Source: Curtobacterium sp. MR_MD2014 (GTDB taxonomy: Bacteria > Actinomycetota > Actinomycetes > Actinomycetales > Microbacteriaceae). Taken from it: DNA of 64,000 nt. Each line of letters begins with the position of its first letter. Position 1 is the stretch's first letter. The notes under the pieces were generated by a model. It was not told the DNA's origin. It saw nothing but the letters and a program-made list of their open reading frames with translations, and ran no database searches. Shown here in pieces: positions 1 through 64,000 of the stretch. Both the position numbers and the translations under genes were made by a program. The DNA is taken from assembly GCF_000772085.1 (NCBI RefSeq), contig NZ_CP009755.1, positions 1,302,001 through 1,366,000 of the forward strand, in the 5' to 3' direction.

Positions 1-1049
1 AAGCCCTCCGGCAGCTGGACCTCGGGCCCGGACTCTTCGTCGTCGCCCTCGTCCGCCTGCCAGCCGGAACCGACCGCTCCGAAGGCGTTCCGCTGCGCGT
101 TCGCTGTCGCGTGTTCCTGCGCTCGCTGCTGTCCCTCCGTCGAGACGACGGTGTCGTCGCCGTCCTCGTCGTCCCAGTACCAGTCGAGCCGGTAGCTCGG
201 CGCCGGGAAGCCGTCGGCGTGGAAGGTGTACGAGAACCGCTCGCCGGCAGTGGCGTCAAGGTACTGGGGGTCGTCGACGTCCGCGCCCTCGACGATCGGC
301 TCGCCGGACTCGTCGACGAACACCGGGGCCTGCGTGATCGTCTCGGAGGTCGCGCTCGTCGTGCGGGCGGCCGAACCGTCGGTCGGCGTGCCCGTCACGG
401 TCACGGTGACCCGCTTGCCCGCGAGCGCCTCGTCCAGGGTGAGCGAGTCGACCTTCGCGAGCGTCGCGGCACCGGGCTCGCCGTCGATCGTCCAGACGAA
501 CCGGAAGCTGCCGTCCTCGTCGAACCCGGTCGGCTTCGCCTCGAGGGTGTTGCCGGTCCGGGCGTCGCCGACGATGGTGACGGCGGGGGCGTCCTGCTGC
601 GCCTCGGTCGGGGCGTCGGTGGGTGTCGTGCCGACCGTCGGGGAGCCGGACGCCGGGGCCGTGCTGCCGGTGCTGCCCGGCGTGGCGCCGGTGCCGGTGC
701 CGGTGCCGGTGCCGGTGCCGTCGGTGTCGGGCATCGCGCCCGAGGTGTCGGTGCCGGTCTCGGTGCTGCCGTCGGGCGCGGTGCCCGCAGCGGTGTCGTC
801 GCCCGAGCCGGTCGTCGCGTCGGTCCCGGCGGTGGCCTGGCCGCCGTCCGGGTCCTGCGTGCCGGTGCCCTGGCTGCTCGAGGCGGCCTGGTCCCCGCTC
901 GTCGCTACCTGCGAGCTCGACACCTGGTCCGCCGGGGCGGCGGAGGCGGCGGTCGCGGTCATGATGCCGAGGCCGGTCGTGAGACCGACGAGGGCGATGG
1001 TCGTGCCGACGGCACAGGCGCGTCGGACGGTGGAGGTGCTGCGGCGCAC
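1..1049 (-). CDS. Secreted Thr/Gly/Pro-rich repeat protein, 3' part outside the window
   Basis: The first 349 codons are visible; the gene runs off the left edge. The start is the GTG at 1049, preceded by AGGGGGAAGAC. The N-terminus is a typical export signal: Arg-rich start (VRRSTSTVRRA), a hydrophobic stretch, then an Ala-x-Ala site near residues 35-38. Residues about 40-140 are low-complexity Ser/Thr/Gly/Asp/Pro, including a GTGTGTGTG run encoded by hexamer repeats around 690-720. After this come beta-rich segments such as DGSFRFVWTIDGEPG and SFTFHADG-like phrases of the Ig-like or cadherin-like surface-protein type. I infer an exported surface or wall-associated protein. No catalytic motif is visible. 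Whether it ends in a sorting signal cannot be seen. The C-terminal fold assignment is weak. Confidence 0.75.
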   Translation of the reverse strand, partial: MRRSTSTVRRACAVGTTIALVGLTTGLGIMTATAASAAPADQVSSSQVATSGDQAASSSQGTGTQDPDGGQATAGTDATTGSGDDTAAGTAPDGSTETGTDTSGAMPDTDGTGTGTGTGTGATPGSTGSTAPASGSPTVGTTPTDAPTEAQQDAPAVTIVGDARTGNTLEAKPTGFDEDGSFRFVWTIDGEPGAATLAKVDSLTLDEALAGKRVTVTVTGTPTDGSAARTTSATSETITQAPVFVDESGEPIVEGADVDDPQYLDATAGERFSYTFHADGFPAPSYRLDWYWDDEDGDDTVVSTEGQQRAQEHATANAQRNAFGAVGSGWQADEGDDEESGPEVQLPEG

Positions 1050-1211
1050 GTCTTCCCCCTGGTTCGTGTCCGGTCGGGTGCCGGACCTGAGGATCGGCCG
1101 AGCATCCTCGACCTGCTCGGATCGTAGGGTGCGCAGGTCTCCGAACGCGCCGTCGATGTGCAGTTGTGACCTGAGTTGGGGGAGTTGCGGGTTCCCGCCA
1201 GGCTCCGCAGG

Positions 1212-2114
1212 TCAGCGGTGCACGGACGCCGCCGCGCGTTCGAGGGCGTCGCGGAGCGCACGGACAGCCGGGGAGGACGACCCTGCGGCGCGGACCACGG
1301 TGAAGATCGTCCGTCGCGGACGATCGGGCAGGTCGACGAGCCGGCACGTGGTGGTCCGACCCGTCCACATCAGGTCGGGCATGAGGCTGACGGCGTTCCC
1401 GGACTCGACCAGGCGGATCTGGGTCTGCAGGTCGGCGGTCTCGTACCGCACGTCGGGCTCGAAGCCCCACCGGCGGCAGACCTGCTCGGCGAAGTGCCGC
1501 GACGCCGTTCCGCGGGGCTCCATCACCCACGGCATCGCCTCGGCGTCCTCGATGGACGACACCGGCGCCAGGGCCGTGTCGACCGGCGGCAGCGCGAGGC
1601 GCACCTCGTCCGTCGTCAGGTCCGACCGGTGCAGCCCGGACAGGTGCGGCGCGGTGTGTGCCGGGTACTGCTCGGCGATCACCATGTCGAACTCGCGGGC
1701 CCACGTCTCGTGCAGTGCCGTCTCGGGCTCGCGCTGGACCATCTCGATGCGCACGTCCGGGTGCGCGACGGCCATCTCGTGCAGCGCGTTCGGCATGAGG
1801 GCGAGGGCGGCCGACTGGAACACCGCCACGCGGACCCGTCCCTGCACCGTGGGGAGCGACGACTCCACCTGCGCCTGCGCCTGGTCGAGCACGTCGAGCA
1901 CGCGCCCGGCGGCCTGCACGAGCACCTCGGCCTGCGGGGTGAGCTGCAGGCGACGGCCGACCTTGCGGAGCAGGGGCACGCCGGCCTCACGCTCGAGCAC
2001 GGCGAGCTGTTGCGACACCGCGGACGGCGTGAAGTTGAGGGCCTCCGCGACGGCTGCCACGGTGCCCCGGATCGAGAGCTCCCGGAGGAGGACGAGACGA
2101 CGGACATCGAGCAT
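1212..2114 (-). CDS. LysR-family transcriptional regulator, divergent from putA
   Basis: 300 residues, the normal LysR length. The N-terminal winged HTH is clear (residues about 1-60, with LNFTPSAVSQQLAVLERE as recognition region), followed by a periplasmic-binding-like effector domain. The start is ATG 2114 (MLDVRRLVLL). The gene is divergent from putA with only about 80 bp between the starts, the usual arrangement for a LysR regulator of its neighbour. I therefore infer control of proline catabolism, with proline or P5C as possible effector; no sequence feature proves this. The PutA protein here lacks its own DNA-binding domain, so an external regulator is expected. Confidence 0.88.
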   Translation of the reverse strand: MLDVRRLVLLRELSIRGTVAAVAEALNFTPSAVSQQLAVLEREAGVPLLRKVGRRLQLTPQAEVLVQAAGRVLDVLDQAQAQVESSLPTVQGRVRVAVFQSAALALMPNALHEMAVAHPDVRIEMVQREPETALHETWAREFDMVIAEQYPAHTAPHLSGLHRSDLTTDEVRLALPPVDTALAPVSSIEDAEAMPWVMEPRGTASRHFAEQVCRRWGFEPDVRYETADLQTQIRLVESGNAVSLMPDLMWTGRTTTCRLVDLPDRPRRTIFTVVRAAGSSSPAVRALRDALERAAASVHR

Positions 2115-2195
2115 GCAGAAACAGTAGCTGTCCTGCACGGTACGCATCAGCAGGAGTTGCTTCCGCTTACGCTTCTCGAACTCCACACTGAACCC

Positions 2196-5100
2196 ATGAC
2201 CGACCTCCAGGCACGCGACGCCGAAGCCGCACCGACCCCGCACGACGACCTGGCGGACCAGTCCGTCGCCCTCGTCCGCCAGTGGTTGGCCGAGGCCGAG
2301 ACCTACCCGGTCGACGGCTCGGCGAAGCAGCTCGCAGGCGTCCTCGCCGACCCGGCCGGGCTCGACTTCGCGGTCGGGTTCGTCGACGGCGTCGTCCGGC
2401 CCGAGGACCTCGGGGTGGCCGCCCGGAAGCTCCGGCAGATCGCGCCCGGTGCGCCGGGGTTCCTGCCCGCCGCGCTCCGCGGGCTCGTCCGGCTCGGCGG
2501 TGGCATGGCCCCGGTGCTGCCCGGTGTCGTCGTCCCGATCGCGCGGCGGGTGCTCCGCGAGATGGTCGGACACCTCATCGTCGACGCGACCGACGCCAAG
2601 CTGGGGCCGGCGATCGCGAAGATCAAGCGCGACGGCGTCCGACTGAACGTGAACCTGCTCGGCGAGGCGGTGCTCGGTGAGAAGGAGGCCTCGCGCCGGC
2701 TCCAGGGCACGCAGCGGCTCCTCGCCCGTGACGACGTCGACTACGTCTCGATCAAGGTCTCGTCGACCGTGCACCCGCACTCGCCGTGGGCGTTCGACCA
2801 CGCCGTCGAGGACATCATCGCGAAGCTCCGCCCGCTCTTCCGTCGCGCCGTGCAGAGCTCGCCGCGCAAGTTCATCAACCTCGACATGGAGGAGTACAAG
2901 GACCTCGACCTGACGATCGCGGTCTTCACGAAGCTCCTCGACGAGCCGGAGTTCACCGACCTCGAAGCCGGCATCGTGCTCCAGGCGTACCTGCCGGACG
3001 CGCTCGCCGCGATGCAGCACCTGCAGGAGTGGTCGGCCGCTCGTCGTGCCCGCGGCGGTGCCGACATCAAGGTCCGCCTCGTCAAGGGCGCGAACCTGCC
3101 GATGGAGCAGGTCGAGGCCTCGGTGCACGGGTGGCCGCTCGCCACCTGGCACACGAAGCAGGACTCGGACAGCAACTACAAGCGCGTGCTCGACTGGGCC
3201 CTCACGCCCGAGCGCATCGCGAACGTGCGCGTCGGCGTCGCCGGGCACAACCTGTTCGACGTCGCGCACGCCTGGCTGCTCGCCGGGGAGCGCGGCGTCC
3301 GTGACGGCATCGAGTTCGAGATGCTGCTCGGCATGGCGCAGGGGCAGGCCGAGGCGGTCCGTCGCACGGTCGGCTCGCTGCTGCTCTACACGCCGGTCGT
3401 CCACCCGGGCGAGTTCGACGTGGCGATCGCCTACCTGATCCGACGGCTCGAGGAAGGCGCGTCGCAGGAGAACTTCATGTCGGCAGTCTTCTCGCTGGCG
3501 TCGTCGCCCGCGCTCTTCGCCCGCGAGGAAGCACGGTTCCGCGACTCCCTGGCCCCGCTCTCGCAGCCCGGCGGCCTGGACGCCCCGGCGCCGCACCGCG
3601 TCGGCGACCGGTACGCGGCGGTCGAGCGGCCCCGCCCCGGTCACTTCGAGAACACGCCGGACAGCGACCCGTCGGTCGCGACGGTCCGCGAGTGGGGTGC
3701 GGCGATCACGTCGCGCGTCGCCACGTCGACGCTCGGGGAACGCGCCGTCCAGGAGGCCCGGCTCACCTCCGCCGAGCAGCTCGAGACCGTCCTGGGTCGC
3801 GTCCGCGCCGCCGGGACCGAGTGGGGCTCGTGGTCCGGTGCTGCGCGCGGCGCGGTGCTCCACGCCGTCGGCGACGCGCTGGAGGCGAACCGCGCCGCCC
3901 TCGTCGAGGTCATGGCGGCCGAGGCCGGCAAGACGATCGACCAGGCCGACGTCGAGGTGTCCGAGGCGATCGACTTCGCGCACTTCTACGGCGAGCTCGC
4001 CGCGCAGCTCGACGACGTCGACGGCGCGTCCTTCTCGCCGGCCGCGCTGACGCTGGTCACGCCGCCGTGGAACTTTCCCGTCGCGATCCCGGCCGGCTCG
4101 ACCCTGGCGGCCCTCGCTGCCGGGTCGGCCGTCGTGCTGAAGCCCGCGCCCCCGGCCGAGCGCTGCGGTGCCGTGCTGGCGACGGTCATCGAGACCGCGC
4201 TCGACGCCCACGGCGTCCCGGCCGACGTGCTCGCCTTCGTCCAGGTGGCCGAGGACGACCTCGGCAAGCAGCTCGTCGCCGCTCCCCAGGTCGACCGGGT
4301 GATCCTCACCGGCGCGTACGAGACGGCCGAGCTGTTCCGGTCGTTCCGTCCCGACCTGCCGCTGCTCGCGGAGACGTCGGGCAAGAACGCGATCATCGTC
4401 ACCCCGTCCGCCGACCTCGACCTCGCGGTCAAGGACGTCGTCGCCTCCGCCTTCGGGCACGCCGGGCAGAAGTGCTCCGCCGCCTCGCTCGTCGTGCTCG
4501 TCGGGTCCGTCGCGTCGTCGCGCCGCTTCCGCTCGCAGCTCCTCGACGCCGTGTCCTCGCTCACCGTCGGGTACCCGACCGACCCGACGACGCAGATTGG
4601 GCCGATCATCGAGCCCGCCGCCGGCAAGCTGCTCGAGGGCCTGACGACGCTCGGCTCGGGGGAGTCGTGGGCGGTCGCACCGAAGCGCCTCGACGACACC
4701 GGCAAGCTGTGGAGCCCCGGTGTCCGCGACGGCGTCCGGCGTGGTTCGGCGTTCCACCGCACCGAGTACTTCGGCCCGATCCTCGGCATCATGACCGCGA
4801 AGACCCTCGACGAGGCGATCGACATCGTGAACGAGGTCGACTACGGCCTGACCTCGGGACTGCACTCGCTCGACGCGTCCGAGATCGGCACGTGGCTCGA
4901 CCGGATCGAGGCGGGCAACCTCTACGTCAACCGCGGGATCACCGGTGCCATCGTGCGGCGGCAGCCCTTCGGCGGGTGGAAGAAGTCCGCCGTCGGAGCC
5001 GGCACCAAGGCGGGCGGGCTGAACTACCTGCTCGGGCTCGGTTCGTGGTCGCCGGCACCGGCGTCGGCCGGTGGGGCGACGTCCGCCCCCGTGCGCTCGT

Positions 5101-5666
5101 TCCTCCGCGCAGCCGGGGTCACGTCGGAGTCGCTCGAGCGGGCCGCCGCGTCCGACGAGCAGGCCTGGTCGTCGCTCTTCGGTGCAGCGGTCGACGTCTC
5201 GGCGCTCTCGGCCGAGCGGAACATCGCGCGGTACCTGCCGTACCCCGGAGTCCATGTCCGCCTGGCGTCGGCGGAGGAGCCCGCGGTCGCCGACCTCGTC
5301 CGTGTCGTGGCCGCGGCGGTCCGCGCCGGGACGACGATCGACGTCTCGTCGGTGGCCGCGCTGCCGTCGGTCGTCGCATCGGCCGTCCGCGCCCTCCCGA
5401 ACGTCCGGTCCGTCGCCGAGGGGCAGTCCGACGAGGCCTTCGCGAAGCGCATCGAGCGTGGCGAGTCCACCCGCGTGCGGCTCGTCGGCGGCGACACCGC
5501 GGCGCTGACGACCGCGATCGGTGGCCGTCCGGACGTCGCCGTGTACGAGGAGCCCGTGACCGAGGCCGGGCGGATCGAGCTGCTCCCGTTCCTCCGCGAG
5601 CAGGCGGTGTCGATCACGGCGCACCGCTTCGGCACGCCGAACCACCTCACCGACGCGCTGATCTGA
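2196..5666 (+). CDS. putA: Bifunctional proline dehydrogenase / glutamate-semialdehyde dehydrogenase PutA
   Basis: 1156 residues. It oxidises proline to P5C with FAD and then glutamate semialdehyde to glutamate with NAD+. The proline dehydrogenase barrel occupies about residues 90-470, with VSIKVSS, INLDMEEYKDLD (about 225), YLPDA (about 265) and RLVKGAN (about 294). The aldehyde dehydrogenase part, about 540-960, has PPWNFPVAIPAG, ETSGKNAII, the nucleophile segment GHAGQKCS (Cys near 760) and QPFGGWKKS. A further 200 C-terminal residues resemble the extra domain of long PutA proteins. There is no N-terminal ribbon-helix-helix domain, unlike the enterobacterial enzyme. The start ATG 2196 has a poor ribosome site, so a nearby alternative is possible. 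A hairpin at 5671-5700 probably terminates the transcript. Confidence 0.96.
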   Translation: MTDLQARDAEAAPTPHDDLADQSVALVRQWLAEAETYPVDGSAKQLAGVLADPAGLDFAVGFVDGVVRPEDLGVAARKLRQIAPGAPGFLPAALRGLVRLGGGMAPVLPGVVVPIARRVLREMVGHLIVDATDAKLGPAIAKIKRDGVRLNVNLLGEAVLGEKEASRRLQGTQRLLARDDVDYVSIKVSSTVHPHSPWAFDHAVEDIIAKLRPLFRRAVQSSPRKFINLDMEEYKDLDLTIAVFTKLLDEPEFTDLEAGIVLQAYLPDALAAMQHLQEWSAARRARGGADIKVRLVKGANLPMEQVEASVHGWPLATWHTKQDSDSNYKRVLDWALTPERIANVRVGVAGHNLFDVAHAWLLAGERGVRDGIEFEMLLGMAQGQAEAVRRTVGSLLLYTPVVHPGEFDVAIAYLIRRLEEGASQENFMSAVFSLASSPALFAREEARFRDSLAPLSQPGGLDAPAPHRVGDRYAAVERPRPGHFENTPDSDPSVATVREWGAAITSRVATSTLGERAVQEARLTSAEQLETVLGRVRAAGTEWGSWSGAARGAVLHAVGDALEANRAALVEVMAAEAGKTIDQADVEVSEAIDFAHFYGELAAQLDDVDGASFSPAALTLVTPPWNFPVAIPAGSTLAALAAGSAVVLKPAPPAERCGAVLATVIETALDAHGVPADVLAFVQVAEDDLGKQLVAAPQVDRVILTGAYETAELFRSFRPDLPLLAETSGKNAIIVTPSADLDLAVKDVVASAFGHAGQKCSAASLVVLVGSVASSRRFRSQLLDAVSSLTVGYPTDPTTQIGPIIEPAAGKLLEGLTTLGSGESWAVAPKRLDDTGKLWSPGVRDGVRRGSAFHRTEYFGPILGIMTAKTLDEAIDIVNEVDYGLTSGLHSLDASEIGTWLDRIEAGNLYVNRGITGAIVRRQPFGGWKKSAVGAGTKAGGLNYLLGLGSWSPAPASAGGATSAPVRSFLRAAGVTSESLERAAASDEQAWSSLFGAAVDVSALSAERNIARYLPYPGVHVRLASAEEPAVADLVRVVAAAVRAGTTIDVSSVAALPSVVASAVRALPNVRSVAEGQSDEAFAKRIERGESTRVRLVGGDTAALTTAIGGRPDVAVYEEPVTEAGRIELLPFLREQAVSITAHRFGTPNHLTDALI

Positions 5667-5670
5667 CCGG

Positions 5671-5700
5671 CGTCGGGCGGCTCGACCGGGCCGCCCGACG
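5671..5700. terminator. Hairpin just after putA
   Basis: CGTCGGGCGG and CCGCCCGACG form a perfect 10-bp stem around a 10-nt loop, starting 5 bases after the putA stop. No T-tract follows, as is common in high-GC actinobacteria. Probable terminator. Confidence 0.6.
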
Positions 5701-5728
5701 CGCGGGCGGCCGGAGTCGGACCACGGAA

Positions 5729-5767
5729 GCGACATCGAACCAGCACCGGGCGCTGGTTCGATGTCGC
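5729..5767. repeat. 16-bp inverted repeat in the putA 3' gap
   Basis: GCGACATCGAACCAGC and its exact reverse complement flank a 7-nt centre (ACCGGGC). A third partial copy (GTTCGTGGTTCGAT) follows directly. A second small dyad, GGACGGT/ACCGTCC, lies at 5826-5846, just before the next small gene. The rest of the 5667-5874 gap shows nothing else. Confidence 0.6.
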
Positions 5768-5874
5768 GTTCGTGGTTCGATCCGTGAGGCGGTCCGTGCG
5801 CCTTCCGGACCGTCAGACGTGCGGGGGACGGTGCGCCGTACCGTCCGGCAGTCGCGCTGCGTACCGTCGATCGC

Positions 5875-6030
5875 ATGTGCGAGTCCGTCCAGTGCCAGGT
5901 GTGCGGCAAGACCTCGTGGACCGGCTGCGGCGACCACGTGCGCGACGTCTTCCGAGGCGTCCGACGTCGAGATCGCTGCACGGGCCACGGGCTCCCTCGG
6001 CACGTCCTCGACGCCGCGGGCTTCCGGTGA
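5875..6030 (+). CDS. Small Cys-rich (zinc-ribbon-like) protein
   Basis: 51 residues. It starts MCESVQCQVCGKTSWTGCG, with Cys at 2, 7, 10 and 18 and a later RCTGHG. This matches from memory a family of 40-60-residue actinobacterial proteins beginning MCRPVTCxxCGKTTWAGCG, of unknown function and probably metal-binding. The C-terminal 15 residues do not look like the family. The stop overlaps the GTG of the following VOC gene (GTGA), which supports co-translation. Start ATG 5875 is the only candidate. Function unknown. Confidence 0.55.
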   Translation: MCESVQCQVCGKTSWTGCGDHVRDVFRGVRRRDRCTGHGLPRHVLDAAGFR

Positions 6031-6485
6031 GGACGGCCGACGGCGGCATCGTCGATCCGCAGGGGTTCGCGCACGTCCGGTTGACCGTGACGGACATCCG
6101 ACGAAGCAAGGCGTTCTACGCACAGCTGTTCGGCACGGCCCCCGGGAGCGACTTCAGCGACGAGATCGACGACCCCACGATCCACGACGACCCCTGGCGG
6201 ACGTACGGCGGGTGCTCCTTCACGTTCCACGGGCAGACGCTCGGGCTCCGACCGGTCGCTCCCGCGGGGGACCGCTTCGACCCCGATCGGGTGGGCCTCG
6301 ACCACCTCAGCCTCCGGGTCCGGTCCGTGGACGACCTCCACCGCGCCGTCGAACGGCTCGACGCGGCGGGCATCGTGCACGGTGCGGTCACGGACCTCGA
6401 ACCGTTCGGGCTCGTCGTCCTGTCGCTGCAGGACCCGGACGACATCAACCTCGAGCTCGCGGCGCCGCGACCGTCGGACGCCTGA
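6027..6485 (+). CDS. VOC-family (glyoxalase/dioxygenase fold) protein 1
   Basis: 152 residues. The GTG at 6027 overlaps the stop of the small Cys-rich gene. The sequence has the two beta-alpha-beta-beta-beta modules of the vicinal oxygen chelate fold: FAHVRLTVTDIRRSKAFYAQ opens module one and VGLDHLSLRVRSVDDLHRAV opens module two, ending PDDINLELAAP. Possible metal ligands are His near 17, His in GLDHLS and Glu in NLEL. It is clearly paralogous to the next gene. Substrate unknown: glyoxalase, bleomycin-resistance or ring-cleavage-like roles are all possible. Confidence 0.82.
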   Translation: MRTADGGIVDPQGFAHVRLTVTDIRRSKAFYAQLFGTAPGSDFSDEIDDPTIHDDPWRTYGGCSFTFHGQTLGLRPVAPAGDRFDPDRVGLDHLSLRVRSVDDLHRAVERLDAAGIVHGAVTDLEPFGLVVLSLQDPDDINLELAAPRPSDA

Positions 6486-6562
6486 CCGACCGGGTGCGCC
6501 GGGCTGGCCGGTAGCCGCACGCTGCCCGGTGTCGCTCAGCCCTCCGGCGTTGGCTCGGGTGC

Positions 6563-7000
6563 ATGAGCGAACAGATCGTCAAGCCCCTCGGCCTCGCCCA
6601 CGTGCGGGTCACCGTAACCGACATCCACCGCAGCAAGGCCTTCTACGAGCAGCTGCTCGGTACGGCACCGGCGATGGACTTCAGCGAGCACGCCGACAAG
6701 CCCGGCATCACCGAGGACCGTGAGCGGCTCTACGGCGGCGCGATCTTCCCGGTCGGCGACCAGCTCTTCGGGCTGCGTCCGGTCGCGCCGAGCGGACAGC
6801 GCTTCGACCCGGACACCGTCGGCCTCGACCACGTGAGCTTCGTCGTGGGTTCCGTCGACGAACTGCACGCTGCTGCCGAACGCCTCGACGCCGCCGGCAT
6901 CGAGCACGGCGAGGTCACCGACCTCGGGGACGCCGGCATGGTCATCCTCTCGGTGCAGGACCCGGACGACATCAACCTGGAGCTCGCCGCCCAGAAGTGA
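6563..7000 (+). CDS. VOC-family (glyoxalase/dioxygenase fold) protein 2
   Basis: 145 residues, ATG 6563. It is a paralogue of the preceding VOC protein: LAHVRVTVTDIHRSKAFYEQ, FGLRPVAPSGQRFDPDTVGL and DPDDINLELAAQK align almost position for position, so the pair is a tandem duplication. The same candidate metal-binding His/Glu positions are kept. Seventy-seven bases separate the two genes, so this copy may have its own promoter. Substrate unknown. Confidence 0.85.
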   Translation: MSEQIVKPLGLAHVRVTVTDIHRSKAFYEQLLGTAPAMDFSEHADKPGITEDRERLYGGAIFPVGDQLFGLRPVAPSGQRFDPDTVGLDHVSFVVGSVDELHAAAERLDAAGIEHGEVTDLGDAGMVILSVQDPDDINLELAAQK

Positions 7001-7024
7001 CCGGACGGCGACGGGCCCCGGCCG

Positions 7025-7645
7025 TCACGGGCGGAGGATGTACGCGAACGTCGTCCTCGCCCGGACGGGATCGGGGTCGTCGCCGGAGATCAGGTCCGCG
7101 TAGGTGAACGACTCCGACACGCGGACCAGCAGCCGTGCGAGCTCCTCAGCGGACAGCGGTGCCGGGTCGAACGCCCCGGCCTCCTGTTCCGTCGCGATGA
7201 CGGAGGTCACGACGGCGACGAACCGGCGCTGCACGTCGCTGTCGGTCGTCGTGAGCAGGCGCAGGGCGCGGCTCGGTTCGCGGGTCAGGAAGGCGCGGAA
7301 GTACGGCGCGCGGATGAGGTCTGCCGTGAAGTGGTCGAGCACGTCGACGATCCGCGCCGCGCCGGACGGGGCCGCCGCCCGCCCCGCGGCGTCCAACGTC
7401 GGTACGGCGAGCGACCACAGGATCTCCGAGAGCAACTGGTCGCGGTTGCCGACCCACCGGAACAGCGAGGTGCGGTCGACACCGAGCGACGACGCGAGCG
7501 AGCCCATGTCGATGCGCGCTCCGTCGATGAACGCACGTCGCGCCGACCGGAACGCGCGCTGGGAGTCGCCGTGGGCCTCCAGTCTGGCCGCGAGCGCGCT
7601 CGGGACGAGCGTCGACCCGAGCGTGCCGAGTGGTTCGTTCCTCAC
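7025..7645 (-). CDS. TetR-family regulator
   Basis: 206 residues from GTG 7645, which has a strong AGGGGGAACG ribosome site; an upstream in-frame ATG (7678) lacks one. The N-terminal HTH (IDMGSLASSLGVDRTSLFRW, about 45-65) and an all-helical ligand domain fit TetR. It is divergent from the acyl-CoA dehydrogenase gene, with a GATGCATC-centred dyad between them, so it probably represses that gene and itself in response to an acyl-CoA or hydrophobic ligand. This last point is inference. Confidence 0.82.
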   Translation of the reverse strand: MRNEPLGTLGSTLVPSALAARLEAHGDSQRAFRSARRAFIDGARIDMGSLASSLGVDRTSLFRWVGNRDQLLSEILWSLAVPTLDAAGRAAAPSGAARIVDVLDHFTADLIRAPYFRAFLTREPSRALRLLTTTDSDVQRRFVAVVTSVIATEQEAGAFDPAPLSAEELARLLVRVSESFTYADLISGDDPDPVRARTTFAYILRP

Positions 7646-7688
7646 CGTTCCCCCTGAGTGCCGATGCCGGTCTTGCAACGTTTTCGAG

Positions 7689-7702
7689 AATGATGCATCG
7701 TT
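7689..7702. promoter_or_regulatory. Candidate TetR operator
   Basis: AATGATGCATCGTT is symmetrical at 12 of 14 positions with a perfect GATGCATC core. It lies between the divergent TetR and acyl-CoA dehydrogenase starts, 6 bases before the dehydrogenase ATG. A wider CAACG...CGTTG pair (about 7676-7703) surrounds it. Confidence 0.35.
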
Positions 7703-7708
7703 GGTGTC

Positions 7709-8902
7709 ATGTCAACGTCGATCACCGACACGCCTCTGCTCGAGTCCGACTTCTACCGGTTCCAGGAGGGGCTCACGGCCCGTGAGCGGGAGTCGCTCGG
7801 GCAGCTGCGTGCGTACCTCGAGGCCGAGGTCCGTCCGATCGCTGACCAGTACTGGGCCCGTGCGGAGTTCCCGGTGCAGACCATCGCGCCGCTCGCCGAG
7901 CTCGGCATGTACGGCCCGGGCATCCCGCTGGTGCGGCACTTCGAGAACTCGGCCGTGTACCGCGGTTGGGCGGCGCTCGAACTCGGTCGGATCGACGCCG
8001 GCGTCTCCACGTTCATCGGGGTGCAGTCCGGCCTCGCGATGAACTCGATCGCCGTCGGCGGCAGCGACGAGCAGCAGCAGGAGTGGCTGCCGCGGATGGC
8101 TCGCGGCGAGGTCGTCGGCGCGTTCGGGCTCACCGAGCCGCTGTCGGGCAGTGACTCGGCGCGCGGGCTCCGCACCACGGCGCGGCGCGAGGGCGACACC
8201 TGGGTGCTGGACGGCGAGAAGCGGTGGATCGGCAACGCGACCTTCGCGGACGTCGTCGTGATCTGGGCGAAGGACGTCGCCGACCAGCAGGTCAAGGGCT
8301 TCCTCGTCACCACGGACACGCCGGGCTTCACCGCCACCAAGATCGAGGACAAGATCGCGCTGCGCACCGTGCAGAACGCCGACATCGTGCTCGACGGCGT
8401 CCGGGTGCCCGAGTCGCGCCGACTCCAGCGCGCGGACTCGTTCCGCACCACGGCGGCGGTGCTCCGTCTCACCCGTACGGAGGTCGCCTGGCAGGCCGTC
8501 GGCATCGCGATCGGTGCCTACGAGGCAGCGCTCGCCTACGCCCGCGAGCGCGTGCAGTTCGGCAAGCCGATCGCCGCGCACCAGATGGTGCAGGACCTGC
8601 TCGTGCGGTCCCTGATGAACATCACCGCGTCGATCGCGCTGTGCACGCAGGCCTCGGCGATGCAGGACCAGGGGATCGGCGGCGACGAGCACTCCGCGAT
8701 GGCGAAGGCGTTCGCGACGGCGAAGATGCGCGAGACCGTCGGCTGGTGCCGCGAGGTCCAGGGCGGCAACGGCATCGTGCTCGACAAGGGCGTCGCGCGG
8801 TTCTTCTCCGACGCCGAGGCGATCTACTCGTACGAGGGGACGCGCGAGGTGAACACGCTCATCGTGGGCCGGGCGATCACGGGCGAGGCCGCCTTCGTCT
8901 GA
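7709..8902 (+). CDS. Acyl-CoA dehydrogenase (glutaryl-CoA dehydrogenase-like)
   Basis: 397 residues. FAD-dependent alpha,beta-oxidation of an acyl-CoA. The three-domain ACAD architecture is complete: AFGLTEPLSGSDSARGL for flavin contact, WIGNATFADVVVIWAK, RVQFGKPIAAHQMVQ and the C-terminal EVQGGNGIVLDKGVARFF. The catalytic base is the Glu in YSYEGTREVN (about 376), the glutaryl-CoA dehydrogenase/isovaleryl-type position. Overall resemblance is to the glutaryl-CoA dehydrogenase branch, but no decarboxylation-specific residue was checked, so the substrate is open. Monocistronic; divergent from its likely TetR repressor. Large palindromes follow the stop. Confidence 0.9.
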   Translation: MSTSITDTPLLESDFYRFQEGLTARERESLGQLRAYLEAEVRPIADQYWARAEFPVQTIAPLAELGMYGPGIPLVRHFENSAVYRGWAALELGRIDAGVSTFIGVQSGLAMNSIAVGGSDEQQQEWLPRMARGEVVGAFGLTEPLSGSDSARGLRTTARREGDTWVLDGEKRWIGNATFADVVVIWAKDVADQQVKGFLVTTDTPGFTATKIEDKIALRTVQNADIVLDGVRVPESRRLQRADSFRTTAAVLRLTRTEVAWQAVGIAIGAYEAALAYARERVQFGKPIAAHQMVQDLLVRSLMNITASIALCTQASAMQDQGIGGDEHSAMAKAFATAKMRETVGWCREVQGGNGIVLDKGVARFFSDAEAIYSYEGTREVNTLIVGRAITGEAAFV

Positions 8903-8921
8903 CGGCTGCCGCCCGTCCTCG

Positions 8922-9028
8922 CGACGTTGCACGCGTCGATCGACGCGTGCAACGTCGGAGCATGCGACCGCACCCGGTGCGCATGCATCGTGCGACACCG
9001 CACCCGTCGATCGACGGGTGTGATGTCG
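8922..9028. repeat. Pair of 36-bp palindromes between convergent genes
   Basis: 8922-8957 is a perfect 36-bp palindrome (half-site CGACGTTGCACGCGTCGA). 8993-9028 is a second 36-bp palindrome with the same CGTCGATCGACG centre and two wobble mismatches. Between them, 8960-8986 carries GCATGCG...CGCATGC. The block fills the 178-bp gap between two convergent stops, so bidirectional termination is the simplest role. Confidence 0.75.
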
Positions 9029-9080
9029 TGTCCGGCGCGCTCGAGACCTGACGGGCGACCGCGCCGGCGACCGTCGACGG

Positions 9081-9953
9081 CTAAACCCAGAACGCCGCGA
9101 TCGCCTCCGCCGCCGCCTCGCCCTGCCGACGACCCTCGGTCGCCGAGGGCGCCTGCGTCGACAGTGACAACGAGTTCTCGCCGAACGCGTGCTGCGCCGC
9201 GCTGTCCGCCACGATCGTCTCGACCGAGCTGCCGCCGGCCCGCAGGGACTCCACCGCCAGGTCGAGCCACGGCCCGAGCGGCGACGGTCCCTCCGGCCCG
9301 CACGCGACGACGAGCACGCGCTCGTACCCGGCGGCGACGTCCGCGTTGGTGGCCGAGCGGAGGCCACCGTCGTAGTGCGGGACGCCGTCGATGTGCACGG
9401 GGGACCACACGAACGGCACAGAGCAGCTCGCGGCCACGGCGCGGGGGAGCGGCACGCCCGACTCCGCGGTCAGCACCCGGAACGCCCCGTCGAGGGCGTC
9501 GATCGTCGTCAGCGCGAGCCGCTTCGCCGGCCAGTCGGTCGACGGCAGCGTCTCGGCGAAGGTCGCGGTGCGCTCGTCGTCGGACTGCCCGGTGACGACC
9601 TGCTGCGCCACGGCACCGAGCCGCGCACGGGCGTCCTGCTCCGAGGTCGCGCCCGCGAGCACCTGCAGCAGGCGGTCCTGGAAGTCCTCGCCGGCGATCC
9701 GCTCCGGCTCGACGTAGGTGCTCGGCAGCGGCGCGTGCTGCTGCTCGTACGCCTGGGCCACGGCGCCGGCGCGGACGAACGACCCGACGACGCTGCCGGC
9801 GCTCGTCCCGACGACGAGGTCCGCTGCATCGAGGTCGACCCCGGCGTCCTGCAGGGCGGAGAGGACCCCGACCTCCCACGCGATGCCGGCGACGCCGCCA
9901 CCCCCGAGGACGAGTGCTCTGGTTCCGGGCGCGGGCGTCGAGACGTCGGTCAT
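9081..9953 (-). CDS. Patatin-like phospholipase
   Basis: 290 residues. The patatin hydrolase fold is shown by the oxyanion loop GGGGVAG (17-23), the nucleophile elbow GTSAG (Ser51) and the catalytic Asp in DGG (Asp195), giving the Ser-Asp dyad. There is no signal peptide, so it is a cytoplasmic lipid acyl hydrolase of the RssA/NTE-like bacterial type. The substrate is unknown. ATG 9953 is preceded by AGGACCC. It stands alone: upstream on the same strand there is no gene within 900 bp, and downstream it converges with the dehydrogenase. Confidence 0.88.
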   Translation of the reverse strand: MTDVSTPAPGTRALVLGGGGVAGIAWEVGVLSALQDAGVDLDAADLVVGTSAGSVVGSFVRAGAVAQAYEQQHAPLPSTYVEPERIAGEDFQDRLLQVLAGATSEQDARARLGAVAQQVVTGQSDDERTATFAETLPSTDWPAKRLALTTIDALDGAFRVLTAESGVPLPRAVAASCSVPFVWSPVHIDGVPHYDGGLRSATNADVAAGYERVLVVACGPEGPSPLGPWLDLAVESLRAGGSSVETIVADSAAQHAFGENSLSLSTQAPSATEGRRQGEAAAEAIAAFWV

Positions 9954-9997
9954 GGGTCCTGCTTACCAGGTCACGTCGACGAACCGGGGACGTGACA

Positions 9998-10037
9998 GAC
10001 GGGAGGCGCGTGGCGATCCAGCCACGCGCCTCCCGTC
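9998..10037. terminator. GGGAGG-family hairpin (copy a) after the ABC permease
   Basis: GACGGGAGGCGCGTGGC pairs perfectly with GCCACGCGCCTCCCGTC (17 bp) around the loop GATCCA. It lies 20 bases beyond the stop of the minus-strand permease and is a member of the 11-copy hairpin family of this window. Confidence 0.7.
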
Positions 10038-10056
10038 CGGTGTTGCACGCGTTCCG

Positions 10057-11325
10057 TCAGGCTGCCCCGTGGCTGGCGCGGCTGCGCCGCGACAGCGAGT
10101 CGATGATGACGGCGAGCAGCAGCACGGCGCCGGTGATCATGTAGCGGATCGACGAGTCGAGGCTGAGCAGGGTCAGGCCGTTCGAGATCGACTGGATGAC
10201 GACGATGCCGAGGAGCGCCGACCACGCACTCCCTCGACCTCCGAACAGGCTCGTCCCGCCGATGACCGCGGCCGCGATCGCGTTGAGGTTCGTGTCGCCG
10301 GCGCCCGAGGACAGGCTCGCGGAGTTGAGCCGCGCCGCGGCCAGGATGCCGCCGATCGTGGCGAAGAGCGAGGTGAGGACGAACACCGAGATGTAGATGC
10401 GGTTCACCCGGATGCCGGAGCGTCGGGCTGCCTCGACGTTGCCACCGACCGCGTAGACCGACCGACCCCACCGTGTGCGCTTGAGGAGGAAGTTCATGAG
10501 CACGACGAGGACGACGAAGAACACGAACGAGGTGCCGGTGCCGAAGTCGCGCGACAGGTACCAGACCATGACCGAGAGGCCGACGAACAGCAGCACCGAC
10601 TTCGTGATCGTCAGCGAGATCGCACCCGTCGAGAGCCCGGCCTTCCGGCGGCGGGCGGCTCGGCGGACCTCGGTGACGAAGAGCCCGCCTCCAGCCACGG
10701 CCGCGAGCAGGTACGCGAGCCACGGCGGCAGGTAGGACGCCGAGGCGAACTGCACGATCGGGTCGGTGTAGGGCAGGTTGATCGACCCGTTCGGCCCGAG
10801 GATGAGCAGCTGCAGGCCGAGGAAGCCGAGCAGGCCGGCGAGGGTGATCACGAAGCTCGGGACGCCGAACCGGGTGAAGAGCAGCCCGTACAGCAGGCCC
10901 GCCGCCGCGCCGACCGCGAGCGCGACCAGGAGCACGAGCCAGAGCGGCCACCCGAGTGACGTGAGTCCCTGCCCGAGGATCGCGGCGGCCAGACCACTGA
11001 CACTGCCGACCGAGAGGTCGATCTCACCGAGGAGCAGCACGAGGACGATGCCGATGGCGATGGTGCCGACCGCGGCGCACTGCAGCGCGAGGTTGACGAG
11101 GTTGCCCGGGGACAGGAAGTCGGGGGAGAGCGCCTGGAACACCGCCCAGATGACCACGAGTCCGACGACCACCGGCAGCGAGCCGATGTCGCCGCCACGG
11201 ACCCGGCGCGCGAACGCCCTGGCGGCGCCGCCGAGCCCCTGGTCGCGGAGGAGTCGTTCGTCCTGCAGGTCCGCCGCTGACGCCGTCGGCGTCGCCGCGG
11301 TGAGGGTCTCGTCGGTCTTGCTCAT
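10057..11325 (-). CDS. Sugar ABC transporter permease (XylH/RbsC-type)
   Basis: 422 residues with about ten hydrophobic segments (the first near residues 50-70, then VGTIAIGIVLVLLLGEIDLS). LGEIDLSVGS and the late IAAAVIGGTSLFGGRGS with a C-terminal hydrophobic pair are hallmarks of branched monosaccharide permeases such as XylH, RbsC and AraH. Its length and the LGPNGSINLPYTDP loop are closest to xylose-type permeases. ATG 11325 overlaps the stop of the ATPase gene (ATGA). It works as the membrane channel of the importer with the two upstream genes. The sugar is not determinable here. Confidence 0.92.
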   Translation of the reverse strand: MSKTDETLTAATPTASAADLQDERLLRDQGLGGAARAFARRVRGGDIGSLPVVVGLVVIWAVFQALSPDFLSPGNLVNLALQCAAVGTIAIGIVLVLLLGEIDLSVGSVSGLAAAILGQGLTSLGWPLWLVLLVALAVGAAAGLLYGLLFTRFGVPSFVITLAGLLGFLGLQLLILGPNGSINLPYTDPIVQFASASYLPPWLAYLLAAVAGGGLFVTEVRRAARRRKAGLSTGAISLTITKSVLLFVGLSVMVWYLSRDFGTGTSFVFFVVLVVLMNFLLKRTRWGRSVYAVGGNVEAARRSGIRVNRIYISVFVLTSLFATIGGILAAARLNSASLSSGAGDTNLNAIAAAVIGGTSLFGGRGSAWSALLGIVVIQSISNGLTLLSLDSSIRYMITGAVLLLAVIIDSLSRRSRASHGAA

Positions 11326-12131
11326 GCTGTCGTCTCCTGCTCGGTCCGGGCAGCCGCGCGACGCGTGACGGCGTTGTCGGTGGCCCCGGTGATGGCGGCG
11401 ATGATCTCCTCGTAGGAGACGTCGTCGATGCGGAAGGTCCCGTTGTTCCGACCGAGGCGCAGGACCGCGACACGGTCGGCCACGGCCTGCACGTCCGCGA
11501 GGTTGTGGCTGATGAGGACCACCCCGAGGCCCCGCTCGCGCAGCCGCTCGACGAGGTTGAGGACCTCGGCAGTCTGTGCGACGCCGAGAGCGGCGGTGGG
11601 CTCGTCGAGGATCACGACCTGTGGGTCACCGATCAGGGAGCGGGCGATCGCGACGGTCTGGCGCTGACCACCGGAGAGCGACGCGATCGGGATCCGGACC
11701 GAGGGGATCCGAGCGGCGAGCTGCTGCAGGAGCTCCCACGAGCGACGCTCCATCTCCTCCTCGTCGAGGAACGGGTGCACGATCTCGCGCCCGAGGTACA
11801 GGTTCGACACGACGTCGAGGTTGTCGGCGAGGGCGAGGTCCTGGAAGACGGTCGCGATGCCGAGGTCCTGTGCGGCGGCCGGGTTCGGCACGGTGACCTC
11901 GTCACCGCCGAACGTGATGGTGCCGCCGTCGGGTGTGTACACCCCGGCGAGGATCTTCACGAACGTGGACTTGCCGGCGCCGTTGTCGCCGACGATCGCG
12001 ACCACCTCGCCCGGGTACACGTCGAAGTCGATGTCGCTCAGGGCCTGGACGGCGCCGAACCGCTTCGTGATGCCGCGGAGGGACATCACCGGCTCGGCGG
12101 AGGGGTGTGGTGCGGGTGCCTCGTTGCTCAC
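11322..12131 (-). CDS. Sugar ABC transporter ATP-binding protein (single-domain)
   Basis: 269 residues. Walker A GDNGAGKST (48-56), signature LSGGQRQ (152-158), Walker B VVILDEPTA (172-180) and switch His in LISHN are intact. Unlike RbsA or XylG it has one ATPase domain rather than two, the form paired with single large permeases in many actinobacteria. It energises import by the neighbouring permease. The stop overlaps the permease start. A strong hairpin lies between this gene and the binding-protein gene upstream, so less message is expected here than for the binding protein. Confidence 0.93.
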   Translation of the reverse strand: MSNEAPAPHPSAEPVMSLRGITKRFGAVQALSDIDFDVYPGEVVAIVGDNGAGKSTFVKILAGVYTPDGGTITFGGDEVTVPNPAAAQDLGIATVFQDLALADNLDVVSNLYLGREIVHPFLDEEEMERRSWELLQQLAARIPSVRIPIASLSGGQRQTVAIARSLIGDPQVVILDEPTAALGVAQTAEVLNLVERLRERGLGVVLISHNLADVQAVADRVAVLRLGRNNGTFRIDDVSYEEIIAAITGATDNAVTRRAAARTEQETTA

Positions 12132-12154
12132 GGGAGCGTCCTCTCCGAGGTGGG

Positions 12155-12240
12155 GCCCGCCCGGTCCTGCGGGACCGGGCGGGCGGGTGGGTCGGTGCGG
12201 GTCCGGGCTGCCCCGGCTTCGGGGACGTCCCGGACCCGCG
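12155..12240. terminator. Intra-operon hairpins between binding protein and ATPase
   Basis: 12155-12184 is a 13-bp stem: GCCCGCCCGGTCC, loop TGCG, then the complementary arm. 12197-12238 forms a second structure (GCGGGTCCGGG...CCCGGACCCGC with an inner CCCC/GGGG pair). Both lie in the minus-strand transcript between the binding-protein stop and the ATPase start. Such hairpins usually act as partial terminators or 3' stabilisers that raise binding-protein levels. Confidence 0.6.
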
Positions 12241-12246
12241 TCGGGA

Positions 12247-13362
12247 CTACTGGATGCCGGCGCTGGAGCAGGCCGAGGCGTACTGCGCGGTGCAGATCTG
12301 GTCGACCTTGTACAGGCCGTCCTTCACGACGGTGTCCTGCACGTTCTCCGTCGTCACCGCGACGGGCTCGAGCAGGGTCGACTGCACGCTCGCGCCGCCG
12401 GCGGTCTGCACCGTCGTCTCGCCCTTCGGGTCCTCGCCCTTGGCGAACTGGATCGCCAGGTCGGCGGCCTTCGAGGCCTCGGGCTTGAACGCCTTGTAGA
12501 CCGTCATGTACTGCTCACCAGCGAGGATGCGCTGGATGCCCGCGAGGCTGGCGTCCTGTCCGGTCACCGGCGGGAGCGTCTTCGCGCCGGCCGCCTTGAG
12601 GGCTGCGATGACACCGCCGCCGGTGTCGTCGTTCGCCGCGTAGACCCCGGCGATCTCGTCGGTGCCCAGCTTGCTGATCTGTCCGGCGGCCCAGTCCTGT
12701 GCCTTGGCCGGGTCCCATCCGGGGGTGTCGTACTCGGCGAGGACCTTGTACCCGCTCTTGTCGATGACCGAGTGCGCGCCCTTCTTGAACTGCGAGGCGT
12801 TGTTGTCGGTCGGGGAGCCGTTGACCATGATGATCCCCGATCCGGCCGGCACGTCCTTCGCCTTGAGCGCGTCGACGAGCGCCTGACCCTGCAGCTCGCC
12901 GACCTTCTCGTTGTCGAACGAGATGTAGTAGCTCAGGTCGGGGCTGTTGATCAGTCGGTCGTACGAGATGACCGGCACCTTCTTGGCCTTGGCCTGCTGC
13001 ACGATCGAGGCGGCGGCCTCGCCGTCGAAGGGGTCGAGGACGAGGACCTTGACGCCCTGGGTGAGCATCGACTGCGCCTGCTGGAGCTGCTTCGACGCGT
13101 CGCCGTCGGCGTTCGCGTAGACGACAGAGCAGTCGGGGCACTGCTGCTTCACCTCGGCGGTGAAGAGCGGGCGGTCGGCGCTGGCGTAGCGGGCGGTGAC
13201 GGAGTCGGGCAGGAGCAGGCCGATCTTCGCGTTCGACGCGTCCCCACCGCCTCCTCCGGAGCCGTTGTTCGCGTCCGCTCCGTTCGAGCAACCGGCGAGT
13301 GTGGTGATCGCGAGCAGCAGGGCGCCGACGCCCAGCACGGCGCGTGTGGTGGCTTTCTTCAT
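12247..13362 (-). CDS. Sugar ABC transporter substrate-binding lipoprotein
   Basis: 371 residues. Lipoprotein signal with lipobox LAGC (Cys25). The mature part is a type-1 periplasmic-binding fold: KIGLLLPDSVTARY, PVISYDRLINS, YISFDNEKVGELQGQAL, IAGVYAANDDTGGGVI. It resembles XylF/RbsB-type proteins; the YISFDN phrase and gene order favour xylose, but this is inference. ATG 13362 has a good GGAGGACG ribosome site; the in-frame upstream start is not needed. First gene of the binding protein-ATPase-permease operon, behind a promoter carrying two CTTG-N4-CAAG dyads. Confidence 0.93.
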   Translation of the reverse strand: MKKATTRAVLGVGALLLAITTLAGCSNGADANNGSGGGGGDASNAKIGLLLPDSVTARYASADRPLFTAEVKQQCPDCSVVYANADGDASKQLQQAQSMLTQGVKVLVLDPFDGEAAASIVQQAKAKKVPVISYDRLINSPDLSYYISFDNEKVGELQGQALVDALKAKDVPAGSGIIMVNGSPTDNNASQFKKGAHSVIDKSGYKVLAEYDTPGWDPAKAQDWAAGQISKLGTDEIAGVYAANDDTGGGVIAALKAAGAKTLPPVTGQDASLAGIQRILAGEQYMTVYKAFKPEASKAADLAIQFAKGEDPKGETTVQTAGGASVQSTLLEPVAVTTENVQDTVVKDGLYKVDQICTAQYASACSSAGIQ

Positions 13363-13426
13363 TGAAACGTCCTCCAACAGGTGGACCGCCCACGGTGGCG
13401 GTGTGCTGAGTGTGGCAGCGGACGTC

Positions 13427-13451
13427 CTTGGCTGCAAGACTTGAACACAAG
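13427..13451. promoter_or_regulatory. Two CTTG-N4-CAAG dyads upstream of the sugar ABC operon
   Basis: CTTGGCTGCAAG (13427-13438) and CTTGAACACAAG (13440-13451) are adjacent 12-bp dyads with a 13-bp period, 65-90 bases before the binding-protein start. ROK-family repressors (XylR, NagC, Mlc) bind dyads in such places, and a ROK gene lies directly upstream. Candidate operator. Confidence 0.5.
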
Positions 13452-13517
13452 GGATGCACGGGTGATACCGAGATCGTTATCTGAGCCGGGTGGTCCGGTC
13501 ACGGACCGGTGCCCGGG

Positions 13518-14690
13518 TCAGCGTGCCTGCGTGACGTCCACCGACTCGATCGCCAACGCGAGCGCCCCGGTGACGGCCGCGCGTTCGCCGAGCTGCCCCT
13601 GCACGACGTCCGGGGTGCCGTCGACGTCGACGATGAGCGACGACTCGAGGGCGTGCCGCATCGGCCCGAGCAGCAGCTCGCCGGCGCGGGCGAACTCCCC
13701 GGTGACGACGACGCGCTCCGGGTCGAGCAGGTTGCACAGGCCGACCGCGGCGGTGCCGATCGTCCGCCCGGCGTCGGCGATCGCCCGGATGCAGGTGTCG
13801 TCACCCGCCATCGCGCGCAGGACGAGGTCCGCGAGCTTCAGCGTGCCGACCTCGTCGCGGATGCCCGCCAGGACCGCGGGGCCGCCCGCGACCGCTTCGA
13901 GGCAGCCACGGTTCCCGCACCGGCACACGGGCCCGTGCGGCGCGACGGGCGTGTGTCCGAACTCGCCCGCGACGCCGTGGTGTCCGCGGAAGAGCCGCCC
14001 GTCGAGCAGCAGTCCGGCCCCGATGCCGTTCCCCACGTCGAGTGTCACGACGGTGCTGCGCCCGCGGGCGGCTCCGCTGCGGTGCTCGGCGAGGGCTGCG
14101 AGGTTCGCTGAGTTGTCGACCTGGACGGGCTTGTCGAGTCGCCGCGCGAGCGACGTCCCGAGCGGAACGCCGTCCCACCCGCGCAGGATCCCGCCCCGCG
14201 CGGTCATCCCGGTCCGGCGGTCGATCGGTGCGGCGACGGCGAGTCCGACCGCGAGCACCTCGTCCATCGACGACTCGATCGACTCGACCATGTCCATCAC
14301 GAGGAGGGCGGTCTTGTCGAGCTCCGCGTCGGCTCGGTGGTCGCGGGCGAGGGGCATGTGCCGCTCGGCCAGCACCGTCGCGTTCAGGTCCGACAGGGCG
14401 ACCCGGAGGTGCCGCGGTGACACGTGCACGCCGGCGACCAGGCCGAGGCCGTGCGGGAGCGTCACCCGGAGCGCCCGACGGCCGCTCGACGTGCTCGGCG
14501 TGGCGTGCAGGGCCCCGGTGGCGACGAGTTCCTTGACGATGTTCGAGACGGTCGCGGGCGAGAGACCGGTCACCCCGGCCAGCTCGACCTGGGTCAGGCC
14601 GCCGTGGCGCTTCACTGCAGCGATGACCCGGCCCCGATTGGCTTCACGCAGTGAAGTCTGGTTCCCGGGACTGCGGCGTTGCTCTGGCAC
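13518..14690 (-). CDS. ROK-family transcriptional repressor (XylR-like)
   Basis: 390 residues from GTG 14690 (VPEQRRSPGNQTSLREANR). An upstream in-frame start at 14741 would add 17 residues without support. N-terminal winged HTH (residues about 15-75: LTQVELAGVTGLSPATVSNI), then a ROK sugar-kinase-like domain with VGNGIGAGLLLDG and the zinc-binding CRCGNRGCLE (about 255). The location just upstream of, and co-directional with, the sugar ABC operon suggests that it represses that operon, with the transported sugar as inducer. The 155-bp gap to the binding-protein gene carries the two candidate operator dyads. Confidence 0.9.
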   Translation of the reverse strand: MPEQRRSPGNQTSLREANRGRVIAAVKRHGGLTQVELAGVTGLSPATVSNIVKELVATGALHATPSTSSGRRALRVTLPHGLGLVAGVHVSPRHLRVALSDLNATVLAERHMPLARDHRADAELDKTALLVMDMVESIESSMDEVLAVGLAVAAPIDRRTGMTARGGILRGWDGVPLGTSLARRLDKPVQVDNSANLAALAEHRSGAARGRSTVVTLDVGNGIGAGLLLDGRLFRGHHGVAGEFGHTPVAPHGPVCRCGNRGCLEAVAGGPAVLAGIRDEVGTLKLADLVLRAMAGDDTCIRAIADAGRTIGTAAVGLCNLLDPERVVVTGEFARAGELLLGPMRHALESSLIVDVDGTPDVVQGQLGERAAVTGALALAIESVDVTQAR

Positions 14691-14744
14691 GGGGACAGCG
14701 TAACGGGCTGCCGGTAAGCGACCCGGCGGGGTGCCCTGCACCGA

Positions 14745-14792
14745 GACGGACGGGAGGCGCGTGGCGACACCGCCACGCGCCTCCCGTCCGTC
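14745..14792. terminator. GGGAGG-family hairpin (copy b) after the quinone reductase gene
   Basis: A perfect 22-bp stem (outer part GACGGACGGGAGGCGC) closes on a 4-nt ACAC loop. It lies 30 bases past the stop of the minus-strand oxidoreductase. Confidence 0.72.
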
Positions 14793-14821
14793 GGTCGGTC
14801 AGCGCCGACCGTGCGACGGTC

Positions 14822-15850
14822 CTACTCGGACGCGACGTCGATCAGGACCTTGCCGACCGCGTCGCCCTCGACGGCGTCGTGCGCGGCCGCGGTGTCCTCG
14901 AGCGCGAAGCGCGTCAGGGGGAGGCCGGCGTCCTCGCCGACGGGCAGGACGTCGGCGCGCAGCGCGGCGGTGACGTCCTCGGCGGCGGCAGCCAGGGCTC
15001 GGTCGCCGATCGTGTACAGCAGCAGGAACTGGTAGCGCGCGTTGACCGACATGTTCGGACGGATCGGCAGCGTCGCGTCGTCGCCACCGTTGTTCGCGTA
15101 GATCGACACGACGCCGTGGTTCGCCAGGACGTCGGCGACGAGCTGAGCGTTCTGCGGGATCGAGACCTCCACGACGATGTCGACGCCGTCCGGGGCGATC
15201 TCGCGGATGCGCGCGGCGGCGTCCTCGTCGCGGTAGTTCACGGTGTGGTGCGCGCCGGCGGCGGTCGCCAGGGCAGCCTTCTCGTCGGAGCTGATCGTGC
15301 TGATCACGGTCGCGCCGGCCCACCGGGCGAGCTGGATCGCGGCGTGCCCCACCGCCCCGGCGCCACCGGCGACCAGGACCGTGCGGCCCTCGAGCGCACC
15401 GGGGCTCAGGCGGCCCGGACCGTCCTCGTGGGTGGTGAGTGCGCGGTGGGCGGTCATCGCCGGGACACCGAGCGAGGCACCGACGTCGAAGCTCGTGCCC
15501 TCGGGCAGCACGACCGCGCGCGCTGCCGGGACGACCGTGTACTCCTGTGCGGTGCCGGTGGGACGGCTGGCGGCTGCCATGTACAGCCACACGCGGTCGC
15601 CCTCGTGCAGGGTCTCGACGCCCTCGCCGACGGCGTCGACCACGCCGGCGCCGTCCTGGTTCGGGGTGATCTCGGGGAAGGGCAGGCCGTCGCCGTAGGT
15701 ACCGCCGGCGCGGGCCTTCCAGTCGGTGGGGTTCACACCGGAGACGACCACGCGGACGCGGACCTCGCCGGGGCCGGGCTGGGGGACCTCCCGCTCGACC
15801 AGGTCGAGGACGCTGCTGTCACCGGGCTTCGTGTAGACGATCGATCGCAT
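14822..15850 (-). CDS. Quinone oxidoreductase-like medium-chain dehydrogenase (zeta-crystallin type)
   Basis: 342 residues from ATG 15850 (MRSIVYTKPG), preceded by CTGGACAC. MDR superfamily: GroES-like N-terminal part with VVVSGVNPTDWKARAG, then a Rossmann fold with VAGGAGAVGHAAIQLARWAG and NADP(H)-binding region. The structural and catalytic zinc Cys clusters are absent, as expected for NADPH:quinone reductases. Substrate unknown. It lies tail to head with the HxlR gene on the same strand; whether they are co-transcribed is unclear (146-bp gap). Confidence 0.9.
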   Translation of the reverse strand: MRSIVYTKPGDSSVLDLVEREVPQPGPGEVRVRVVVSGVNPTDWKARAGGTYGDGLPFPEITPNQDGAGVVDAVGEGVETLHEGDRVWLYMAAASRPTGTAQEYTVVPAARAVVLPEGTSFDVGASLGVPAMTAHRALTTHEDGPGRLSPGALEGRTVLVAGGAGAVGHAAIQLARWAGATVISTISSDEKAALATAAGAHHTVNYRDEDAAARIREIAPDGVDIVVEVSIPQNAQLVADVLANHGVVSIYANNGGDDATLPIRPNMSVNARYQFLLLYTIGDRALAAAAEDVTAALRADVLPVGEDAGLPLTRFALEDTAAAHDAVEGDAVGKVLIDVASE

Positions 15851-15996
15851 GTGTCCAGGCAACCACCGCCGGTTCCCGAGTCTTCCTGCGGACGGTCAGC
15901 GGCGGTCGGCCGCGCGTGTCCGCGGCGCCGCGTGACGCCGCACCGGTGCCGTGCGGGTCCCGGTGCTGCGCGGTACAGCGCCACACGGCGACGCGC

Positions 15997-16359
15997 TCAG
16001 CGCCCGTCGTACACGTCGCGCGAGTCCTGCACGTCCGCCATGTGCGACGTCGCCCAGTCCTCGAGCGGCGCCAGCACCGCGCGCAGCGAGCGACCCCGCT
16101 CGGTGAGCTCGTACTCCACCCGCGGCGGGATCTCGGGGAAGACCGTGCGTGTCACCAGTCCGTCCCGCTCGAGCGCGCGCAGCGTCTGCGTGAGCATCTT
16201 CTGCGACACCCCCTGCACCCGGTTCGCGACGGCGGAGTAGCGCTGCGGTCCGTCGACGAGCGACCCGATCACCAGCACGCTCCACCGGTCGCCGATGCGG
16301 TCGAGCAGCTGCCGCGAGGGGCAGTCCGCCGCGTAGGGGCTGTACTCGAGTGCTGACAT
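15997..16359 (-). CDS. HxlR-family winged-helix regulator
   Basis: 120 residues, ATG 16359 with AGGTCGG upstream. The conserved N-terminal Cys of HxlR/YodB proteins is present (ADCPSRQLLDRIGDRWSVLV), as is the wing region VFPEIPPRVEYELTERG. In characterised relatives this Cys senses quinones, diamide or aldehydes. It is divergent from a SDR-like reductase gene, the standard pairing for this family, so it probably represses that gene under non-stress conditions. Confidence 0.92.
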   Translation of the reverse strand: MSALEYSPYAADCPSRQLLDRIGDRWSVLVIGSLVDGPQRYSAVANRVQGVSQKMLTQTLRALERDGLVTRTVFPEIPPRVEYELTERGRSLRAVLAPLEDWATSHMADVQDSRDVYDGR

Positions 16360-16369
16360 CCCGACCTCC

Positions 16370-16410
16370 GTTACGCACTGTGAGGTGCCTACTTCCCAGA
16401 AGAGAGTAAC
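16370..16410. promoter_or_regulatory. Candidate HxlR operator region
   Basis: The short divergent gap holds GTTAC (16370-16374) and GTAAC (16406-16410) as an inverted pair around AGGTGCCTACTTCCC. HxlR proteins commonly bind inverted repeats overlapping both promoters in this layout. Confidence 0.4.
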
Positions 16411-16449
16411 GCGAGTACCGTCGGTCGCACCAGTCACGGAAGGACTCTC

Positions 16450-17103
16450 ATGACCAACATCGTCGTCTTCGGCGGCACCGGGTACGCCGGCTCCGCCATC
16501 GTCCGCGAGGCCCTGTCCCGCGGTCTCGCCGTCACCGCCGTCGCCCGCGACACCTCCAAGCTCGACGCCGCCGAGGGGCTCACCCTCGCGCAGGGCGACG
16601 CCTTCGACCCGTCGTTCGTGGCGGACGTCACGAAGGACGCCGACGTCGTCGTGGTCTCGCTGCACGCGGTCCAGGCGGACGGCAGTGAGTTGAAGGACAA
16701 GTTCCAGCACTTCGTCGACGCGGCGGCTGCTGCCGGCGCCCGGCTCGGCATCGTCGGTGGTGCGGGTTCGCTGCTCGTCGCCGAGGGCGGTCCGGCGCTC
16801 TACGAGACCGCCGAGTTCCCCGACGCCTTCAAGGGCGAGGCGAAGAGCCACGGTGAGATCCTCGACCGCCTGCGCTCTGGTGGGTACACCGGCGACGTCG
16901 ACTGGTTCTACGTGAGCCCGGCCGCGGCCTTCGGCGGGTACAACCCCGGCGAGCGTCGGGGCACCTACCGCACCACGGACGACCTGCTCCTCACCGACGC
17001 CGAGGGCAACTCGGACATCTCCGGTGCGGACTACGCGATCGCGATCGTCGACGAGATCGAGCACCCGGCGCACCACCGCGCGCGGTTCGGCGTCGCGTAC
17101 TGA
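16450..17103 (+). CDS. NAD(P)H-dependent reductase, atypical SDR (YwnB-like)
   Basis: 217 residues, ATG 16450 with GGAAGGACTCTC upstream. The N-terminal dinucleotide motif VFGGTGYAGSAIV identifies the NAD(P)-binding NmrA/SDR-a5 group, with GIVGGAGSLLV and DWFYVSPAAAFGGY typical of YwnB/YeeZ-like proteins. These are often under HxlR control and linked to electrophile or quinone detoxification; the substrate is not known. Divergent from the HxlR gene. It is followed by the 280-bp compound repeat block. Confidence 0.88.
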   Translation: MTNIVVFGGTGYAGSAIVREALSRGLAVTAVARDTSKLDAAEGLTLAQGDAFDPSFVADVTKDADVVVVSLHAVQADGSELKDKFQHFVDAAAAAGARLGIVGGAGSLLVAEGGPALYETAEFPDAFKGEAKSHGEILDRLRSGGYTGDVDWFYVSPAAAFGGYNPGERRGTYRTTDDLLLTDAEGNSDISGADYAIAIVDEIEHPAHHRARFGVAY

Positions 17104-17127
17104 CGCGAGGACCTGGCTCGACCCGCT

Positions 17128-17404
17128 GACGGACGGGAGGCACGGTGCGGGCTCGCACCGTGCCTCCCGTCCGTCGCGTGGTGCGGTGCGCTCCCGCACA
17201 ACGGAACACACGTCGCGCCAAGTGTTTCCGTGGCGCGACGTGCTTTCGGTTGTGCCGCGCCCCCGCGTGATCCGTCGCCGGACGGGAGGCGCGGGGCAGG
17301 GTGGCACCGTGCCTCCCGTCCGTCGCGTGGTGCGGCGTGCTCCTGCACAACGGAACGCACGTCGCGCCGTGTGTTCCCGTGGCGCGACGTGCCTTCGGTT
17401 GTGC
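17128..17404. repeat. Tandemly duplicated compound palindrome module (GGGAGG hairpins c and d)
   Basis: The 357-bp gap 17104-17460 is largely this block. Unit 1 is a perfect 22-bp GGGAGG-family hairpin (17128-17175), a CGCGTGGTGCGG linker and a 25-bp inverted repeat starting GCACAACGGAAC (17196-17255). Unit 2 repeats the order: hairpin 17280-17321 and inverted repeat 17345-17404. The linkers are almost identical, so the module was duplicated as a whole. It separates two convergent genes. The remaining 56 bases show only CG-rich sequence. Confidence 0.8.
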
Positions 17405-17460
17405 TCCAGCGCCGCGCGCCGCGACCCCGCAGCCGCGCCGCGCGCCCCGCGCCGCGTGCG

Positions 17461-18783
17461 CTACCGCGCCTCGATCGCGGGCAGCGGCACGTGGTGCCGC
17501 ATCCGCACCGCCAGGTGCAGCCCGCCCCGCCGTGCGAGCACGACGCCGGCGACGACCGCCGCCACCGCGGGGACGCCCCCGGCGACCACCATGCCGACGT
17601 GCGCGCCGAAGTGGTCGACGACCTGCCCCATGACCGGCCCGCCCACGGCCTGGCCGCCGAGCAGCACGAGCACGTAGAGCGACATCACCCGGCCTCGGAT
17701 CGCGACGTTCGACGACAGCTGCACGAGCGAGTTCGACGCCGTCATGAACAGCAGTTGTGACATCCCGACCGCGACGAGCGCCACGGTGAACGGCGCGATC
17801 ACCGGGATCGAGCCGCTCACGACGAGCAGCACGCCCGTCCAGAACACCCCGCCGACGATCGTCCGCAGCCGCACGGTCGCGCGCCTGGTCGAGAGCAGCG
17901 CCCCGGCCAGGGCTCCGACCGCGACCGCGGAGTTGAACACCCCGTAGCCGCCCGCGCCCACGTCGTAGACCTCGGACGCGAAGGCCGAGAGCAGCACCGG
18001 CATCGTCAGGGCGAACACCGAGAAGAACGCCATGAGCACGACCGGCACCAGGATCGTCGGCTTCCGGACGGCGTAGCGCAGGCCCTCGACGAGCTGTCCC
18101 TTGGCGCGCGGCATCGGCGGGGTCCGGTGGAGCTCCGAGGTCCGGAGGAACCCGAGCGTCACGACCACGGCGACGCAGGCGATCGCGTTCACCCCGAACG
18201 ACCACCCCGCCCCGACGGCGACGAGCAGCGCTCCGGACAGCGCGGGCCCGATCATCCCGCCGAGCTGGAACACGCTCGAGTTGACGCTGATCGCGTTCCG
18301 CAGGTGCTGGTGCCCGACGATCTCGGTGACGAAGACCTGCCGCGCGGGGTTGTCGATGACGGTGACCATCCCGACCAGGAACGCGATGACCCAGATGTGC
18401 CACGCCTCGACCACGCCGGTGAGGGTCAGGACGGCGAGCAGTGCGGAGAGCACCGCGAAGGCGCCCTGGGTGAGCATCATGAGCGCGCGCTTCGAGAACC
18501 GGTCGACGAGCACCCCGCCCCAGAGCCCGAAGAACAGCATCGGCGCGAACTGGCACGCGACGGTGATGCCGACCTGCGCGACGGAGCCGGTGAGCTGCAG
18601 GACGAGCCAGTCCTGCGCGATCCGCTGCATCCAGCCCGCGGTCATCGCCACGAGGTTGGTCGCGGTGAACAGCCGGAAGTTGGGGACCGACAGGGCGATG
18701 AGGGTGTGCCGCCACGGTGGACGCTCGGCCTGGATCGGGAGTGGTTCGGTGGGTGGAGGGAGGGTCGTCGATGACGCACTCAC
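17461..18783 (-). CDS. MFS transporter (enterobactin exporter-like, DHA3 type)
   Basis: 440 residues from GTG 18783 (VSASSTTLPPPTEP). About 12 hydrophobic segments; FSVPNFRLFTATNLVAM-like start, GLWGGVLVDRFSKRALM as the loop 2-3 MFS motif and MIGPALSGALLVAVG in the middle. This pattern fits the EntS/MdtG-like DHA3 branch, proton-driven export of small molecules; substrate unknown. It is divergent from a LysR-family regulator with a symmetrical 10-bp repeat between them, so drug or metabolite efflux under LysR control is likely. Confidence 0.88.
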   Translation of the reverse strand: MSASSTTLPPPTEPLPIQAERPPWRHTLIALSVPNFRLFTATNLVAMTAGWMQRIAQDWLVLQLTGSVAQVGITVACQFAPMLFFGLWGGVLVDRFSKRALMMLTQGAFAVLSALLAVLTLTGVVEAWHIWVIAFLVGMVTVIDNPARQVFVTEIVGHQHLRNAISVNSSVFQLGGMIGPALSGALLVAVGAGWSFGVNAIACVAVVVTLGFLRTSELHRTPPMPRAKGQLVEGLRYAVRKPTILVPVVLMAFFSVFALTMPVLLSAFASEVYDVGAGGYGVFNSAVAVGALAGALLSTRRATVRLRTIVGGVFWTGVLLVVSGSIPVIAPFTVALVAVGMSQLLFMTASNSLVQLSSNVAIRGRVMSLYVLVLLGGQAVGGPVMGQVVDHFGAHVGMVVAGGVPAVAAVVAGVVLARRGGLHLAVRMRHHVPLPAIEAR

Positions 18784-18847
18784 GGTGGTGGGGCTCCGGA
18801 TCGTCGGGGGTGGAGTCGGTACCCGTTCGAAACTACGTGGCGCGGGC

Positions 18848-18896
18848 CCATTCGACACCTCTATGGTGGCTATCACTCCATTGCGATGTCGAATGG
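18848..18896. promoter_or_regulatory. Inverted repeat in the divergent MFS/LysR promoter
   Basis: CCATTCGACA (18848-18857) and TGTCGAATGG (18887-18896) are exact inverted copies separated by 29 bases that contain TATCACTCCATTG. Both arms include LysR-type T-N-A features. This is a good candidate for the divergently encoded LysR protein. An ATG at 18886 falls inside it and is therefore not the likely start. Confidence 0.5.
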
Positions 18897-18924
18897 CGGC
18901 GGCCCGTCCGTCGGAGGAGGTCAC

Positions 18925-19782
18925 GTGCTCGACCCGGTGCTGCTCCGCACGTTCCTCGCCGTCGCAGAGACCGGCAGCTTCACGCTCGCCGGGCAGCGCC
19001 TCGGCATCAGCCAGCCGACCGTCTCGCAGCACGTGCGTCGGCTCGAGACCGCGGTGGCGCGGACCCTCGTGGCCCGGGACACCCGCGGGGTGGCGCTCAC
19101 CGACAACGGCGACGCGATGGCCGGGTTCGCCCGCTCGATCCTCGCCGCGCACGCGACCGCCGACGCCTACTTCTCCGGGGCCGCGACCCGCGGCCGGCTC
19201 CGCTTCGGTGCGGCGGACGACCTCGCGATCACCCAGCTGCCGCGCATCCTGCGGGACTTCCGCCGGCTGCACCCGCAGGTGAACCTCGAGCTGACGGTGA
19301 ACCAGTCCGCGCCGCTCCTCCGCCGGGTGCACGCGGGTCAGCTCGACCTCGTGTTCATCAAGCAGACCGCGGGGGAGTCCGCCGAGGGCACCCGCGTCGC
19401 GACCGACCAGATGGTGTGGATGGCGCAGGACGGCATCGCGCTCGAAGCCGACGAGCCCGTCCCGCTGATCGCGTACCAGGCGCCGAGCATCAGCCGGCAG
19501 ATGGCGATCGACGCCCTCGAGTCCGCCGGGCGCACCTGGCGGATCACCTGCAACACCCGTGACGTGAACGGCGTGCTCGCGGCGGTCCGGGCGGGCATCG
19601 GGGTCGCGGTGTTCCCGCACTCGCTGATCCCGGCCGACCTCGTGAAGGTGTCGCAGCGGCTCTCGCTGCCCGACCTGCCCGCCGTCGACTACGTGCTCAT
19701 CGCGAACCCGACCGTGCAGCGCGAGCCGATCGACGCCCTGACGAGCGCGATCCTGTCCCGCGGGGTCGTCCGCGCCGTCTGA
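18925..19782 (+). CDS. LysR-family transcriptional regulator
   Basis: 285 residues from GTG 18925, which has an excellent GGAGG at 5-bp spacing. The upstream ATG 18886 lies within the putative operator. N-terminal HTH LAGQRLGISQPTVSQHVRRL (about 22-42), then an effector domain with RLRFGAADDLAITQLPRILR and a C-terminal GIGVAVFPHS. The location opposite an MFS exporter suggests it regulates that exporter. No effector can be inferred. Confidence 0.9.
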   Translation: MLDPVLLRTFLAVAETGSFTLAGQRLGISQPTVSQHVRRLETAVARTLVARDTRGVALTDNGDAMAGFARSILAAHATADAYFSGAATRGRLRFGAADDLAITQLPRILRDFRRLHPQVNLELTVNQSAPLLRRVHAGQLDLVFIKQTAGESAEGTRVATDQMVWMAQDGIALEADEPVPLIAYQAPSISRQMAIDALESAGRTWRITCNTRDVNGVLAAVRAGIGVAVFPHSLIPADLVKVSQRLSLPDLPAVDYVLIANPTVQREPIDALTSAILSRGVVRAV

Positions 19783-19785
19783 GCG

Positions 19786-21054
19786 CTACGGCGCGAGGGT
19801 CGGCGTCGTCCCCGTGCCGGTGAGGTCGGGCAGCGTCACGCCGGCGGGTGCCAGCAGCGCCGCGGCGACCGCCCAGAGGAGCACGAGCGTGCCGACACCG
19901 CCGAGCACCGCCCCGAGGAGCGCCACCGGTCGCTGCCACGTCGCCGCGGGGGTCCGGAGGGCCGTCACCGACAGTGCGAGGGCGAGCACCCCGAGGACCA
20001 GTCCGGTCGCGTGCACCGTCGCCGGCGCCGTGAACCACGAGGCGGCGAGGGCGAGGGCGGCGACACCGGTCACGGCGCCGAGCACGGCTGCCGGGGTCGC
20101 CCCGATCGCGGTGCGGCTGCGGTCGCGGGACGTCCGACGGTCGGCCTGGAGGCCCTGCTCACCGGCGTCGTGCCCGCCCACCTCGGCCTCGGTGCCGGTG
20201 CGAGCCGCGGCCGGTCCCGACCGGCGACCCCGCCGGTAGGGCGCGGACACACCGCCGGTGACCGGGGCACCGGCTGCCGACGGCCCGGCCGCCGCCGTGG
20301 GTGCGGCAGCCGCTGCCGTGGGCACGGCGGCCGCCGGCGTCGACGCGGCGGCGGGTCCGCCCGGGAAGACCGACGGTGCCTGGACGGTGGGCGCGGCGGG
20401 CGCTGCGATGACGGCGTCGAAGCCGGACGGCACGGGGTCGACGACGGTCGGCCGCGGTGCCTGCTGCCGGGCGAAGCGCGCCGGCGTGCGGTACCCGATC
20501 GGTCCGGAGGGCTCGGGTTCCGCGCCCTCGACCAGGACGTGCTCGAGTCCGGGGACCGAGAAGCGGGGCTGTCCGACGACGGGGGCGGCGGGAGCGGGGG
20601 GCTGCACCGGTGCCGGGGCGTGGGCGCTGTGCGTCGGGTCGACCGGCGGAGTGAGGGGGCCGCCCGACTCGGCGGCGTCGACGGGGGACACCGGCAGGGG
20701 TGCGGTGTCGAACGGCGGCACCTGCACCGTGGGCGAGGTCGGGGCCGGCGGGAGCAGGTGCTCCTGCGGCGGGTAGTCGGGCACGACGACGTCGACGGCG
20801 GGCAGCGCGTCGGTCGGGTCCTGCGGCAGCGTCGGACCTGCCGCACCCGGCATCCCGGGGGTGACCACGGGGACGGCCGCGACCGCGTCGAGGACGGGTG
20901 CCTGCGGGGCGGGGGCGAGTGGTGCCTCCCGGCCGACGGCGGTGTCCTCGGGGGGTGCGACGACCCACGCAGGGACCGCTCGACGCGGCCGGTCTCGGTC
21001 CGGCATGCGGTGCGACGCCACTCGTGCTCCCTCGCTCTTCTGATCCATCGTCAT
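19786..21054 (-). CDS. Pro/Ala-rich protein with C-terminal membrane segments
   Basis: 422 residues from ATG 21054 (MTMDQKSEG; an ATG two codons on is equally possible). Residues 1-300 are low-complexity Pro/Ala/Val and probably disordered and cytoplasmic. A short basic stretch (RRTSRDRSRTAIG) precedes three or four hydrophobic segments: AAVLGAVTGVAALALAASW, HATGLVLGVLALALSVTAL and VALLGAVLGGVGTLVLLW. Similar DUF4190-like tails occur in actinobacterial membrane proteins. I do not recognise the function. The amino acid composition matches the host, so there is no sign of transfer. Confidence 0.7.
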   Translation of the reverse strand: MTMDQKSEGARVASHRMPDRDRPRRAVPAWVVAPPEDTAVGREAPLAPAPQAPVLDAVAAVPVVTPGMPGAAGPTLPQDPTDALPAVDVVVPDYPPQEHLLPPAPTSPTVQVPPFDTAPLPVSPVDAAESGGPLTPPVDPTHSAHAPAPVQPPAPAAPVVGQPRFSVPGLEHVLVEGAEPEPSGPIGYRTPARFARQQAPRPTVVDPVPSGFDAVIAAPAAPTVQAPSVFPGGPAAASTPAAAVPTAAAAAPTAAAGPSAAGAPVTGGVSAPYRRGRRSGPAAARTGTEAEVGGHDAGEQGLQADRRTSRDRSRTAIGATPAAVLGAVTGVAALALAASWFTAPATVHATGLVLGVLALALSVTALRTPAATWQRPVALLGAVLGGVGTLVLLWAVAAALLAPAGVTLPDLTGTGTTPTLAP

Positions 21055-21147
21055 TTCTATCCGCGTGCATGGACCGCTGCGCAGCCCCAGTTCCGGGGTC
21101 GCGCAGTCCACTTCGCGCAGGATGCCTCGCGGCCGGGGCTCGCGAGA

Positions 21148-21213
21148 CGCAACGAAGGCGGCTCCGCGCCGAGCTGTACCGCTGCGGGGAACCGCCTTCG
21201 TGGCGTGTTGCGG
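21148..21213. terminator. Long imperfect hairpin after the reductase gene
   Basis: ACGAAGGCGG (21152-21161) pairs with CCGCCTTCGT (21192-21201), with outer CGCAAC/GTTGCG arms. It lies 10-75 bases beyond the minus-strand stop at 21223. Probable terminator. A weaker GC-rich fold precedes it at about 21080-21140. Confidence 0.5.
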
Positions 21214-21222
21214 AGGTGGGGG

Positions 21223-21870
21223 CTACATGTCGCGGTAGCGCTCCGCCTCGGCGAGCTTCGCCCGGAGCTCGTCGGCGGTGTACCGCGTGACGTACCCGGG
21301 GGTGTCGCGCTGGATGCGCCAGCCCTCGGCGAGGGGGCCCGCGTCGACCACGTCGAACCCGAACTCGTCGATCAGGTCGGAGACGACCCGCTTGGCGTCG
21401 GCGTCGTCGCCCGCGACCACCAGGGCGCGGCGGTCGGGGGTGCCGGCGGGGGTGGCCTCGTCGGTCAGCGCCGTGGCGGCGATGTGGTTGAACGCCTTGA
21501 CGACCCGGGCACCGCGCAGGTGGTCCTGCAGGAGCTCGGCGGTGGTCGTCGTCTCCTCGTCGAGGGACGTGATGTGGCCGTCACGCTGCGGGTAGTAGTT
21601 GTTGGTGTCGATGACGACCTTGCCGACCAGGGGTTCGACCGGGATCGTCTCGATCGCCGCGAGCGGGGTGGTCACGACGACGATGTCGCCCGCTGCTGCC
21701 GCCTCGTCGCGGGTGGCCGCGCGGGCGTGCTCGCCGAGCTCCGAGACCAGGTCCTGCAGGGTCTCGGGGCCGCGCGAGTTGGCGATCACGACGTCGTGGC
21801 CGTGCTGCACGGCGAGGCGCGCGAGCTGGGATCCGATGTTGCCTGCTCCGATGATGCCGATCGTTGTCAT
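21223..21870 (-). CDS. NADP-dependent F420 reductase-like protein
   Basis: 215 residues from ATG 21870 (MTTIGIIGAGNIGSQLARLA). The Rossmann motif GIIGAGNIGS and VVIANSRGPETLQ, where Ser-Arg is typical of NADP(H) preference, place it in the F420H2:NADP oxidoreductase/NADP-binding family. KVVIDTNNYYP and KAFNHIAA fit the same family. Whether it uses F420 or is a general NADP reductase cannot be told. The 100-bp gap to the divergent GNAT gene holds the promoters. Confidence 0.85.
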   Translation of the reverse strand: MTTIGIIGAGNIGSQLARLAVQHGHDVVIANSRGPETLQDLVSELGEHARAATRDEAAAAGDIVVVTTPLAAIETIPVEPLVGKVVIDTNNYYPQRDGHITSLDEETTTTAELLQDHLRGARVVKAFNHIAATALTDEATPAGTPDRRALVVAGDDADAKRVVSDLIDEFGFDVVDAGPLAEGWRIQRDTPGYVTRYTADELRAKLAEAERYRDM

Positions 21871-21970
21871 GCGGTCGTGCAACGCGGCGCCGAGCAGTGC
21901 ATTCCCACCGGCGGTCGCCCCGGGCCGTCGTCGCCGTGCGGCCGCTGCCCGTCGGGTGCATGATGGCGCC

Positions 21971-22267
21971 ATGGCCCACGAGTTCCGCGACGAAGCCGAC
22001 CGCGACCGCTACGCGATGTACGTCGACGGCGAGCTCGTGAGCGTGCTCGACTACCGGGCCGCGGAGGACGCCGTGTCGTTCCCGCACACGTACACGGTCC
22101 CGAGCCACCGCGGGCACGGCTACGCGGCGGAGCTCGTCGCGCACGCCGTCGCCGACGTCGAGGCGAGGACCACGAAGCGCATCGTGCCGATGTGCTGGTT
22201 CGTCGGCAAGTGGTTCGACGAACACCCCGAGAAGGCCGACCTGCTCAGCCGCGGCACCGCGGACTGA
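21971..22267 (+). CDS. Small GNAT-fold acetyltransferase-like protein (YidJ/PF14542 type)
   Basis: 98 residues from ATG 21971 (MAHEFRDEADRDRYAMYVDG). HTYTVPSHRGHGYAAELVAHA contains the acetyl-CoA pyrophosphate loop R-G-H-G-Y-A, and VPMCWFVGKWFDEHPEKADL is the typical end of this short GNAT group. At under 100 residues it has only the core fold, as usual for the family. Its target is unknown. The 56-bp gap to the next gene makes co-transcription possible. Confidence 0.85.
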   Translation: MAHEFRDEADRDRYAMYVDGELVSVLDYRAAEDAVSFPHTYTVPSHRGHGYAAELVAHAVADVEARTTKRIVPMCWFVGKWFDEHPEKADLLSRGTAD

Positions 22268-22323
22268 CCCACCCCACGCTCCGGCCGCAGCGTCGCGGCC
22301 GCACCCGAGCACCCGGAGGCACC

Positions 22324-22785
22324 GTGCCCACGATCACCCCGTTCCTCTGGTTCGACGACCAGGCCGAACAGGCCGCCACGACCTACACGTCGCTCTTCCC
22401 GGACAGTCGGGTCGACAGCGTCGCCCGGACGCCGGACGGCACCGCCCTCGTCGTCGAGTTCACGCTCCTCGGTCAGCCGTACCGGGCGATGAACGGCGGC
22501 CCGGGGCACCCGCACACCGACGCCGTGTCCTTCCAGGTCGACGTCGACACGCAGGACGAGCTCGACCGGGTGTGGGACGCGCTCCTCGCCGACGGCGGCC
22601 GACCGCTCGCGTGCGGGTGGCTGCACGACCGCTGGGGTCTGACGTGGCAGGTGACCCCGTCGATGATGGGCGACCTGATGACCGGCGGCGGTGACCCCGA
22701 GGCCAACGCCCGGGTGTTCAAGGCGATGCAGGACATGGTCAAGCTCGACATCCCCGCGCTGCAGGCCGCAGCCGCCGGTCACTGA
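22324..22785 (+). CDS. VOC/PhnB-like protein (3-demethylubiquinone methyltransferase-like fold)
   Basis: 153 residues from GTG 22324 with GGAGGCACC upstream. TPFLWFDDQAEQAATTYTSL and a late TWQVTPSMMGDLM match the PhnB/YjdN branch of the VOC superfamily; members are widely annotated as 3-demethylubiquinone-9 methyltransferase although that activity is not established. Actinobacteria make no ubiquinone, so that label should not be taken literally. Function unknown. Confidence 0.88.
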   Translation: MPTITPFLWFDDQAEQAATTYTSLFPDSRVDSVARTPDGTALVVEFTLLGQPYRAMNGGPGHPHTDAVSFQVDVDTQDELDRVWDALLADGGRPLACGWLHDRWGLTWQVTPSMMGDLMTGGGDPEANARVFKAMQDMVKLDIPALQAAAAGH

Positions 22786-22872
22786 GGGGGAGCAGCCCGT
22801 GACCGCCGGTAGGGTGGCGGCACCCACCAGCGCCGAGCACCCGGCGCACGCAGTGACAGGCTGGAGAACGCG

Positions 22873-23409
22873 ATGAGCAGCCCGAGCTCGGCGGTCCGTG
22901 ACGGCGGACGCCCCGACGACGAGGTCCGCAACGGCGACATCGGACGCGCCTACACCGAACTCGCCCGCATCACGCGACGTGCGAGCATCCGGGCGCGCGG
23001 CGACGACCTCGTGCTCAGCGTCGTCGACCAGTCCCTCGTCGACTTCGTCGTGCAGCACCCCGGGTGCATGGCGATCGACATCGCCCGGTACCTGCGGCTC
23101 AACCGCTCGACGATCTCGCGGCAGCTGTCCGGCCTGCTCGCGGCGGGGCTCGTGCGGACCACCGACGGCGGCTCCGGCAACGCGAAGCCCCTCGAGGCGA
23201 CCGACGCCGGCCGTGCCGCCCTCGACCGCTCGGTGCGCCTGCACCGCGACGCGCTCGAGGAACGGCTCGCCGACTGGTCGGACGACGACATCGCGCTCCT
23301 CGCCGGGCTGCTCGAACGACTCGGCGCCGCCGACGAGGCCGGTCTGCCGATGCCCGCACGCGCGACCCCGGACGGCCACGCCGGTACGGACGGTCCCGAC
23401 GCCCCGTGA
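22873..23409 (+). CDS. MarR-family regulator
   Basis: 178 residues, ATG 22873 with GGAGAACGCG upstream and a TAGGGT -10-like box at about 22811. Winged HTH: CMAIDIARYLRLNRSTISRQ (recognition helix) and a wing with TTDGGSGNAKPLEATDAG. The C-terminal 20 residues are disordered. Its stop overlaps the GTG of the phosphodiesterase gene (GTGA), so both are co-translated; regulation of that gene or its own expression is likely, ligand unknown. Confidence 0.88.
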   Translation: MSSPSSAVRDGGRPDDEVRNGDIGRAYTELARITRRASIRARGDDLVLSVVDQSLVDFVVQHPGCMAIDIARYLRLNRSTISRQLSGLLAAGLVRTTDGGSGNAKPLEATDAGRAALDRSVRLHRDALEERLADWSDDDIALLAGLLERLGAADEAGLPMPARATPDGHAGTDGPDAP

Positions 23410-23915
23410 CCACCTCGTTCGTCCTGCTCTCCGACACCCACCTGCCGAAGCGCGCGAAGGACCTGCCGGCTGGGCTCTGGGCGGACGTCGACGCGGCGGA
23501 CCTCGTCGTGCACGCGGGGGACTGGGTCGACCTCGCCACCCTCGACGCCGTGCAGGGTCGGTCCCGTCGGTTCGAGGGCGTCCGCGGCAACAACGACGGC
23601 CCCGAGTTCGACGACCGGCTGCCGCTGGTGGCCCGCTTCACGGTGGAGGACCTCCGCTTCGCCCTGGTGCACGAGACCGGTGCGGCGACGGGTCGCGAGC
23701 GCCGGGCGGACGCCGCGTACCCGGACACCGACGTGCTCGTGTTCGGGCACTCGCACATACCGTGGGACTCGGTCGCGCCGTCGGGGATGCGCCTGCTCAA
23801 CCCCGGGTCGCCGACGGACCGCCGCAGGCAGCCCGACTTCACGTGGATGCGGGGCACGGTGGACGGGCGTGCGCTGACGGTCGAGACGGTCCGGCTGCCG
23901 CCGGCGGCGCGCTGA
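23406..23915 (+). CDS. YfcE/MJ0936-type metallophosphoesterase
   Basis: 169 residues from GTG 23406, overlapping the MarR stop. Calcineurin-like phosphoesterase motifs are complete: LLSDTHLP (D-x-H), HAGDWVD (GD), GNNDG (GN-D/H), then VHET and FGHSHIPW (GHSH) for the two-metal site. This short type hydrolyses phosphodiesters in vitro; the natural substrate is not known. A degenerate GGGAGG-family hairpin follows. Confidence 0.92.
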   Translation: MTTSFVLLSDTHLPKRAKDLPAGLWADVDAADLVVHAGDWVDLATLDAVQGRSRRFEGVRGNNDGPEFDDRLPLVARFTVEDLRFALVHETGAATGRERRADAAYPDTDVLVFGHSHIPWDSVAPSGMRLLNPGSPTDRRRQPDFTWMRGTVDGRALTVETVRLPPAAR

Positions 23916-23965
23916 CGCGACCGCACGACCACCGGACGGGCGAGTCGGCAGACGGGGGACCCACC

Positions 23966-24012
23966 GGACGGGAGGCACGGCTCGGGTCCGCCCCGTGCCT
24001 CCCGACCGTCCC
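23966..24012. terminator. GGGAGG-family hairpin (copy e) between convergent genes
   Basis: GGACGGGAGGCACGG pairs with CCGTGCCTCCCG plus a slightly degenerate outer arm (GACCGTCC). It lies between the converging phosphodiesterase and thiD stops. Confidence 0.65.
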
Positions 24013-24039
24013 GTGCCGCGTGCGACAGCCGTGGTCCGG

Positions 24040-25572
24040 TCAGTCGCGCTGCATCGGCGGGGCCGACGGGTCCACCTGTTCCGTCGGCATCCGGAAGAAC
24101 GCGAGCTCCCACTCGGTCGACCGTCGGTGCACCCGCGCCATCCGCCCCCGCTCGGACGGGTCCGCGGCGGCCGCGAGCGCCTCGACGCGCGCGGTCGCCT
24201 CGGCGCTCGCCGCAGCGAACGCCGGGTCGCCGTACGCGCCGAGCCAGTCCGCGAAGGGGTGTCCCTCCGGGGCGCGGCCGAGCTGCGTGCCGACCCAGGC
24301 GTAGACCCGGAAGCACGGCAGCACGGCGGCGGCGAGCACCGCGACCGACCCGCTGTCGGCCGCGGCCTGCAGGTGGGCGAGGTACCCGGCGCACGTCGGG
24401 TGGACCGGGTCGTCGGCGTGCGTGCCCGCCAGGCGGCGGTGGTGCAGGTCGCGTGCCTCGTCGGCACAGCCCGCGGCGGCCGAGGCCCAGAACGCCGCGG
24501 GCTCGCCGTCCGTGGTGGCGGCCAGCCGTCGCAGGTGCTGCTCGTAGGCCCGCAGGTAGTGGACGTCCTGCGCGAGGTACCGGGCGAACACGTCCCCGTC
24601 GAGCGTGCCGTCACGCAGGCCCTCGAGGAAGGAGCACGAGAGCGTCCGGTCGAGGGTCTCGGCGACGTCCGCCCACCACCGGTCCGTCCAGGTCGTCGCG
24701 GGGAGCGCGGCACGGGTGAGCGCACCGTGGTCGACCGGTCCGTTGCCCGTCCCCACCCGGAGCGCGTCGGCGCCACGGAGTGCGGCGGTGAGCCACGTCT
24801 TCGCCCCGCCGACAGCGAGCTCCCAGTCGCCGTCCCGTGCAGCGAGCGTCGCGATCGCGCTCGACAGGGAGCACCCCGTTCCGTGCGTGTTGGTCGTCGC
24901 GATGCGCGGACCGCGGAAGGTGCGGGCGGAGCCGTCGGGCCGGACGAGCACGTCGTCGGCGGTCGGCCCCGTGTCGTGCCCGCCCTTCGCGAGCACCAGG
25001 ACGTCCCACCGACGGGCCACGAGCCGTGCGGCCTCGAGGGGCGTCGGTGCGGTGCCCCCGGCGAGCGCGACGAGGTCGGTCAGCTCCGCGCGGTTCGGGG
25101 TCACGAGGTCGGCGAGCGCGAGCAGGTCGCCCATCGCGGCGGTCGCCTGCCGGTCGAGCAGCCGGTCGCCGCTCGTGGCCACCATCACCGGGTCCACGAC
25201 GACCACGGGCGGGCGGTGTTCGCGGAGCCAGTCCGTGACCGTGCGGACGACGTCGACGGTGCCGAGCATCCCGATCTTGACGGCGTCGACCACCACGTCG
25301 TCCGACACGGCGTCGAGCTGGTCGCGGAGGAACCCGACGTCGGGGACGTGCACCGACCGCACGCCGTGGGTGTTCTGCGCGACCAGGGCCGTCACGACGC
25401 CCATGCCGTAGCCGTCGTGCGCCGTGATCGCCTTGAGGTCCGCGTGGAGTCCGGCGCCGCCCGTCGGGTCGGTGCCCGCGATGCTGAGGACCCGCGGCAC
25501 GTGCGGCCGCCCCGGCACCCGCACCGGCACCGGCGGCGACGTCGAGCCCACGGCGGGCTCGGCGGCGGTCAC
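24040..25572 (-). CDS. thiD: ThiD-TenA fusion: HMP(-P) kinase with thiaminase II-like domain
   Basis: 510 residues from GTG 25572, overlapping the thiE stop. The N-terminal half (about 25-285) is ThiD: LSIAGTDPTGGAGLHADLKA, VVVDPVMVATSGDRLL, VLAKGGH and the anion-hole NTHGTGCSLSSAIA. It phosphorylates hydroxymethylpyrimidine to HMP-PP. The C-terminal half (about 300-510) is TenA-like: CSFLEGLRDGTL, YLAQDVHYLRAYEQHL and LPCFRVYAWVG with the candidate nucleophile Cys, releasing HMP from thiamine breakdown products. The fusion joins salvage and kinase steps. Last gene of the riboswitch-controlled thi operon. Confidence 0.93.
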   Translation of the reverse strand: MTAAEPAVGSTSPPVPVRVPGRPHVPRVLSIAGTDPTGGAGLHADLKAITAHDGYGMGVVTALVAQNTHGVRSVHVPDVGFLRDQLDAVSDDVVVDAVKIGMLGTVDVVRTVTDWLREHRPPVVVVDPVMVATSGDRLLDRQATAAMGDLLALADLVTPNRAELTDLVALAGGTAPTPLEAARLVARRWDVLVLAKGGHDTGPTADDVLVRPDGSARTFRGPRIATTNTHGTGCSLSSAIATLAARDGDWELAVGGAKTWLTAALRGADALRVGTGNGPVDHGALTRAALPATTWTDRWWADVAETLDRTLSCSFLEGLRDGTLDGDVFARYLAQDVHYLRAYEQHLRRLAATTDGEPAAFWASAAAGCADEARDLHHRRLAGTHADDPVHPTCAGYLAHLQAAADSGSVAVLAAAVLPCFRVYAWVGTQLGRAPEGHPFADWLGAYGDPAFAAASAEATARVEALAAAADPSERGRMARVHRRSTEWELAFFRMPTEQVDPSAPPMQRD

Positions 25573-26237
25573 GACCCGCTCCAGGCGCGGAGGTACGCCG
25601 CCGCTGCCGCGTGCGGGTCGGCGGCGGCGCAGATCCCGGACACCACCGCGACACCGGCGACACCGGCCGCACGCAGCGGCGCGACGTCGTCCAGGGTCAC
25701 GCCGCCGATCGCGACGCACGGGACCCCGAGCGGGCGCGCCGCACCGGTGATCCGGGCGACGCCGTCCACGCCGAGCGCCGGCGGGTGGTCCGGCTTCGTC
25801 GAGGTCGGGTGGACGACACCGACGCCGAGCAGGTCGACGGTGCCGCGGGGCAGCTCCGCGAGGGCCGCCAGGTGGGCCGGGGTGTTCGCGGTGAGGCCCA
25901 CGTGGGCGTCCGGGCCGAGGAGCGCCCGGGCGGCCGCGACGGGCAGGTCCGACTGGCCGAGGTGCACGCCCGCGACCCGGTGTCCGGCACGTCGGGCGGC
26001 GAGCGCGACGTCCGTCCGGTCGTCCACCACGACGGTCGCACGGTCCCCGACGGCGTCGGCCACCGCGGCGGTCAGGGCGAGGATGTCGCGGACCGGTGCC
26101 TGCTTGTCGCGCACCTGCACGAGCCGCACCCCGGCGTCGACCGCGGCACGGACGACGCCGAGCACGCCCCTGCCGTGCCGGTCGACGAGCACCGGGTCGG
26201 TGACCAGGTAGACGCCCAGGTCCGTCGGGGCGCTCAC
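25569..26237 (-). CDS. thiE: Thiamine-phosphate synthase ThiE
   Basis: 222 residues from GTG 26237, overlapping thiM. It couples HMP-PP with THZ-P to give thiamine phosphate. The TIM-barrel motifs are [15 protein letters not shown] (the usual K is in RDK), [23 protein letters not shown] and the phosphate loop [22 protein letters not shown] corresponds to the family GPIFPTxTK segment. It sits between thiM and thiD with 4-bp overlaps on both sides, so translation of the three genes is coupled. Confidence 0.95.
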
Positions 26238-27142
26238 GGTCGGACCACCGTCGGCGCTGCAGCGGATCCCGGGATCGTCGGTGGTGCGGACTCCGTGGTG
26301 ATGCGCGCCACCCGGAGGACGTCCTCGGGGGTCAGCGTCGCCAGCCGGTCGAGGAACAGCGGCTGGAAGGTCCCCGGGCCGCCGGCGTCACGCGCGGCGA
26401 GCTCGGCGGCGACCGTGTGCACCACCGTCCCGGCGACGGCTGCTGCGCCCGGGTCGTCCGGGACCACCGCCGCGAAGGCGGCGACCACCGCGCCGAGCGC
26501 GCACCCGCCCCCGGTGATGCGGGTCAGCAGCGGCGACCCGTTCGCGACCCGCACCACGCCGGTGCCCGGCGCGACCAGCAGGTCGACGGGACCGGACACG
26601 GCCACGGCGCCCACGAGCCTCCCGTCCGACGCCCGGAGCGCTGCCGCCCGCGCCTCGTCCGTGCCGGCGGTGCTGTCGACCCCGCGGCCGCCGTCGGCGT
26701 CGCCGAGCAGGGCGAGGACCTCCGAGGCGTTCCCGCGCAGCACGGTCGGCCGGAGCGCGAGGAGCTCGCGGGCGAGGGCGGTGCGGACCGGCAGCGCGCC
26801 GACCGCGACGGGGTCCAGGACCCACGGTGTGCCGACGTCGACGGCCGCGGATGCCGCCTCGACCGACGCCGCACGCGGCTCCGGGTGCGGGGTGCCGGTG
26901 TTGACGAGCAGGGCGTCGGCGACGCGGGCGAACGGGCCGGCCTCGGTGGTGACGTCGACCATCGCCGCGGAGGCGCCGAGGGCGAGCAGGACGTTCGCCG
27001 TGACGTTCTGCACCACGGTGTTCGTGATGCACTGCACCAGGGGGCTGCGGGCGCGCACCTCCTCGAGCAGCGTGGCGGTGCGGTCGGCCCAGTCCGGGGA
27101 CGGGGAGCCGGCGGGTCCGGGTACGGGCGCAGCAGTGTGCAT
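26234..27142 (-). CDS. thiM: Hydroxyethylthiazole kinase ThiM
   Basis: 302 residues from ATG 27142 with AAGGGATCG upstream. It phosphorylates the thiazole moiety for salvage. Family motifs: [49 protein letters not shown] and the anion hole [15 protein letters not shown]. There is no thiC/thiG in view, so this operon serves salvage of HMP and thiazole. It is directly preceded by a TPP riboswitch. Confidence 0.95.
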
Positions 27143-27149
27143 GGACGAT

Positions 27150-27225
27150 CCCTTCGCGAGTACGAGCTCGAGCAGGTTCGACGGGTGTGATCTCAGCCGC
27201 TCGGTGCGGCACCCCGTGTCTCGGA
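27150..27225 (-). promoter_or_regulatory. TPP riboswitch (THI element) controlling thiM-thiE-thiD
   Basis: Read on the minus strand, the leader contains ACACGGGGTGCC, then GGCTGAGATCACACCCG and CGAACCTGCTCGAG, in the order and spacing of the THI box (P1-P3, with the CTGAGA pyrimidine-binding and ACCTG pyrophosphate-binding segments). The region ends about 8 bases before the thiM start, so control of translation initiation is likely. Confidence 0.92.
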
Positions 27226-27294
27226 CGACACCGTACACGACGTCCGACGACCTCCTCCGGGCACTCCGGGGGTGCGGTGTGCCAGTGTTGACGG

Positions 27295-28239
27295 GTGCCT
27301 GACGTGACCCCTCCCGGACCGCCGCCCGGACCCCGCGACCCCGGCGACGCGTGGGCCGTCGGACCGGACGGCACCAAGGCCTGGGGACGCTTCGGCGCGG
27401 CCGGCCTGCTCGTCGACGACGGTGCCGGCCGGGTGCTCCTGCAGCACCGCGTCGAGTGGAGCCACCACGGCGGCACGTGGGGGATCCCCGGTGGTGCACG
27501 CCACCAGGACGAGGACGCCGTCACCGCCGCGCTCCGGGAGTCCGCGGAGGAGGCCGGGGTGCCCGAGGACGGCATCGACCTGCGGCACGCCGCCGTGCTC
27601 GACCTGGGCTTCTGGACCTACACGACCGTCGTCGGTCGCGCCCGCCGCCCGTTCGAGCCGGTGATCGCGGACCGCGAGAGCCTCGCGCTGTCGTGGGTCC
27701 CCGTCGCCGAGGTCGACGCGCTGCCCCTGCACCCGGGCTTCGGTGCCTCGTGGCCGGCCCTGCGCGGCGCGATCGAGACGGTCCCGCACGTGGTGGTGGA
27801 CGCGGCGAACGTCGTCGGCAGCGTGCCGGACGGCTGGTGGAAGGACCGTGCGGGCGCGGCGGAGCGGCTGCTGTCGTCCGTGGCGGCGCTCGCCGGACGG
27901 GGCGTGGGCGCGGGGGAGCTCGGGTTGCCCTTCGCCCGCTGGTGGCCGCGGTGGACGGTGGTGCTCGAGGGCGAGGCACGGGCGGCCGGCGCGGGTGCCG
28001 GTGCTGCGGGCACGGCGGCGGGTGCCGTCGGTGCCGGCGACCTCGGCGGTGCGGCCGACTCGGTCGGGGTCGTCCGCGCCGAGGGTCCCGGCGACGACGC
28101 GATCGTCGAGGCCGCCCGGTCGGCGCTCGGCGACGGACACGCACCGGTCGTCGTCGTCACGGCGGACCGGGAGCTCCGTACCCGGGTCGAGGCCCTGGGC
28201 GCCGAGGTCCGCGGCCCCGGCTGGTTCCGCGAGCAGTAG
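27295..28239 (+). CDS. NUDIX hydrolase fused to a NYN/PIN-like domain
   Basis: 314 residues, GTG 27295. Residues about 35-165 are a NUDIX domain with a complete box ([10 protein letters not shown], then LRESAEEAG), so it likely cleaves a nucleoside-diphosphate-X. From about 165 a second domain begins [20 protein letters not shown] and ends [17 protein letters not shown], the pattern of NYN/YacP-type PIN-like nuclease domains with conserved Asp. The linker between is Ala/Gly-rich. The combination suggests handling of modified nucleotides or RNA ends; that is inference. Divergent from the thi operon. Confidence 0.85.
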
Positions 28240-28336
28240 TCCGCCACCGCTGCATCGGTCCGCTGCTGCGTCGGCCCACCGCAGCGCCGGTCCGCTGCTG
28301 CGGCGGTCCACTGCAGCGTCGGTCCGGTGCGGCGTC
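28240..28336. repeat. 16-bp tandem repeat array
   Basis: Five consecutive 16-bp units (28257-28336), consensus GGTCCGCTGCTGCGTC, preceded by a degenerate 17-bp unit. It fills the whole gap between the convergent NUDIX and MFS stops; the last unit enters the MFS stop codon. Confidence 0.8.
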
Positions 28337-29588
28337 AGCCCTCCGGCACGTACCGCTTCGACGACACCAGCAGCGCCACCCACGACACCACCCCGAGCCC
28401 GACCACGACGGCCAGGATCACCGACACCGGGACCCCGGCACCGCCCGCGATCGCCGCGATGACCGCCGGCGCCAGGAACCCGCTGTACGCCACCGCGTAG
28501 AACGCTCCCGTCAGGCCGGCGAGGTCGCGCGACCCGGCGATCCGCTGGACCTCGAGCAACGAGGACACGAGCGCGGTCCCCATCCCGACGCCGATCACCA
28601 CGTTCGCCGCGAGCCCGACCCACACCGACTGCAGCTCCACCGCCAGGAGCACGACCCCGATCCCGACGGTCATCACGGCGACGGCGGTGACGAGCCCGCG
28701 CGCCGAGGACACCGAGTGCACGCGCTTGGCGAGCGGCTGCACCGCGCTCGAGACCCCGAGGGCGACGACGGTCGCGGCGGTCGCGAACACCAGGCCCCAC
28801 GGACCGGTCGCTCCCGCGAGCCGGGTCGGCAGGTACCCGTAGCCGATCGCAGCGGACCCGAAGATCCACGGTGCCGCGACGACGACCACCCGCGTGAAGC
28901 GTCGGTGCCCGGCACTCGGGATCGCGAGCTGCCGCCACCACGGACCGGCGAGGCCACCGTTCACCGCGGTCTCCGGCGCTCGCCACACGACGAGGGCGAA
29001 CGGTGCCGCGACGCAGATGTGCACGAGGAACGGCAGGACCTCGGGCACCGGCCCCCACTGCGCGATCCCACCGGCGACGAGGGCACCGATCCCGGATCCC
29101 AGCGTGAAGGCCAGCGACGCGCGCCGTGCCCCGGAGCCGGCATCGGCCGAGGGGTCGTGGCGGCCCTGCGAGAGCTCCTTCACCCAGCTGTTGCCGACCG
29201 CCATCGCGACGCCGACCGTGATGCCGGAGAACAGCCGGCCGGCCGCGAGGAAGCCGGGTCCGAACGGCCCGAGTGCCAGGAGTCCGCTGCCGACGACGGC
29301 CGCGGCGATGCCGACGAGCATGAGCGGCTTCCGCCCGTGCCGGTCCGAGAGCGACCCGGCGACGAGCAGCGCGGGTGCGAGCCCGAGGACGTAGACCCCG
29401 AGGAAGACGTTGACGAGCACGGACGAGTAGTGCGCCCGCTCCTCGTACATGAGCAGCAGCGGCGAGAACTGGTTGCCGCCCCACGAGCACACGAAGACCG
29501 CGCCCCAGACCATCGCCCACGGGGCGACCCGGCTGACCGGCACCGGCACGGAGCCGGTGGTCGGGATGCTCCCGGTCGCGCCGCTCAC
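28335..29588 (-). CDS. MFS transporter
   Basis: 417 residues from GTG 29588, which overlaps the GntR stop (GTGA). Twelve predicted membrane segments; GSLSDRHGRKPLMLVG is the classical loop 2-3 motif and GRLFSGITVGVAMAVG is helix 4/5. It resembles sugar- or drug-proton antiporters of the MFS-1 group. Substrate unknown. Co-transcribed with, and presumably controlled by, the upstream GntR regulator. Confidence 0.9.
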   Translation of the reverse strand: MSGATGSIPTTGSVPVPVSRVAPWAMVWGAVFVCSWGGNQFSPLLLMYEERAHYSSVLVNVFLGVYVLGLAPALLVAGSLSDRHGRKPLMLVGIAAAVVGSGLLALGPFGPGFLAAGRLFSGITVGVAMAVGNSWVKELSQGRHDPSADAGSGARRASLAFTLGSGIGALVAGGIAQWGPVPEVLPFLVHICVAAPFALVVWRAPETAVNGGLAGPWWRQLAIPSAGHRRFTRVVVVAAPWIFGSAAIGYGYLPTRLAGATGPWGLVFATAATVVALGVSSAVQPLAKRVHSVSSARGLVTAVAVMTVGIGVVLLAVELQSVWVGLAANVVIGVGMGTALVSSLLEVQRIAGSRDLAGLTGAFYAVAYSGFLAPAVIAAIAGGAGVPVSVILAVVVGLGVVSWVALLVSSKRYVPEG

Positions 29589-30226
29589 AGCGCGCCCCGG
29601 TGGGACGCGACGTGCGCTCGGAGGACCGCCGCGTACCGCTCGGCGTCCCCGTCGTCGAGGGCCGCGGCGAGCGCCCGGTGCTCGTCGAGCGACGCCTGCA
29701 ACTGCTCCGGTCGAACGCGCATCAGCTGGTGCCGCAGCCGCTGCTGCCGGTCGCCGAGCGTCCGCGCGAAGCGGACGGCGATCGCGTTCCGCGACGCCGC
29801 GACGACGGCGCCGTGGAACGCCGCGTCCCGCTCGACGAAGCGGTCGACGTCCCCGGCGGCCACCGCCGCCTCCTGCTCCGCCAGCTCGGCCTGGAGGAGC
29901 GGTGCCAGTTCCGGCACGCGGCCGTCGGTGACGACGCGGGTCGCCGCGGTCGACTCGATCGCCTCACGCACCTCGAGCACGTCCGCCGCCTCGTTCGGGG
30001 ACATCGGGCGCACGACGGCGCCCCGGCGGGCGCCGAGCAGGATGAGGTCCTCGGCCGCCAGGCGCAGGAACGCCTCGTGCACGGGTGTCCGCGAGACGCC
30101 GATCTCCCGGCAGAGCACGTTCTCGCTGATCGCCGTGCCGCCCGGCAGGTCGCCGCGGATGATCGCCCGCTTGACGTGCTCGTACGCCCGTCCTGCGGCG
30201 GAGACCTCGGTGCTGGTGTCGCTCAC
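29585..30226 (-). CDS. GntR-family regulator, FadR/FCD subfamily
   Basis: 213 residues from GTG 30226 (VSDTSTEVS). An upstream ATG lies inside a candidate operator and is less likely. N-terminal winged HTH with ENVLCREIGVSRTPVHEAFL; C-terminal helical FCD domain with the metal-ligand pattern (D/H in FVERDAAFHGAVV, then LDEHRALAAAL). FCD regulators usually sense small organic acids. It is the first gene of a two-gene operon with an MFS transporter, so it likely controls uptake or export of its ligand. Confidence 0.9.
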   Translation of the reverse strand: MSDTSTEVSAAGRAYEHVKRAIIRGDLPGGTAISENVLCREIGVSRTPVHEAFLRLAAEDLILLGARRGAVVRPMSPNEAADVLEVREAIESTAATRVVTDGRVPELAPLLQAELAEQEAAVAAGDVDRFVERDAAFHGAVVAASRNAIAVRFARTLGDRQQRLRHQLMRVRPEQLQASLDEHRALAAALDDGDAERYAAVLRAHVASHRGAL

Positions 30227-30243
30227 GGCAGCCGATCCTACGC

Positions 30244-30261
30244 CTTGCATGCAAGCTTGCA
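30244..30261. promoter_or_regulatory. Candidate GntR operator
   Basis: CTTGCATGCAAG (30244-30255) is a perfect 12-bp palindrome followed by a further CTTGCA. It lies 18-35 bases upstream of the GntR start. It has the dyad size bound by FadR-type regulators; autoregulation is likely. Confidence 0.5.
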
Positions 30262-30376
30262 CACGTTGTGGAGCGAGATCGTCACGCGGCCGTCGTGACC
30301 GGATCGAGACATCGCCCACCCGGCGTCGCTACGCTGACCCTCACGTCAACGGAGACGTACCGATCAGGAGGTCACG

Positions 30377-31129
30377 ATGGAGCGTGTCACCAGAGCCGAC
30401 GACCGTGTGCACCGCCCTGCGGGGCCCTGGACACCGACGGTGCACCGGCTGCTCGCGCACCTGCACGAGCAGGGCTTCGTCGCGGCACCCGAACCGATCG
30501 CCGTCGGGGACGCCCTCGAGACGGTGAGCTTCGTGCCGGGCACGGCGGGCAACTACCCCTGGAGCACCGAGATCGCGAGCGAGGCGGCCCTCGTCACGTC
30601 CGCGCGACTGCTGCGCCAGTACCACGACGTCGCGGCGACCTACCCGCGGGACGACGCGGTCGACGTCTGGTCGCAGGCCGAACGGCTGCCGGTCGAGACG
30701 ATCGTGCACGGTGACTTCGCGCCGTACAACTGCGTGTACGACGGCATCGCCGCGGTCGGGCTCATCGACTTCGACACCGCGCACCCCGGGCCGCGCGTCT
30801 GGGACGTCGCGAGCGCGGTCTACCGCTTCGCGCCGTTCACCACCGGTCTCGTCGAGGGCAGTTCGGCGCCGGGACTCGACGAGCGCCTCGACCGCGCGGC
30901 GGAGTTCTGCCGCGCCTACGGGCTCGACGACCGCTCCCGCGGGGTGCTCGTCGAGACGATCACGGCCTCGCTCGTCGCCCTCGTCACGACGATGGAGACC
31001 GAAGCCGCCGCGGGGAACCCGAAGTTCCTCAGCGACCTCGAGCACGGGCACGCCGACCTGTACCGGGCCGACGTGGCGTGGATCGAGTCCCACGCGGACC
31101 TGATCCGCGCGGCCGTCACCGCCGACTGA
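30377..31129 (+). CDS. Aminoglycoside phosphotransferase/choline kinase-like protein
   Basis: 250 residues, ATG 30377 with a strong CAGGAGG. APH-fold catalytic motifs: HGDFAPYN (about 111-118; catalytic Asp and Asn) and LIDFDTAHPGPRVWD (metal-binding Asp). The N-terminal lobe is short, lacking an obvious Lys/P-loop region, so it may represent a short APH variant. It is probably a kinase of a small hydroxylated metabolite; there is no evidence for resistance. Followed by the 19-bp repeat array. Confidence 0.85.
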   Translation: MERVTRADDRVHRPAGPWTPTVHRLLAHLHEQGFVAAPEPIAVGDALETVSFVPGTAGNYPWSTEIASEAALVTSARLLRQYHDVAATYPRDDAVDVWSQAERLPVETIVHGDFAPYNCVYDGIAAVGLIDFDTAHPGPRVWDVASAVYRFAPFTTGLVEGSSAPGLDERLDRAAEFCRAYGLDDRSRGVLVETITASLVALVTTMETEAAAGNPKFLSDLEHGHADLYRADVAWIESHADLIRAAVTAD

Positions 31130-31170
31130 CGTCCGCGCGGACGGGCTGCGCGGGGCACCCGCGTCGGTGC

Positions 31171-31436
31171 GGGACGCCGCCGTGCGCGTGAGACGCCGGC
31201 CTCGGTGCGAGACGCCGCTGTGCACGCGAGACGCCGGCCTCGGTGCGAGACGCCGCTGTGCACGCGAGACGCCGGCGTCGGTGCCGGACGCCGCGGAGCC
31301 GTCGAGACGCCGCCGGATCCCGCGGCGTCTCGACCGGCGGACGGCGTCTCGCACCGACGCCGTCGTCTCGCCGGTGTGGGACGCGCGTCGGACCGCGGCG
31401 TCCCGCGCAGACGCCGGCGTCTCGGGGCGCGACGCG
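31171..31436. repeat. 19-bp tandem array A with inverted second half
   Basis: Eight direct 19-bp units (31171-31322), mostly beginning GAGACGCCG, alternate between two types, GAGACGCCGGCCTCGGTGC and GAGACGCCGCTGTGCACGC, making a 38-bp higher-order repeat. From 31323 three units carry the reverse complement motif CGGCGTCTCG at the same 19-bp spacing, then the pattern decays to 31436. It occupies most of the 393-bp gap 31130-31522, and no gene is visible in it. A non-multiple-of-3 period argues against coding. Confidence 0.85.
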
Positions 31437-31522
31437 CGCGTCGGACGTGCACCGGGCCTCCCGGCAGCTCCCAGCCCGCACGCGGCGGACTCCGATGCTC
31501 CAGCGGGTAGTGTCGCAGGGCC

Positions 31523-32464
31523 ATGACCGACAGCCCGGCCGACGCCACCCCGTACGAGGTCCTCGGCGTCCCCGCGACCGCCGACGACGACGCGCTCCGC
31601 CGTGCGTACCGTCGTGCCGCTCGCGAGACCCACCCCGACCTCGGTGGAGACGCCCGGCGCTTCCGCCAGGTGCAGATCGCGTGGGAGCGCATCGGGACCC
31701 CGGCTGCCCGCCGGGCGTACGACGCGGGCTCCCGCACGTCGACCCCCAGCGCAGCGTCCGGTCCGTCCGGGTCCTCGGTCTGGTCGCACGACGGCCAGGG
31801 GTTCGCGCCCCCGACGGCTCGGCGCGACTCCCGGCCGCGGGCGCGCTCGTACGGGCACCCGGGTGGTCGTTCCCGCGAGGTCTTCCTGCAGGCCGAACGC
31901 GAGTGGGTCGGCCTCGGCGACCCCGTCGAGGACCCGTACGAGCCGGCGCTGGTCCGCTCCGCGCCGCGGCACATCCGCCGACTGCTCGCCGAGGCCCTCG
32001 CGGAGGAGGCGACGGCGTCGATCATCGCGGGGATGGGCATCGGCGTGACCGTGTGGCACGACCTCGACGCCGGTGCCGAGGGCAAGCTCGACCACGCCGT
32101 GCTGACCCCGAGCGGACTCTGGGCCGTCGAGTCGATCGACTGGGGCGCTCCCGTGCGCATCGAGCACGGTGACATCGCCGGCGAGACCCTGGCGCCGGGC
32201 GAGCGTCCGGTCAAGGAGCTCGTGCGGGCAGCCCGAGCGGTGCAGAAGCAGACCCGCGTGAAGTTCACCGGACGGCTGATGGTCGTGCCGGACTCCGCCG
32301 TCGACGAGGACGTCCAGGTCGTCGGGTCGGCGCGCAAGCCCACCGCGCTCGTGGTCCGTCGCAGTGCGCTCGGTCAGGTCCTGAACGGGGTGTTCTCCCC
32401 GGAGGGCTCGGTCGACGTGTTCGACGTCCGCGACCGCCTGCAGCAGACCGTCCGCTTCGTCTGA
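31523..32464 (+). CDS. J-domain protein with a degenerate NERD-like domain
   Basis: 313 residues, ATG 31523. Residues 9-65 form a J-domain with YEVLGVPATADDDALRRAYR and the DnaK-activating HPD (37-39). A Ser/Gly/Arg-rich linker follows. The C-terminal half (about 150-313) resembles the NERD nuclease-related domain: GKLDHAVLTPSGLWAVES has the Asp and Glu, but the usual Lys of the E-x-K motif is replaced, so nuclease activity is doubtful. It probably recruits DnaK to a nucleic-acid or membrane substrate; this is inference. A TAGTGT box precedes the start. Confidence 0.8.
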   Translation: MTDSPADATPYEVLGVPATADDDALRRAYRRAARETHPDLGGDARRFRQVQIAWERIGTPAARRAYDAGSRTSTPSAASGPSGSSVWSHDGQGFAPPTARRDSRPRARSYGHPGGRSREVFLQAEREWVGLGDPVEDPYEPALVRSAPRHIRRLLAEALAEEATASIIAGMGIGVTVWHDLDAGAEGKLDHAVLTPSGLWAVESIDWGAPVRIEHGDIAGETLAPGERPVKELVRAARAVQKQTRVKFTGRLMVVPDSAVDEDVQVVGSARKPTALVVRRSALGQVLNGVFSPEGSVDVFDVRDRLQQTVRFV

Positions 32465-32487
32465 CGGCGGCGCGACGCCCGGTCGCG

Positions 32488-32850
32488 TCAGTGGCCGCGG
32501 AGCTTCTCGAGGTCGCGGCGCTCCCGCTTGCTCGGACGACCGGCGCCTCGGTCCCGGGTCGGGACGAACCCGGCCTCCTCGCGGGGGAGCCGGGGCGGGG
32601 TCCGGTCCTCGAAGTGCTTCGCCGCCTCGGTCGCGCTCGTCCGCTTGAGGATGATGCCCGTCACGACGACGATGCGGTCGAACCCGTGCTGACGGACCCG
32701 CACCTCGTCCCCGGGGGCGATCGGCTGCGCCGGCTTCGCACGTTCCCCGTTCACCCGGACGTGGCCGGCCTTGCACGCACTGGTCGCGGCGGACCGGGTC
32801 TTCGTGATCCGCACCGCCCAGATCCAGCTGTCGACGCGCGCCTTCTCCAT
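32488..32850 (-). CDS. S4-domain RNA-binding protein (Hsp15/RqcH-pathway-like)
   Basis: 120 residues, ATG 32850. The S4 RNA-binding motif is clear: RVDSWIWAVRITKTRSAATS, then CKAGHVRVNGERAKPAQPI, and a basic tail RPSKRERRDLEKLRGH. Such small S4 proteins (Hsp15, YlmH-like) bind stalled 50S subunits carrying peptidyl-tRNA. The role here is inferred from the family. Convergent with the J-domain gene, which may be coincidental. Confidence 0.92.
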   Translation of the reverse strand: MEKARVDSWIWAVRITKTRSAATSACKAGHVRVNGERAKPAQPIAPGDEVRVRQHGFDRIVVVTGIILKRTSATEAAKHFEDRTPPRLPREEAGFVPTRDRGAGRPSKRERRDLEKLRGH

Positions 32851-32947
32851 CCCACCACCCTAGGCGGCGCAGCCCTGCGAGCAGCCCGCGCCGGGGACCC
32901 GAGCGGGCCGACACCCGAGCCGTGCGATCGGGCCGTACGCTCGACGG

Positions 32948-33238
32948 GTGCAGGAACCGCGGCAGCAGGACCCGGACGGCCGGGCTCCGAGCGAGCAGGA
33001 TGCCCTCGCCCGGGCGCTGGCGCTCGGCGTCCTGCGTGCGGCGTCCCCCGGCGACCGGCTCGTCGTGCGGGCACGGGTCGGGGACGGCGCTCGCGACGCC
33101 CTCGGCACCCTGTCCGCACGGACCGTCGACACGGTCACGATCGAGACGCGACGGGGGCACGTCGACGTCCCGCTCGCCGACGTGGTCGCGGCGAAGCACG
33201 TGCCCCCGCCGCCGACACCGCGGACGCGCCGCCCCTGA
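32948..33238 (+). CDS. Small protein resembling the SH3-like N-terminal domain of GNAT enzymes
   Basis: 96 residues from GTG 32948. GDRLVVRARVGDGARDALGT and VTIETRRGHVDVPLADVVAAKHVPPPP look like the beta-barrel domain that precedes some actinobacterial GNAT acetyltransferases, but here it stands alone without a catalytic domain. The N-terminal 30 residues are polar and probably disordered. Function unknown. Real-gene status is supported by composition and by a clean fit between the S4 gene and the repeat that follows. Confidence 0.6.
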   Translation: MQEPRQQDPDGRAPSEQDALARALALGVLRAASPGDRLVVRARVGDGARDALGTLSARTVDTVTIETRRGHVDVPLADVVAAKHVPPPPTPRTRRP

Positions 33239-33247
33239 GCAGCCGCG

Positions 33248-33320
33248 CGACGCAGCCCGGCAACGCAGCCCGCGACGCGGCCAGCAGCGCAGCACGCGAC
33301 GCAGCCCGCGACGCAGCTCC
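33248..33320. repeat. 12-bp tandem repeats
   Basis: Six units with a 12-13 bp period and consensus CGACGCAGCCCG, in the 175-bp gap between two plus-strand genes. The rest of the gap to 33413 shows no feature beyond a GC-rich promoter region. Confidence 0.7.
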
Positions 33321-33413
33321 ACCCACCTCGCCCGACGGCGAGCAGGCTCCGCCCGCGCGGCGCACCGGCGAGCCGTCGCCGTCCCCGCAGCCGTCGCCAC
33401 GTAGCCTCGACCC

Positions 33414-34571
33414 ATGGCCGTCCCCGTCCCGCTCGGTACCGAGGACCGAACCTCCCGCCTGACGCTCCGCCGCCCCGACCGCTGGCACCGCGAGGACTCC
33501 CCGCAGGCCGACCTCCGGCTGACCGGTGACGACGTCGTCCTGACCGTCCGGTCCCGCCCCTCGGAGCGCACCGTCGCCGAGGAGCACACCAGCCTGCTCG
33601 AACGCCTGCCCGGGTCGGTCGAGGGCCTGCGGCTCATCGGCTGCGACCCGTGGACGACCGCGGGCGCCCCGGCACGCCTGGTCGAGTACGTGCGCCCCGA
33701 CGAGGACGGCGACGTCGCGGGCGCCCACCTGCTCTTCGTGACCGGTCGGCACCGGGTCGACCTGACCGTCGAGCGACCGCTCACCCGGATGCTCGCGACC
33801 GACGACCTGGTCTCGACCGTGCTCGAGTCGGTCCGTGCCACCGAGCCGGCACCCTCCCGCCCGCAGCGCGAGCTCGAGGCCCTGCCGGTCGCGGCGCCGG
33901 TCCCGCAGCTCGACGGGACGCACCTCGGTCCCGACGCGCTCACGACCCTGCGCAGCCTGGCAGGACGCCGGTGGGACCCGATGCTCCTGCGCTCGCCCGC
34001 CGGTCGCGAGCTCGTGCAGACGGGGCTCGTCGGCCGCCTCGGGACGCTCCCCGAGACCACCCAGGAGCTCCTCGCGCCGTGGGCCGACGACACCCGGCCG
34101 GTCACCCTCGAACAGCGCCTGCCCGACGGGCGGACCACGCGCCTCCAGGCCTGGTCGGAGACCGTCGTGGACGGGACTGACGAGACGGGCGGCACCGTGG
34201 CCCGGCTGCCGGTCGAGCGCGTGGTCGGGCTGGCGGCCGGGAGGCTCGGCATCCGCCCGTCGTGGACCTTCCCCTTCCGCACGGGGTCGCTCCACGCGAA
34301 CCTGCTGGCCCGCAGGACGGGTGCGGCCGACACCGCGCCGGACCTGCCGGTGGCCGTCGCCGAGGCCGACCCGCGGCTCGCGCGCTTCTGGGCCGCGCCG
34401 TGGACGGTCTCGTCGATCCGTCGACCGGGTCGACCGGCCCCTGTCGTCGTCGTGCACGCCGAGGGCATCGGGTTCGCCCGGGTCGGACGCACGGAGGCCG
34501 GGGAGACGGCCTTCCGGTCCGACTCCCCGGCGAACGTGTACCGGTCCGTGGTGCGCGCGCTGCTCGGCTGA
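33414..34571 (+). CDS. Unknown protein, 385 residues
   Basis: ATG 33414. A soluble protein without signal peptide or membrane segment. The first 130 residues (RWHREDSPQADLRLTGDDVV, VEYVRPDEDGDVAGAHLLFV) resemble the DcrB/LpqN-like alpha-beta fold found in type VII secretion-linked proteins, but only loosely. The second part (about 160-385) has ALTTLRSLAGRRWDPMLLRS and VVVHAEGIGFARVGRTEAGE, which I do not recognise. No catalytic motif. It is followed by a triplet-repeat tract and converges with htrA. Function unknown. Confidence 0.75.
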   Translation: MAVPVPLGTEDRTSRLTLRRPDRWHREDSPQADLRLTGDDVVLTVRSRPSERTVAEEHTSLLERLPGSVEGLRLIGCDPWTTAGAPARLVEYVRPDEDGDVAGAHLLFVTGRHRVDLTVERPLTRMLATDDLVSTVLESVRATEPAPSRPQRELEALPVAAPVPQLDGTHLGPDALTTLRSLAGRRWDPMLLRSPAGRELVQTGLVGRLGTLPETTQELLAPWADDTRPVTLEQRLPDGRTTRLQAWSETVVDGTDETGGTVARLPVERVVGLAAGRLGIRPSWTFPFRTGSLHANLLARRTGAADTAPDLPVAVAEADPRLARFWAAPWTVSSIRRPGRPAPVVVVHAEGIGFARVGRTEAGETAFRSDSPANVYRSVVRALLG

Positions 34572-34572
34572 G

Positions 34573-34650
34573 GCCGCTGCTGCCGCTGCTGCCGCTGCTG
34601 CTGCTGCCGCTGCCGCTGCTGCCGCTGCCGCTGCTGCTGCCGCTGGCGCT
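34573..34650. repeat. GCT/GCC trinucleotide repeat tract
   Basis: About 26 uninterrupted triplets of GCC or GCT begin one base after the stop codon of the 385-residue gene and end 15 bases before the htrA stop. A repeat this long is prone to slippage. It lies outside both reading frames. Confidence 0.9.
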
Positions 34651-34665
34651 CGCGCGGCGCCCTCG

Positions 34666-36192
34666 CTAGGCGGCGGGGCCTGCGGTCAGGGTCACCGTCA
34701 CGGTGTGCGCCGTGCCCGATGCATCGGTGTAGCCGACCTGCACCCGGTCACCGACGGCGTGCGAGCGGATCGCGGACGTCAGTGCGTCGTTGCTCGTGAC
34801 CGCCGTGCCGTCGAGGCTCGTGATGGTGTCGCCGGCGACCAGTCCCGCTGCTGCGGCGCCCGAACCGTCGACGGTCCCGGCGACCGGCACACCCGCGGTG
34901 GTCTGCGTCGTCGCGGTCGAGCCGACCTCGACGCCGAGGAACGCCGGCAGGCCGATCGTGACGGTGTCCGAGGACTCCCCGGCGAGGATCTTGTCCGCGA
35001 TGGCCTTCGCGGTCGTGATCGGGATCGCGTACCCGGTGACCTCGGCGGAGCCCGACGACGCCGCGGTGGCCATGCCGACCACCTCGCCCTCGCTGTCCAG
35101 GACCGGACCGCCGGAGTCGCCCGGGACGATCTGCGCGGCGACCTCGATCAGGCCCTGCAACGACTCCGTGCCCGTGCCGGACTCGCTCTGCACCTGGATG
35201 TCCTGGTCGAGGGCGGTGACCGTGCCCGCGGCGGCGACGAGGTTGCCCGTGCCCTCCGCGTTGCCGACGTCCGTCACCGCGTCACCCGTCGACGGTTCGC
35301 CGTCGTCGTCGAGCGTCACCGTGGACAGGCCGGACGCGTCCTGAAGCTTGAGCACGGCCACGTCGTGCGTGGCATCGGTGCCGACGACCTCGGCCCGGTA
35401 CTGCTTGCCGGTCGTCTCGTCGGTGACCGCGATGCTCGTGGCGCCCTGCACCACGTGGTTGTTCGTCAGGACGAAGCCGTCCGAGGTGAGGACCATGCCG
35501 GTGCCCGCGGCCTGCGACGAGGTGTCGTAGTTCATCACGGTGTCGATCGTCACGACGCCCTTCGTCTGGGCCGCGGTCGCCGGGGTCGCGGCGGTCTGCG
35601 TGCCCGTGCCCGTGCCCGTGCCGGTACCGCTGCCGCTGCCGCTGCTGCCGTCGCTGCCCGAGCCGTTCCCGTACCCGGGCACGGTGAAACCGTTCGTCCC
35701 ACCGCTCGTGCCGGAGCCACCGCCCGGCAGCGTCGTGGTGCCCTGCGACTGGCTCGACGTGGTCGTGGTGCCCTGCGAGGACAGGCCGAGCGCCGTCCCG
35801 CCGGCCGCGCCGATGATCGCCAGCGCCGCGACGCCCGAGCCGATGACGAGTCCGAGCCGCCGGGGGCGCTTCGCGCCGGGGTGGTTCGCTGCCGCCGCGC
35901 CCGAGGTCCAGCCCCAGGGGGTGCTGCCGGCCGTCGCGCCTGCTGCCGCCGTGCTCGTGCTCGCGGTACCGGGACGCGGGTCCGTGGGACCGCCGAGGGC
36001 CGCGCTGCCGAGCAGGTACGGGCCGCGACCGTCCGGGGTGTAGGCGTACGGCCCCGAGCCGTCGGTGCCGTACAGCCACGGGCCGCTGCCGTCGAAGGCG
36101 TACGCCGGGCGGAGGGTGTCGCGGTCGGCGTGCGGGGCCTCCCAGCCGGGACGGTCGGTCGCGCGCTGGTCGTCGGCGGGGTTCTCGTTCAT
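34666..36192 (-). CDS. htrA: HtrA-type membrane-anchored serine protease with PDZ domain
   Basis: 508 residues, ATG 36192. A long cytoplasmic N-terminus holds three DGSGPxxY-like repeats (34-62), a membrane segment spans about 113-136, and a Ser/Gly/Thr linker leads to the outside protease. The triad is His246 (TNNHVV), Asp277 (THDVAV) and Ser360 (GDSGGP). One PDZ domain covers about 400-505. It resembles mycobacterial PepD/HtrA proteins that degrade or process misfolded envelope proteins. Monocistronic. Divergent from the FecCD genes with a 189-bp gap that holds both promoters. Confidence 0.95.
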   Translation of the reverse strand: MNENPADDQRATDRPGWEAPHADRDTLRPAYAFDGSGPWLYGTDGSGPYAYTPDGRGPYLLGSAALGGPTDPRPGTASTSTAAAGATAGSTPWGWTSGAAAANHPGAKRPRRLGLVIGSGVAALAIIGAAGGTALGLSSQGTTTTSSQSQGTTTLPGGGSGTSGGTNGFTVPGYGNGSGSDGSSGSGSGTGTGTGTGTQTAATPATAAQTKGVVTIDTVMNYDTSSQAAGTGMVLTSDGFVLTNNHVVQGATSIAVTDETTGKQYRAEVVGTDATHDVAVLKLQDASGLSTVTLDDDGEPSTGDAVTDVGNAEGTGNLVAAAGTVTALDQDIQVQSESGTGTESLQGLIEVAAQIVPGDSGGPVLDSEGEVVGMATAASSGSAEVTGYAIPITTAKAIADKILAGESSDTVTIGLPAFLGVEVGSTATTQTTAGVPVAGTVDGSGAAAAGLVAGDTITSLDGTAVTSNDALTSAIRSHAVGDRVQVGYTDASGTAHTVTVTLTAGPAA

Positions 36193-36381
36193 GGGTGCTC
36201 TCCGGTCGTCCCTCGACCACCCGAGGGGTGGCGGTTCGTTCCTCGACGACCCGGTCGGGCGTCGACGGAGACCAGTACAGGAGCCGAACCCATGACGACC
36301 CTATGAACGGACCCTGTGCCGGCTCCGGGCTTCCTCGGGGGCCGCCGAACGAGGGGCGGGATTAGGCTTGCCGCACTTCCC

Positions 36382-37434
36382 ATGCGCGCGTCCTCACCCG
36401 TCACCCCTGCAGTCCGGCCCCGCCCGGCACCCGCCTCGCGGTCCCGTCTCGTCGGGGCAGCGCTGCTCGCCGTCGCCGCCCTGGTGGTGGCCGTCGCGCT
36501 CTCCGTGGCGTTCGGCTCGCGCCCGATCCCGCTCGGCACCGTCCTCGACGTCGTCCTGCACCCGCACCGGGACGACGAGGTGGGACTCATCGTGCTCGGC
36601 AACCGCGTCCCGCGTACCGTCGTGGGGCTGCTCGCCGGCGCCGCGCTCGGGGTGGCCGGTGCCGTGATGCAGGGCGTGACCCGGAACCCGCTGGCCGACC
36701 CGAGCATCCTCGGCATCAACGCCGGAGCAGCCCTCGCCGTGGTCGTCGGGATCGCGGTGTTCGGCATCAGCGGGACCGCCGCGTACCTGCCCTTCGCCTT
36801 CGTCGGGGCCGGGCTCGCGGCGCTGCTCGTCTACGGCATCGCGGCCGTCGCCCGGCGGGGCCTGTCGCCGGTGGGCCTCGCGCTCGCCGGAGCGGTCGTC
36901 GCCGCCGCCCTGTCGTCGGTCACCACGGCGGTCCTCGTGTCGAGCCAGAGCCTGCTCGACCAGCTGCGCTTCTGGCAGGTCGGAGCGCTCGCCGGCAAGG
37001 ACCTCGGCACCGCCGGCGTCGTGGCCGTCCCCGTCCTCGTCGGACTCGTCGTGGCCGCCGGCCTGGGGCGCTCCCTGAACACCCTCGCGCTCGGGGACGA
37101 GCTCGCCGCGTCGCTCGGGCAGCGGGTCGTGCTCGTCCGCATCGTCGGCGGTGTCGTGACGGTCCTGCTCGCGGGGTCCGCGGTGGCAGCCGCCGGACCG
37201 ATCGCGTTCGTCGGCCTCGCCGTCCCGCACGCCGTCCGCCGACTGAGCGGGCCCGACCAGCGCTGGACGATCCTCCTGTCCGCCCTCGTCGCACCCGCCC
37301 TCCTGCTCGTCGCCGACGTGATCGGGCGGGTCGTCGCGTACCCGGGGGAGCTGCAGGTCGGCATCGTGACCGCGCTCATCGGTGCCCCGGTGTTCATCTG
37401 GCTCGTCCGGTCGCGGGTGGTGACCGGCCTGTGA
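36382..37434 (+). CDS. FecCD-family iron-siderophore ABC permease 1
   Basis: 350 residues from ATG 36382 (MRASSPVTP); upstream in-frame starts would run through the promoter. Nine or ten hydrophobic segments. Family motifs: LGNRVPRTVVGLLAGAALGV, GAVMQGVTRNPLADPSILGI and the ATPase-contact GPIAFVGLAVPH. It moves ferric siderophore or heme with its partner. GATTAGGCTTGCC at about 36360-36372 could be a -10 box or a weak DtxR-type iron box. Neither a binding protein nor an ATPase is adjacent. Stop overlaps the second permease gene. Confidence 0.93.
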   Translation: MRASSPVTPAVRPRPAPASRSRLVGAALLAVAALVVAVALSVAFGSRPIPLGTVLDVVLHPHRDDEVGLIVLGNRVPRTVVGLLAGAALGVAGAVMQGVTRNPLADPSILGINAGAALAVVVGIAVFGISGTAAYLPFAFVGAGLAALLVYGIAAVARRGLSPVGLALAGAVVAAALSSVTTAVLVSSQSLLDQLRFWQVGALAGKDLGTAGVVAVPVLVGLVVAAGLGRSLNTLALGDELAASLGQRVVLVRIVGGVVTVLLAGSAVAAAGPIAFVGLAVPHAVRRLSGPDQRWTILLSALVAPALLLVADVIGRVVAYPGELQVGIVTALIGAPVFIWLVRSRVVTGL

Positions 37435-38411
37435 CCGCGGTCCGTCGCGAGCTCGCCGTCCTCGGCGCGGTGGTCGTGCTCCTGGTCGCCCTCGTGCTCG
37501 TCGGGCTCGGGGTGGGGGAGATCCCGCTCTCGCCGCTGCAGGTCGCCGGCGCCCTGGTCGGACACGGCGACACCGTGTCGGACTTCGTGGTCGGGCAGCT
37601 CCGCGGCCCCCGGGTCGCCGGTGCCGTGCTGGTCGGTGCCGCGCTGGGCGCCGCCGGCGGCATCGTGCAGAGCGTCGTCCGCAACCCCATCGCGAGCCCC
37701 GACGTCATCGGCATCACGTCGGGCGCGAGTGCCTCGGGGCTGACGGCGATCGTGCTCTTCGGGGCGAGCGGCGGTGTGCTCTTCGGGTCCGTCGTCGTCG
37801 GCGCCCTGCTCGTGTCGGTCGTCATCGCCGCGCTCTCCTGGCGTCGGGGGATCACCGGCAACCGCGTCGTCCTGGTCGGCATCGGGGTGGCGGCGATCTG
37901 CCTCAGCATCACCGGCTGGATGCTGACCGCGGGCAGCGTCCAGCAGGCGGGCACCGCGCTCCTCTGGCTCTCGGGCAGCCTGAACGCGGTGGACCGCACC
38001 CTCGTCGGCATCCTCGCGGTCGCCGTCGTCCTGCTCCTGGCCGCTGCGCTCGCGCAGTCCCGCCGGCTGACGGTCCTCGCGCTCGGGGACGAGGTGGCCG
38101 CAGCCCTCGGACTCCGGCCCGACCGCGCGAAGTCGCTCCTGCTCCTCACCGCCGTCGGCCTCACCGCGGGAGCGGTCGCGACGGCGGGCCCGGTCGCCTT
38201 CGTCGCGCTGATGGCGGCACCGATCGGACGCCGTCTCGTCGGCAACGGGCGGGTCGCGCTCGGCGTCGTCGCGGCCGTCGGCGCGGTCGTCACGCTCGCG
38301 AGCGACCTGCTGGCGCAGTTCGCGATCCCCGGCAACGCCCTGCCGGTCGGTGTGGTCACGGGCGTGGTCGGGGCGCCGTACCTGCTCTGGCTCCTCGCAC
38401 GCGGGCGGTAG
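37431..38411 (+). CDS. FecCD-family iron-siderophore ABC permease 2
   Basis: 326 residues from GTG 37431, overlapping the first permease stop. Same fold: LRGPRVAGAVLVGAALGAAGG, GIVQSVVRNPIASPDVIGIT, then GPVAFVALMAAPIGRRLVG. It most likely forms a heterodimeric channel with permease 1, as FecC/FecD or FepD/FepG. The substrate-binding lipoprotein and ATPase must be encoded elsewhere. Its stop is the beginning of the 19-bp array B. Confidence 0.93.
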   Translation: MTAVRRELAVLGAVVVLLVALVLVGLGVGEIPLSPLQVAGALVGHGDTVSDFVVGQLRGPRVAGAVLVGAALGAAGGIVQSVVRNPIASPDVIGITSGASASGLTAIVLFGASGGVLFGSVVVGALLVSVVIAALSWRRGITGNRVVLVGIGVAAICLSITGWMLTAGSVQQAGTALLWLSGSLNAVDRTLVGILAVAVVLLLAAALAQSRRLTVLALGDEVAAALGLRPDRAKSLLLLTAVGLTAGAVATAGPVAFVALMAAPIGRRLVGNGRVALGVVAAVGAVVTLASDLLAQFAIPGNALPVGVVTGVVGAPYLLWLLARGR

Positions 38412-38663
38412 GCGCGGTACCCGGCCCTGCCGGGCGTACCTGGCCCTGCCGGGCGTGCCTGGTCGTTCCGGGCGTACCCGGCCCTGCGAGGCGTACCTGG
38501 TCGTTCCGGGCGTACCCGGCCCTGCGAGGCGTACCTGGTCGTTCCGGGCATGCCTGGTCGGTTCGGGCGTACTTGGTCGTTCCGGGCGTACCTGGTCGTC
38601 CTGGTCCACCAGGTACGCCCGTTCCCGCAAGGCATCCCACCCGTTCTGGGAAGGAACGGGCGC
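38412..38663. repeat. 19-bp tandem array B with inverted tail module
   Basis: About ten 19-bp units (38412-38602), consensus GGGCGTACCTGGTCGTTCC, alternating with a GGGCGTACCCGGCCCTGCG type. They are followed by the inverted copy ACCAGGTACGCCC (38608-38620) and a tail with GGGAAGGAACGGGCGC (38648-38663). GCCCGTTCC (38617-38625) and GGAACGGGC (38653-38661) can pair. The same inverted copy and tail, exactly 40 bp apart, recur at 62784-62839. No coding signal. Confidence 0.85.
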
Positions 38664-38700
38664 ACGGAACGGGTGTCGGCGATCGACGCACGCATGCACG

Positions 38701-38748
38701 GACGGACGGGAGGCGCGGTCCGGGCCGGCACCGCGCCTCCCGTCCGTC
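38701..38748. terminator. GGGAGG-family hairpin (copy f)
   Basis: 19-bp perfect stem beginning GACGGACGGGAGGCGCGGT, with a 10-nt loop. It lies 290 bp beyond the permease stop, after array B, and before the glycosyltransferase promoter. Confidence 0.65.
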
Positions 38749-39045
38749 GCATGGTCGCGCTGGCGGCCCTGGCGGCCCTGGCGGCCCTGGTGGTGCCGGC
38801 GGCGCTGGTTGCGCTGGTGACGCGGGGCGGTGCCGGCCGAAGCGGCGGGCGTGCCCCCCGTGCGGGAAACCGCGCGCGGTCCCGCGATGCCGCACCGCGC
38901 TGCGTGATGCCGCACACAACCGCCAGGACCCCCCGTTCGGGTGTCGGCGGCCTGCGGGATCTCTCGTACCGTCGTCCCGACCGACCGGACCCCCGACAGC
39001 GCCCGACCCGACGGAGCGCTGGTCCGGAAGGAACGAAGGACTGCC
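38749..39045. other. Leader region of the glycosyltransferase operon with 9-bp repeats
   Basis: 38762-38793 holds four near-identical CTGGCGGCC units (9 bp). After that there is a 250-bp stretch without other repeats; CTCGTACCGTCGTCCCG at about 38964 and AAGGAACGAAGGA just before the ATG are the only recognisable signals. A promoter is expected here. Confidence 0.45.
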
Positions 39046-41481
39046 ATGCCCGATCCGTCTGCCGGCGCACCGACGCGCCGTCGCCAGTGGGGTGCCGAGC
39101 GCCGGACCCGTCCGCTCGACACCCTGCACGCACGCCCCTCCGACCGGAAGCTCGTCTCCGGTCGCGTGGCGATCATCCTGACCGTCGCCTTCTGGCTGGC
39201 GTACGTCGTCTACACCGTGATCCGCCAGTTCCTCGACTACGGCACCGAGAGCTTCCGCTTCACCACCGAGGCGATCTCGTACCTCGTCGTCGTCACCTTC
39301 CTGACCTTCTCCGCGCTCATGCACCTGGTGGCCCGCCAGGGTGCGATGGAGCGGTTCGCGAGCCACGTGCGGGTCCCGCGCGCCGAGCTCGACCGACACT
39401 TCGCCTCCGGCCACGAGGCGCCGATGACCGTCCTCGTCCCGAGCTACGCCGAGGAGCCGGACGTCGTCGCGACCACGCTCTGGTCGGCAGCGCTCCAGGA
39501 GTACCCGTCCCTGCGCGTCGTCCTGCTCGTCGACGACGCGCCGTTCCCGACCGACCCGGCGACGCTCGACAAGCTGGAGCGCACGCGCGCGGTCGCGGAC
39601 CGCATCCAGGCGCAGCTCGAGGTCCCCTCGCGCCGGTTCCAGGAAGCGCTCTTCTCGGCCGAGGTCGAGGCGGACGCTGCACCGTTCGCCAGCACGCACG
39701 CGCTCCGGACCCTCGTCGAGCACCACCGCTGGGCCGACGCGTGGCTCCGCCGGAACGCCCGGGAGCACGAGGTCGCCGACCACGTCGACCGGTTCTTCCA
39801 CGACCAGGTGCTCGTCGGGCTCGCCGACGAGTTCCGGCTGACCGCCGAGGCCCTCGAAGCGGCCATCGCCGACGCCGTCGCCCTCGGTCAGGACTTCAGC
39901 GAGGTGACCTCGGCGCGGGCGCTCGAGCTGCAGCGCCGTCTCGCCTGGACCTTCACGGCGGAACTGACCACGTTCGAGCGGAAGCGGTACGTGAACCTCT
40001 CCGACGAGGCCAACAAGGCGATGAACCTCAATGCCTACATCGGCCTGATGGGCGGGGCGTACGCGTTCGACGAGACCGCGTCCGGGACCGTCCTGCGCAC
40101 CGTGGACGACGCCGACGCGGCCGACCTCGTGGTCCCGGCGTCGGACTACCTCCTGACGCTCGACGCCGACTCCGTCCTGCTCCGCGACTACTGCCTGCGC
40201 CTGGTCTACTTCCTCGAGCAGCCGGAGAACGCCCGGGTCGCCGTGACGCAGACCCCGTACTCGTCCTTCCGCGGCGCTGCCACGCGCATCGAGCGGCTCG
40301 CGGGGGCCACCACCGACATCCAGCACATCCTCCACCAGGGGATGTCCCGGTACGACGCGACGTTCTGGGTCGGGGCGAACGCCGTCATCCGCACCCAGGC
40401 GCTCCGTGACATCGAGGAGGTCGAGACCGTCGGCGGCTTCGAGGTGAAGCGCTACGTCCAGGACCGCACCGTGATCGAGGACACCGAGTCGAGCGTCGAC
40501 CTCGGCATGCACGGCTGGACGCTCGTCAACTACCCGGAGCGGCTCTCGTACAGTGCCACGCCGCCGGACTTCGGGTCGCTCGTCGTCCAGCGCCGCCGCT
40601 GGGCGAACGGCGGCCTCCTCATCCTGCCGAAGTACGTCCGCCAGGTCCGTGAGCGCCGGGCACGAGGCGAGCGGGTCGGTCTCGTCGAGATGGCGCTGCG
40701 CGTCAACTACATGGCGTCGATCACCTGGGCGTCGTTCGGGCTCGTCTTCCTGCTCGCGTACCCGTACGACTCGCGGCTGCTCAGCCCGATGGTGCTGCTC
40801 GCGGCGCTGCCCTACTTCTGGCTGCTGTCGAGCGACCTGCGGTACTGCGGCTACAAGCGCACGGACGTCTTCCGCATCTACGGCTTCAACCTCATCCTCA
40901 CGCCGGTGAACGTCGCGGGCGTGCTCAAGAGCATCCAGCAGGCCCTCACGGCGAAGAAGATCCCGTTCGCGCGGACGCCCAAGGTGCGGGACCGCACGGC
41001 CTCGCCGGCGCTCTACGTCCTCGCGCCCTACGCGATCGTCGCCTTCTCGGTCTTCACCTTCGTCCGCGACTACGGCGCGCAGAACTGGGGGAACGCGGTC
41101 TTCGCCGCCTTCAACGCGCTCCTCGCCACCTACGCGATCGTCGCCTACATCGGCGTGTGGAACTCCGTGGTCGACGTCTGGCTGTGGGCCACGCGCTGGA
41201 TGTACTACGACCCGTCGGCGCGCGCAGCCCGTCGTGCCGCTCGTCGTACCGCTCGTGCGGCCGCCCGTGCCGACCGTCGGCGCGGACGTCGTCGCGGCGG
41301 CGTCCGCCCGGTCCCGGAGCCCGTCCTCGAGGACTGGCACGCGGTCCTGTACTTCGGACACGGCGGCGGCAACCTGCCCGTCCGGCACGACGCCGACGTC
41401 GTCGGGGCGGCGGGCGCACGTGCCACCGCGTCCGCCCAGGCCGACGCGACCGGCCCGCGCCAGGAACGGAGCGCAGCCTGA
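39046..41481 (+). CDS. Membrane GT2 glycosyltransferase, cellulose/chitin synthase-like
   Basis: 811 residues, ATG 39046 with GAAGGA upstream. Two N-terminal membrane helices (about 40-58, 76-96), a cytoplasmic GT-A domain and four to six C-terminal helices (about 550-745). Processive GT2 motifs: VPSYAEEPD (about 130), LTLDADS (DxD, about 370), the acceptor-site IEDTESS (about 475) and QRRRWANGG (Q-x-x-R-W, about 514). Between the donor-binding VDDAP (about 165) and NKAMNLN a helical insertion of roughly 150 residues is unusual. The basic tail is rich in Arg/Ala. It probably synthesises and exports a beta-linked polysaccharide; a secreted GH18-like enzyme overlaps downstream. Confidence 0.9.
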   Translation: MPDPSAGAPTRRRQWGAERRTRPLDTLHARPSDRKLVSGRVAIILTVAFWLAYVVYTVIRQFLDYGTESFRFTTEAISYLVVVTFLTFSALMHLVARQGAMERFASHVRVPRAELDRHFASGHEAPMTVLVPSYAEEPDVVATTLWSAALQEYPSLRVVLLVDDAPFPTDPATLDKLERTRAVADRIQAQLEVPSRRFQEALFSAEVEADAAPFASTHALRTLVEHHRWADAWLRRNAREHEVADHVDRFFHDQVLVGLADEFRLTAEALEAAIADAVALGQDFSEVTSARALELQRRLAWTFTAELTTFERKRYVNLSDEANKAMNLNAYIGLMGGAYAFDETASGTVLRTVDDADAADLVVPASDYLLTLDADSVLLRDYCLRLVYFLEQPENARVAVTQTPYSSFRGAATRIERLAGATTDIQHILHQGMSRYDATFWVGANAVIRTQALRDIEEVETVGGFEVKRYVQDRTVIEDTESSVDLGMHGWTLVNYPERLSYSATPPDFGSLVVQRRRWANGGLLILPKYVRQVRERRARGERVGLVEMALRVNYMASITWASFGLVFLLAYPYDSRLLSPMVLLAALPYFWLLSSDLRYCGYKRTDVFRIYGFNLILTPVNVAGVLKSIQQALTAKKIPFARTPKVRDRTASPALYVLAPYAIVAFSVFTFVRDYGAQNWGNAVFAAFNALLATYAIVAYIGVWNSVVDVWLWATRWMYYDPSARAARRAARRTARAAARADRRRGRRRGGVRPVPEPVLEDWHAVLYFGHGGGNLPVRHDADVVGAAGARATASAQADATGPRQERSAA

Positions 41482-43079
41482 TGTCGACGACGAGACGACT
41501 CTCCCCGGTCCGGGTCACCATCGCGGTCGTGGTCGCCGCCGCCGTCGCCGTCGCCGGGTACGCCGGCTTCGACCGCTGGCACTCGGCGCAGGCGACCGAA
41601 CGGCAACCAGCGTGGTTCGCCGCCTACACCGACGTCACCGCGACCCCGGTCTTCGCGTTCGAGGACGTCAAGTCGGCCAAGGGACGCAACGTCATGCTGT
41701 CCTTCGTCGTCGCCGACCACGACGACGCCTGCTCGCCGACCTGGGGCTCGTACTACTCGCTGCAGGGTGCGGCGGACCAGCTCGACCTCGACCGCCGTGT
41801 CGCCCGTCTGCAGCAGCAGCACGGCGAGGTCGGGGTGTCGTTCGGCGGCCTGGCGAACGACGAGCTCGCCACCACCTGCACGAAGGCGTCCGACCTGCTG
41901 GGTGCCTACCGGCAGGTCGTGCAGCGCTACGACCTGTCGACCGTCGACTTCGACGTCGAGGGCGACGACCTCACGAACCGCGCTGCGGGGGAGCGGCGTG
42001 CGAAGGCGGTGGCGGCGCTCCAGGACGAGCGCCGGGCCGCCGGTCACCCGCTCGCGGTGTGGCTCACCCTGCCGGCCGCGCCCTCGGGGCTGACGTCCGA
42101 CGGGACCACCGCGGTCGCGCAGTTCCTCGCCGCCGGCGTGGACCTCGCCGGGGTGAACGCGATGACGATGGACTACGGCGAGGCCAAGGGGTCGAGCCAG
42201 AGCATGTACTCGGCGTCGGTGCAGGCGCTGCAGGAGGTCCAGCGACAGCTCGGTGTCCTGTACCAGCGCGCGGGCACGCCCCTCGGTGACGGCACCCTCT
42301 GGCACAAGGTCGGGGCGACGCCCATGATCGGGCAGAACGACGTCCGTGACGAGGTGTTCTCGCTCAGCGATGCCCGGAAGCTCAACGCCTGGGCGCGCGA
42401 CCGCGGGCTGGGGCGCATGTCGATGTGGTCGCTCAACCGTGACACCACGTGTGGGTCGAACTACGTGAACCTGTCGACCGTCTCGAACTCGTGCTCCGGC
42501 GTCGACCAGGACGGACTGCTCTTCGCCGACGTGCTCGGCAAGGGGTTCGGCGGCGGGATCGTCGCGGCGGCCTCCGACGTCACGGAGGCCGAGCCCTCCG
42601 CCACCGAGCAGCCCACCGACGACCCGAAGACCAGTCCCTACCCGGTCTGGGACCAGGACGCGTCCTACCTCGAGGGCACGAAGGTGGTGTGGCACCGCAA
42701 CGTCTACGAGGCGAAGTGGTGGACGTCGGGCGACCTGCCGGACGATCCGGTGCTCAGCGCGTACGAGACGCCGTGGCAGATCATCGGCCCGGTCCTGCCG
42801 GGGGAGAAGCCCGTGGAACCGCTGACGCTGCCCGACGGGACCTACGCCGCGTGGTCGGGGACGAAGCAGTACGACACGGGCGCCCGCGTCCTGTTCCACG
42901 GCATCCCGTACCAGTCGAAGTGGTGGAACACCGGCGACAGCCCCGAGGCGTCCACGAGCGACCCGGACGGGTCGCCCTGGGTCCGTCTGAAGGATGCCGA
43001 GGTGCGTCGGATCCTCGACGGGCTCGCCTCGGGCGAGCCGGCGCCGACCGCCACCGCGACGGCGACGCCGGCTCCGTGA
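41481..43079 (+). CDS. Secreted GH18-like glycosidase with two CBM5/12 chitin-binding modules
   Basis: 532 residues, ATG 41481 overlapping the synthase stop (TGATG), so translation is coupled. One hydrophobic segment (12-30) acts as signal or anchor. The GH18 barrel has VDFDVEG (about 155-161), the D-x-D-x-E catalytic motif, followed by AMTMDYGEA. Two C-terminal modules (about 386-435 and 455-500) contain NVYEAKWWTSGD and PYQSKWWNTGD, the AKWW signature of CBM5/12. It likely cleaves or trims a chitin/PNAG-like polymer at the surface. Coupling with the synthase suggests a role in the same polymer's release or length control; this is inference. Confidence 0.9.
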   Translation: MSTTRRLSPVRVTIAVVVAAAVAVAGYAGFDRWHSAQATERQPAWFAAYTDVTATPVFAFEDVKSAKGRNVMLSFVVADHDDACSPTWGSYYSLQGAADQLDLDRRVARLQQQHGEVGVSFGGLANDELATTCTKASDLLGAYRQVVQRYDLSTVDFDVEGDDLTNRAAGERRAKAVAALQDERRAAGHPLAVWLTLPAAPSGLTSDGTTAVAQFLAAGVDLAGVNAMTMDYGEAKGSSQSMYSASVQALQEVQRQLGVLYQRAGTPLGDGTLWHKVGATPMIGQNDVRDEVFSLSDARKLNAWARDRGLGRMSMWSLNRDTTCGSNYVNLSTVSNSCSGVDQDGLLFADVLGKGFGGGIVAAASDVTEAEPSATEQPTDDPKTSPYPVWDQDASYLEGTKVVWHRNVYEAKWWTSGDLPDDPVLSAYETPWQIIGPVLPGEKPVEPLTLPDGTYAAWSGTKQYDTGARVLFHGIPYQSKWWNTGDSPEASTSDPDGSPWVRLKDAEVRRILDGLASGEPAPTATATATPAP

Positions 43080-43107
43080 CGACGCACCTCGTGATCCGGT
43101 CCGGCCT

Positions 43108-43147
43108 GGAGGCACGGTGCGGGTCCGCCCCGTGCCTCCCGTCCGTC
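43108..43147. terminator. Degenerate GGGAGG-family hairpin (copy g) after the glycosidase gene
   Basis: GGAGGCACGG pairs with CCGTGCCTCC; the outer GACG part of the left arm is lost while the right arm keeps CGTCCGTC. It lies 30 bases past the glycosidase stop. Confidence 0.6.
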
Positions 43148-43269
43148 GGCTGGGTCACGGCGGTGTGTTCGCTGTGCGCGTGCTCCTGAGTTCTCCCCAG
43201 CCCCGTTCGGGGCTCCCGCGAGGTCACCCGTTTCCGATACGCTGGTGCGCCAAGAGGAGGAGGTCCACG

Positions 43270-43749
43270 ATGCCAGAGCCAGTGGTCCCGCAGCCGGGTG
43301 GTCAGAAGACTCCGGAACAGCGGCTGGTCGACACGACCCTGACCTTCAGCATGGACATGGGAGCGGCCCTGACGGCCGAGTCCGGTGTCTCGACCGAGGA
43401 GCGCGAGGCGATCAACGCCCTGCCCTCGGGTTCGGCGTTGCTGGTGGTCCGGCGTGGTCCGAACGTCGGCGCGCGGTTCCTCCTCGACTCCGACGTCACG
43501 ACGGCCGGTCGGCACCCCGCTGCCGACATCTTCCTCGACGACGTGACGGTGTCGCGGAAGCACGCGCAGTTCCTGCGCCACGGCACGGCCTTCAGCGTCA
43601 AGGACAACGGGTCGCTGAACGGCACCTACTTCGACGGCGTACGCATCGACGAGGCACTCCTGACCGACGGCGCCGAGGTGCAGGTCGGCAAGTTCCGCCT
43701 CACGTTCTACGCATCCCGGGTCGACCTGGCGCGCCTGGCGACCGCGTAG
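43270..43749 (+). CDS. garA: FHA-domain regulator of the GarA/OdhI type
   Basis: 159 residues, ATG 43270 with GGAGGAGG. The C-terminal FHA domain is very close to mycobacterial GarA: GSALLVVRRGPNVGARFLLD, AGRHPAADIFLDDVTVSRKH, GSLNGTYFDG, VQVGKFRLTF. In relatives unphosphorylated GarA/OdhI inhibits 2-oxoglutarate dehydrogenase, and phosphorylation of an ETTSVFR threonine by PknB/PknG causes intramolecular binding. Here the N-terminal segment reads DTTLTFSMD, so the phosphorylation site is modified although TT is retained. It is followed by ftsR, the conserved neighbour. Confidence 0.9.
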   Translation: MPEPVVPQPGGQKTPEQRLVDTTLTFSMDMGAALTAESGVSTEEREAINALPSGSALLVVRRGPNVGARFLLDSDVTTAGRHPAADIFLDDVTVSRKHAQFLRHGTAFSVKDNGSLNGTYFDGVRIDEALLTDGAEVQVGKFRLTFYASRVDLARLATA

Positions 43750-44453
43750 TGGCTGCGCGGTCCGCCGCAGCCCGGGCCGGTGCTGCGGTACCGGACCTGC
43801 TCACCATCGGGCAGGTCATCGCCCGGTTGAAGCCCGACTTCCCCGACCTGTCGAGCTCGAAGCTCCGCTTCCTCGAGGAACGCGAGCTCGTCACGCCGAT
43901 CCGCACCGCCAGCGGGTACCGGAAGTTCTCGGCGGCCGACGTCGAGCGGCTCCGGATCGTGCTCGGTCTGCAGCGTGACCACTACCTGCCGCTCAAGGTC
44001 ATCAAGGACTACCTCGCCGATCTCGACGCGGGGCGCGAGCCCGTCCTGCCCGGCGGCGGTGACGCCCCGAGACCGTCGATCCTCGGCCGCGAGCGTCGGT
44101 ACACGCGGGACGAGACCGTCCGCGCTGCAGGTGCCTCGCCGATGCTGCTGACCGACGCGGTCTCGGCGTCGCTGCTGCCCGCGGCCGACACCTACGGCGA
44201 CGACGCCGTGGCGGTGCTCAAGGCCCTCGTCGAACTGCAGCGCACCGGCATCGAGCCGCGGCACCTGCGCACCATGCGCGGTGTCGTCGAGCGCGAGGTC
44301 GGCTTGATCGAGTCGGCCCTCATGCCGGTGTCCCGTCGAGGTGACGCCACCTCGCGGGCCAAGGCGACGGAGCTCGCGCGCGAGATCGCCGGGCAGCTCG
44401 AGGTCGTCCGGTCGAACCTGATCCGCACGGCGATCGGCCGACTCGACGCATGA
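43749..44453 (+). CDS. ftsR: MerR-family regulator FtsR
   Basis: 234 residues, GTG 43749, overlapping the garA stop by one base. N-terminal MerR HTH: LTIGQVIARLKPDFPDLSSS, KLRFLEERELVTPIRTASGYRKFS. The adjacent C-terminal domain has no obvious metal-binding cysteines. Relatives (Rv1828 in M. tuberculosis, FtsR in Corynebacterium) activate ftsZ and other division genes. The garA-ftsR order is conserved. A DUF151 nuclease gene that normally follows (Rv1829) is missing; a 199-bp gap separates it from the next MerR gene. Confidence 0.9.
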   Translation: MAARSAAARAGAAVPDLLTIGQVIARLKPDFPDLSSSKLRFLEERELVTPIRTASGYRKFSAADVERLRIVLGLQRDHYLPLKVIKDYLADLDAGREPVLPGGGDAPRPSILGRERRYTRDETVRAAGASPMLLTDAVSASLLPAADTYGDDAVAVLKALVELQRTGIEPRHLRTMRGVVEREVGLIESALMPVSRRGDATSRAKATELAREIAGQLEVVRSNLIRTAIGRLDA

Positions 44454-44652
44454 CCGGCGACCGGTCGGCGTCCGGACCGGGGCTGCGCCCTGTCGACCGT
44501 CGGTGGTCGGGGCGTATCCTCGACACGCCGGACGCGCCGGTGCGGATGTGCCGGGCAGACCGTGTCCGAGTCGCTACCGTGGACCTCGGAACAACTCTCA
44601 ACCCGTCGTTGAACCTTCTGGTGGGAGCTCGAACGTCGTGGAAGGCATGCAC

Positions 44653-45213
44653 ATGAGTGGGACTGACACCCCCGGTACCGAGTCCGAGATGACTCGGTAC
44701 GACCTCGGCCTGCTCTTCACCGACGGCCTCCCCGAGCACGACGAGCAGAACGGCTACCGCGGCACCGTCGCCGCACGCGCAGCCGGCATCTCGTACCGAC
44801 AGCTCGACTACTGGGCCCGCACCGAGCTCGTGCAGCCGACCATCCGCGGCGCTGCCGGGTCGGGGTCGCAGCGGCTCTACGGCTTCCGGGACATCCTGGT
44901 GCTCAAGCTCGTCAAGCGACTCCTCGACACCGGGATCTCGCTGCAGCAGATCCGCACCGCCGTGAACCAGCTCCGCGAGTCCGGCGTGTCCGACCTCGCC
45001 CAGACGACGCTGATGTCCGACGGGGCGTCGGTCTACCTGTGCACCTCGGACGACGAGGTCATCGACCTGGTGTCCCGCGGCCAGGGCGTGTTCGGCATCG
45101 CGGTCGGCAAGGTCCTGCGCGAGGTCGAGAGCTCCCTGGTCGAGCTCGACGCCACCCCTGCTGCGGACCCCGCCGACGAGCTCGCCGCCCGCCGGGCGAA
45201 CCGCGCGTCCTAG
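44653..45213 (+). CDS. MerR-family regulator (Rv1830-like)
   Basis: 186 residues from ATG 44653, with GGAAGG before it; a start two codons earlier is possible. HTH: VAARAAGISYRQLDYWARTE, then IRGAAGSGSQRLYGFRDILV, followed by a conserved dimerisation helix GISLQQIRTAVNQLRESGVS. Relatives lie near garA in mycobacteria (Rv1830). The target is unknown. Its own promoter is in the 199-bp gap after ftsR. Confidence 0.9.
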   Translation: MSGTDTPGTESEMTRYDLGLLFTDGLPEHDEQNGYRGTVAARAAGISYRQLDYWARTELVQPTIRGAAGSGSQRLYGFRDILVLKLVKRLLDTGISLQQIRTAVNQLRESGVSDLAQTTLMSDGASVYLCTSDDEVIDLVSRGQGVFGIAVGKVLREVESSLVELDATPAADPADELAARRANRAS

Positions 45214-45547
45214 CCGTTCCTCGCCCTCCCGCTCGTCCGGCTCCGCCGGAGAGTCGTCGGTGCGTCGTCCGGTGCCCTCGACCGGGCCAGATCTGTCACG
45301 CTCGCGCCGTTCGACGACGTCCCTGACCCACTCGGCGTCGCACCAGCTGCGTGTCGTGCCCACTCGGCACTCGGCAGACCCCGCCCGGCGGCCCACAGCC
45401 CGCGTGTCCTGCCCACTCGGCGTTCGATCATTGACCTTCGGCTGCTGAGACCCGAGCCCCGGCCCCCGGGACGCGAGCCCCGACCCCGGGCCCCGACTTC
45501 CCGCGCGGATGGTTCCGGTCGCGCGAACTGCCGCGAGTGTCCGTCTC

Positions 45548-45598
45548 GGTCGCACGACTTGCCGCTCAGCTCCCGTGCGGACGGCATGTCGTGCGACC
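45548..45598. repeat. GGTCGCACGAC palindrome, copy 1
   Basis: GGTCGCACGACTTGCCG at the left and a complementary CGGCATGTCGTGCGACC at the right enclose CTCAGCTCCCGTGCGGA. A near-identical palindrome, including the loop, occurs at 56611-56661. Confidence 0.7.
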
Positions 45599-45770
45599 AG
45601 GACCGTCGACGACTGCATCGAGTCGAGCGTGCGACATCTCGGCCGTTCAGCGGATGACGGGCCCGAACGGTCGAGGGCTCGCCTCGTACGCAGCGGCTTC
45701 AGTGCGCGCCGATCCGAGCGAGCACGACATGCCGCCGGGTCGTCACGGCGCGGGCGGGATCCGTCGTCCG

Positions 45771-45890
45771 GGGACCTCGACCGTGACAAATGGTGCGCGC
45801 TCGACGGCCGGCCCAGCGCGAAGCCGGTCCGGGACCTCGACCGTGACAGATGTTGCACGCTCGACGGCCGGCCCAGCGAGGAGCCGGCCG
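45771..45890. repeat. Two-copy 60-bp direct repeat
   Basis: GGGACCTCGACCGTGACA starts at 45771 and again at 45831, exactly 60 bases later. The copies share CTCGACGGCCGGCCCAGCG and differ at about six positions. The block lies 50 bases from the minus-strand parA stop. Confidence 0.8.
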
Positions 45891-45939
45891 GGGAGCAGCC
45901 GGTCCGGGGGAGGAAGCCGGCCCGGAGAGGCGGCAGCGC

Positions 45940-46752
45940 CTAGGCGGCGCCGCCCTCGGCGTACGGACCGATCTTGCCCGTGCGCATGATGCGCTCGAGC
46001 AGCTGGTCGAAGTTCTTCGCCATCTCCTGCGCCGACTCGCCGGGCCACACGTGCAGGGGCTTCGCCGCGCCCTGCGCCTGCTGCAGCGACGTGCGCTCCG
46101 GCAGCTGCGGCGAGAGCACGAGCGGGCCGAACATGTCCCGGAGTTCCTTGATGCGGAACTGGTGCTCGAGCGACTGCACGCGCGCCCGGTTCACGATGAT
46201 GCCGAGCGGCTGCAGGCGGGGGGAGAGCCCACGGCGGATCTCCTCGATCGCACGGAGCGCGCGGTCCGCGGCGGCGACGGAGAACAGGCCCGGCTCGGTG
46301 ACCACGGTCACGCGGTCCGAGGCAGCCCAGGCGGTGCGGGTCAGGGCGTTGAGCGACGGGGCGCAGTCGATGAGGACCAGCTCGTAGTCCTGCTCGACGT
46401 TCGCCAGCGCCTCCTCCAGCTTCCAGATGTCCCGGATGGAGGGGTGGGGGCCGTCGAAGTTGATGGCGGACGGCGACCCGACGAGCACGTCGACCTTGCC
46501 CTGCGAGCCCTTCGTCCACCCGGACGGGGCGATCGCCTGGCGGACGATCTTCTCCTTCGGGTTCTCGAGGACGTCGGCGACGTTGAGGTGGCCGGAGATG
46601 TCGATGTCGAGGCCGGTCGAGACGTCGGACTGCGGGTCGAGGTCCACCACCAGCGTGCGCAGTCCCTTGGCGAACGCGGCCGATGTCAGGCCGAGCGTCA
46701 CCGTCGTCTTGCCGACACCACCCTTGAGGGAGCTCACGCTGAGTACATGCAC
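45940..46752 (-). CDS. ParA/Soj-family ATPase, no ParB partner in sight
   Basis: 270 residues, ATG 46752. Deviant Walker A KGGVGKTT (10-17), Walker A' VVDLDPQSDVS, and Walker B LVLIDCAPSLN are intact. PLGIIVNRAR and FRIKELRDMFG correspond to the ParA switch regions. No parB or parS lies nearby, so it is an orphan ParA of the PldP/MinD-like or partition-associated type, possibly positioning a protein cargo rather than DNA. Divergent from pyc with a 60-bp gap. Confidence 0.9.
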   Translation of the reverse strand: MHVLSVSSLKGGVGKTTVTLGLTSAAFAKGLRTLVVDLDPQSDVSTGLDIDISGHLNVADVLENPKEKIVRQAIAPSGWTKGSQGKVDVLVGSPSAINFDGPHPSIRDIWKLEEALANVEQDYELVLIDCAPSLNALTRTAWAASDRVTVVTEPGLFSVAAADRALRAIEEIRRGLSPRLQPLGIIVNRARVQSLEHQFRIKELRDMFGPLVLSPQLPERTSLQQAQGAAKPLHVWPGESAQEMAKNFDQLLERIMRTGKIGPYAEGGAA

Positions 46753-46812
46753 GGTGAGCCACGTTACCGCCAGTAAGGTTGTGACACCTCAACCCGGGCT
46801 GAAAGGGACGTC

Positions 46813-49800
46813 GTGTTCAGCAAGATCCTCGTGGCGAACCGTGGCGAGATCGCCATCCGCGCGTTCCGTGCCGCGTACGAGCTGGGGGCCCGGACGGTGG
46901 CCGTCTACCCGTACGAGGACCGCGGATCCCTGCACCGGCTGAAGGCCGACGAGGCCTACGTCATCGGCGAGCCGGGTCACCCGGTCCGTGCCTACCTGGA
47001 CGTCTCCGAGATCATCCGTGTCGCCCGCGAGTCGGGTGCCGACGCGATCTACCCGGGGTACGGTTTCCTCTCCGAGAACCCGGAGCTGGCCGCCGCTGCC
47101 GCCGCTGCGGGGATCACGTTCATCGGGCCGGGCGAGCACGTCCTCGAGATGGCCGGCAACAAGGTCACCGCGAAGGAGCACGCGATCGCCGCCGGTGTCC
47201 CGGTCCTCGCGAGCACCCCGCCGAGCCGCGACGTCGACGAGTTGCTCGCGGGTGCCGACGCCGTCGGGTTCCCGGTCTTCGCGAAGGCGGTCGCCGGCGG
47301 CGGTGGGCGCGGGATGCGCCGCGTGGAGACGAAGGCCGAGCTCCGCGAGGCGCTCGAGGCCGCGATGCGCGAGGCCGACAGCGCGTTCGGCGACCCGACG
47401 ATGTTCCTCGAGCAGGCCGTCCTGCGTCCGCGGCACATCGAGGTGCAGATCCTCGCGGACGCCACGGGCACGGACGACGGCACGATCCACCTCTTCGAGC
47501 GCGACTGCTCGGTGCAGCGCCGCCACCAGAAGGTGGTGGAGATCGCACCGGCGCCCGACCTCGATCCGGCGATCGCCGCCGCGCTCCACCGTGACGCGGT
47601 CGCCTTCGCGCGGTCGATCGGCTACGTCAACGCCGGCACCGTCGAGTTCCTCCTCGACACCGAGGGCGAGCGTGCCGGTCAGCACGTCTTCATCGAGATG
47701 AACCCGCGCATCCAGGTCGAGCACACCGTGACGGAGGAGGTGACGGACGTCGACCTCGTGCAGTCGCAGATGCGCATCGCCGCGGGGGAGACCCTCGCCG
47801 ACCTCGGGCTCGCGCAGGACACCGTCGCCGTGCACGGTGCGGCGCTGCAGACCCGCATCACGACCGAGGACCCGACGCAGGGCTTCCGTCCGGACACCGG
47901 ACGCATCACGACCTACCGCAGCCCGGGTGGCGCGGGGGTCCGGCTCGACGGCGGCACGGTCGCGACGGGTGCGCAGATCAGCCCGCACTTCGACTCGATG
48001 CTCGCGAAGATGACCTGTCGTGGGCGGGACTTCCCGGCGGCCGTCGCCCGGGCGAAGCGTGCCCTGGCCGAGTTCCGCATCCGCGGCGTGAGCACGAACA
48101 TCCCGTTCCTGCAGGCCGTGCTCGACGACCCGGACTTCGCCCGTGGTGACGTCTCGACGCAGTTCATCGAGGAGCGCCCGCAGCTCTTCGGCGGCCACGT
48201 GTCGAAGGACCGCGGCACGAAGGTGCTCGGGTGGCTCGCCGACGTGACGGTGAACAAGCCGAACGGCGAGCGTCGCCCGCAGACCGTCGAACCGGTCGAG
48301 AAGCTCCCGGCCGTCGACCTGTCCGCCGCGCCGCCGTCCGGGCAGCGCGACCTGCTGCTGCAGGTCGGCCCCGCCGAGTGGGCGCGACGGCTCCGCGCCC
48401 AGACCGCGCTCGCGGTCACCGAGACGACGATGCGTGACGCCCACCAGTCGCTGCTCGCCACGCGCGTCCGGACGAAGGACCTGGTCGCCGTGGCGCCGCA
48501 CGTGGCCCGGCTCACCCCGCAGCTGCTGAGCGTCGAGGCCTGGGGCGGAGCGACCTACGACGTCGCCCTGCGCTTCCTCGGCGAGGACCCGTGGGAGCGC
48601 CTGGCGGCACTCCGCGGGGCGATCCCGAACATCCCGGTGCAGATGCTGCTGCGCGGGCGCAACACGGTCGGCTACACCCCGTACCCGACCGAGGTCACCG
48701 ACGCCTTCGTCGCCGAGGCCGCCGCGAGCGGCGTCGACGTCTTCCGTGTGTTCGACGCGCTGAACGACGTCAGCCAGCTGCGTCCCGCCCTGGAGGCCGT
48801 GCTCGCGACCGGCACGGCCGTCGCCGAGGCGGCGCTCTGCTACTCCGGCGACCTCCTCGACCCGGCAGAGGACCTCTACACGCTCGACTACTACCTGCGG
48901 CTCGCCGAGCAGATGGTGGAGGCCGGCGCGCACGTCATCGGCATCAAGGACATGGCCGGTCTGCTCCGTGCGGGAGCGGCCGAGCGGCTCGTGGGCGCGC
49001 TGCGTGAGCGGTTCGACCAGCCCGTGCACGTGCACACGCACGACACCGCCGGCGGGCAGCTCGCGACGCTCCTGGCGGCCAGCCGGGCCGGCGCCGACGC
49101 GGTCGACGTCGCGGCGGCGCCGATGGCCGGGACGACGAGCCAGCCGAGCATGTCCGCGCTCGTGGCGGCGCTGGCGCACACCGAGCGCGACACCGGCCTC
49201 GACCTGACCGCGGTCGGCGCGCTCGAGCCCTACTGGGAGGCGGTCCGTCGCGCGTACGCCCCGTTCGAGTCCGGCCTGCCCGGTCCGACCGGCCGCGTGT
49301 ACCAGCACGAGATCCCCGGCGGGCAGTTGTCGAACCTCCGGCAGCAGGCCATCGCCCTGGGACTCGGCGACCGCTTCGAGCAGGTCGAGGACTGGTACGC
49401 CGCGGCGAACCGCATCCTCGGCCGCCCGACCAAGGTCACGCCGTCCTCGAAGGTCGTCGGCGACCTGGCGCTGCAGCTGGCCGCGGTCGGCGCCGACCCC
49501 GACGACTTCGAGCAGAACCCGCAGCAGTACGACATCCCGGACTCGGTGATCGGCTTCATGGCCGGCGAGCTCGGCGACCTGCCCGGCGGGTGGCCGGAGC
49601 CGTTCCGGTCGAAGGTGCTCGAGGGCCGCGAGGTGCACGTCGGGACGACCCCCGTGCCGGAGGCGGAACGCGCCGCGCTCGCGACCGCCGGACCCGAGCG
49701 GCAGCAGGCCCTCAACCGACTGCTCTTCCCGCAGCCGACCCGGCAGTTCGCCGCGGTGCGGGAGCAGTACGGCGACCTCTCGGTGCTGCCGACCCTCGAC

Positions 49801-50223
49801 TACCTCTACGGTCTGCGTCCCGGGCAGGAGCACGTCGTGCCGCTCGGGCGCGGCGTGGAGCTGCTCGTCGGGCTCGAGGCGATCGGCGAGGTCGACGAGC
49901 GGGGCGTGCGTACGGTCATGACGACGCTGAACGGGCAGCTCCGCCCGGTCGCCGTCCGTGACCGCTCGGTCGAGGTCGCGACGAAGGTCGCCGAGCAGGC
50001 GGACCCGTCCGACCCGAAGCACGTCGCCGCGCCGTTCTCCGGTGTGGTGACGCTCAAGGTCGCCGTCGGTGACGTCGTCCGGGCTGGTCAGCCCGTGGCG
50101 AGCATCGAGGCGATGAAGATGGAAGCGGCCATCACGGCGCCCGTGTCGGGCACCGTCGGCCGTCTCGCGATCCCGGTGACCCAGCAGGTGGACGCCGGCG
50201 ACCTCCTGGTGGTGCTGCAGTAA
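46813..50223 (+). CDS. pyc: Pyruvate carboxylase
   Basis: 1136 residues, GTG 46813 with GAAAGGGACGTC upstream and a TAAGGT -10-like box at about 46772. It converts pyruvate to oxaloacetate for anaplerosis. Biotin carboxylase domain (1-450): [45 protein letters not shown]. Carboxyltransferase domain from about 537: [18 protein letters not shown], then the barrel end [11 protein letters not shown]. The C-terminal biotinyl domain carries EAMKMEAA with Lys1102 as the biotin site. Full-length. One base separates it from def. Confidence 0.97.
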
Positions 50224-50224
50224 C

Positions 50225-50728
50225 GTGACCGTCCGTCCCATCCGCCTGTTCGGCGACCCCGTCCTCCGTTCCCCCGCGGACCCGATCGCACCGGACGCCC
50301 TCGGTTCGCCGGGCGTGCGCGACCTCGTGCAGGACCTCCTGGACACCGTGCGCGAGCCCGGTCGTGCCGGCGTGGCCGCTCCGCAGATCGGTGTCGGCCT
50401 GCGCGCGTTCTCGTACAACGTCGACGGCGAGGTCGGGTACGTGCTCAACCCCGAGGTCGTCGAGGTGCGCGGCGAGGTCGAGCTCATGGACGAGGGCTGC
50501 CTGTCCGTCCCCGGGCTCTCCTACCCGACCCCACGCCACCCGTGGGCCAGGGTCCGCGGCGTCGACGTCGACGGCGCCGAGGTCGTCCTCGAGGGCACCG
50601 GGCTGATGGCGGAGGCGCTGCAGCACGAGGTCGACCACCTCGACGGCACCGTCTACGTGATGACCCTCGCCCCGGAGGTCCGTCGCGCCGCGCTGCGTGA
50701 CGTCCGCGCCCAGTCCTGGTTCCACTGA
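50225..50728 (+). CDS. def: Peptide deformylase
   Basis: 167 residues, GTG 50225, 1 base after the pyc stop. The three deformylase motifs are complete: GVAAPQIG (motif 1), EGCLSVPG (motif 2, metal-ligand Cys) and QHEVDHLDG (motif 3, His ligands and catalytic Glu). It removes the formyl group from nascent peptides in the cytoplasm. Probably co-transcribed with pyc; the second gene is then essential. Confidence 0.95.
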
Positions 50729-50917
50729 CCGCGTCCCGAGCACGCGGGCGACGGCGCCCCGGCCGTTCCCGCGACCGGCGGCGCACGCGGACGGGCCGCT
50801 TCCGGCGACCAGGGCGTGACACCCCTTCGCGGGATTGTCCGAACGTCCCGGTCGCGAGGTACCGTGTCCGCGTCGGCTTCCCACCGACACGGCTCCCACA
50901 CCCTCAGGACACCCAGC

Positions 50918-51043
50918 ATGACCGTTCAGAACGACGAGCTCAGCTCGCACCGCACCCGCACCAACCGCCGCCCCGACCCCGCGCCGACGACGTCGTCGGT
51001 CGCCGTCCTCGACGCGCCGGAGGTGCAGGCCCCGGAGGCCTGA
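50918..51043 (+). CDS. Small hypothetical protein
   Basis: 41 residues (MTVQNDELSSHRTRTNRRPD...), ATG 50918 with CTCAGGAC upstream. Polar, Thr/Pro-rich, no recognisable motif. A TTGTCC and GGTACCGTGT at about 50837 and 50860 might be its -35/-10. It is short and no homologue is recalled, so it could be a chance frame. The hairpin copy h follows it. Confidence 0.35.
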   Translation: MTVQNDELSSHRTRTNRRPDPAPTTSSVAVLDAPEVQAPEA

Positions 51044-51098
51044 TCCGAGAGCGCGTCCGCGACCCCTCGGCGGGTCGCGCCCCGCGAGCAGACGACAC

Positions 51099-51145
51099 AC
51101 GGGAGGCCCGGTGTCGGTCCGTCGGACCGGCACCGGGCCTCCCGT
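51099..51145. terminator. GGGAGG-family hairpin (copy h) after the acyl-CoA ligase gene
   Basis: ACGGGAGGCCCGGTG with a following CGGTCC forms a 21-bp stem with one G-T wobble and a GTC loop. It lies 10 bases beyond the minus-strand stop. Confidence 0.7.
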
Positions 51146-51154
51146 CCGTCGTCC

Positions 51155-53002
51155 CTACGCGCGGCCCCGTCGTCGGGACGCGACCACGGGAGTGGCCGTG
51201 GTCTGGACCTTCGACCCCGAGTAGATGTGCTCGACGTCCGCGGCGAAGTCCCGCAGCACGACGGCGCGCTTGATCGTCAGCTTCGGGGTGAGGTGGCCGG
51301 AGGCCTCCGTCAGCTCGGTGTCGACGATGGTGAAGGACCGCACGGACTCGGCCCGGGACACCCGCTGGTTCGCGGTGTCCACGGCCTCCTGCACGGCGAC
51401 GTGCACGCGCTCGTCGTAGGCGGCCTCGCGCGGCGTGAGCGCGGGGGTGATGCCGCGGGCCTCGCACCACCCGGGGAGCATCTCCCGGTCGAGCGTGACG
51501 AGCGCGGCGACGAAGGGCTTGCCCTCGCCGACGACCACCACCTGCCCGACCAGCGGGTGCTCGCGGATGCCGTCCTCGAGCGGCGCCGGCGCGACGTTCT
51601 TGCCGCTCGCGGTGACGATGAGCTCCTTCGCCCGACCGGTCACCGTGAGCACCCCGTCGGCGTCGAGCCGCCCGAGGTCGCCCGTGCGGAACCAGCCGTC
51701 GCTGAAGGCCTTCGCGGTCGCCTCGTCGTTGTGCCAGTAGCGGTCGAACACGTCGACGCCGCGGATCAGGATCTCGCCGTCCTCGGCGATCCGTACCTCG
51801 ACGCCCGGGAGTGCTCGACCGACCGTGCCGATGCGGAGCTCGCGCGCCCGGTTCACGGTCGCCGGCGCGGTGGTCTCGGTCAGGCCGTAGCCCTCGAGGA
51901 TGTGCACGCCGATCGAGCGGAAGAAGTGCGACAGGCGGGGGGAGAGCGGAGCGGAGCCGCTGATCGCGTACTGCACGCGTCCACCGATCGCGTCGCGCAG
52001 CTTGGCGTAGACCAGCTTGTCGAACAGCGCGAACCGCAGCTTCAGGCCGAGGGGCACCCGTCCCGCGGCCACCGCCTCGGAGTGGGCGACCGCGACGTCG
52101 GCCGCGGCACGGAAGATCCGACCCTTGCCGCCGAGGTCGGCCTTCTGCTCGGCCGAGTTGTAGATCTTCTCGAAGACGCGGGGCACCGCCAGCAGGAAGG
52201 TCGGCTTGAACGTCGACACGGCGCGCATGAGGTCGCGGGTGTCCGGCTCGTGGCCGACGAGCACCCCGGTCGAGATCGACATGACCGCGATGAAGCGGGC
52301 GAAGACGTGGGCCATCGGGATGAACAGCAGCGTGGAGGACCCGTCGGCGACGACCTCGGGCATCGCCTCGGTGGCGCCCTCGACCGTCCCGGTGAAGTTG
52401 TCGTGCCGCAGGACGCACCCCTTCGGGCGTCCGGTGGTGCCCGACGTGTAGATGATCGTCGCGTCGTCGTGCCCGTGCACGTCCGCCGTGCGGGCGTCGA
52501 GCTCGGCGTCGGTGACCGTCTCGCCGAGGCGGACCAGGTCGTCGAGACCGCCGCCGTCGATCGTCCAGTGCTGTCCGAGGTGCGGCAGGTCCGGGGCGAT
52601 CGACGCCACCCGGCGGGCGTGCTCCTCCTGCTCGACCACGATCGCCACGGTCTCCGAGTCGGAGAGGATCCAGCGCACCTGGTCGGGGGAGCTCGTCTCG
52701 TAGACCGGCACGGACACGAGCCCCGCGGTCCAGACGGCGAAGTCGACGAGCGTCCACTCCATGCGGGTGCGGGAGAGGACGGCGACGTGCGCGCCCGGGG
52801 CGAGCCCGGCGGCGACGAAGCCCTTCGCGATCCCGCGGACGCGCGCGAGGGTGTCCGCGGCGCTGACGGTCGTCCAGGTGTCGCCGTGCCGCTGGGCGAG
52901 GATCGGCCGGTCGGGCGTCCGACGCGCCCGGTCGGAGAGCAGTCGGGCGGCGGAGCCGTGGTCGGGTGCGGAGTTGGGTGCGGGCTGCCGCTGATCGTTC
53001 AC
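51155..53002 (-). CDS. Long-chain fatty acid-CoA ligase (AMP-forming)
   Basis: 615 residues from GTG 53002 (VNDQRQPAP) with GGGAGTCAACC upstream. ANL-superfamily motifs: TIIYTSGTTGRPKGC (P-loop), GYGLTETTAPATVN and WFRTGDLGRLDADG, then KELIVTASGKNVAP. The FACS/fadD15-like type (M. tuberculosis Rv2187) precedes the same set of genes there. It activates fatty acids with ATP and CoA for membrane lipid synthesis or degradation. Divergent from the ROK glucokinase with a 233-bp promoter region. Confidence 0.93.
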   Translation of the reverse strand: MNDQRQPAPNSAPDHGSAARLLSDRARRTPDRPILAQRHGDTWTTVSAADTLARVRGIAKGFVAAGLAPGAHVAVLSRTRMEWTLVDFAVWTAGLVSVPVYETSSPDQVRWILSDSETVAIVVEQEEHARRVASIAPDLPHLGQHWTIDGGGLDDLVRLGETVTDAELDARTADVHGHDDATIIYTSGTTGRPKGCVLRHDNFTGTVEGATEAMPEVVADGSSTLLFIPMAHVFARFIAVMSISTGVLVGHEPDTRDLMRAVSTFKPTFLLAVPRVFEKIYNSAEQKADLGGKGRIFRAAADVAVAHSEAVAAGRVPLGLKLRFALFDKLVYAKLRDAIGGRVQYAISGSAPLSPRLSHFFRSIGVHILEGYGLTETTAPATVNRARELRIGTVGRALPGVEVRIAEDGEILIRGVDVFDRYWHNDEATAKAFSDGWFRTGDLGRLDADGVLTVTGRAKELIVTASGKNVAPAPLEDGIREHPLVGQVVVVGEGKPFVAALVTLDREMLPGWCEARGITPALTPREAAYDERVHVAVQEAVDTANQRVSRAESVRSFTIVDTELTEASGHLTPKLTIKRAVVLRDFAADVEHIYSGSKVQTTATPVVASRRRGRA

Positions 53003-53235
53003 GGTTGACTCCCTTGTCGGCCGGTGCGATACGAGGACGCCTCGACGATGAGACGTCACCGCCAGCATACGGGCGGAGCGGCACCGGACGGACGGGCCGC
53101 GGTGCGGTTCGCAGCACCTCGTCAGCCGTCGGGCGTCGTCGGCCGGCTCCGTGCGGGCAAGCGGTGCCCGGCGCCCACCTCGGTCGCGTTGCCGGCGTTC
53201 GGCGTCGCCACGCGGAAACGGTAGGCTCGACCCTC

Positions 53236-54189
53236 GTGCATGCCATCGGAATCGACATCGGGGGCACCAAGATCGCGGGAGCGGTCGTCTCGGAGCTCGG
53301 CGAGATCCTCGCCGAGGACCGCGTCGCCACCAACGCGGCGGACCCGGACGCCATGCTCGACGACGTCGTGACGATGGTCACCCGTCTGCGAGCCGCCCAC
53401 GACGTGGGAGCGGTCGGTGTCGCGGCACCGGGCTTCATCGACGCGTCGCAGTCGATCGTCTACTACACGCCGAACATCCGCTGGCGGAACGAGCCCCTCC
53501 GGCAGAAGCTCCAGGAGCGCCTCGGCGACCTGCACATCACCGTCGACAACGACGCGAACGCCGCCGGCTGGGCGGAGTTCCGCTTCGGTGCCGGTCGCCT
53601 CGTGTCCGACATGACGATGCTCACGATCGGGACCGGTGTCGGTGGCGCGATCGTGACCGAGGACCGGCTCTTCCGCGGCGGCTTCGGCACCGGCGGCGAG
53701 ATCGGTCACCTGCGGATCGTCCCGAACGGCCTGCCCTGCGGCTGCGGCGCCCGCGGCTGCATCGAGCAGTACGGCTCCGGCCGTGCCCTGCAGCGCATGG
53801 CGAACGACGTCGCCGACGCCGGCGGCATCGGTTCGGCACTCGCCGACGCGCGCGAGCAGAACGGCGGGCAGCTCGACGGCGCGATCGTCGGCGACCTGAT
53901 CCTGGCCGACGACCCGGGCGCCCTCGCCGCGCTCCGTCGCCTCGGTCGCCACCTCGGCGAGGCCTGCGCGTCGCTGTCCGCGGTGCTCGACCCGCAGCTG
54001 TTCGTCTTCGGCGGCGGTGTCGCGAGCGCCGGCGACCGTCTGCTCGAGCCGATCAAGCAGGCCTACCTCAACAACCTGCCGGCGCGCGGGTACCACCCGG
54101 AGCCCGACTTCGTGATCGCCGAGCTCGTGAACGACGCCGGCGTCGTCGGCGCCGCCGACCTCGCCCGCATCCACGCCCGCACGGCGTAG
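53236..54189 (+). CDS. glk: ROK-family glucokinase
   Basis: 317 residues from GTG 53236, about 10 bases after a TAGGCT -10 box, so it may be leaderless. ATP-binding DIGGTKIAGAVV, DNDANAAGWAEFRFGAG, GIGTGVGGAIV-like LTIGTGVGGAI, and the zinc site CGCGARGCIEQYGSG (about 168) typical of ROK glucokinases. No HTH domain, so it is an enzyme rather than a regulator. It phosphorylates glucose (ATP or polyphosphate dependence not decidable). Upstream of plsC and aroG-like genes, as in related actinobacteria. Confidence 0.93.
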   Translation: MHAIGIDIGGTKIAGAVVSELGEILAEDRVATNAADPDAMLDDVVTMVTRLRAAHDVGAVGVAAPGFIDASQSIVYYTPNIRWRNEPLRQKLQERLGDLHITVDNDANAAGWAEFRFGAGRLVSDMTMLTIGTGVGGAIVTEDRLFRGGFGTGGEIGHLRIVPNGLPCGCGARGCIEQYGSGRALQRMANDVADAGGIGSALADAREQNGGQLDGAIVGDLILADDPGALAALRRLGRHLGEACASLSAVLDPQLFVFGGGVASAGDRLLEPIKQAYLNNLPARGYHPEPDFVIAELVNDAGVVGAADLARIHARTA

Positions 54190-54230
54190 GGTCACCCCGA
54201 CGGTACGCGCGTCCCGAACTGGAGTCGACG

Positions 54231-54953
54231 ATGACCTACTGGCTGCTCAAGAACTTCCTGCTCGGCCCGCTCATCCTGACGCTCTTCCGACCCTGGGTCG
54301 TCGGCCGTGAGCACGTGCCCGCGAAGGGCCCGGTGATCTTCGCGTCGAACCACATCTCGTTCATCGACTCGGTGATCCTGCCGGCGGTGCTCGACCGGCG
54401 GATCTCCTTCCTGGCGAAGAGCGACTACTTCACCGGTCGGGGCCTCAAGGGCTGGGCGACGAAGACCTTCTTCAACGCCATCGGGCAGCTGCCCATCGAC
54501 CGCTCCGGCGGCAAGGCGTCCGAGGCGTCGCTCCACACCGGGCTCCAGGTCCTGGCACGCGGCGAGCAGCTCGGCATCTACCCCGAGGGCACCCGCAGCC
54601 CGGACGGCAAGCTCTACCGCGGCCGCACCGGCATCGCCCGGATGATCCTCGAGGGCCGGGTGACCGTCGTTCCGGTCGCGATGGTCGGCACGCGCGAGGT
54701 GCAGCAGATCGGCCAGAAGTTCCCCAAGTTCAAGCGCGTCGGCGTCGTCTTCGGCAGGCCGCTCGACTTCTCGCGCTTCGAGGGCTTCGAGACCGACCGG
54801 TTCATCCTGCGCAGCGTCACCGACGAGGTCATGCACGAACTCGCCGGACTGAGCCGCCAGGAGTACGTCGACGTCTACGCGACGAGCGTCAAGGAGCGTG
54901 CCAGCAGCGCTCGTGAGCAGGTCATGAAGGACCGCCGCACGCCGACCGCCTGA
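54231..54953 (+). CDS. plsC: 1-Acyl-sn-glycerol-3-phosphate acyltransferase
   Basis: 240 residues, ATG 54231 with GGAGTCGACG upstream. LPLAT motifs: NHISFIDS (His-x4-Asp, about 40-47), PIDRSGGK, and PEGTRSPDG (about 118). An N-terminal hydrophobic stretch (MTYWLLKNFLLGPLILTLF) anchors it to the membrane. It transfers an acyl group to lysophosphatidate. Same local order as M. tuberculosis Rv2182c near aroG. Forty-one bases downstream of glk, so probably co-transcribed. Confidence 0.93.
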   Translation: MTYWLLKNFLLGPLILTLFRPWVVGREHVPAKGPVIFASNHISFIDSVILPAVLDRRISFLAKSDYFTGRGLKGWATKTFFNAIGQLPIDRSGGKASEASLHTGLQVLARGEQLGIYPEGTRSPDGKLYRGRTGIARMILEGRVTVVPVAMVGTREVQQIGQKFPKFKRVGVVFGRPLDFSRFEGFETDRFILRSVTDEVMHELAGLSRQEYVDVYATSVKERASSAREQVMKDRRTPTA

Positions 54954-55098
54954 CGGGCGACCGCCGTCGTCGCCCCCGCGTCACGCGGGAGCGGCGGGTC
55001 GGGCGCGGACGGTAGGATCTGAGGACTCCGGCCCCGGCCGGACCGGCCTGCGCGCAGGCCTCCCGCTCCCGCCCGACCCAGAACACCGAGGTACCGCC

Positions 55099-56484
55099 TT
55101 GATCGAGTCGACCGACGTCGTCGCCCTGCAGGATCCGGACGTGATCGAGGGTCTCGACCACTGGCGCACCCTGCCGATCAAGCAGCAGCCGACCTGGCCC
55201 GACCGCGCCGCGGCCGAGGCGGCGTCGGCCGAGATCGCGACGCTGCCGCCGCTCGTCTTCGCGGGCGAGGTCGACAAGCTCCGTGACCGGCTCGCCGCAG
55301 CGGCGCAGGGCAGGGCGTTCCTGCTGCAGGGCGGCGACTGCGCCGAGACCTTCGCCGGAGCCACGGCGGACTCGATCCGTGACCGCGTGAAGACCATCCT
55401 CCAGATGGCCGTCGTGCTCACCTACGGTGCCTCGACACCGGTGATCAAGATGGGACGCATGGCGGGGCAGTTCGCCAAGCCGCGGTCGAGCGACTTCGAG
55501 ACGCGCGGCGACGTGACGCTGCCGGCGTACCGCGGCGACATCGTGAACGGCTACGACTTCACCCCGGAGAGCCGCCAGGCCGACCCCCGCCGCCTGGTGC
55601 AGGGCTACCACACGGCCGCGTCGACGCTGAACCTGGTCCGTGCCTTCACGCAGGGCGGGTTCGCCGACCTGCGGCAGGTGCACTCGTGGAACAAGGGCTT
55701 CGCGTCGAACCCGGCGAACGCCCGCTACGAGCACCTCGCGAAGGAGATCGACCGCGCGATCCGCTTCATGGACGCCTGCGGAGCCGACTTCGAAGCGCTG
55801 AAGCACACCGAGTTCTACGCCTCGCACGAGGGGCTCCTCATGGACTACGAGCGGCCGATGACCCGCATCGACTCGCGCTCCGGTCTCGCCTACGACACCT
55901 CCGGCCACTTCATCTGGATCGGCGAGCGGACCCGCGACCTCGACGGCGCCCACGTCGACTTCCTGTCCCGCGTGCGGAACCCGATCGGTGTGAAGCTCGG
56001 CCCGACGACGACCGTGGACGACATGAAGGCCCTGGTCGACACGCTCGACCCGGAGCGCGAGCCCGGTCGTCTGACGTTCATCACCCGGATGGGTGCGGGC
56101 AGGATCCGCGACGAGCTGCCGAAGCTGCTCGAGGCGATCAAGGGCATGGACGCGAACCCGCTCTGGGTGACCGACCCGATGCACGGCAACGGCCTGACGA
56201 CCCCGACGGGCTACAAGACCCGTCGCTTCGACGACGTCGTGGACGAGGTCCTCGGCTTCTTCGAGGCGCACCGCCAGGTCGGCACCTACCCGGGCGGCAT
56301 GCACGTCGAGCTCACCGGTGACGACGTCACCGAGTGCCTGGGCGGCTCCGAGCAGATCGACGAGGCGACCCTGGCGACGCGCTACGAGTCGCTGTGCGAC
56401 CCGCGGCTCAACCACATGCAGTCGCTCGAGCTCGCCTTCCTGGTGGCGGAGGAGCTGAGCGCCCACCCCTACCAGCGGCCGTAG
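55099..56484 (+). CDS. aroG: Class II 3-deoxy-D-arabino-heptulosonate 7-phosphate synthase
   Basis: 461 residues, with TTG 55099 as start (GAGGTACCGCC upstream; no closer ATG/GTG fits). First step of the shikimate pathway: PEP plus erythrose-4-phosphate. Plant-type class II motifs: LLQGGDCAETF, VIKMGRMAGQFAKPRS, DYERPMTRIDSRSG, GPTTTVDDMKALVDTL and WVTDPMHGNG. A TAGGATCT -10 box lies about 80 bases upstream. In M. tuberculosis the same enzyme (Rv2178c) neighbours pknL, as here. Confidence 0.96.
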   Translation: MIESTDVVALQDPDVIEGLDHWRTLPIKQQPTWPDRAAAEAASAEIATLPPLVFAGEVDKLRDRLAAAAQGRAFLLQGGDCAETFAGATADSIRDRVKTILQMAVVLTYGASTPVIKMGRMAGQFAKPRSSDFETRGDVTLPAYRGDIVNGYDFTPESRQADPRRLVQGYHTAASTLNLVRAFTQGGFADLRQVHSWNKGFASNPANARYEHLAKEIDRAIRFMDACGADFEALKHTEFYASHEGLLMDYERPMTRIDSRSGLAYDTSGHFIWIGERTRDLDGAHVDFLSRVRNPIGVKLGPTTTVDDMKALVDTLDPEREPGRLTFITRMGAGRIRDELPKLLEAIKGMDANPLWVTDPMHGNGLTTPTGYKTRRFDDVVDEVLGFFEAHRQVGTYPGGMHVELTGDDVTECLGGSEQIDEATLATRYESLCDPRLNHMQSLELAFLVAEELSAHPYQRP

Positions 56485-56500
56485 TCGCGACCGCACGCCG

Positions 56501-56540
56501 GACGGGAGGCGCGGTGCCAGCCGGCACCGCGCCTCCCGTC
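56501..56540. terminator. GGGAGG-family hairpin (copy i) between convergent aroG and pknL
   Basis: GACGGGAGGCGCGGTGCC pairs perfectly (18 bp) with its complement around an AGCC tetraloop. It starts 17 bases after the DAHP synthase stop. Confidence 0.75.
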
Positions 56541-56610
56541 GGTCCGCTCGTGCGTCCGCTCGTTGCCCACCCGTCCTGCCCGGCTCCGCTCGCCCGTCCT
56601 GCCCGGTTCC

Positions 56611-56693
56611 GGTCGCACGACCTGCCGCTCACGTTCCGCGCGGACGGCACGTCGTGCGACCGCAGCGACCGCCGACGGCACGTCGTGCGACCG
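56611..56693. repeat. GGTCGCACGAC palindrome, copy 2, plus extra half-site
   Basis: 56611-56661 repeats the palindrome of 45548-45598 (GGTCGCACGACCTGCCG ... CGGCACGTCGTGCGACC) with the same loop phrase. A third half-site, GACGGCACGTCGTGCGACC, follows at 56675-56693. It lies in the 250-bp gap between convergent aroG and pknL. Confidence 0.7.
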
Positions 56694-56734
56694 GAACCGG
56701 CGAGCGGTCGAGCAGCCGAGCGGCCGCCTGGCGG

Positions 56735-58786
<2,052 letters not shown>

Positions 58787-58889
58787 TCTACGAAGGGCTG
58801 CCGGTACGGTCCGACCTGACGCACCGACCGTGACCCAATCTCGATCTCGAGGATGAGTCGGCTGTCCGGCCGACCAGACGGGCGGGACC

Positions 58890-60155
58890 TCAGAGCGAGG
58901 CCAGCAGGGCGCGCGCGGTCTGCTCCCACTTCGCGTACTCGTTCGGGTACGCGGAGACCTGGACCGCCTGGGCGGCGTCGGTCAGGGCCATCGACGACCA
59001 CCCACGCACGCCGAGCAGGCCGCGGGTCTTGCCGGGGTTGCCCACGAAGAACAGTTCGGCGGCGGTGGCCGGGTCCTGCAGTGCTGCCGCCGTGCCCCAG
59101 CCCTGGCTCGGACGCTGCTGGAACAGGCCGACGGAGTCGCGGTCGCCGTGCGACAGGTTGCGCAGGCTCGACTCCTGCAGAGCCGCTGCGAGGGCGATCA
59201 CGATGCCGCGGTCGGGGACGCCGAGGGTCCGGCCGACGCTGACGATGGTGGCCGCGTTGCGCCGCTGCTCACCGGTCAGCTCGACGCCGTTGACGCTGCC
59301 GACGGCCGTGGTCACGGCACCACCGGTCGGGGTGGTCGTCGGCTTCGAGGTCGCAGCGGGCAGCACGAGGGTCTTCCCTGCGTAGATCGTGCTCGTGTAG
59401 CTGAGGCCGTTCGCCGCGAGGAGGGCCTTCACCGACACCCCGTGCTTCGCAGCGATCGCCCCGATGGTGTCGCCGGCGACGATCTTCACGCTCGACGCCC
59501 GGGCAGGTGCGGCCGGCGCGGTGCTCACGGCAGGCGCCGGCTTCGCGGCGGGTGCCGTCCCGGCGCGGGGGATGGTCAGGGTCTGGCCCGGGTAGATCAG
59601 CGAGCGCTGCGAGAGGTTGTTCGCGGCGAGGATCGCCGAGGTCGACACGCCGACGCGGGCGGCGATGCCGGACACGGTGTCGCCCGACTTCACGTGGTAG
59701 CTGCCGCTCGTGCTCGACGTCGCGGGTGCTGCTGCGGGGGCGGCGGGTGTCGAGGACAGGTGCAGCGTCTGCCCGGGGTGGATGATCGTGTTCCAGCCGA
59801 GGCCGTTGCGGACCAGGACCTCCTGCGCCGAGAGCCCGAAGCGCGCGGCGATGCCCGAGACGGTGTCGCCCTGACGCACCGTGTAGGTGGTGGGGGCCTT
59901 CGACACCGCGGCGACCGTGGTGACGGTGGTGGTCGACGGGCGGGCGACGGCGGTGCCGAACACCGGGCGCTGGCCCACGTTCCGGTCCTCGTCCACGTGC
60001 CGCTTCTTCGCGGCGTCGTCGTGCCGGGGCTCGGCGTGCGCCACCGGGCCGGTGAGGCCGGCGGTCACGGCGATCGTGCCCGCGAGGACGATGGGCATGG
60101 TGGCGAACCGGGCGGATCGAGCGCGCCGGGCGGCGTCGTCTGCAGCGTTGTCCAC
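58890..60155 (-). CDS. Secreted LysM peptidoglycan-binding protein with transglycosylase-like domain
   Basis: 421 residues from GTG 60155, with an ACAGGAGAC ribosome site. Signal sequence with hydrophobic segment 20-39 and VAHA cleavage site. Three LysM repeats at about 90-134, 152-196 and 222-266 (YTVRQGDTVSGIAARFGLSA is typical). The C-terminal part (about 290-421) resembles lytic transglycosylase-like domains, with ALQESSLRN containing a candidate catalytic Glu328 and SVGLFQQRPSQGWG. It binds the wall and probably cleaves or remodels peptidoglycan. It converges on pknL, which reads the same ligand. Confidence 0.9.
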   Translation of the reverse strand: MDNAADDAARRARSARFATMPIVLAGTIAVTAGLTGPVAHAEPRHDDAAKKRHVDEDRNVGQRPVFGTAVARPSTTTVTTVAAVSKAPTTYTVRQGDTVSGIAARFGLSAQEVLVRNGLGWNTIIHPGQTLHLSSTPAAPAAAPATSSTSGSYHVKSGDTVSGIAARVGVSTSAILAANNLSQRSLIYPGQTLTIPRAGTAPAAKPAPAVSTAPAAPARASSVKIVAGDTIGAIAAKHGVSVKALLAANGLSYTSTIYAGKTLVLPAATSKPTTTPTGGAVTTAVGSVNGVELTGEQRRNAATIVSVGRTLGVPDRGIVIALAAALQESSLRNLSHGDRDSVGLFQQRPSQGWGTAAALQDPATAAELFFVGNPGKTRGLLGVRGWSSMALTDAAQAVQVSAYPNEYAKWEQTARALLASL

Positions 60156-60317
60156 GGGTTGTCTCCTGTCCTGGGTGAGCCGTGCGCGGGAGCGGGTACT
60201 CACAGGTGGCTCCACGCTGACATGGCGTGATTCCCAAGTCAACCAGAGAGCCGCGTGTTGCGCGTGTGACTCGTGTGATCAGCGTGACGGCACGACGCAG
60301 GCCGGTGCTCTGGCAAC

Positions 60318-60683
60318 ATGGGGCGGGTGAGTGATGGACCCACCGACGACACGACCCTCTCCGAGCGCTGGCTGACGGTGCCCGACCTCGTGGACCTGCT
60401 CGGGGTGAGCCCCGGGCGCATCCACCGCCTGTTCGAGCAGAAGACGCTGCTGGCTGCCCGCGTGGGCGGCGTGCTGCGGGTGCCGAGCGAGTTCTTCGAC
60501 GGCTCCGAGCCGATGCCGGAGCTGCGCGGCACGCTGATCGTCCTCGGTGACAACGGGTTCTCCGACGACGAGGCGGTCCGCTGGATGCTCTCCGAGGAGC
60601 CCGCACTCCGCACCTCGCCGATCGCCGCGCTGCGCGCCGGCCGCAAGGCCGAGGTGCGCCGCGTCGCACAGTCCCTGCTCTGA
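60318..60683 (+). CDS. Rv2175c-family winged-helix DNA-binding protein (PknL substrate)
   Basis: 121 residues from ATG 60318; GTG 60327 is an alternative start. SERWLTVPDLVDLLGVSPGR is the HTH, and IHRLFEQKTLLAARVGGVLR and LRGTLIVLGDNGFSDDEAVR match M. tuberculosis Rv2175c. There PknL phosphorylates an N-terminal Thr and abolishes DNA binding; this protein has TDDTTLSE at the corresponding place. The target genes are unknown. It lies divergent from the LysM gene and near pknL. Confidence 0.9.
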   Translation: MGRVSDGPTDDTTLSERWLTVPDLVDLLGVSPGRIHRLFEQKTLLAARVGGVLRVPSEFFDGSEPMPELRGTLIVLGDNGFSDDEAVRWMLSEEPALRTSPIAALRAGRKAEVRRVAQSLL

Positions 60684-60774
60684 GCCCGGGAGCCGACCCG
60701 GCGCCCTGGACCGGAGACCCGTCCCGGCGGGCTGGCTCGCGCAGCAGGAGCCGCCCCGGTGAGGACGATCTGGT

Positions 60775-60822
60775 GACGGACGGGAGGCCCGTGGCGGTGT
60801 CGCCACGGGCCTCCCGTCCGTC
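60775..60822. terminator. GGGAGG-family hairpin (copy j) between convergent genes
   Basis: A perfect 22-bp stem with a GTGT loop, starting GACGGACGGGAGGCCCG. It lies between the Rv2175c-like gene and the polyprenyl synthase stop. Confidence 0.75.
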
Positions 60823-60836
60823 GTCGTGGTCGGCGT

Positions 60837-61955
60837 CTAGGCGACGCGGCTGCTGACCGTGTCGGCCAGCGACAGCAGCTGGTCGCGCGCCGACGGCGTC
60901 AACGGCGCGGCCTCGAGCGCTGCCTTCGCGCGCTGCACGTGCCGGTCGATCGAGCGCTCGACGGCGGCGACCGCCCCGGACTCGGTGAGCGTGGCGCGCA
61001 GCATCTGCACCTGCTCCTCGTCGAGGTCGGGGTCGCCGAGCAGCTCGTCGAGCAGTTGCCTCGGGCCGGGCGGGAGCGCCTTGCGGGCCGAGGCGATGAG
61101 GACGGTGCGCTTGCCCTCGCGGAGGTCGTCGCCGGCGGGCTTGCCGGTGACCTCGGGGTCGCCGAACACACCGAGCACGTCGTCGCGGAGCTGGTACGCG
61201 ACGCCGAGCGGCAGGCCGAAGGACCGCAGGCCCTCGAGCTGCGCCTCCGAGGCGCCGGCGACCAGGGCTCCGATGACGAGCGGCGCCTCGATCGAGTACT
61301 TCGCCGACTTGAAGACGATGACCCGCTGTGCCCGCACCAGGTGCTCGGTCTCGTCGATCGTCGGCCAGGCCGTCTCCTCGTGCACGTCGAGGTACTGCCC
61401 CGCGGTCACGTCGAGCCGCATCGTGTGGAACTCCTGGCGGACGATGCGTGCGCGCGCCGGGTCGAGGAGCGCGAGCCCCTCGTCGAAGACGGAGTCGCTC
61501 AACGAGAGCAGGACGTCCCCGAGCAGCAGCGCCGAGTTCGTGCCGTACAGCGAGCGGTCGCCGACCCAGCCGGACTCCTCGTGCAGGGACTCGAAGCGCC
61601 GGTGCGCGGCGGGACGACCACGACGGGTGTCCGAGCGGTCCATGATGTCGTCGTGCACCAGGGCGGCGGCGTGGAAGATCTCGAGCGCGGCGGCCACCGT
61701 GACGACGGCCTCGGCCGTGGTCTGGCGGGAGCCCTCGGCGAGGGGGTCGAAGGACCCCGAGCGGCCCGCCACGGACTGCCATCCCCAGTAGCAGAACAGC
61801 GCTCGGAAGCGCTTGCCGCCGGACAGCAGGTCACGGGCGTACCGGTCGAACGGCGCGAGGTCCGGGCTGATCGCGAGGAGCCGATCACGCTGCTCGTCGA
61901 GTGCCCGTCCGACCCGTGCCGAAACGAGGTCCACTAATCGCGTACTCTCAGCCAC
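60837..61955 (-). CDS. Polyprenyl diphosphate synthase (trans-isoprenyl)
   Basis: 372 residues, ATG 61955. First Asp-rich motif LVHDDIMDRSDTRRGRP (102-106 DDIMD), second DDVLGVFGD (about 256). GGKRFRALFCYWGW is the IPP-binding segment. It extends allylic diphosphates by IPP; the residues 4-5 before the first DDxxD (HAAALV) do not fix the chain length. Its position between the PknL cluster and the division/cell wall cluster matches Rv2173 (idsA2), so a menaquinone- or geranylgeranyl-type product is likely. Confidence 0.93.
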   Translation of the reverse strand: MAESTRLVDLVSARVGRALDEQRDRLLAISPDLAPFDRYARDLLSGGKRFRALFCYWGWQSVAGRSGSFDPLAEGSRQTTAEAVVTVAAALEIFHAAALVHDDIMDRSDTRRGRPAAHRRFESLHEESGWVGDRSLYGTNSALLLGDVLLSLSDSVFDEGLALLDPARARIVRQEFHTMRLDVTAGQYLDVHEETAWPTIDETEHLVRAQRVIVFKSAKYSIEAPLVIGALVAGASEAQLEGLRSFGLPLGVAYQLRDDVLGVFGDPEVTGKPAGDDLREGKRTVLIASARKALPPGPRQLLDELLGDPDLDEEQVQMLRATLTESGAVAAVERSIDRHVQRAKAALEAAPLTPSARDQLLSLADTVSSRVA

Positions 61956-62080
61956 GACTCCTACCCTAGTGGAGCGGTCGAGTCATAGAATCGGTCCACT
62001 TCAGCGATGCCACAACCCGGCGGCAGCGCGGCACACCAGCGGTCGTCAGACAGCATCCCCAGGAACAAGAGGGAAACGAG

Positions 62081-62482
62081 ATGCCACTCTCGGAGCAAGA
62101 GCAGCGACTCCTCGAAGAGATGGAGCGGAGCCTCTACCAGAACGACTCCGACTTCGTGGCGCGTGTCACGCGCCGCCAGGGACGCGCGAGTTACACGTCC
62201 ATCACGATCGGTGTGCTCGGTGCCCTCGTGGGGATCGCCATCGTCATCGTGGCGCTCGTCGTGAAGCAGCCGTGGCTCGGGCTGCCGGGCTTCGTGGTGA
62301 TGCTCGCCGGTGTGCTCTACGCGCTGCGCCCAGGGATGCGGATGTCGAAGTCCGGGGCGAAGGCGCCGCGGGCGAAGGGGCAGTCCGCGGGTCGGCCGTC
62401 GCGGCCGTCCTCCTCCGGTGGCTCCTTCATGGACCGCATGAACGAGCGCTGGGACAAGCGCAACGACCCGGGGCAGCAGTAG
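62081..62482 (+). CDS. DUF3040 membrane protein
   Basis: 133 residues, ATG 62081 with GGAAACGAG upstream. The N-terminal MPLSEQEQRLLEEMERSLYQ is the DUF3040 signature, followed by two membrane helices (about 43-62 and 66-83) and a basic, Ser-rich C-terminus. Homologue of M. tuberculosis Rv2169c, in the same place relative to mraZ and the polyprenyl synthase. Function unknown. A strong UUCG-loop terminator follows. Confidence 0.92.
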   Translation: MPLSEQEQRLLEEMERSLYQNDSDFVARVTRRQGRASYTSITIGVLGALVGIAIVIVALVVKQPWLGLPGFVVMLAGVLYALRPGMRMSKSGAKAPRAKGQSAGRPSRPSSSGGSFMDRMNERWDKRNDPGQQ

Positions 62483-62510
62483 CCGCACCGCACGCCCTCC
62501 ACACGCCTCC

Positions 62511-62540
62511 ACGGGGCCGGTCCTTCGGGACCGGCCCCGT
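62511..62540 (+). terminator. Terminator after DUF3040 gene
   Basis: ACGGGGCCGGTCC, loop TTCG, then GGACCGGCCCCGT: a 13-bp perfect stem with a stable UUCG tetraloop, 28 bases after the stop. Rho-independent-like, without a T-tract. Confidence 0.85.
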
Positions 62541-62660
62541 CGTCGTGTCCGGTGTCGGGGTCGTGCTCGTGGCCGCTGCTCCGCGCCGTCCGCCCGCCAG
62601 TGACACCCGCCCGTGGCACCCGTGCCCGCCCTCGCACCCCGTGCTCCTGCCGCTGTCCCT

Positions 62661-62839
62661 GGCGAATCCGGGCGTGCCTGGTCGAACCGGGCGTCCCGGG
62701 CTCGCGGGTGCCGGCGCGCTCGAGTGTGCCTGGTGGAACCGGGCATAGCTGGTGGAGCCGGGCGTACCGGGTCGAACGGAACCATCAGGTATGCCCGATT
62801 CCGCCTGCCATCGCGGGTGTGATGGGAAGGAACGGGCGC
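62661..62839. repeat. 19-bp tandem array C with inverted tail module
   Basis: A diverged copy of array B in the 738-bp gap 62483-63220. Units GGGCGTGCCTGGTCGAACC (62670-62688), AGTGTGCCTGGTGGAACC, GGGCATAGCTGGTGGAGCC and GGGCGTACCGGGTCGAACG (to 62778). Then the inverted copy ATCAGGTATGCCC (62784-62796) and the tail GGGAAGGAACGGGCGC (62824-62839), identical in sequence and at the same 40-bp spacing as in array B. Confidence 0.82.
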
Positions 62840-62979
62840 GACGGCGCGACGGGCGCGACGGCGCGTCGGCGCGAGGGGCGCGATCTCGCGAGGGGCGCGA
62901 CGTGCGCCACGGGCGCGATGGGCGTGAGCACGCATCGGACGGGAGGCGCGGGGCGGTCGTGCGCCGAGCCTCCCGTCCG
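62840..62979. repeat. GGGCGCGA-rich repeats and GGGAGG-family hairpin (copy k)
   Basis: 62832-62915 holds irregular GGGCGCGA units at roughly 17-18 bp intervals. 62936-62979 is a GGGAGG-family hairpin (CGGACGGGAGGC paired with GCCTCCCGTCCG) with a large imperfect loop. The order array-tail-hairpin is the same as at 38412-38748. Confidence 0.7.
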
Positions 62980-63014
62980 GCGCGCCCTCGGCTGCTCCCG
63001 AGCCTGCGAATGTC

Positions 63015-63049
63015 CTCCACTTCCCTCCACCCCCTCCACTCCGCTCCAC
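63015..63049 (-). promoter_or_regulatory. Four GTGGAG boxes in reverse orientation upstream of mraZ
   Basis: On the minus strand GTGGAG occurs four times at 10, 9 and 10-bp spacing (CTCCAC at 63015, 63025, 63034 and 63044). The motif and spacing resemble MraZ-binding repeats, but they point away from mraZ and lie 170-200 bp upstream of it. Possible second MraZ site or chance low complexity. Confidence 0.4.
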
Positions 63050-63164
63050 GCCCGCGTGCTTCCGGGGAAGTGACGAGCAGAGAGGCGAGCTACGAGCTCC
63101 GGTGACCACCCCAGATCGGGGGATCGGGGCAGATTCGGGAGCGCCGACCGTTCCGCGGGGAGCG

Positions 63165-63200
63165 AAGTGGAGTAAAGTGGGGATCACGACGGTCCGGTGG
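63165..63200 (+). promoter_or_regulatory. MraZ-binding repeats (MraZ boxes) upstream of mraZ
   Basis: AAGTGG at 63165 and 63175 (10-bp period: AAGTGGAGTAAAGTGG) and a weaker CGGTGG at 63195, in phase at 30 bp. MraZ homologues bind tandem AAAGTGG-like repeats with about 10-bp spacing upstream of their own gene, so autoregulation of the division/cell wall operon is likely. Confidence 0.7.
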
Positions 63201-63220
63201 AGCGGAGGGGAGGCCCCGAC

Positions 63221-63652
63221 GTGCTGCTCGGTACCCATGCCCCGAAGCTCGACGAGAAGGGTCGCGTGATCCTCCCCGCCAAGTTCCGGGACGAGCTGTC
63301 CGGCGGACTCGTGATGACCCGTGGGCAGGAGCGCTGCGTCGTCGTCTTCAGTGCGGACACGTTCGAGCAACTGCACGAACGGATCCGGACGGCTCCGATG
63401 ACGTCGAAGCGCACCCGGGACTACATGCGCCTGTTCCTCTCCGGAGCGAGCGCGGAGACCCCGGACAAGCAGAACCGCGTGACGATCCCGCAGAACCTCC
63501 GTGAGTACGCGGGGCTCGAACGGGACCTCACGGTCATCGGCAGCGGTGACCGTGCCGAGATCTGGTCGACCCCCGCGTGGGAGGCCTACTACGCCGAGGT
63601 CGAAGAGGGCTTCGCCGACAACGACGAGGAGGTGATCCCGGGGATCTTCTGA
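63221..63652 (+). CDS. mraZ: Transcriptional regulator MraZ
   Basis: 143 residues from GTG 63221 with GGAGGGGAGG upstream. Two SpoVT-AbrB DNA-binding half-domains: [18 protein letters not shown] and [20 protein letters not shown]. First gene of the division and cell wall (dcw) cluster; in E. coli and others MraZ binds its own promoter and represses the operon. The candidate MraZ boxes lie directly upstream. rsmH follows 108 bases downstream. Confidence 0.95.
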
Positions 63653-63760
63653 TCCGCGGATCGGGACTCCCAGCCGTGGTGCCCTGACACACCTTCCCCG
63701 GTGTCAGGTCGCATGGATGGGGATCCGGGTGCGTGGCCCAGACGGTCACAGGGGCTGCAC

Positions 63761-64000
63761 ATGGCCGAAGACCAGCCGAAGTTCCCGCACACGCCGGTGA
63801 TGCTCCAGCGCATCGTCGACCTGTTCGTCCCGGCCCTCGACGGCCCGGGCAAGGTCGTCGTCGACGCGACCCTCGGCATGGGCGGCCACTCCGAGGCGCT
63901 GCTCGAACGGTTCCCGGAGCTCACGCTCATCGGGCTCGACCGGGACACCGACGCCCTCGGCATCGCGGGGGAGCGGCTCGCTCGCTTCGGCGACCGCGTG
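63761..64000 (+). CDS. rsmH: 16S rRNA (cytosine-1402 N4)-methyltransferase RsmH, cut by the right edge
   Basis: The first 80 residues are in view, ATG 63761 with AGGGGCTGC upstream. [15 protein letters not shown] is the conserved start, followed by the SAM-binding motif [17 protein letters not shown] (about 32-47) and [11 protein letters not shown]. It methylates N4 of C1402 in 16S rRNA. Standard second gene of the dcw cluster after mraZ. The rest lies beyond the window. Confidence 0.95.

Follow-up and report, generated by a model that had tools for sequence, protein, structure and literature searches.

Results

The window, by which we mean the whole 64,000-nucleotide stretch of chromosome analysed here, carries two copies of a composite repeat. 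In the first, a plus-strand direct array of nine 19-bp units (38432..38602, with words at 38432, 38451, 38470, 38489, 38508, 38527, 38546, 38565 and 38584) is followed on the minus strand by an inverted copy, ACCAGGTACGCCC (38608..38620), placed 24 bp from where the last direct unit starts, and on the plus strand by a fixed 16-bp tail, GGGAAGGAACGGGCGC (38648..38663), which lies 40 bp from the inverted copy's start. The core, measured from last unit to tail, occupies 83 bp (38580..38662, plus strand). The second element comprises a plus-strand direct array at 62670..62778 (words at 62670, 62689, 62722, 62741 and 62760, on a 19-bp grid apart from a single irregular step of 33 bp), an inverted copy that reads ATCAGGTATGCCC at this locus (62784..62796, minus strand) and the identical 16-mer tail (62824..62839, plus strand), again 40 bp from the start of the inverted copy. 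On re-reading the coordinates, the arrangement described in an earlier note, with 19-bp direct units, an inverted copy and 40 bp to an identical 16-mer at both loci, was confirmed throughout; its statement that the unit sequences differ between the loci was not borne out, and the units are better described as one word with drift.

The same note had counted a GGGAGG hairpin among the components of the element, which we do not uphold. The palindrome GGACGGGAGGC is a separate repeat, present at 38704..38745 and again at 62937..62978, and it starts 41 and 98 bp past the 16-mer in the two loci. Hairpins with exact arms lie near 7 of the 25 elements in this genome (four after, three before, those with changed arms being uncounted), and a composite of element and hairpin was rejected because, for the other 18, neither the 400 bp preceding the element nor the 300 bp following it contain a hairpin of this exact-arm kind. 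The hairpin forms a family of its own, in which 80 of 94 pairs of arm words lie 31 bp apart.

At least 25 full copies of the element are dispersed through the 3.44-Mb genome. The search for further copies that had been proposed found the tail 14-mer, with at most one mismatch, 29 times genome-wide compared with a single match for a reversed-pattern control, and the element is therefore not a chance arrangement. In 23 of these 29 matches an inverted copy precedes the tail by exactly 40 bp, and each of the 23 also has 24 bp between the starts of its last direct unit and its inverted copy. The two starting loci are, as first suggested, diverged copies of one element of fixed geometry. One of the remaining six matches (L044) retains units and a degraded inverted copy; five are unrelated.

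This rigidity extends to other genomes. Core length is exactly 83 bp in 121 of 123 unique cores, a count that, like the conservation figures, was restricted to loci found with the sequence model because 75 loci came from a fixed-gap pattern search that itself selects for spacing; the model favours complete copies, and matches with low profile coverage were removed ahead of the core count. By comparison, gaps were needed in 116 of 185 pairs of downstream 60-bp flanks, a count that includes the pattern-found loci, as do those of 3'-end location and orientation, dialect by site, column pairing and arm spacing. When copies at the same site are compared across genomes (98 pairs, 27 sites), the words are 93% and 91% identical and the tail 94%, with the spacers at 68% and 72%; the word conservation is partly ascertained, since the sequence model found the copies. 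The number of direct units varies from 1 to about 10, many of them degraded, and at some sites the whole element is present in several copies. Such variable and decaying units might be expected of neutral tandem repeats that share common descent and have neither a present function nor a binding partner, but the near absence of indels from the cores relative to their flanks, the excess conservation of words over spacers and the joint changes of dialect described below make this explanation highly improbable.

The element is non-coding, as had been proposed, with 3 of 140 copies overlapping a called ORF. Of 60 distinct sites, 57 lie at gene 3' ends and three in divergent gene gaps, compared with 65 of 213 gaps. 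No recurring gene class was seen by eye beside the elements except at orthologous sites, and no binding protein was found; in the neighbour-gene clusters, of which the start of each representative was inspected by eye, no transposase stood out. A regulon was rejected since the genes flanking the 25 sites in this genome, judged by eye from their sequences, look diverse and show no common function.

The position at gene 3' ends, where in 118 of 137 copies the upstream gene is oriented towards the array, invites the interpretation that the inverted copy and tail are transcribed as a structured RNA acting as a terminator, an mRNA stabiliser or a 3'-UTR element. Stable hairpins are predicted in part of the copies (folding z of the inverted-copy RNA −3.3 and −6.4, with −1.6, −1.7 and −1.9 in three others), G-C to C-G changes occur between unit and inverted copy, and in the mixed-dialect set pairing exceeds 500 of 500 shuffles, largely at the dialect columns. 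Outside the word, across 211 cores, column pair 0/44 pairs at 0.49 compared with 0.36 when shuffled and column pair 2/42 at 0.45 compared with 0.31. Against this, pairing among the copies of this genome alone is 80.0% against 79.4% shuffled (156 of 500 shuffles as high), which weakens the structured RNA that the earlier note had offered as one of three options. Moreover, pairing is not maintained at most of the variable stem columns beyond those of the dialects, the orientation bias at tandem sites is not significant once sites are counted singly (18 versus 10, p 0.18), and neither element reaches the gathering score of any Rfam model, the matches at element 1 all being sub-threshold. An RNA function would also leave unexplained why three different sequences share a 19-bp pitch, and we consider it improbable. 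A pseudoknot between centre loop and tail was rejected as well: the two are complementary in some copies, yet their pairing is not above shuffles.

All 75 named matches to the family fall in Curtobacterium, and the family appears to be restricted to this genus as far as searched. Its key letters form dialects (GGGC, GCGC), and unit, inverted copy and tail usually change jointly. At ten of 62 sites the dialect varies from one genome to another; at four sites of genome G000 the other dialect is found in G359, and both dialects occur within one genome in C. pusillum AA3 and in G359. A GCTC tail in G032 was read from four tandem copies at a single locus (L209), and the other locus read in that genome (L076) has GCAC. 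A model of the second dialect gave 55 matches in G017, which holds roughly 50 family copies, and 81 in G026 (both strands counted); in ten family-negative genomes it gave nothing. A conserved-tail pattern, matching 25 times in G026 (reversed control 1), stayed at chance level in 11 empty genomes, with 0 to 4 matches per genome (reversed control 0 to 2). Further dialects hidden in the empty genomes were rejected on these two results, an absence that holds at the sensitivity of the searches, as neither search would detect a word of very different sequence and the model searches scored part of the first-look candidates per genome (64, 12 or 150, by search). In the search that scored 64 candidates, 27 genomes of the genus carried the element and 9 were empty. 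Genomes with and without the family stand side by side on a tree of one gene, pyruvate carboxylase, from 46 genomes, and since G010, G023, G028 and G031 have 5 to 11 matches, presence is not strictly all-or-none.

This patchiness bears on a second option of the earlier note, a non-autonomous element, which in REPIN-like form would be copied or homed by a transposase or recombinase, with the arrays as binding ends and slippage adding 19-bp units. The dispersed copies, the adjacency of family-bearing and family-free genomes on the one-gene tree, the dialect differences at one site between close relatives and within one genome, and the multiplication of whole elements at some sites all fit such a scheme. 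However, 23 of the 25 sites in this genome are common to at least one other species, and the copies of G000 are closer to their orthologues in G359 and G015 than to their paralogues (83% versus 71%). The orthologous stretches of G359 and seven family-negative genomes showed neither a clean empty site nor a target duplication; they are too different or hold other repeats, so that no junction is readable. The IS200/IS605-type Y1 transposase family PF01797, to which RAYTs belong, has no match in the MR_MD2014 genome, the only one tested beyond controls, of which 5 of 14 match; a RAYT-driven REP was rejected accordingly. A phage or plasmid origin was likewise rejected, family 1 being unmatched in viral contigs, phages and plasmids. 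Overall, we regard mobility as rather unlikely, though a stronger contender than RNA structure.

Two further word families in the window use the same pitch. The second, with word GAGACGCCG (31190..31350), has direct words at 31190, 31209, 31228, 31247, 31266 and 31304 and inverted words at 31323 and 31342, on the direct words' 19-bp grid; the third, with word TCGAACCA (5716..5780), has its word at 5735, TCGGACCA at 5716 and inverted words at 5754 and 5773. Spacing is 19 bp in 138 of 150 among the pairs listed for the second family and in 70 of 71 for the third. Strict patterns for both gave nothing in viral contigs. The idea that repeats here follow a 19-bp pitch in general was rejected: among gaps that lack families 1 and 2, this spacing is unenriched (3/59, 3/33, 5/55 and 2/117), and three of the few 19-bp cases in those gaps are family 3. 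Without some common ruler, it is difficult to account for an identical pitch in unlike sequences, and the occurrence of at least two word families beyond the first hints at an undescribed protein that may read DNA at that spacing.

Separately, loci in G021 and G008 may represent a fourth family.

Discussion

Among the options originally offered, a protein-binding array fits our data best. We propose that the element comprises phased DNA-recognition arrays with a putative co-evolving trans-acting protein, comparable to REPINs or BIMEs, and give this reading a probability of just under one half. Its support comes from the indel-free spacing, the joint dialects, the greater conservation of words than spacers, the absence of pairing beyond shuffles in the copies of this genome, the 3'-end sites, the family-negative genomes and the recurrence of the pitch in other families. 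Set against it are the failure to find a binding protein, the flanking genes with no function in common, the dialect-mixed and low-copy genomes, and some RNA folding and pairing (0/44, 2/42) of the kind that a hairpin model predicts.

In this model, the element would code for nothing and would present an array of sites recognised as double-stranded DNA; the word bound by the protein, CGGGCGTACC here, would be about 10 bp long. The rigid 83-bp core on which the protein assembles in register would consist of words at 19-bp pitch, one or two opposite words set at a constant dyad distance, and the tail GGGAAGGAACGGGCG, while the upstream array would be free to gain or lose whole units. Such an assembly might serve domain organisation, copying, or both. 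Gene 3' ends would be the only places where arrays are useful or do no harm, and arrays at such sites would be passed on over long spans of time. A shift in protein specificity would be followed by unit, inverted copy and tail, producing dialects locus by locus, and because the change would proceed in this way some genomes would be caught with both. Conversely, loss of the protein would leave the copies to decay until the genome is empty.

A broader and more tentative possibility is that Curtobacterium harbours a class of 19-bp-lattice elements defined by pitch rather than sequence. It would include at least three families (GGGCGTACC with its dialects, GAGACGCCG and TCGAACCA), independently gained and lost, each placing direct and then inverted words in register, with a set of related recombinases or DNA-binding proteins, each serving a single word, as the common ruler that drives dialect changes.

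Given the rigid geometry, the same-site dialects and the family-free genomes, the trans-acting factor should be findable by comparison of gene content. If found, it would provide a test case for how dozens of scattered sites change together with the DNA-binding specificity of their protein.

No described family resembling the element was found in Rfam or in the part of the literature surveyed, which agrees with the earlier note, and likenesses to known systems are partial. CRISPR arrays combine a constant word with a variable spacer at fixed length, as the element does, and have adjacent cas genes, near-identical repeats and unique spacers; comparing the repeats alone, the words here are 8 to 13 bp and not near-identical, spacers are often shared within an array, and inverted copies occur. 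The iterons of plasmids P1 and F are arrays of 19-bp protein-binding direct units, and family 1 likewise has direct units of about 19 bp, but it is chromosomal, dispersed at gene ends and equipped with an inverted copy and tail. Enterobacterial BIMEs, palindromic extragenic arrays typically found at gene 3' ends, contain sites for gyrase and IHF. Family 1 would resemble them as a proposed protein-binding palindromic array in extragenic DNA at gene 3' ends; it differs in being genus-restricted, with dialects and family-free genomes, and gyrase, being universal, would not explain the empty genomes.

A further comparison is with REP and REPIN sequences. In published accounts, these are short, palindromic, dispersed intergenic repeats that occur as inverted pairs and sometimes in tandem clusters, with several families per genome and a proposed co-evolution with trans-acting RAYT transposases (PMC3116915, PMC3733652). 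A further account gives REP copy number as usually above 100 and describes BIMEs and REPs as protein-binding sites (PMC2817692). Family 1 shares with them an inverted repeat pair in extragenic space, dispersed and sometimes clustered repeats, and several sequence families in one genome. It departs from them in the missing PF01797 member, in its lower copy number, and in its ends: neither the A1 consensus nor that of 153 cores has a conserved GTAG or CGTC tag at an end, with GTAG inside the word in some second-dialect copies. Instead of two REPs in one hairpin, family 1 presents a direct array at 19-bp pitch with a fixed tail, and here three word families use that one pitch.

Results

Re-reading the sequence at the two loci of the earlier note, at window positions 38432-38663 (element 1) and 62670-62839 (element 2), recovered the same structure of direct units, inverted copy and fixed tail; we call this non-coding element, with direct words every 19 bp, family 1. 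In the genome from which the window comes (G000; one contig, 3,443,800 bases, the window spanning 1302001-1366000), a search for the 14-base tail word that tolerated one mismatch gave 29 matches, against one in the control. The geometry first described from two loci recurs at 23 of the 29 tail matches, with exactly 40 bp from the inverted copy to the tail downstream of it and exactly 24 bp from the last direct unit to the inverted copy; of the other six, one has a degraded inverted copy and five are unrelated. The further copies that the earlier note had proposed looking for do exist. A model (R1) built from sequence alone on an alignment of 24 copies (A1) gives at least 25 full copies in G000, a lower bound, since scoring covered 150 of the 5,835 first-look candidates. 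One extra copy, at 1,853,024, came from a second model (R2) built on 34 copies in a second letter form, or dialect (A3), and there are incomplete copies near 749,756 and near 609,146. Apart from end offsets neither alignment contains gaps, and the core, from last unit to tail, is 83 bp long in 121 of 123 unique cores at model-found loci. Across all loci, pattern-found ones included, neighbouring direct words are 19 bp apart in 98 of 121 cases; of the 122 direct-to-inverted distances, 109 measure 28 bp and 12 measure 47 bp.

The GGGAGG hairpin once taken as a component of the element has to be dropped, the GGACGGGAGGC palindrome at 38704-38745 and 62937-62978 being unrelated to the elements. 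It has six exact-arm copies in the 64-kb window (the others at 14748-14789, 17131-17172, 17280-17321 and 60778-60819), with arm words mostly 31 bp apart. A 149-bp near-tandem duplication at 17130-17404 contains this palindrome and a second one with GTCGCGCC arms. Elsewhere in the window, a 60-bp unit is repeated twice at 45766-45892, where our simple codon-usage script for gene calling calls no gene, and Rfam gives two ordinary motifs, a TPP riboswitch (27131-27226, minus strand) and an mraW RNA motif (63648-63746, plus strand).

With genes called by that script, 3 of the 140 family 1 copies with enough flank overlap an open reading frame; the other 137 lie in convergent (76), tandem (42 and 15 by orientation) and divergent (4) gaps. 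Counting each of 60 sites once gives 29 convergent, 18 and 10 tandem and 3 divergent. The 213 gaps used for comparison, each 120 bp or longer, comprise 62 convergent, 86 tandem and 65 divergent ones, a difference with p 1.5e-5 for divergent and p 0.008 for convergent sites. At tandem sites, again counted once, the bias towards sense orientation is not significant (18 vs 10, p 0.18).

R1 finds matches in 27 of 36 genus genomes, G000 included, and in none of the 23 genomes examined from elsewhere in the order. Among 299 genomes drawn at family level, with 12 candidates scored per genome, the 5 with matches were all Curtobacterium; 2 drawn genus genomes and 84 other genera gave none. A pattern scan over a collection with a single genome per species (84,980 species) yielded 75 stretches, every one titled Curtobacterium; these named hits are the basis for taking G000 as a probable member of that genus. 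Family 1 gave no match in the viral contigs, phages and plasmids searched. R2 found nothing in ten empty genomes (eight of the nine that are empty for R1 among the 36, plus G353 and G221), and gave 55 matches in G017 and 81 in G026, with hits on either strand included. Copy number is not simply all-or-none: four genomes (G010, G023, G028 and G031) have 5 to 11 R1 matches. On a one-gene tree, four empty genomes (G003, G008, G021 and G022) each fall inside a well-supported clade with element-bearing genomes, which implies at least four losses or gains of family 1.

Matching sites by their flanking genes showed that 23 of 25 sites in G000 are also occupied by an element in one or more other species, with 17 of 25 common to genome G359 and 19 of 25 to genome G015. 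By gene names read from the sequences rather than from Pfam, the element 1 site (permease/glycosyltransferase) is common to G359, G015 and strain ER1/6, and the element 2 site (before mraZ) to G359, G015, HSID17257 and C. caseinilyticum. Same-site cores of G000 and G359 or G015 are 83% identical (77 to 87% over nine genome pairs compared); different-site cores within one genome are 70 to 76% identical. At shared sites (98 pairs, 27 sites) the words are 93% and 91% and the tail 94% identical, whereas the spacers are 68% and 72% identical.

The dialects differ in the second letter of a four-base motif (GGGC, or GCGC in the second dialect). This letter is in agreement between unit and inverted copy for 205 of the 211 cores and between inverted copy and tail for 174. 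Exact unit/inverted/tail triples were GGGC/GCCC/GGGC in 129 cores and GCGC/GCGC/GCGC in 13; mixed ones included 7 in which GGGC units go with a GCGC tail and 3 of the reverse, the rest being other mixtures, often with changed tails. Genome G032 has an extra form (GCTC/GAGC/GCTC) in four tandem copies at a single locus. One form prevails in most genomes with several copies read, but C. pusillum AA3 is mixed and G359 has both forms; G000 has two second-dialect copies. At 10 of 62 sites both forms occur in different genomes, and four sites with the GGGC form in G000 carry the alternative form at the corresponding position in G359.

Joint changes in the 211 cores affect columns 5/39 (G-C 174, C-G 31), 11/33 and 39/79; in most of the remaining variable stem columns pairing does not exceed the shuffled level. 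Partial exceptions are columns 0/44 (0.49 vs 0.36 shuffled; 0.54 vs 0.50 with wobble) and 2/42 (0.45 vs 0.31; 0.52 vs 0.42). Pairing exceeds all 500 shuffles in the mixed-dialect set (78.5% vs 74.7%), and is 80.0% vs 79.4% in own-genome copies, where 156 of 500 shuffles were as high. Predicted folds of five copies were strong in two and moderate in three. We read the inverted copies as recognition words in opposite orientation rather than as a maintained stem, though the core may alternatively form a DNA or RNA hairpin.

Two further word families share the 19-bp pitch, which we rejected as a general trait of other repeats. Family 2 (word GAGACGCCG; window 31190-31350) has direct and inverted words on one exact 19-bp grid. 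With gaps of 4 to 24 bases permitted, 12 genomes gave 173 word pairs (reversed-pattern control, 3); among the 150 listed, 138 by eye have a pitch of exactly 19 bp, and a direct pair is followed by an inverted pair within 150 bp at ten places, always at a multiple of 19 (57, 76, 114 or 133 bp). Separate same-orientation blocks can be out of phase, with offsets of 106 and 166 bp. Family 3 (word TCGAACCA; window 5716-5780) has two direct words, one changed, and two inverted words in 19-bp steps; counted by eye, the spacing is 19 bp in 70 of 71 pairs (control, 0) and 38 bp in all 15 neighbouring direct/inverted pairs. At the loci examined, 0 of 14 family 2 and 0 of 18 family 3 arrays lie in divergent gaps. 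Both are independent of family 1, since family 2 occurs without it in G007 and G008 (the latter on word pairs with gaps of 4 to 24 bases allowed), family 3 without it in G022, and family 1 without either in G012. A possible fourth 19-bp family (ACGACAGC / GTGCGACA) lies at about 5629-6299 of locus L334 (G021), where it occupies the site of element 2 of G000, and at about 1131-1839 of locus L304 (G008). In G003, which lacks family 1, locus L328 has a different repeat (GGGTCACGA ...) at the element 2 site.

Discussion

The rigid phase of the words, their conservation between freely varying spacers, the joint change of dialect letters and the genomes lacking the family together point to a putative trans-acting DNA-binding protein that would read words on a 19-bp grid. 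Phased recognition arrays for such a protein are our best reading, at a probability of about 0.47. The mixed-dialect and low-copy genomes lowered this from 0.5, and made it slightly less improbable, at around one chance in three, that the arrays are REPIN-like, the putative factor being a transposase-like driver. The putative trans-acting protein may be either such a driver or a host nucleoid protein. One grid beneath different words suggests related putative proteins. Family 1 is unreported in the titles and abstracts of the literature surveyed, a partial coverage with most subscription papers outside it; we drew on PMC3733652, PMC3116915 and PMC8049555.
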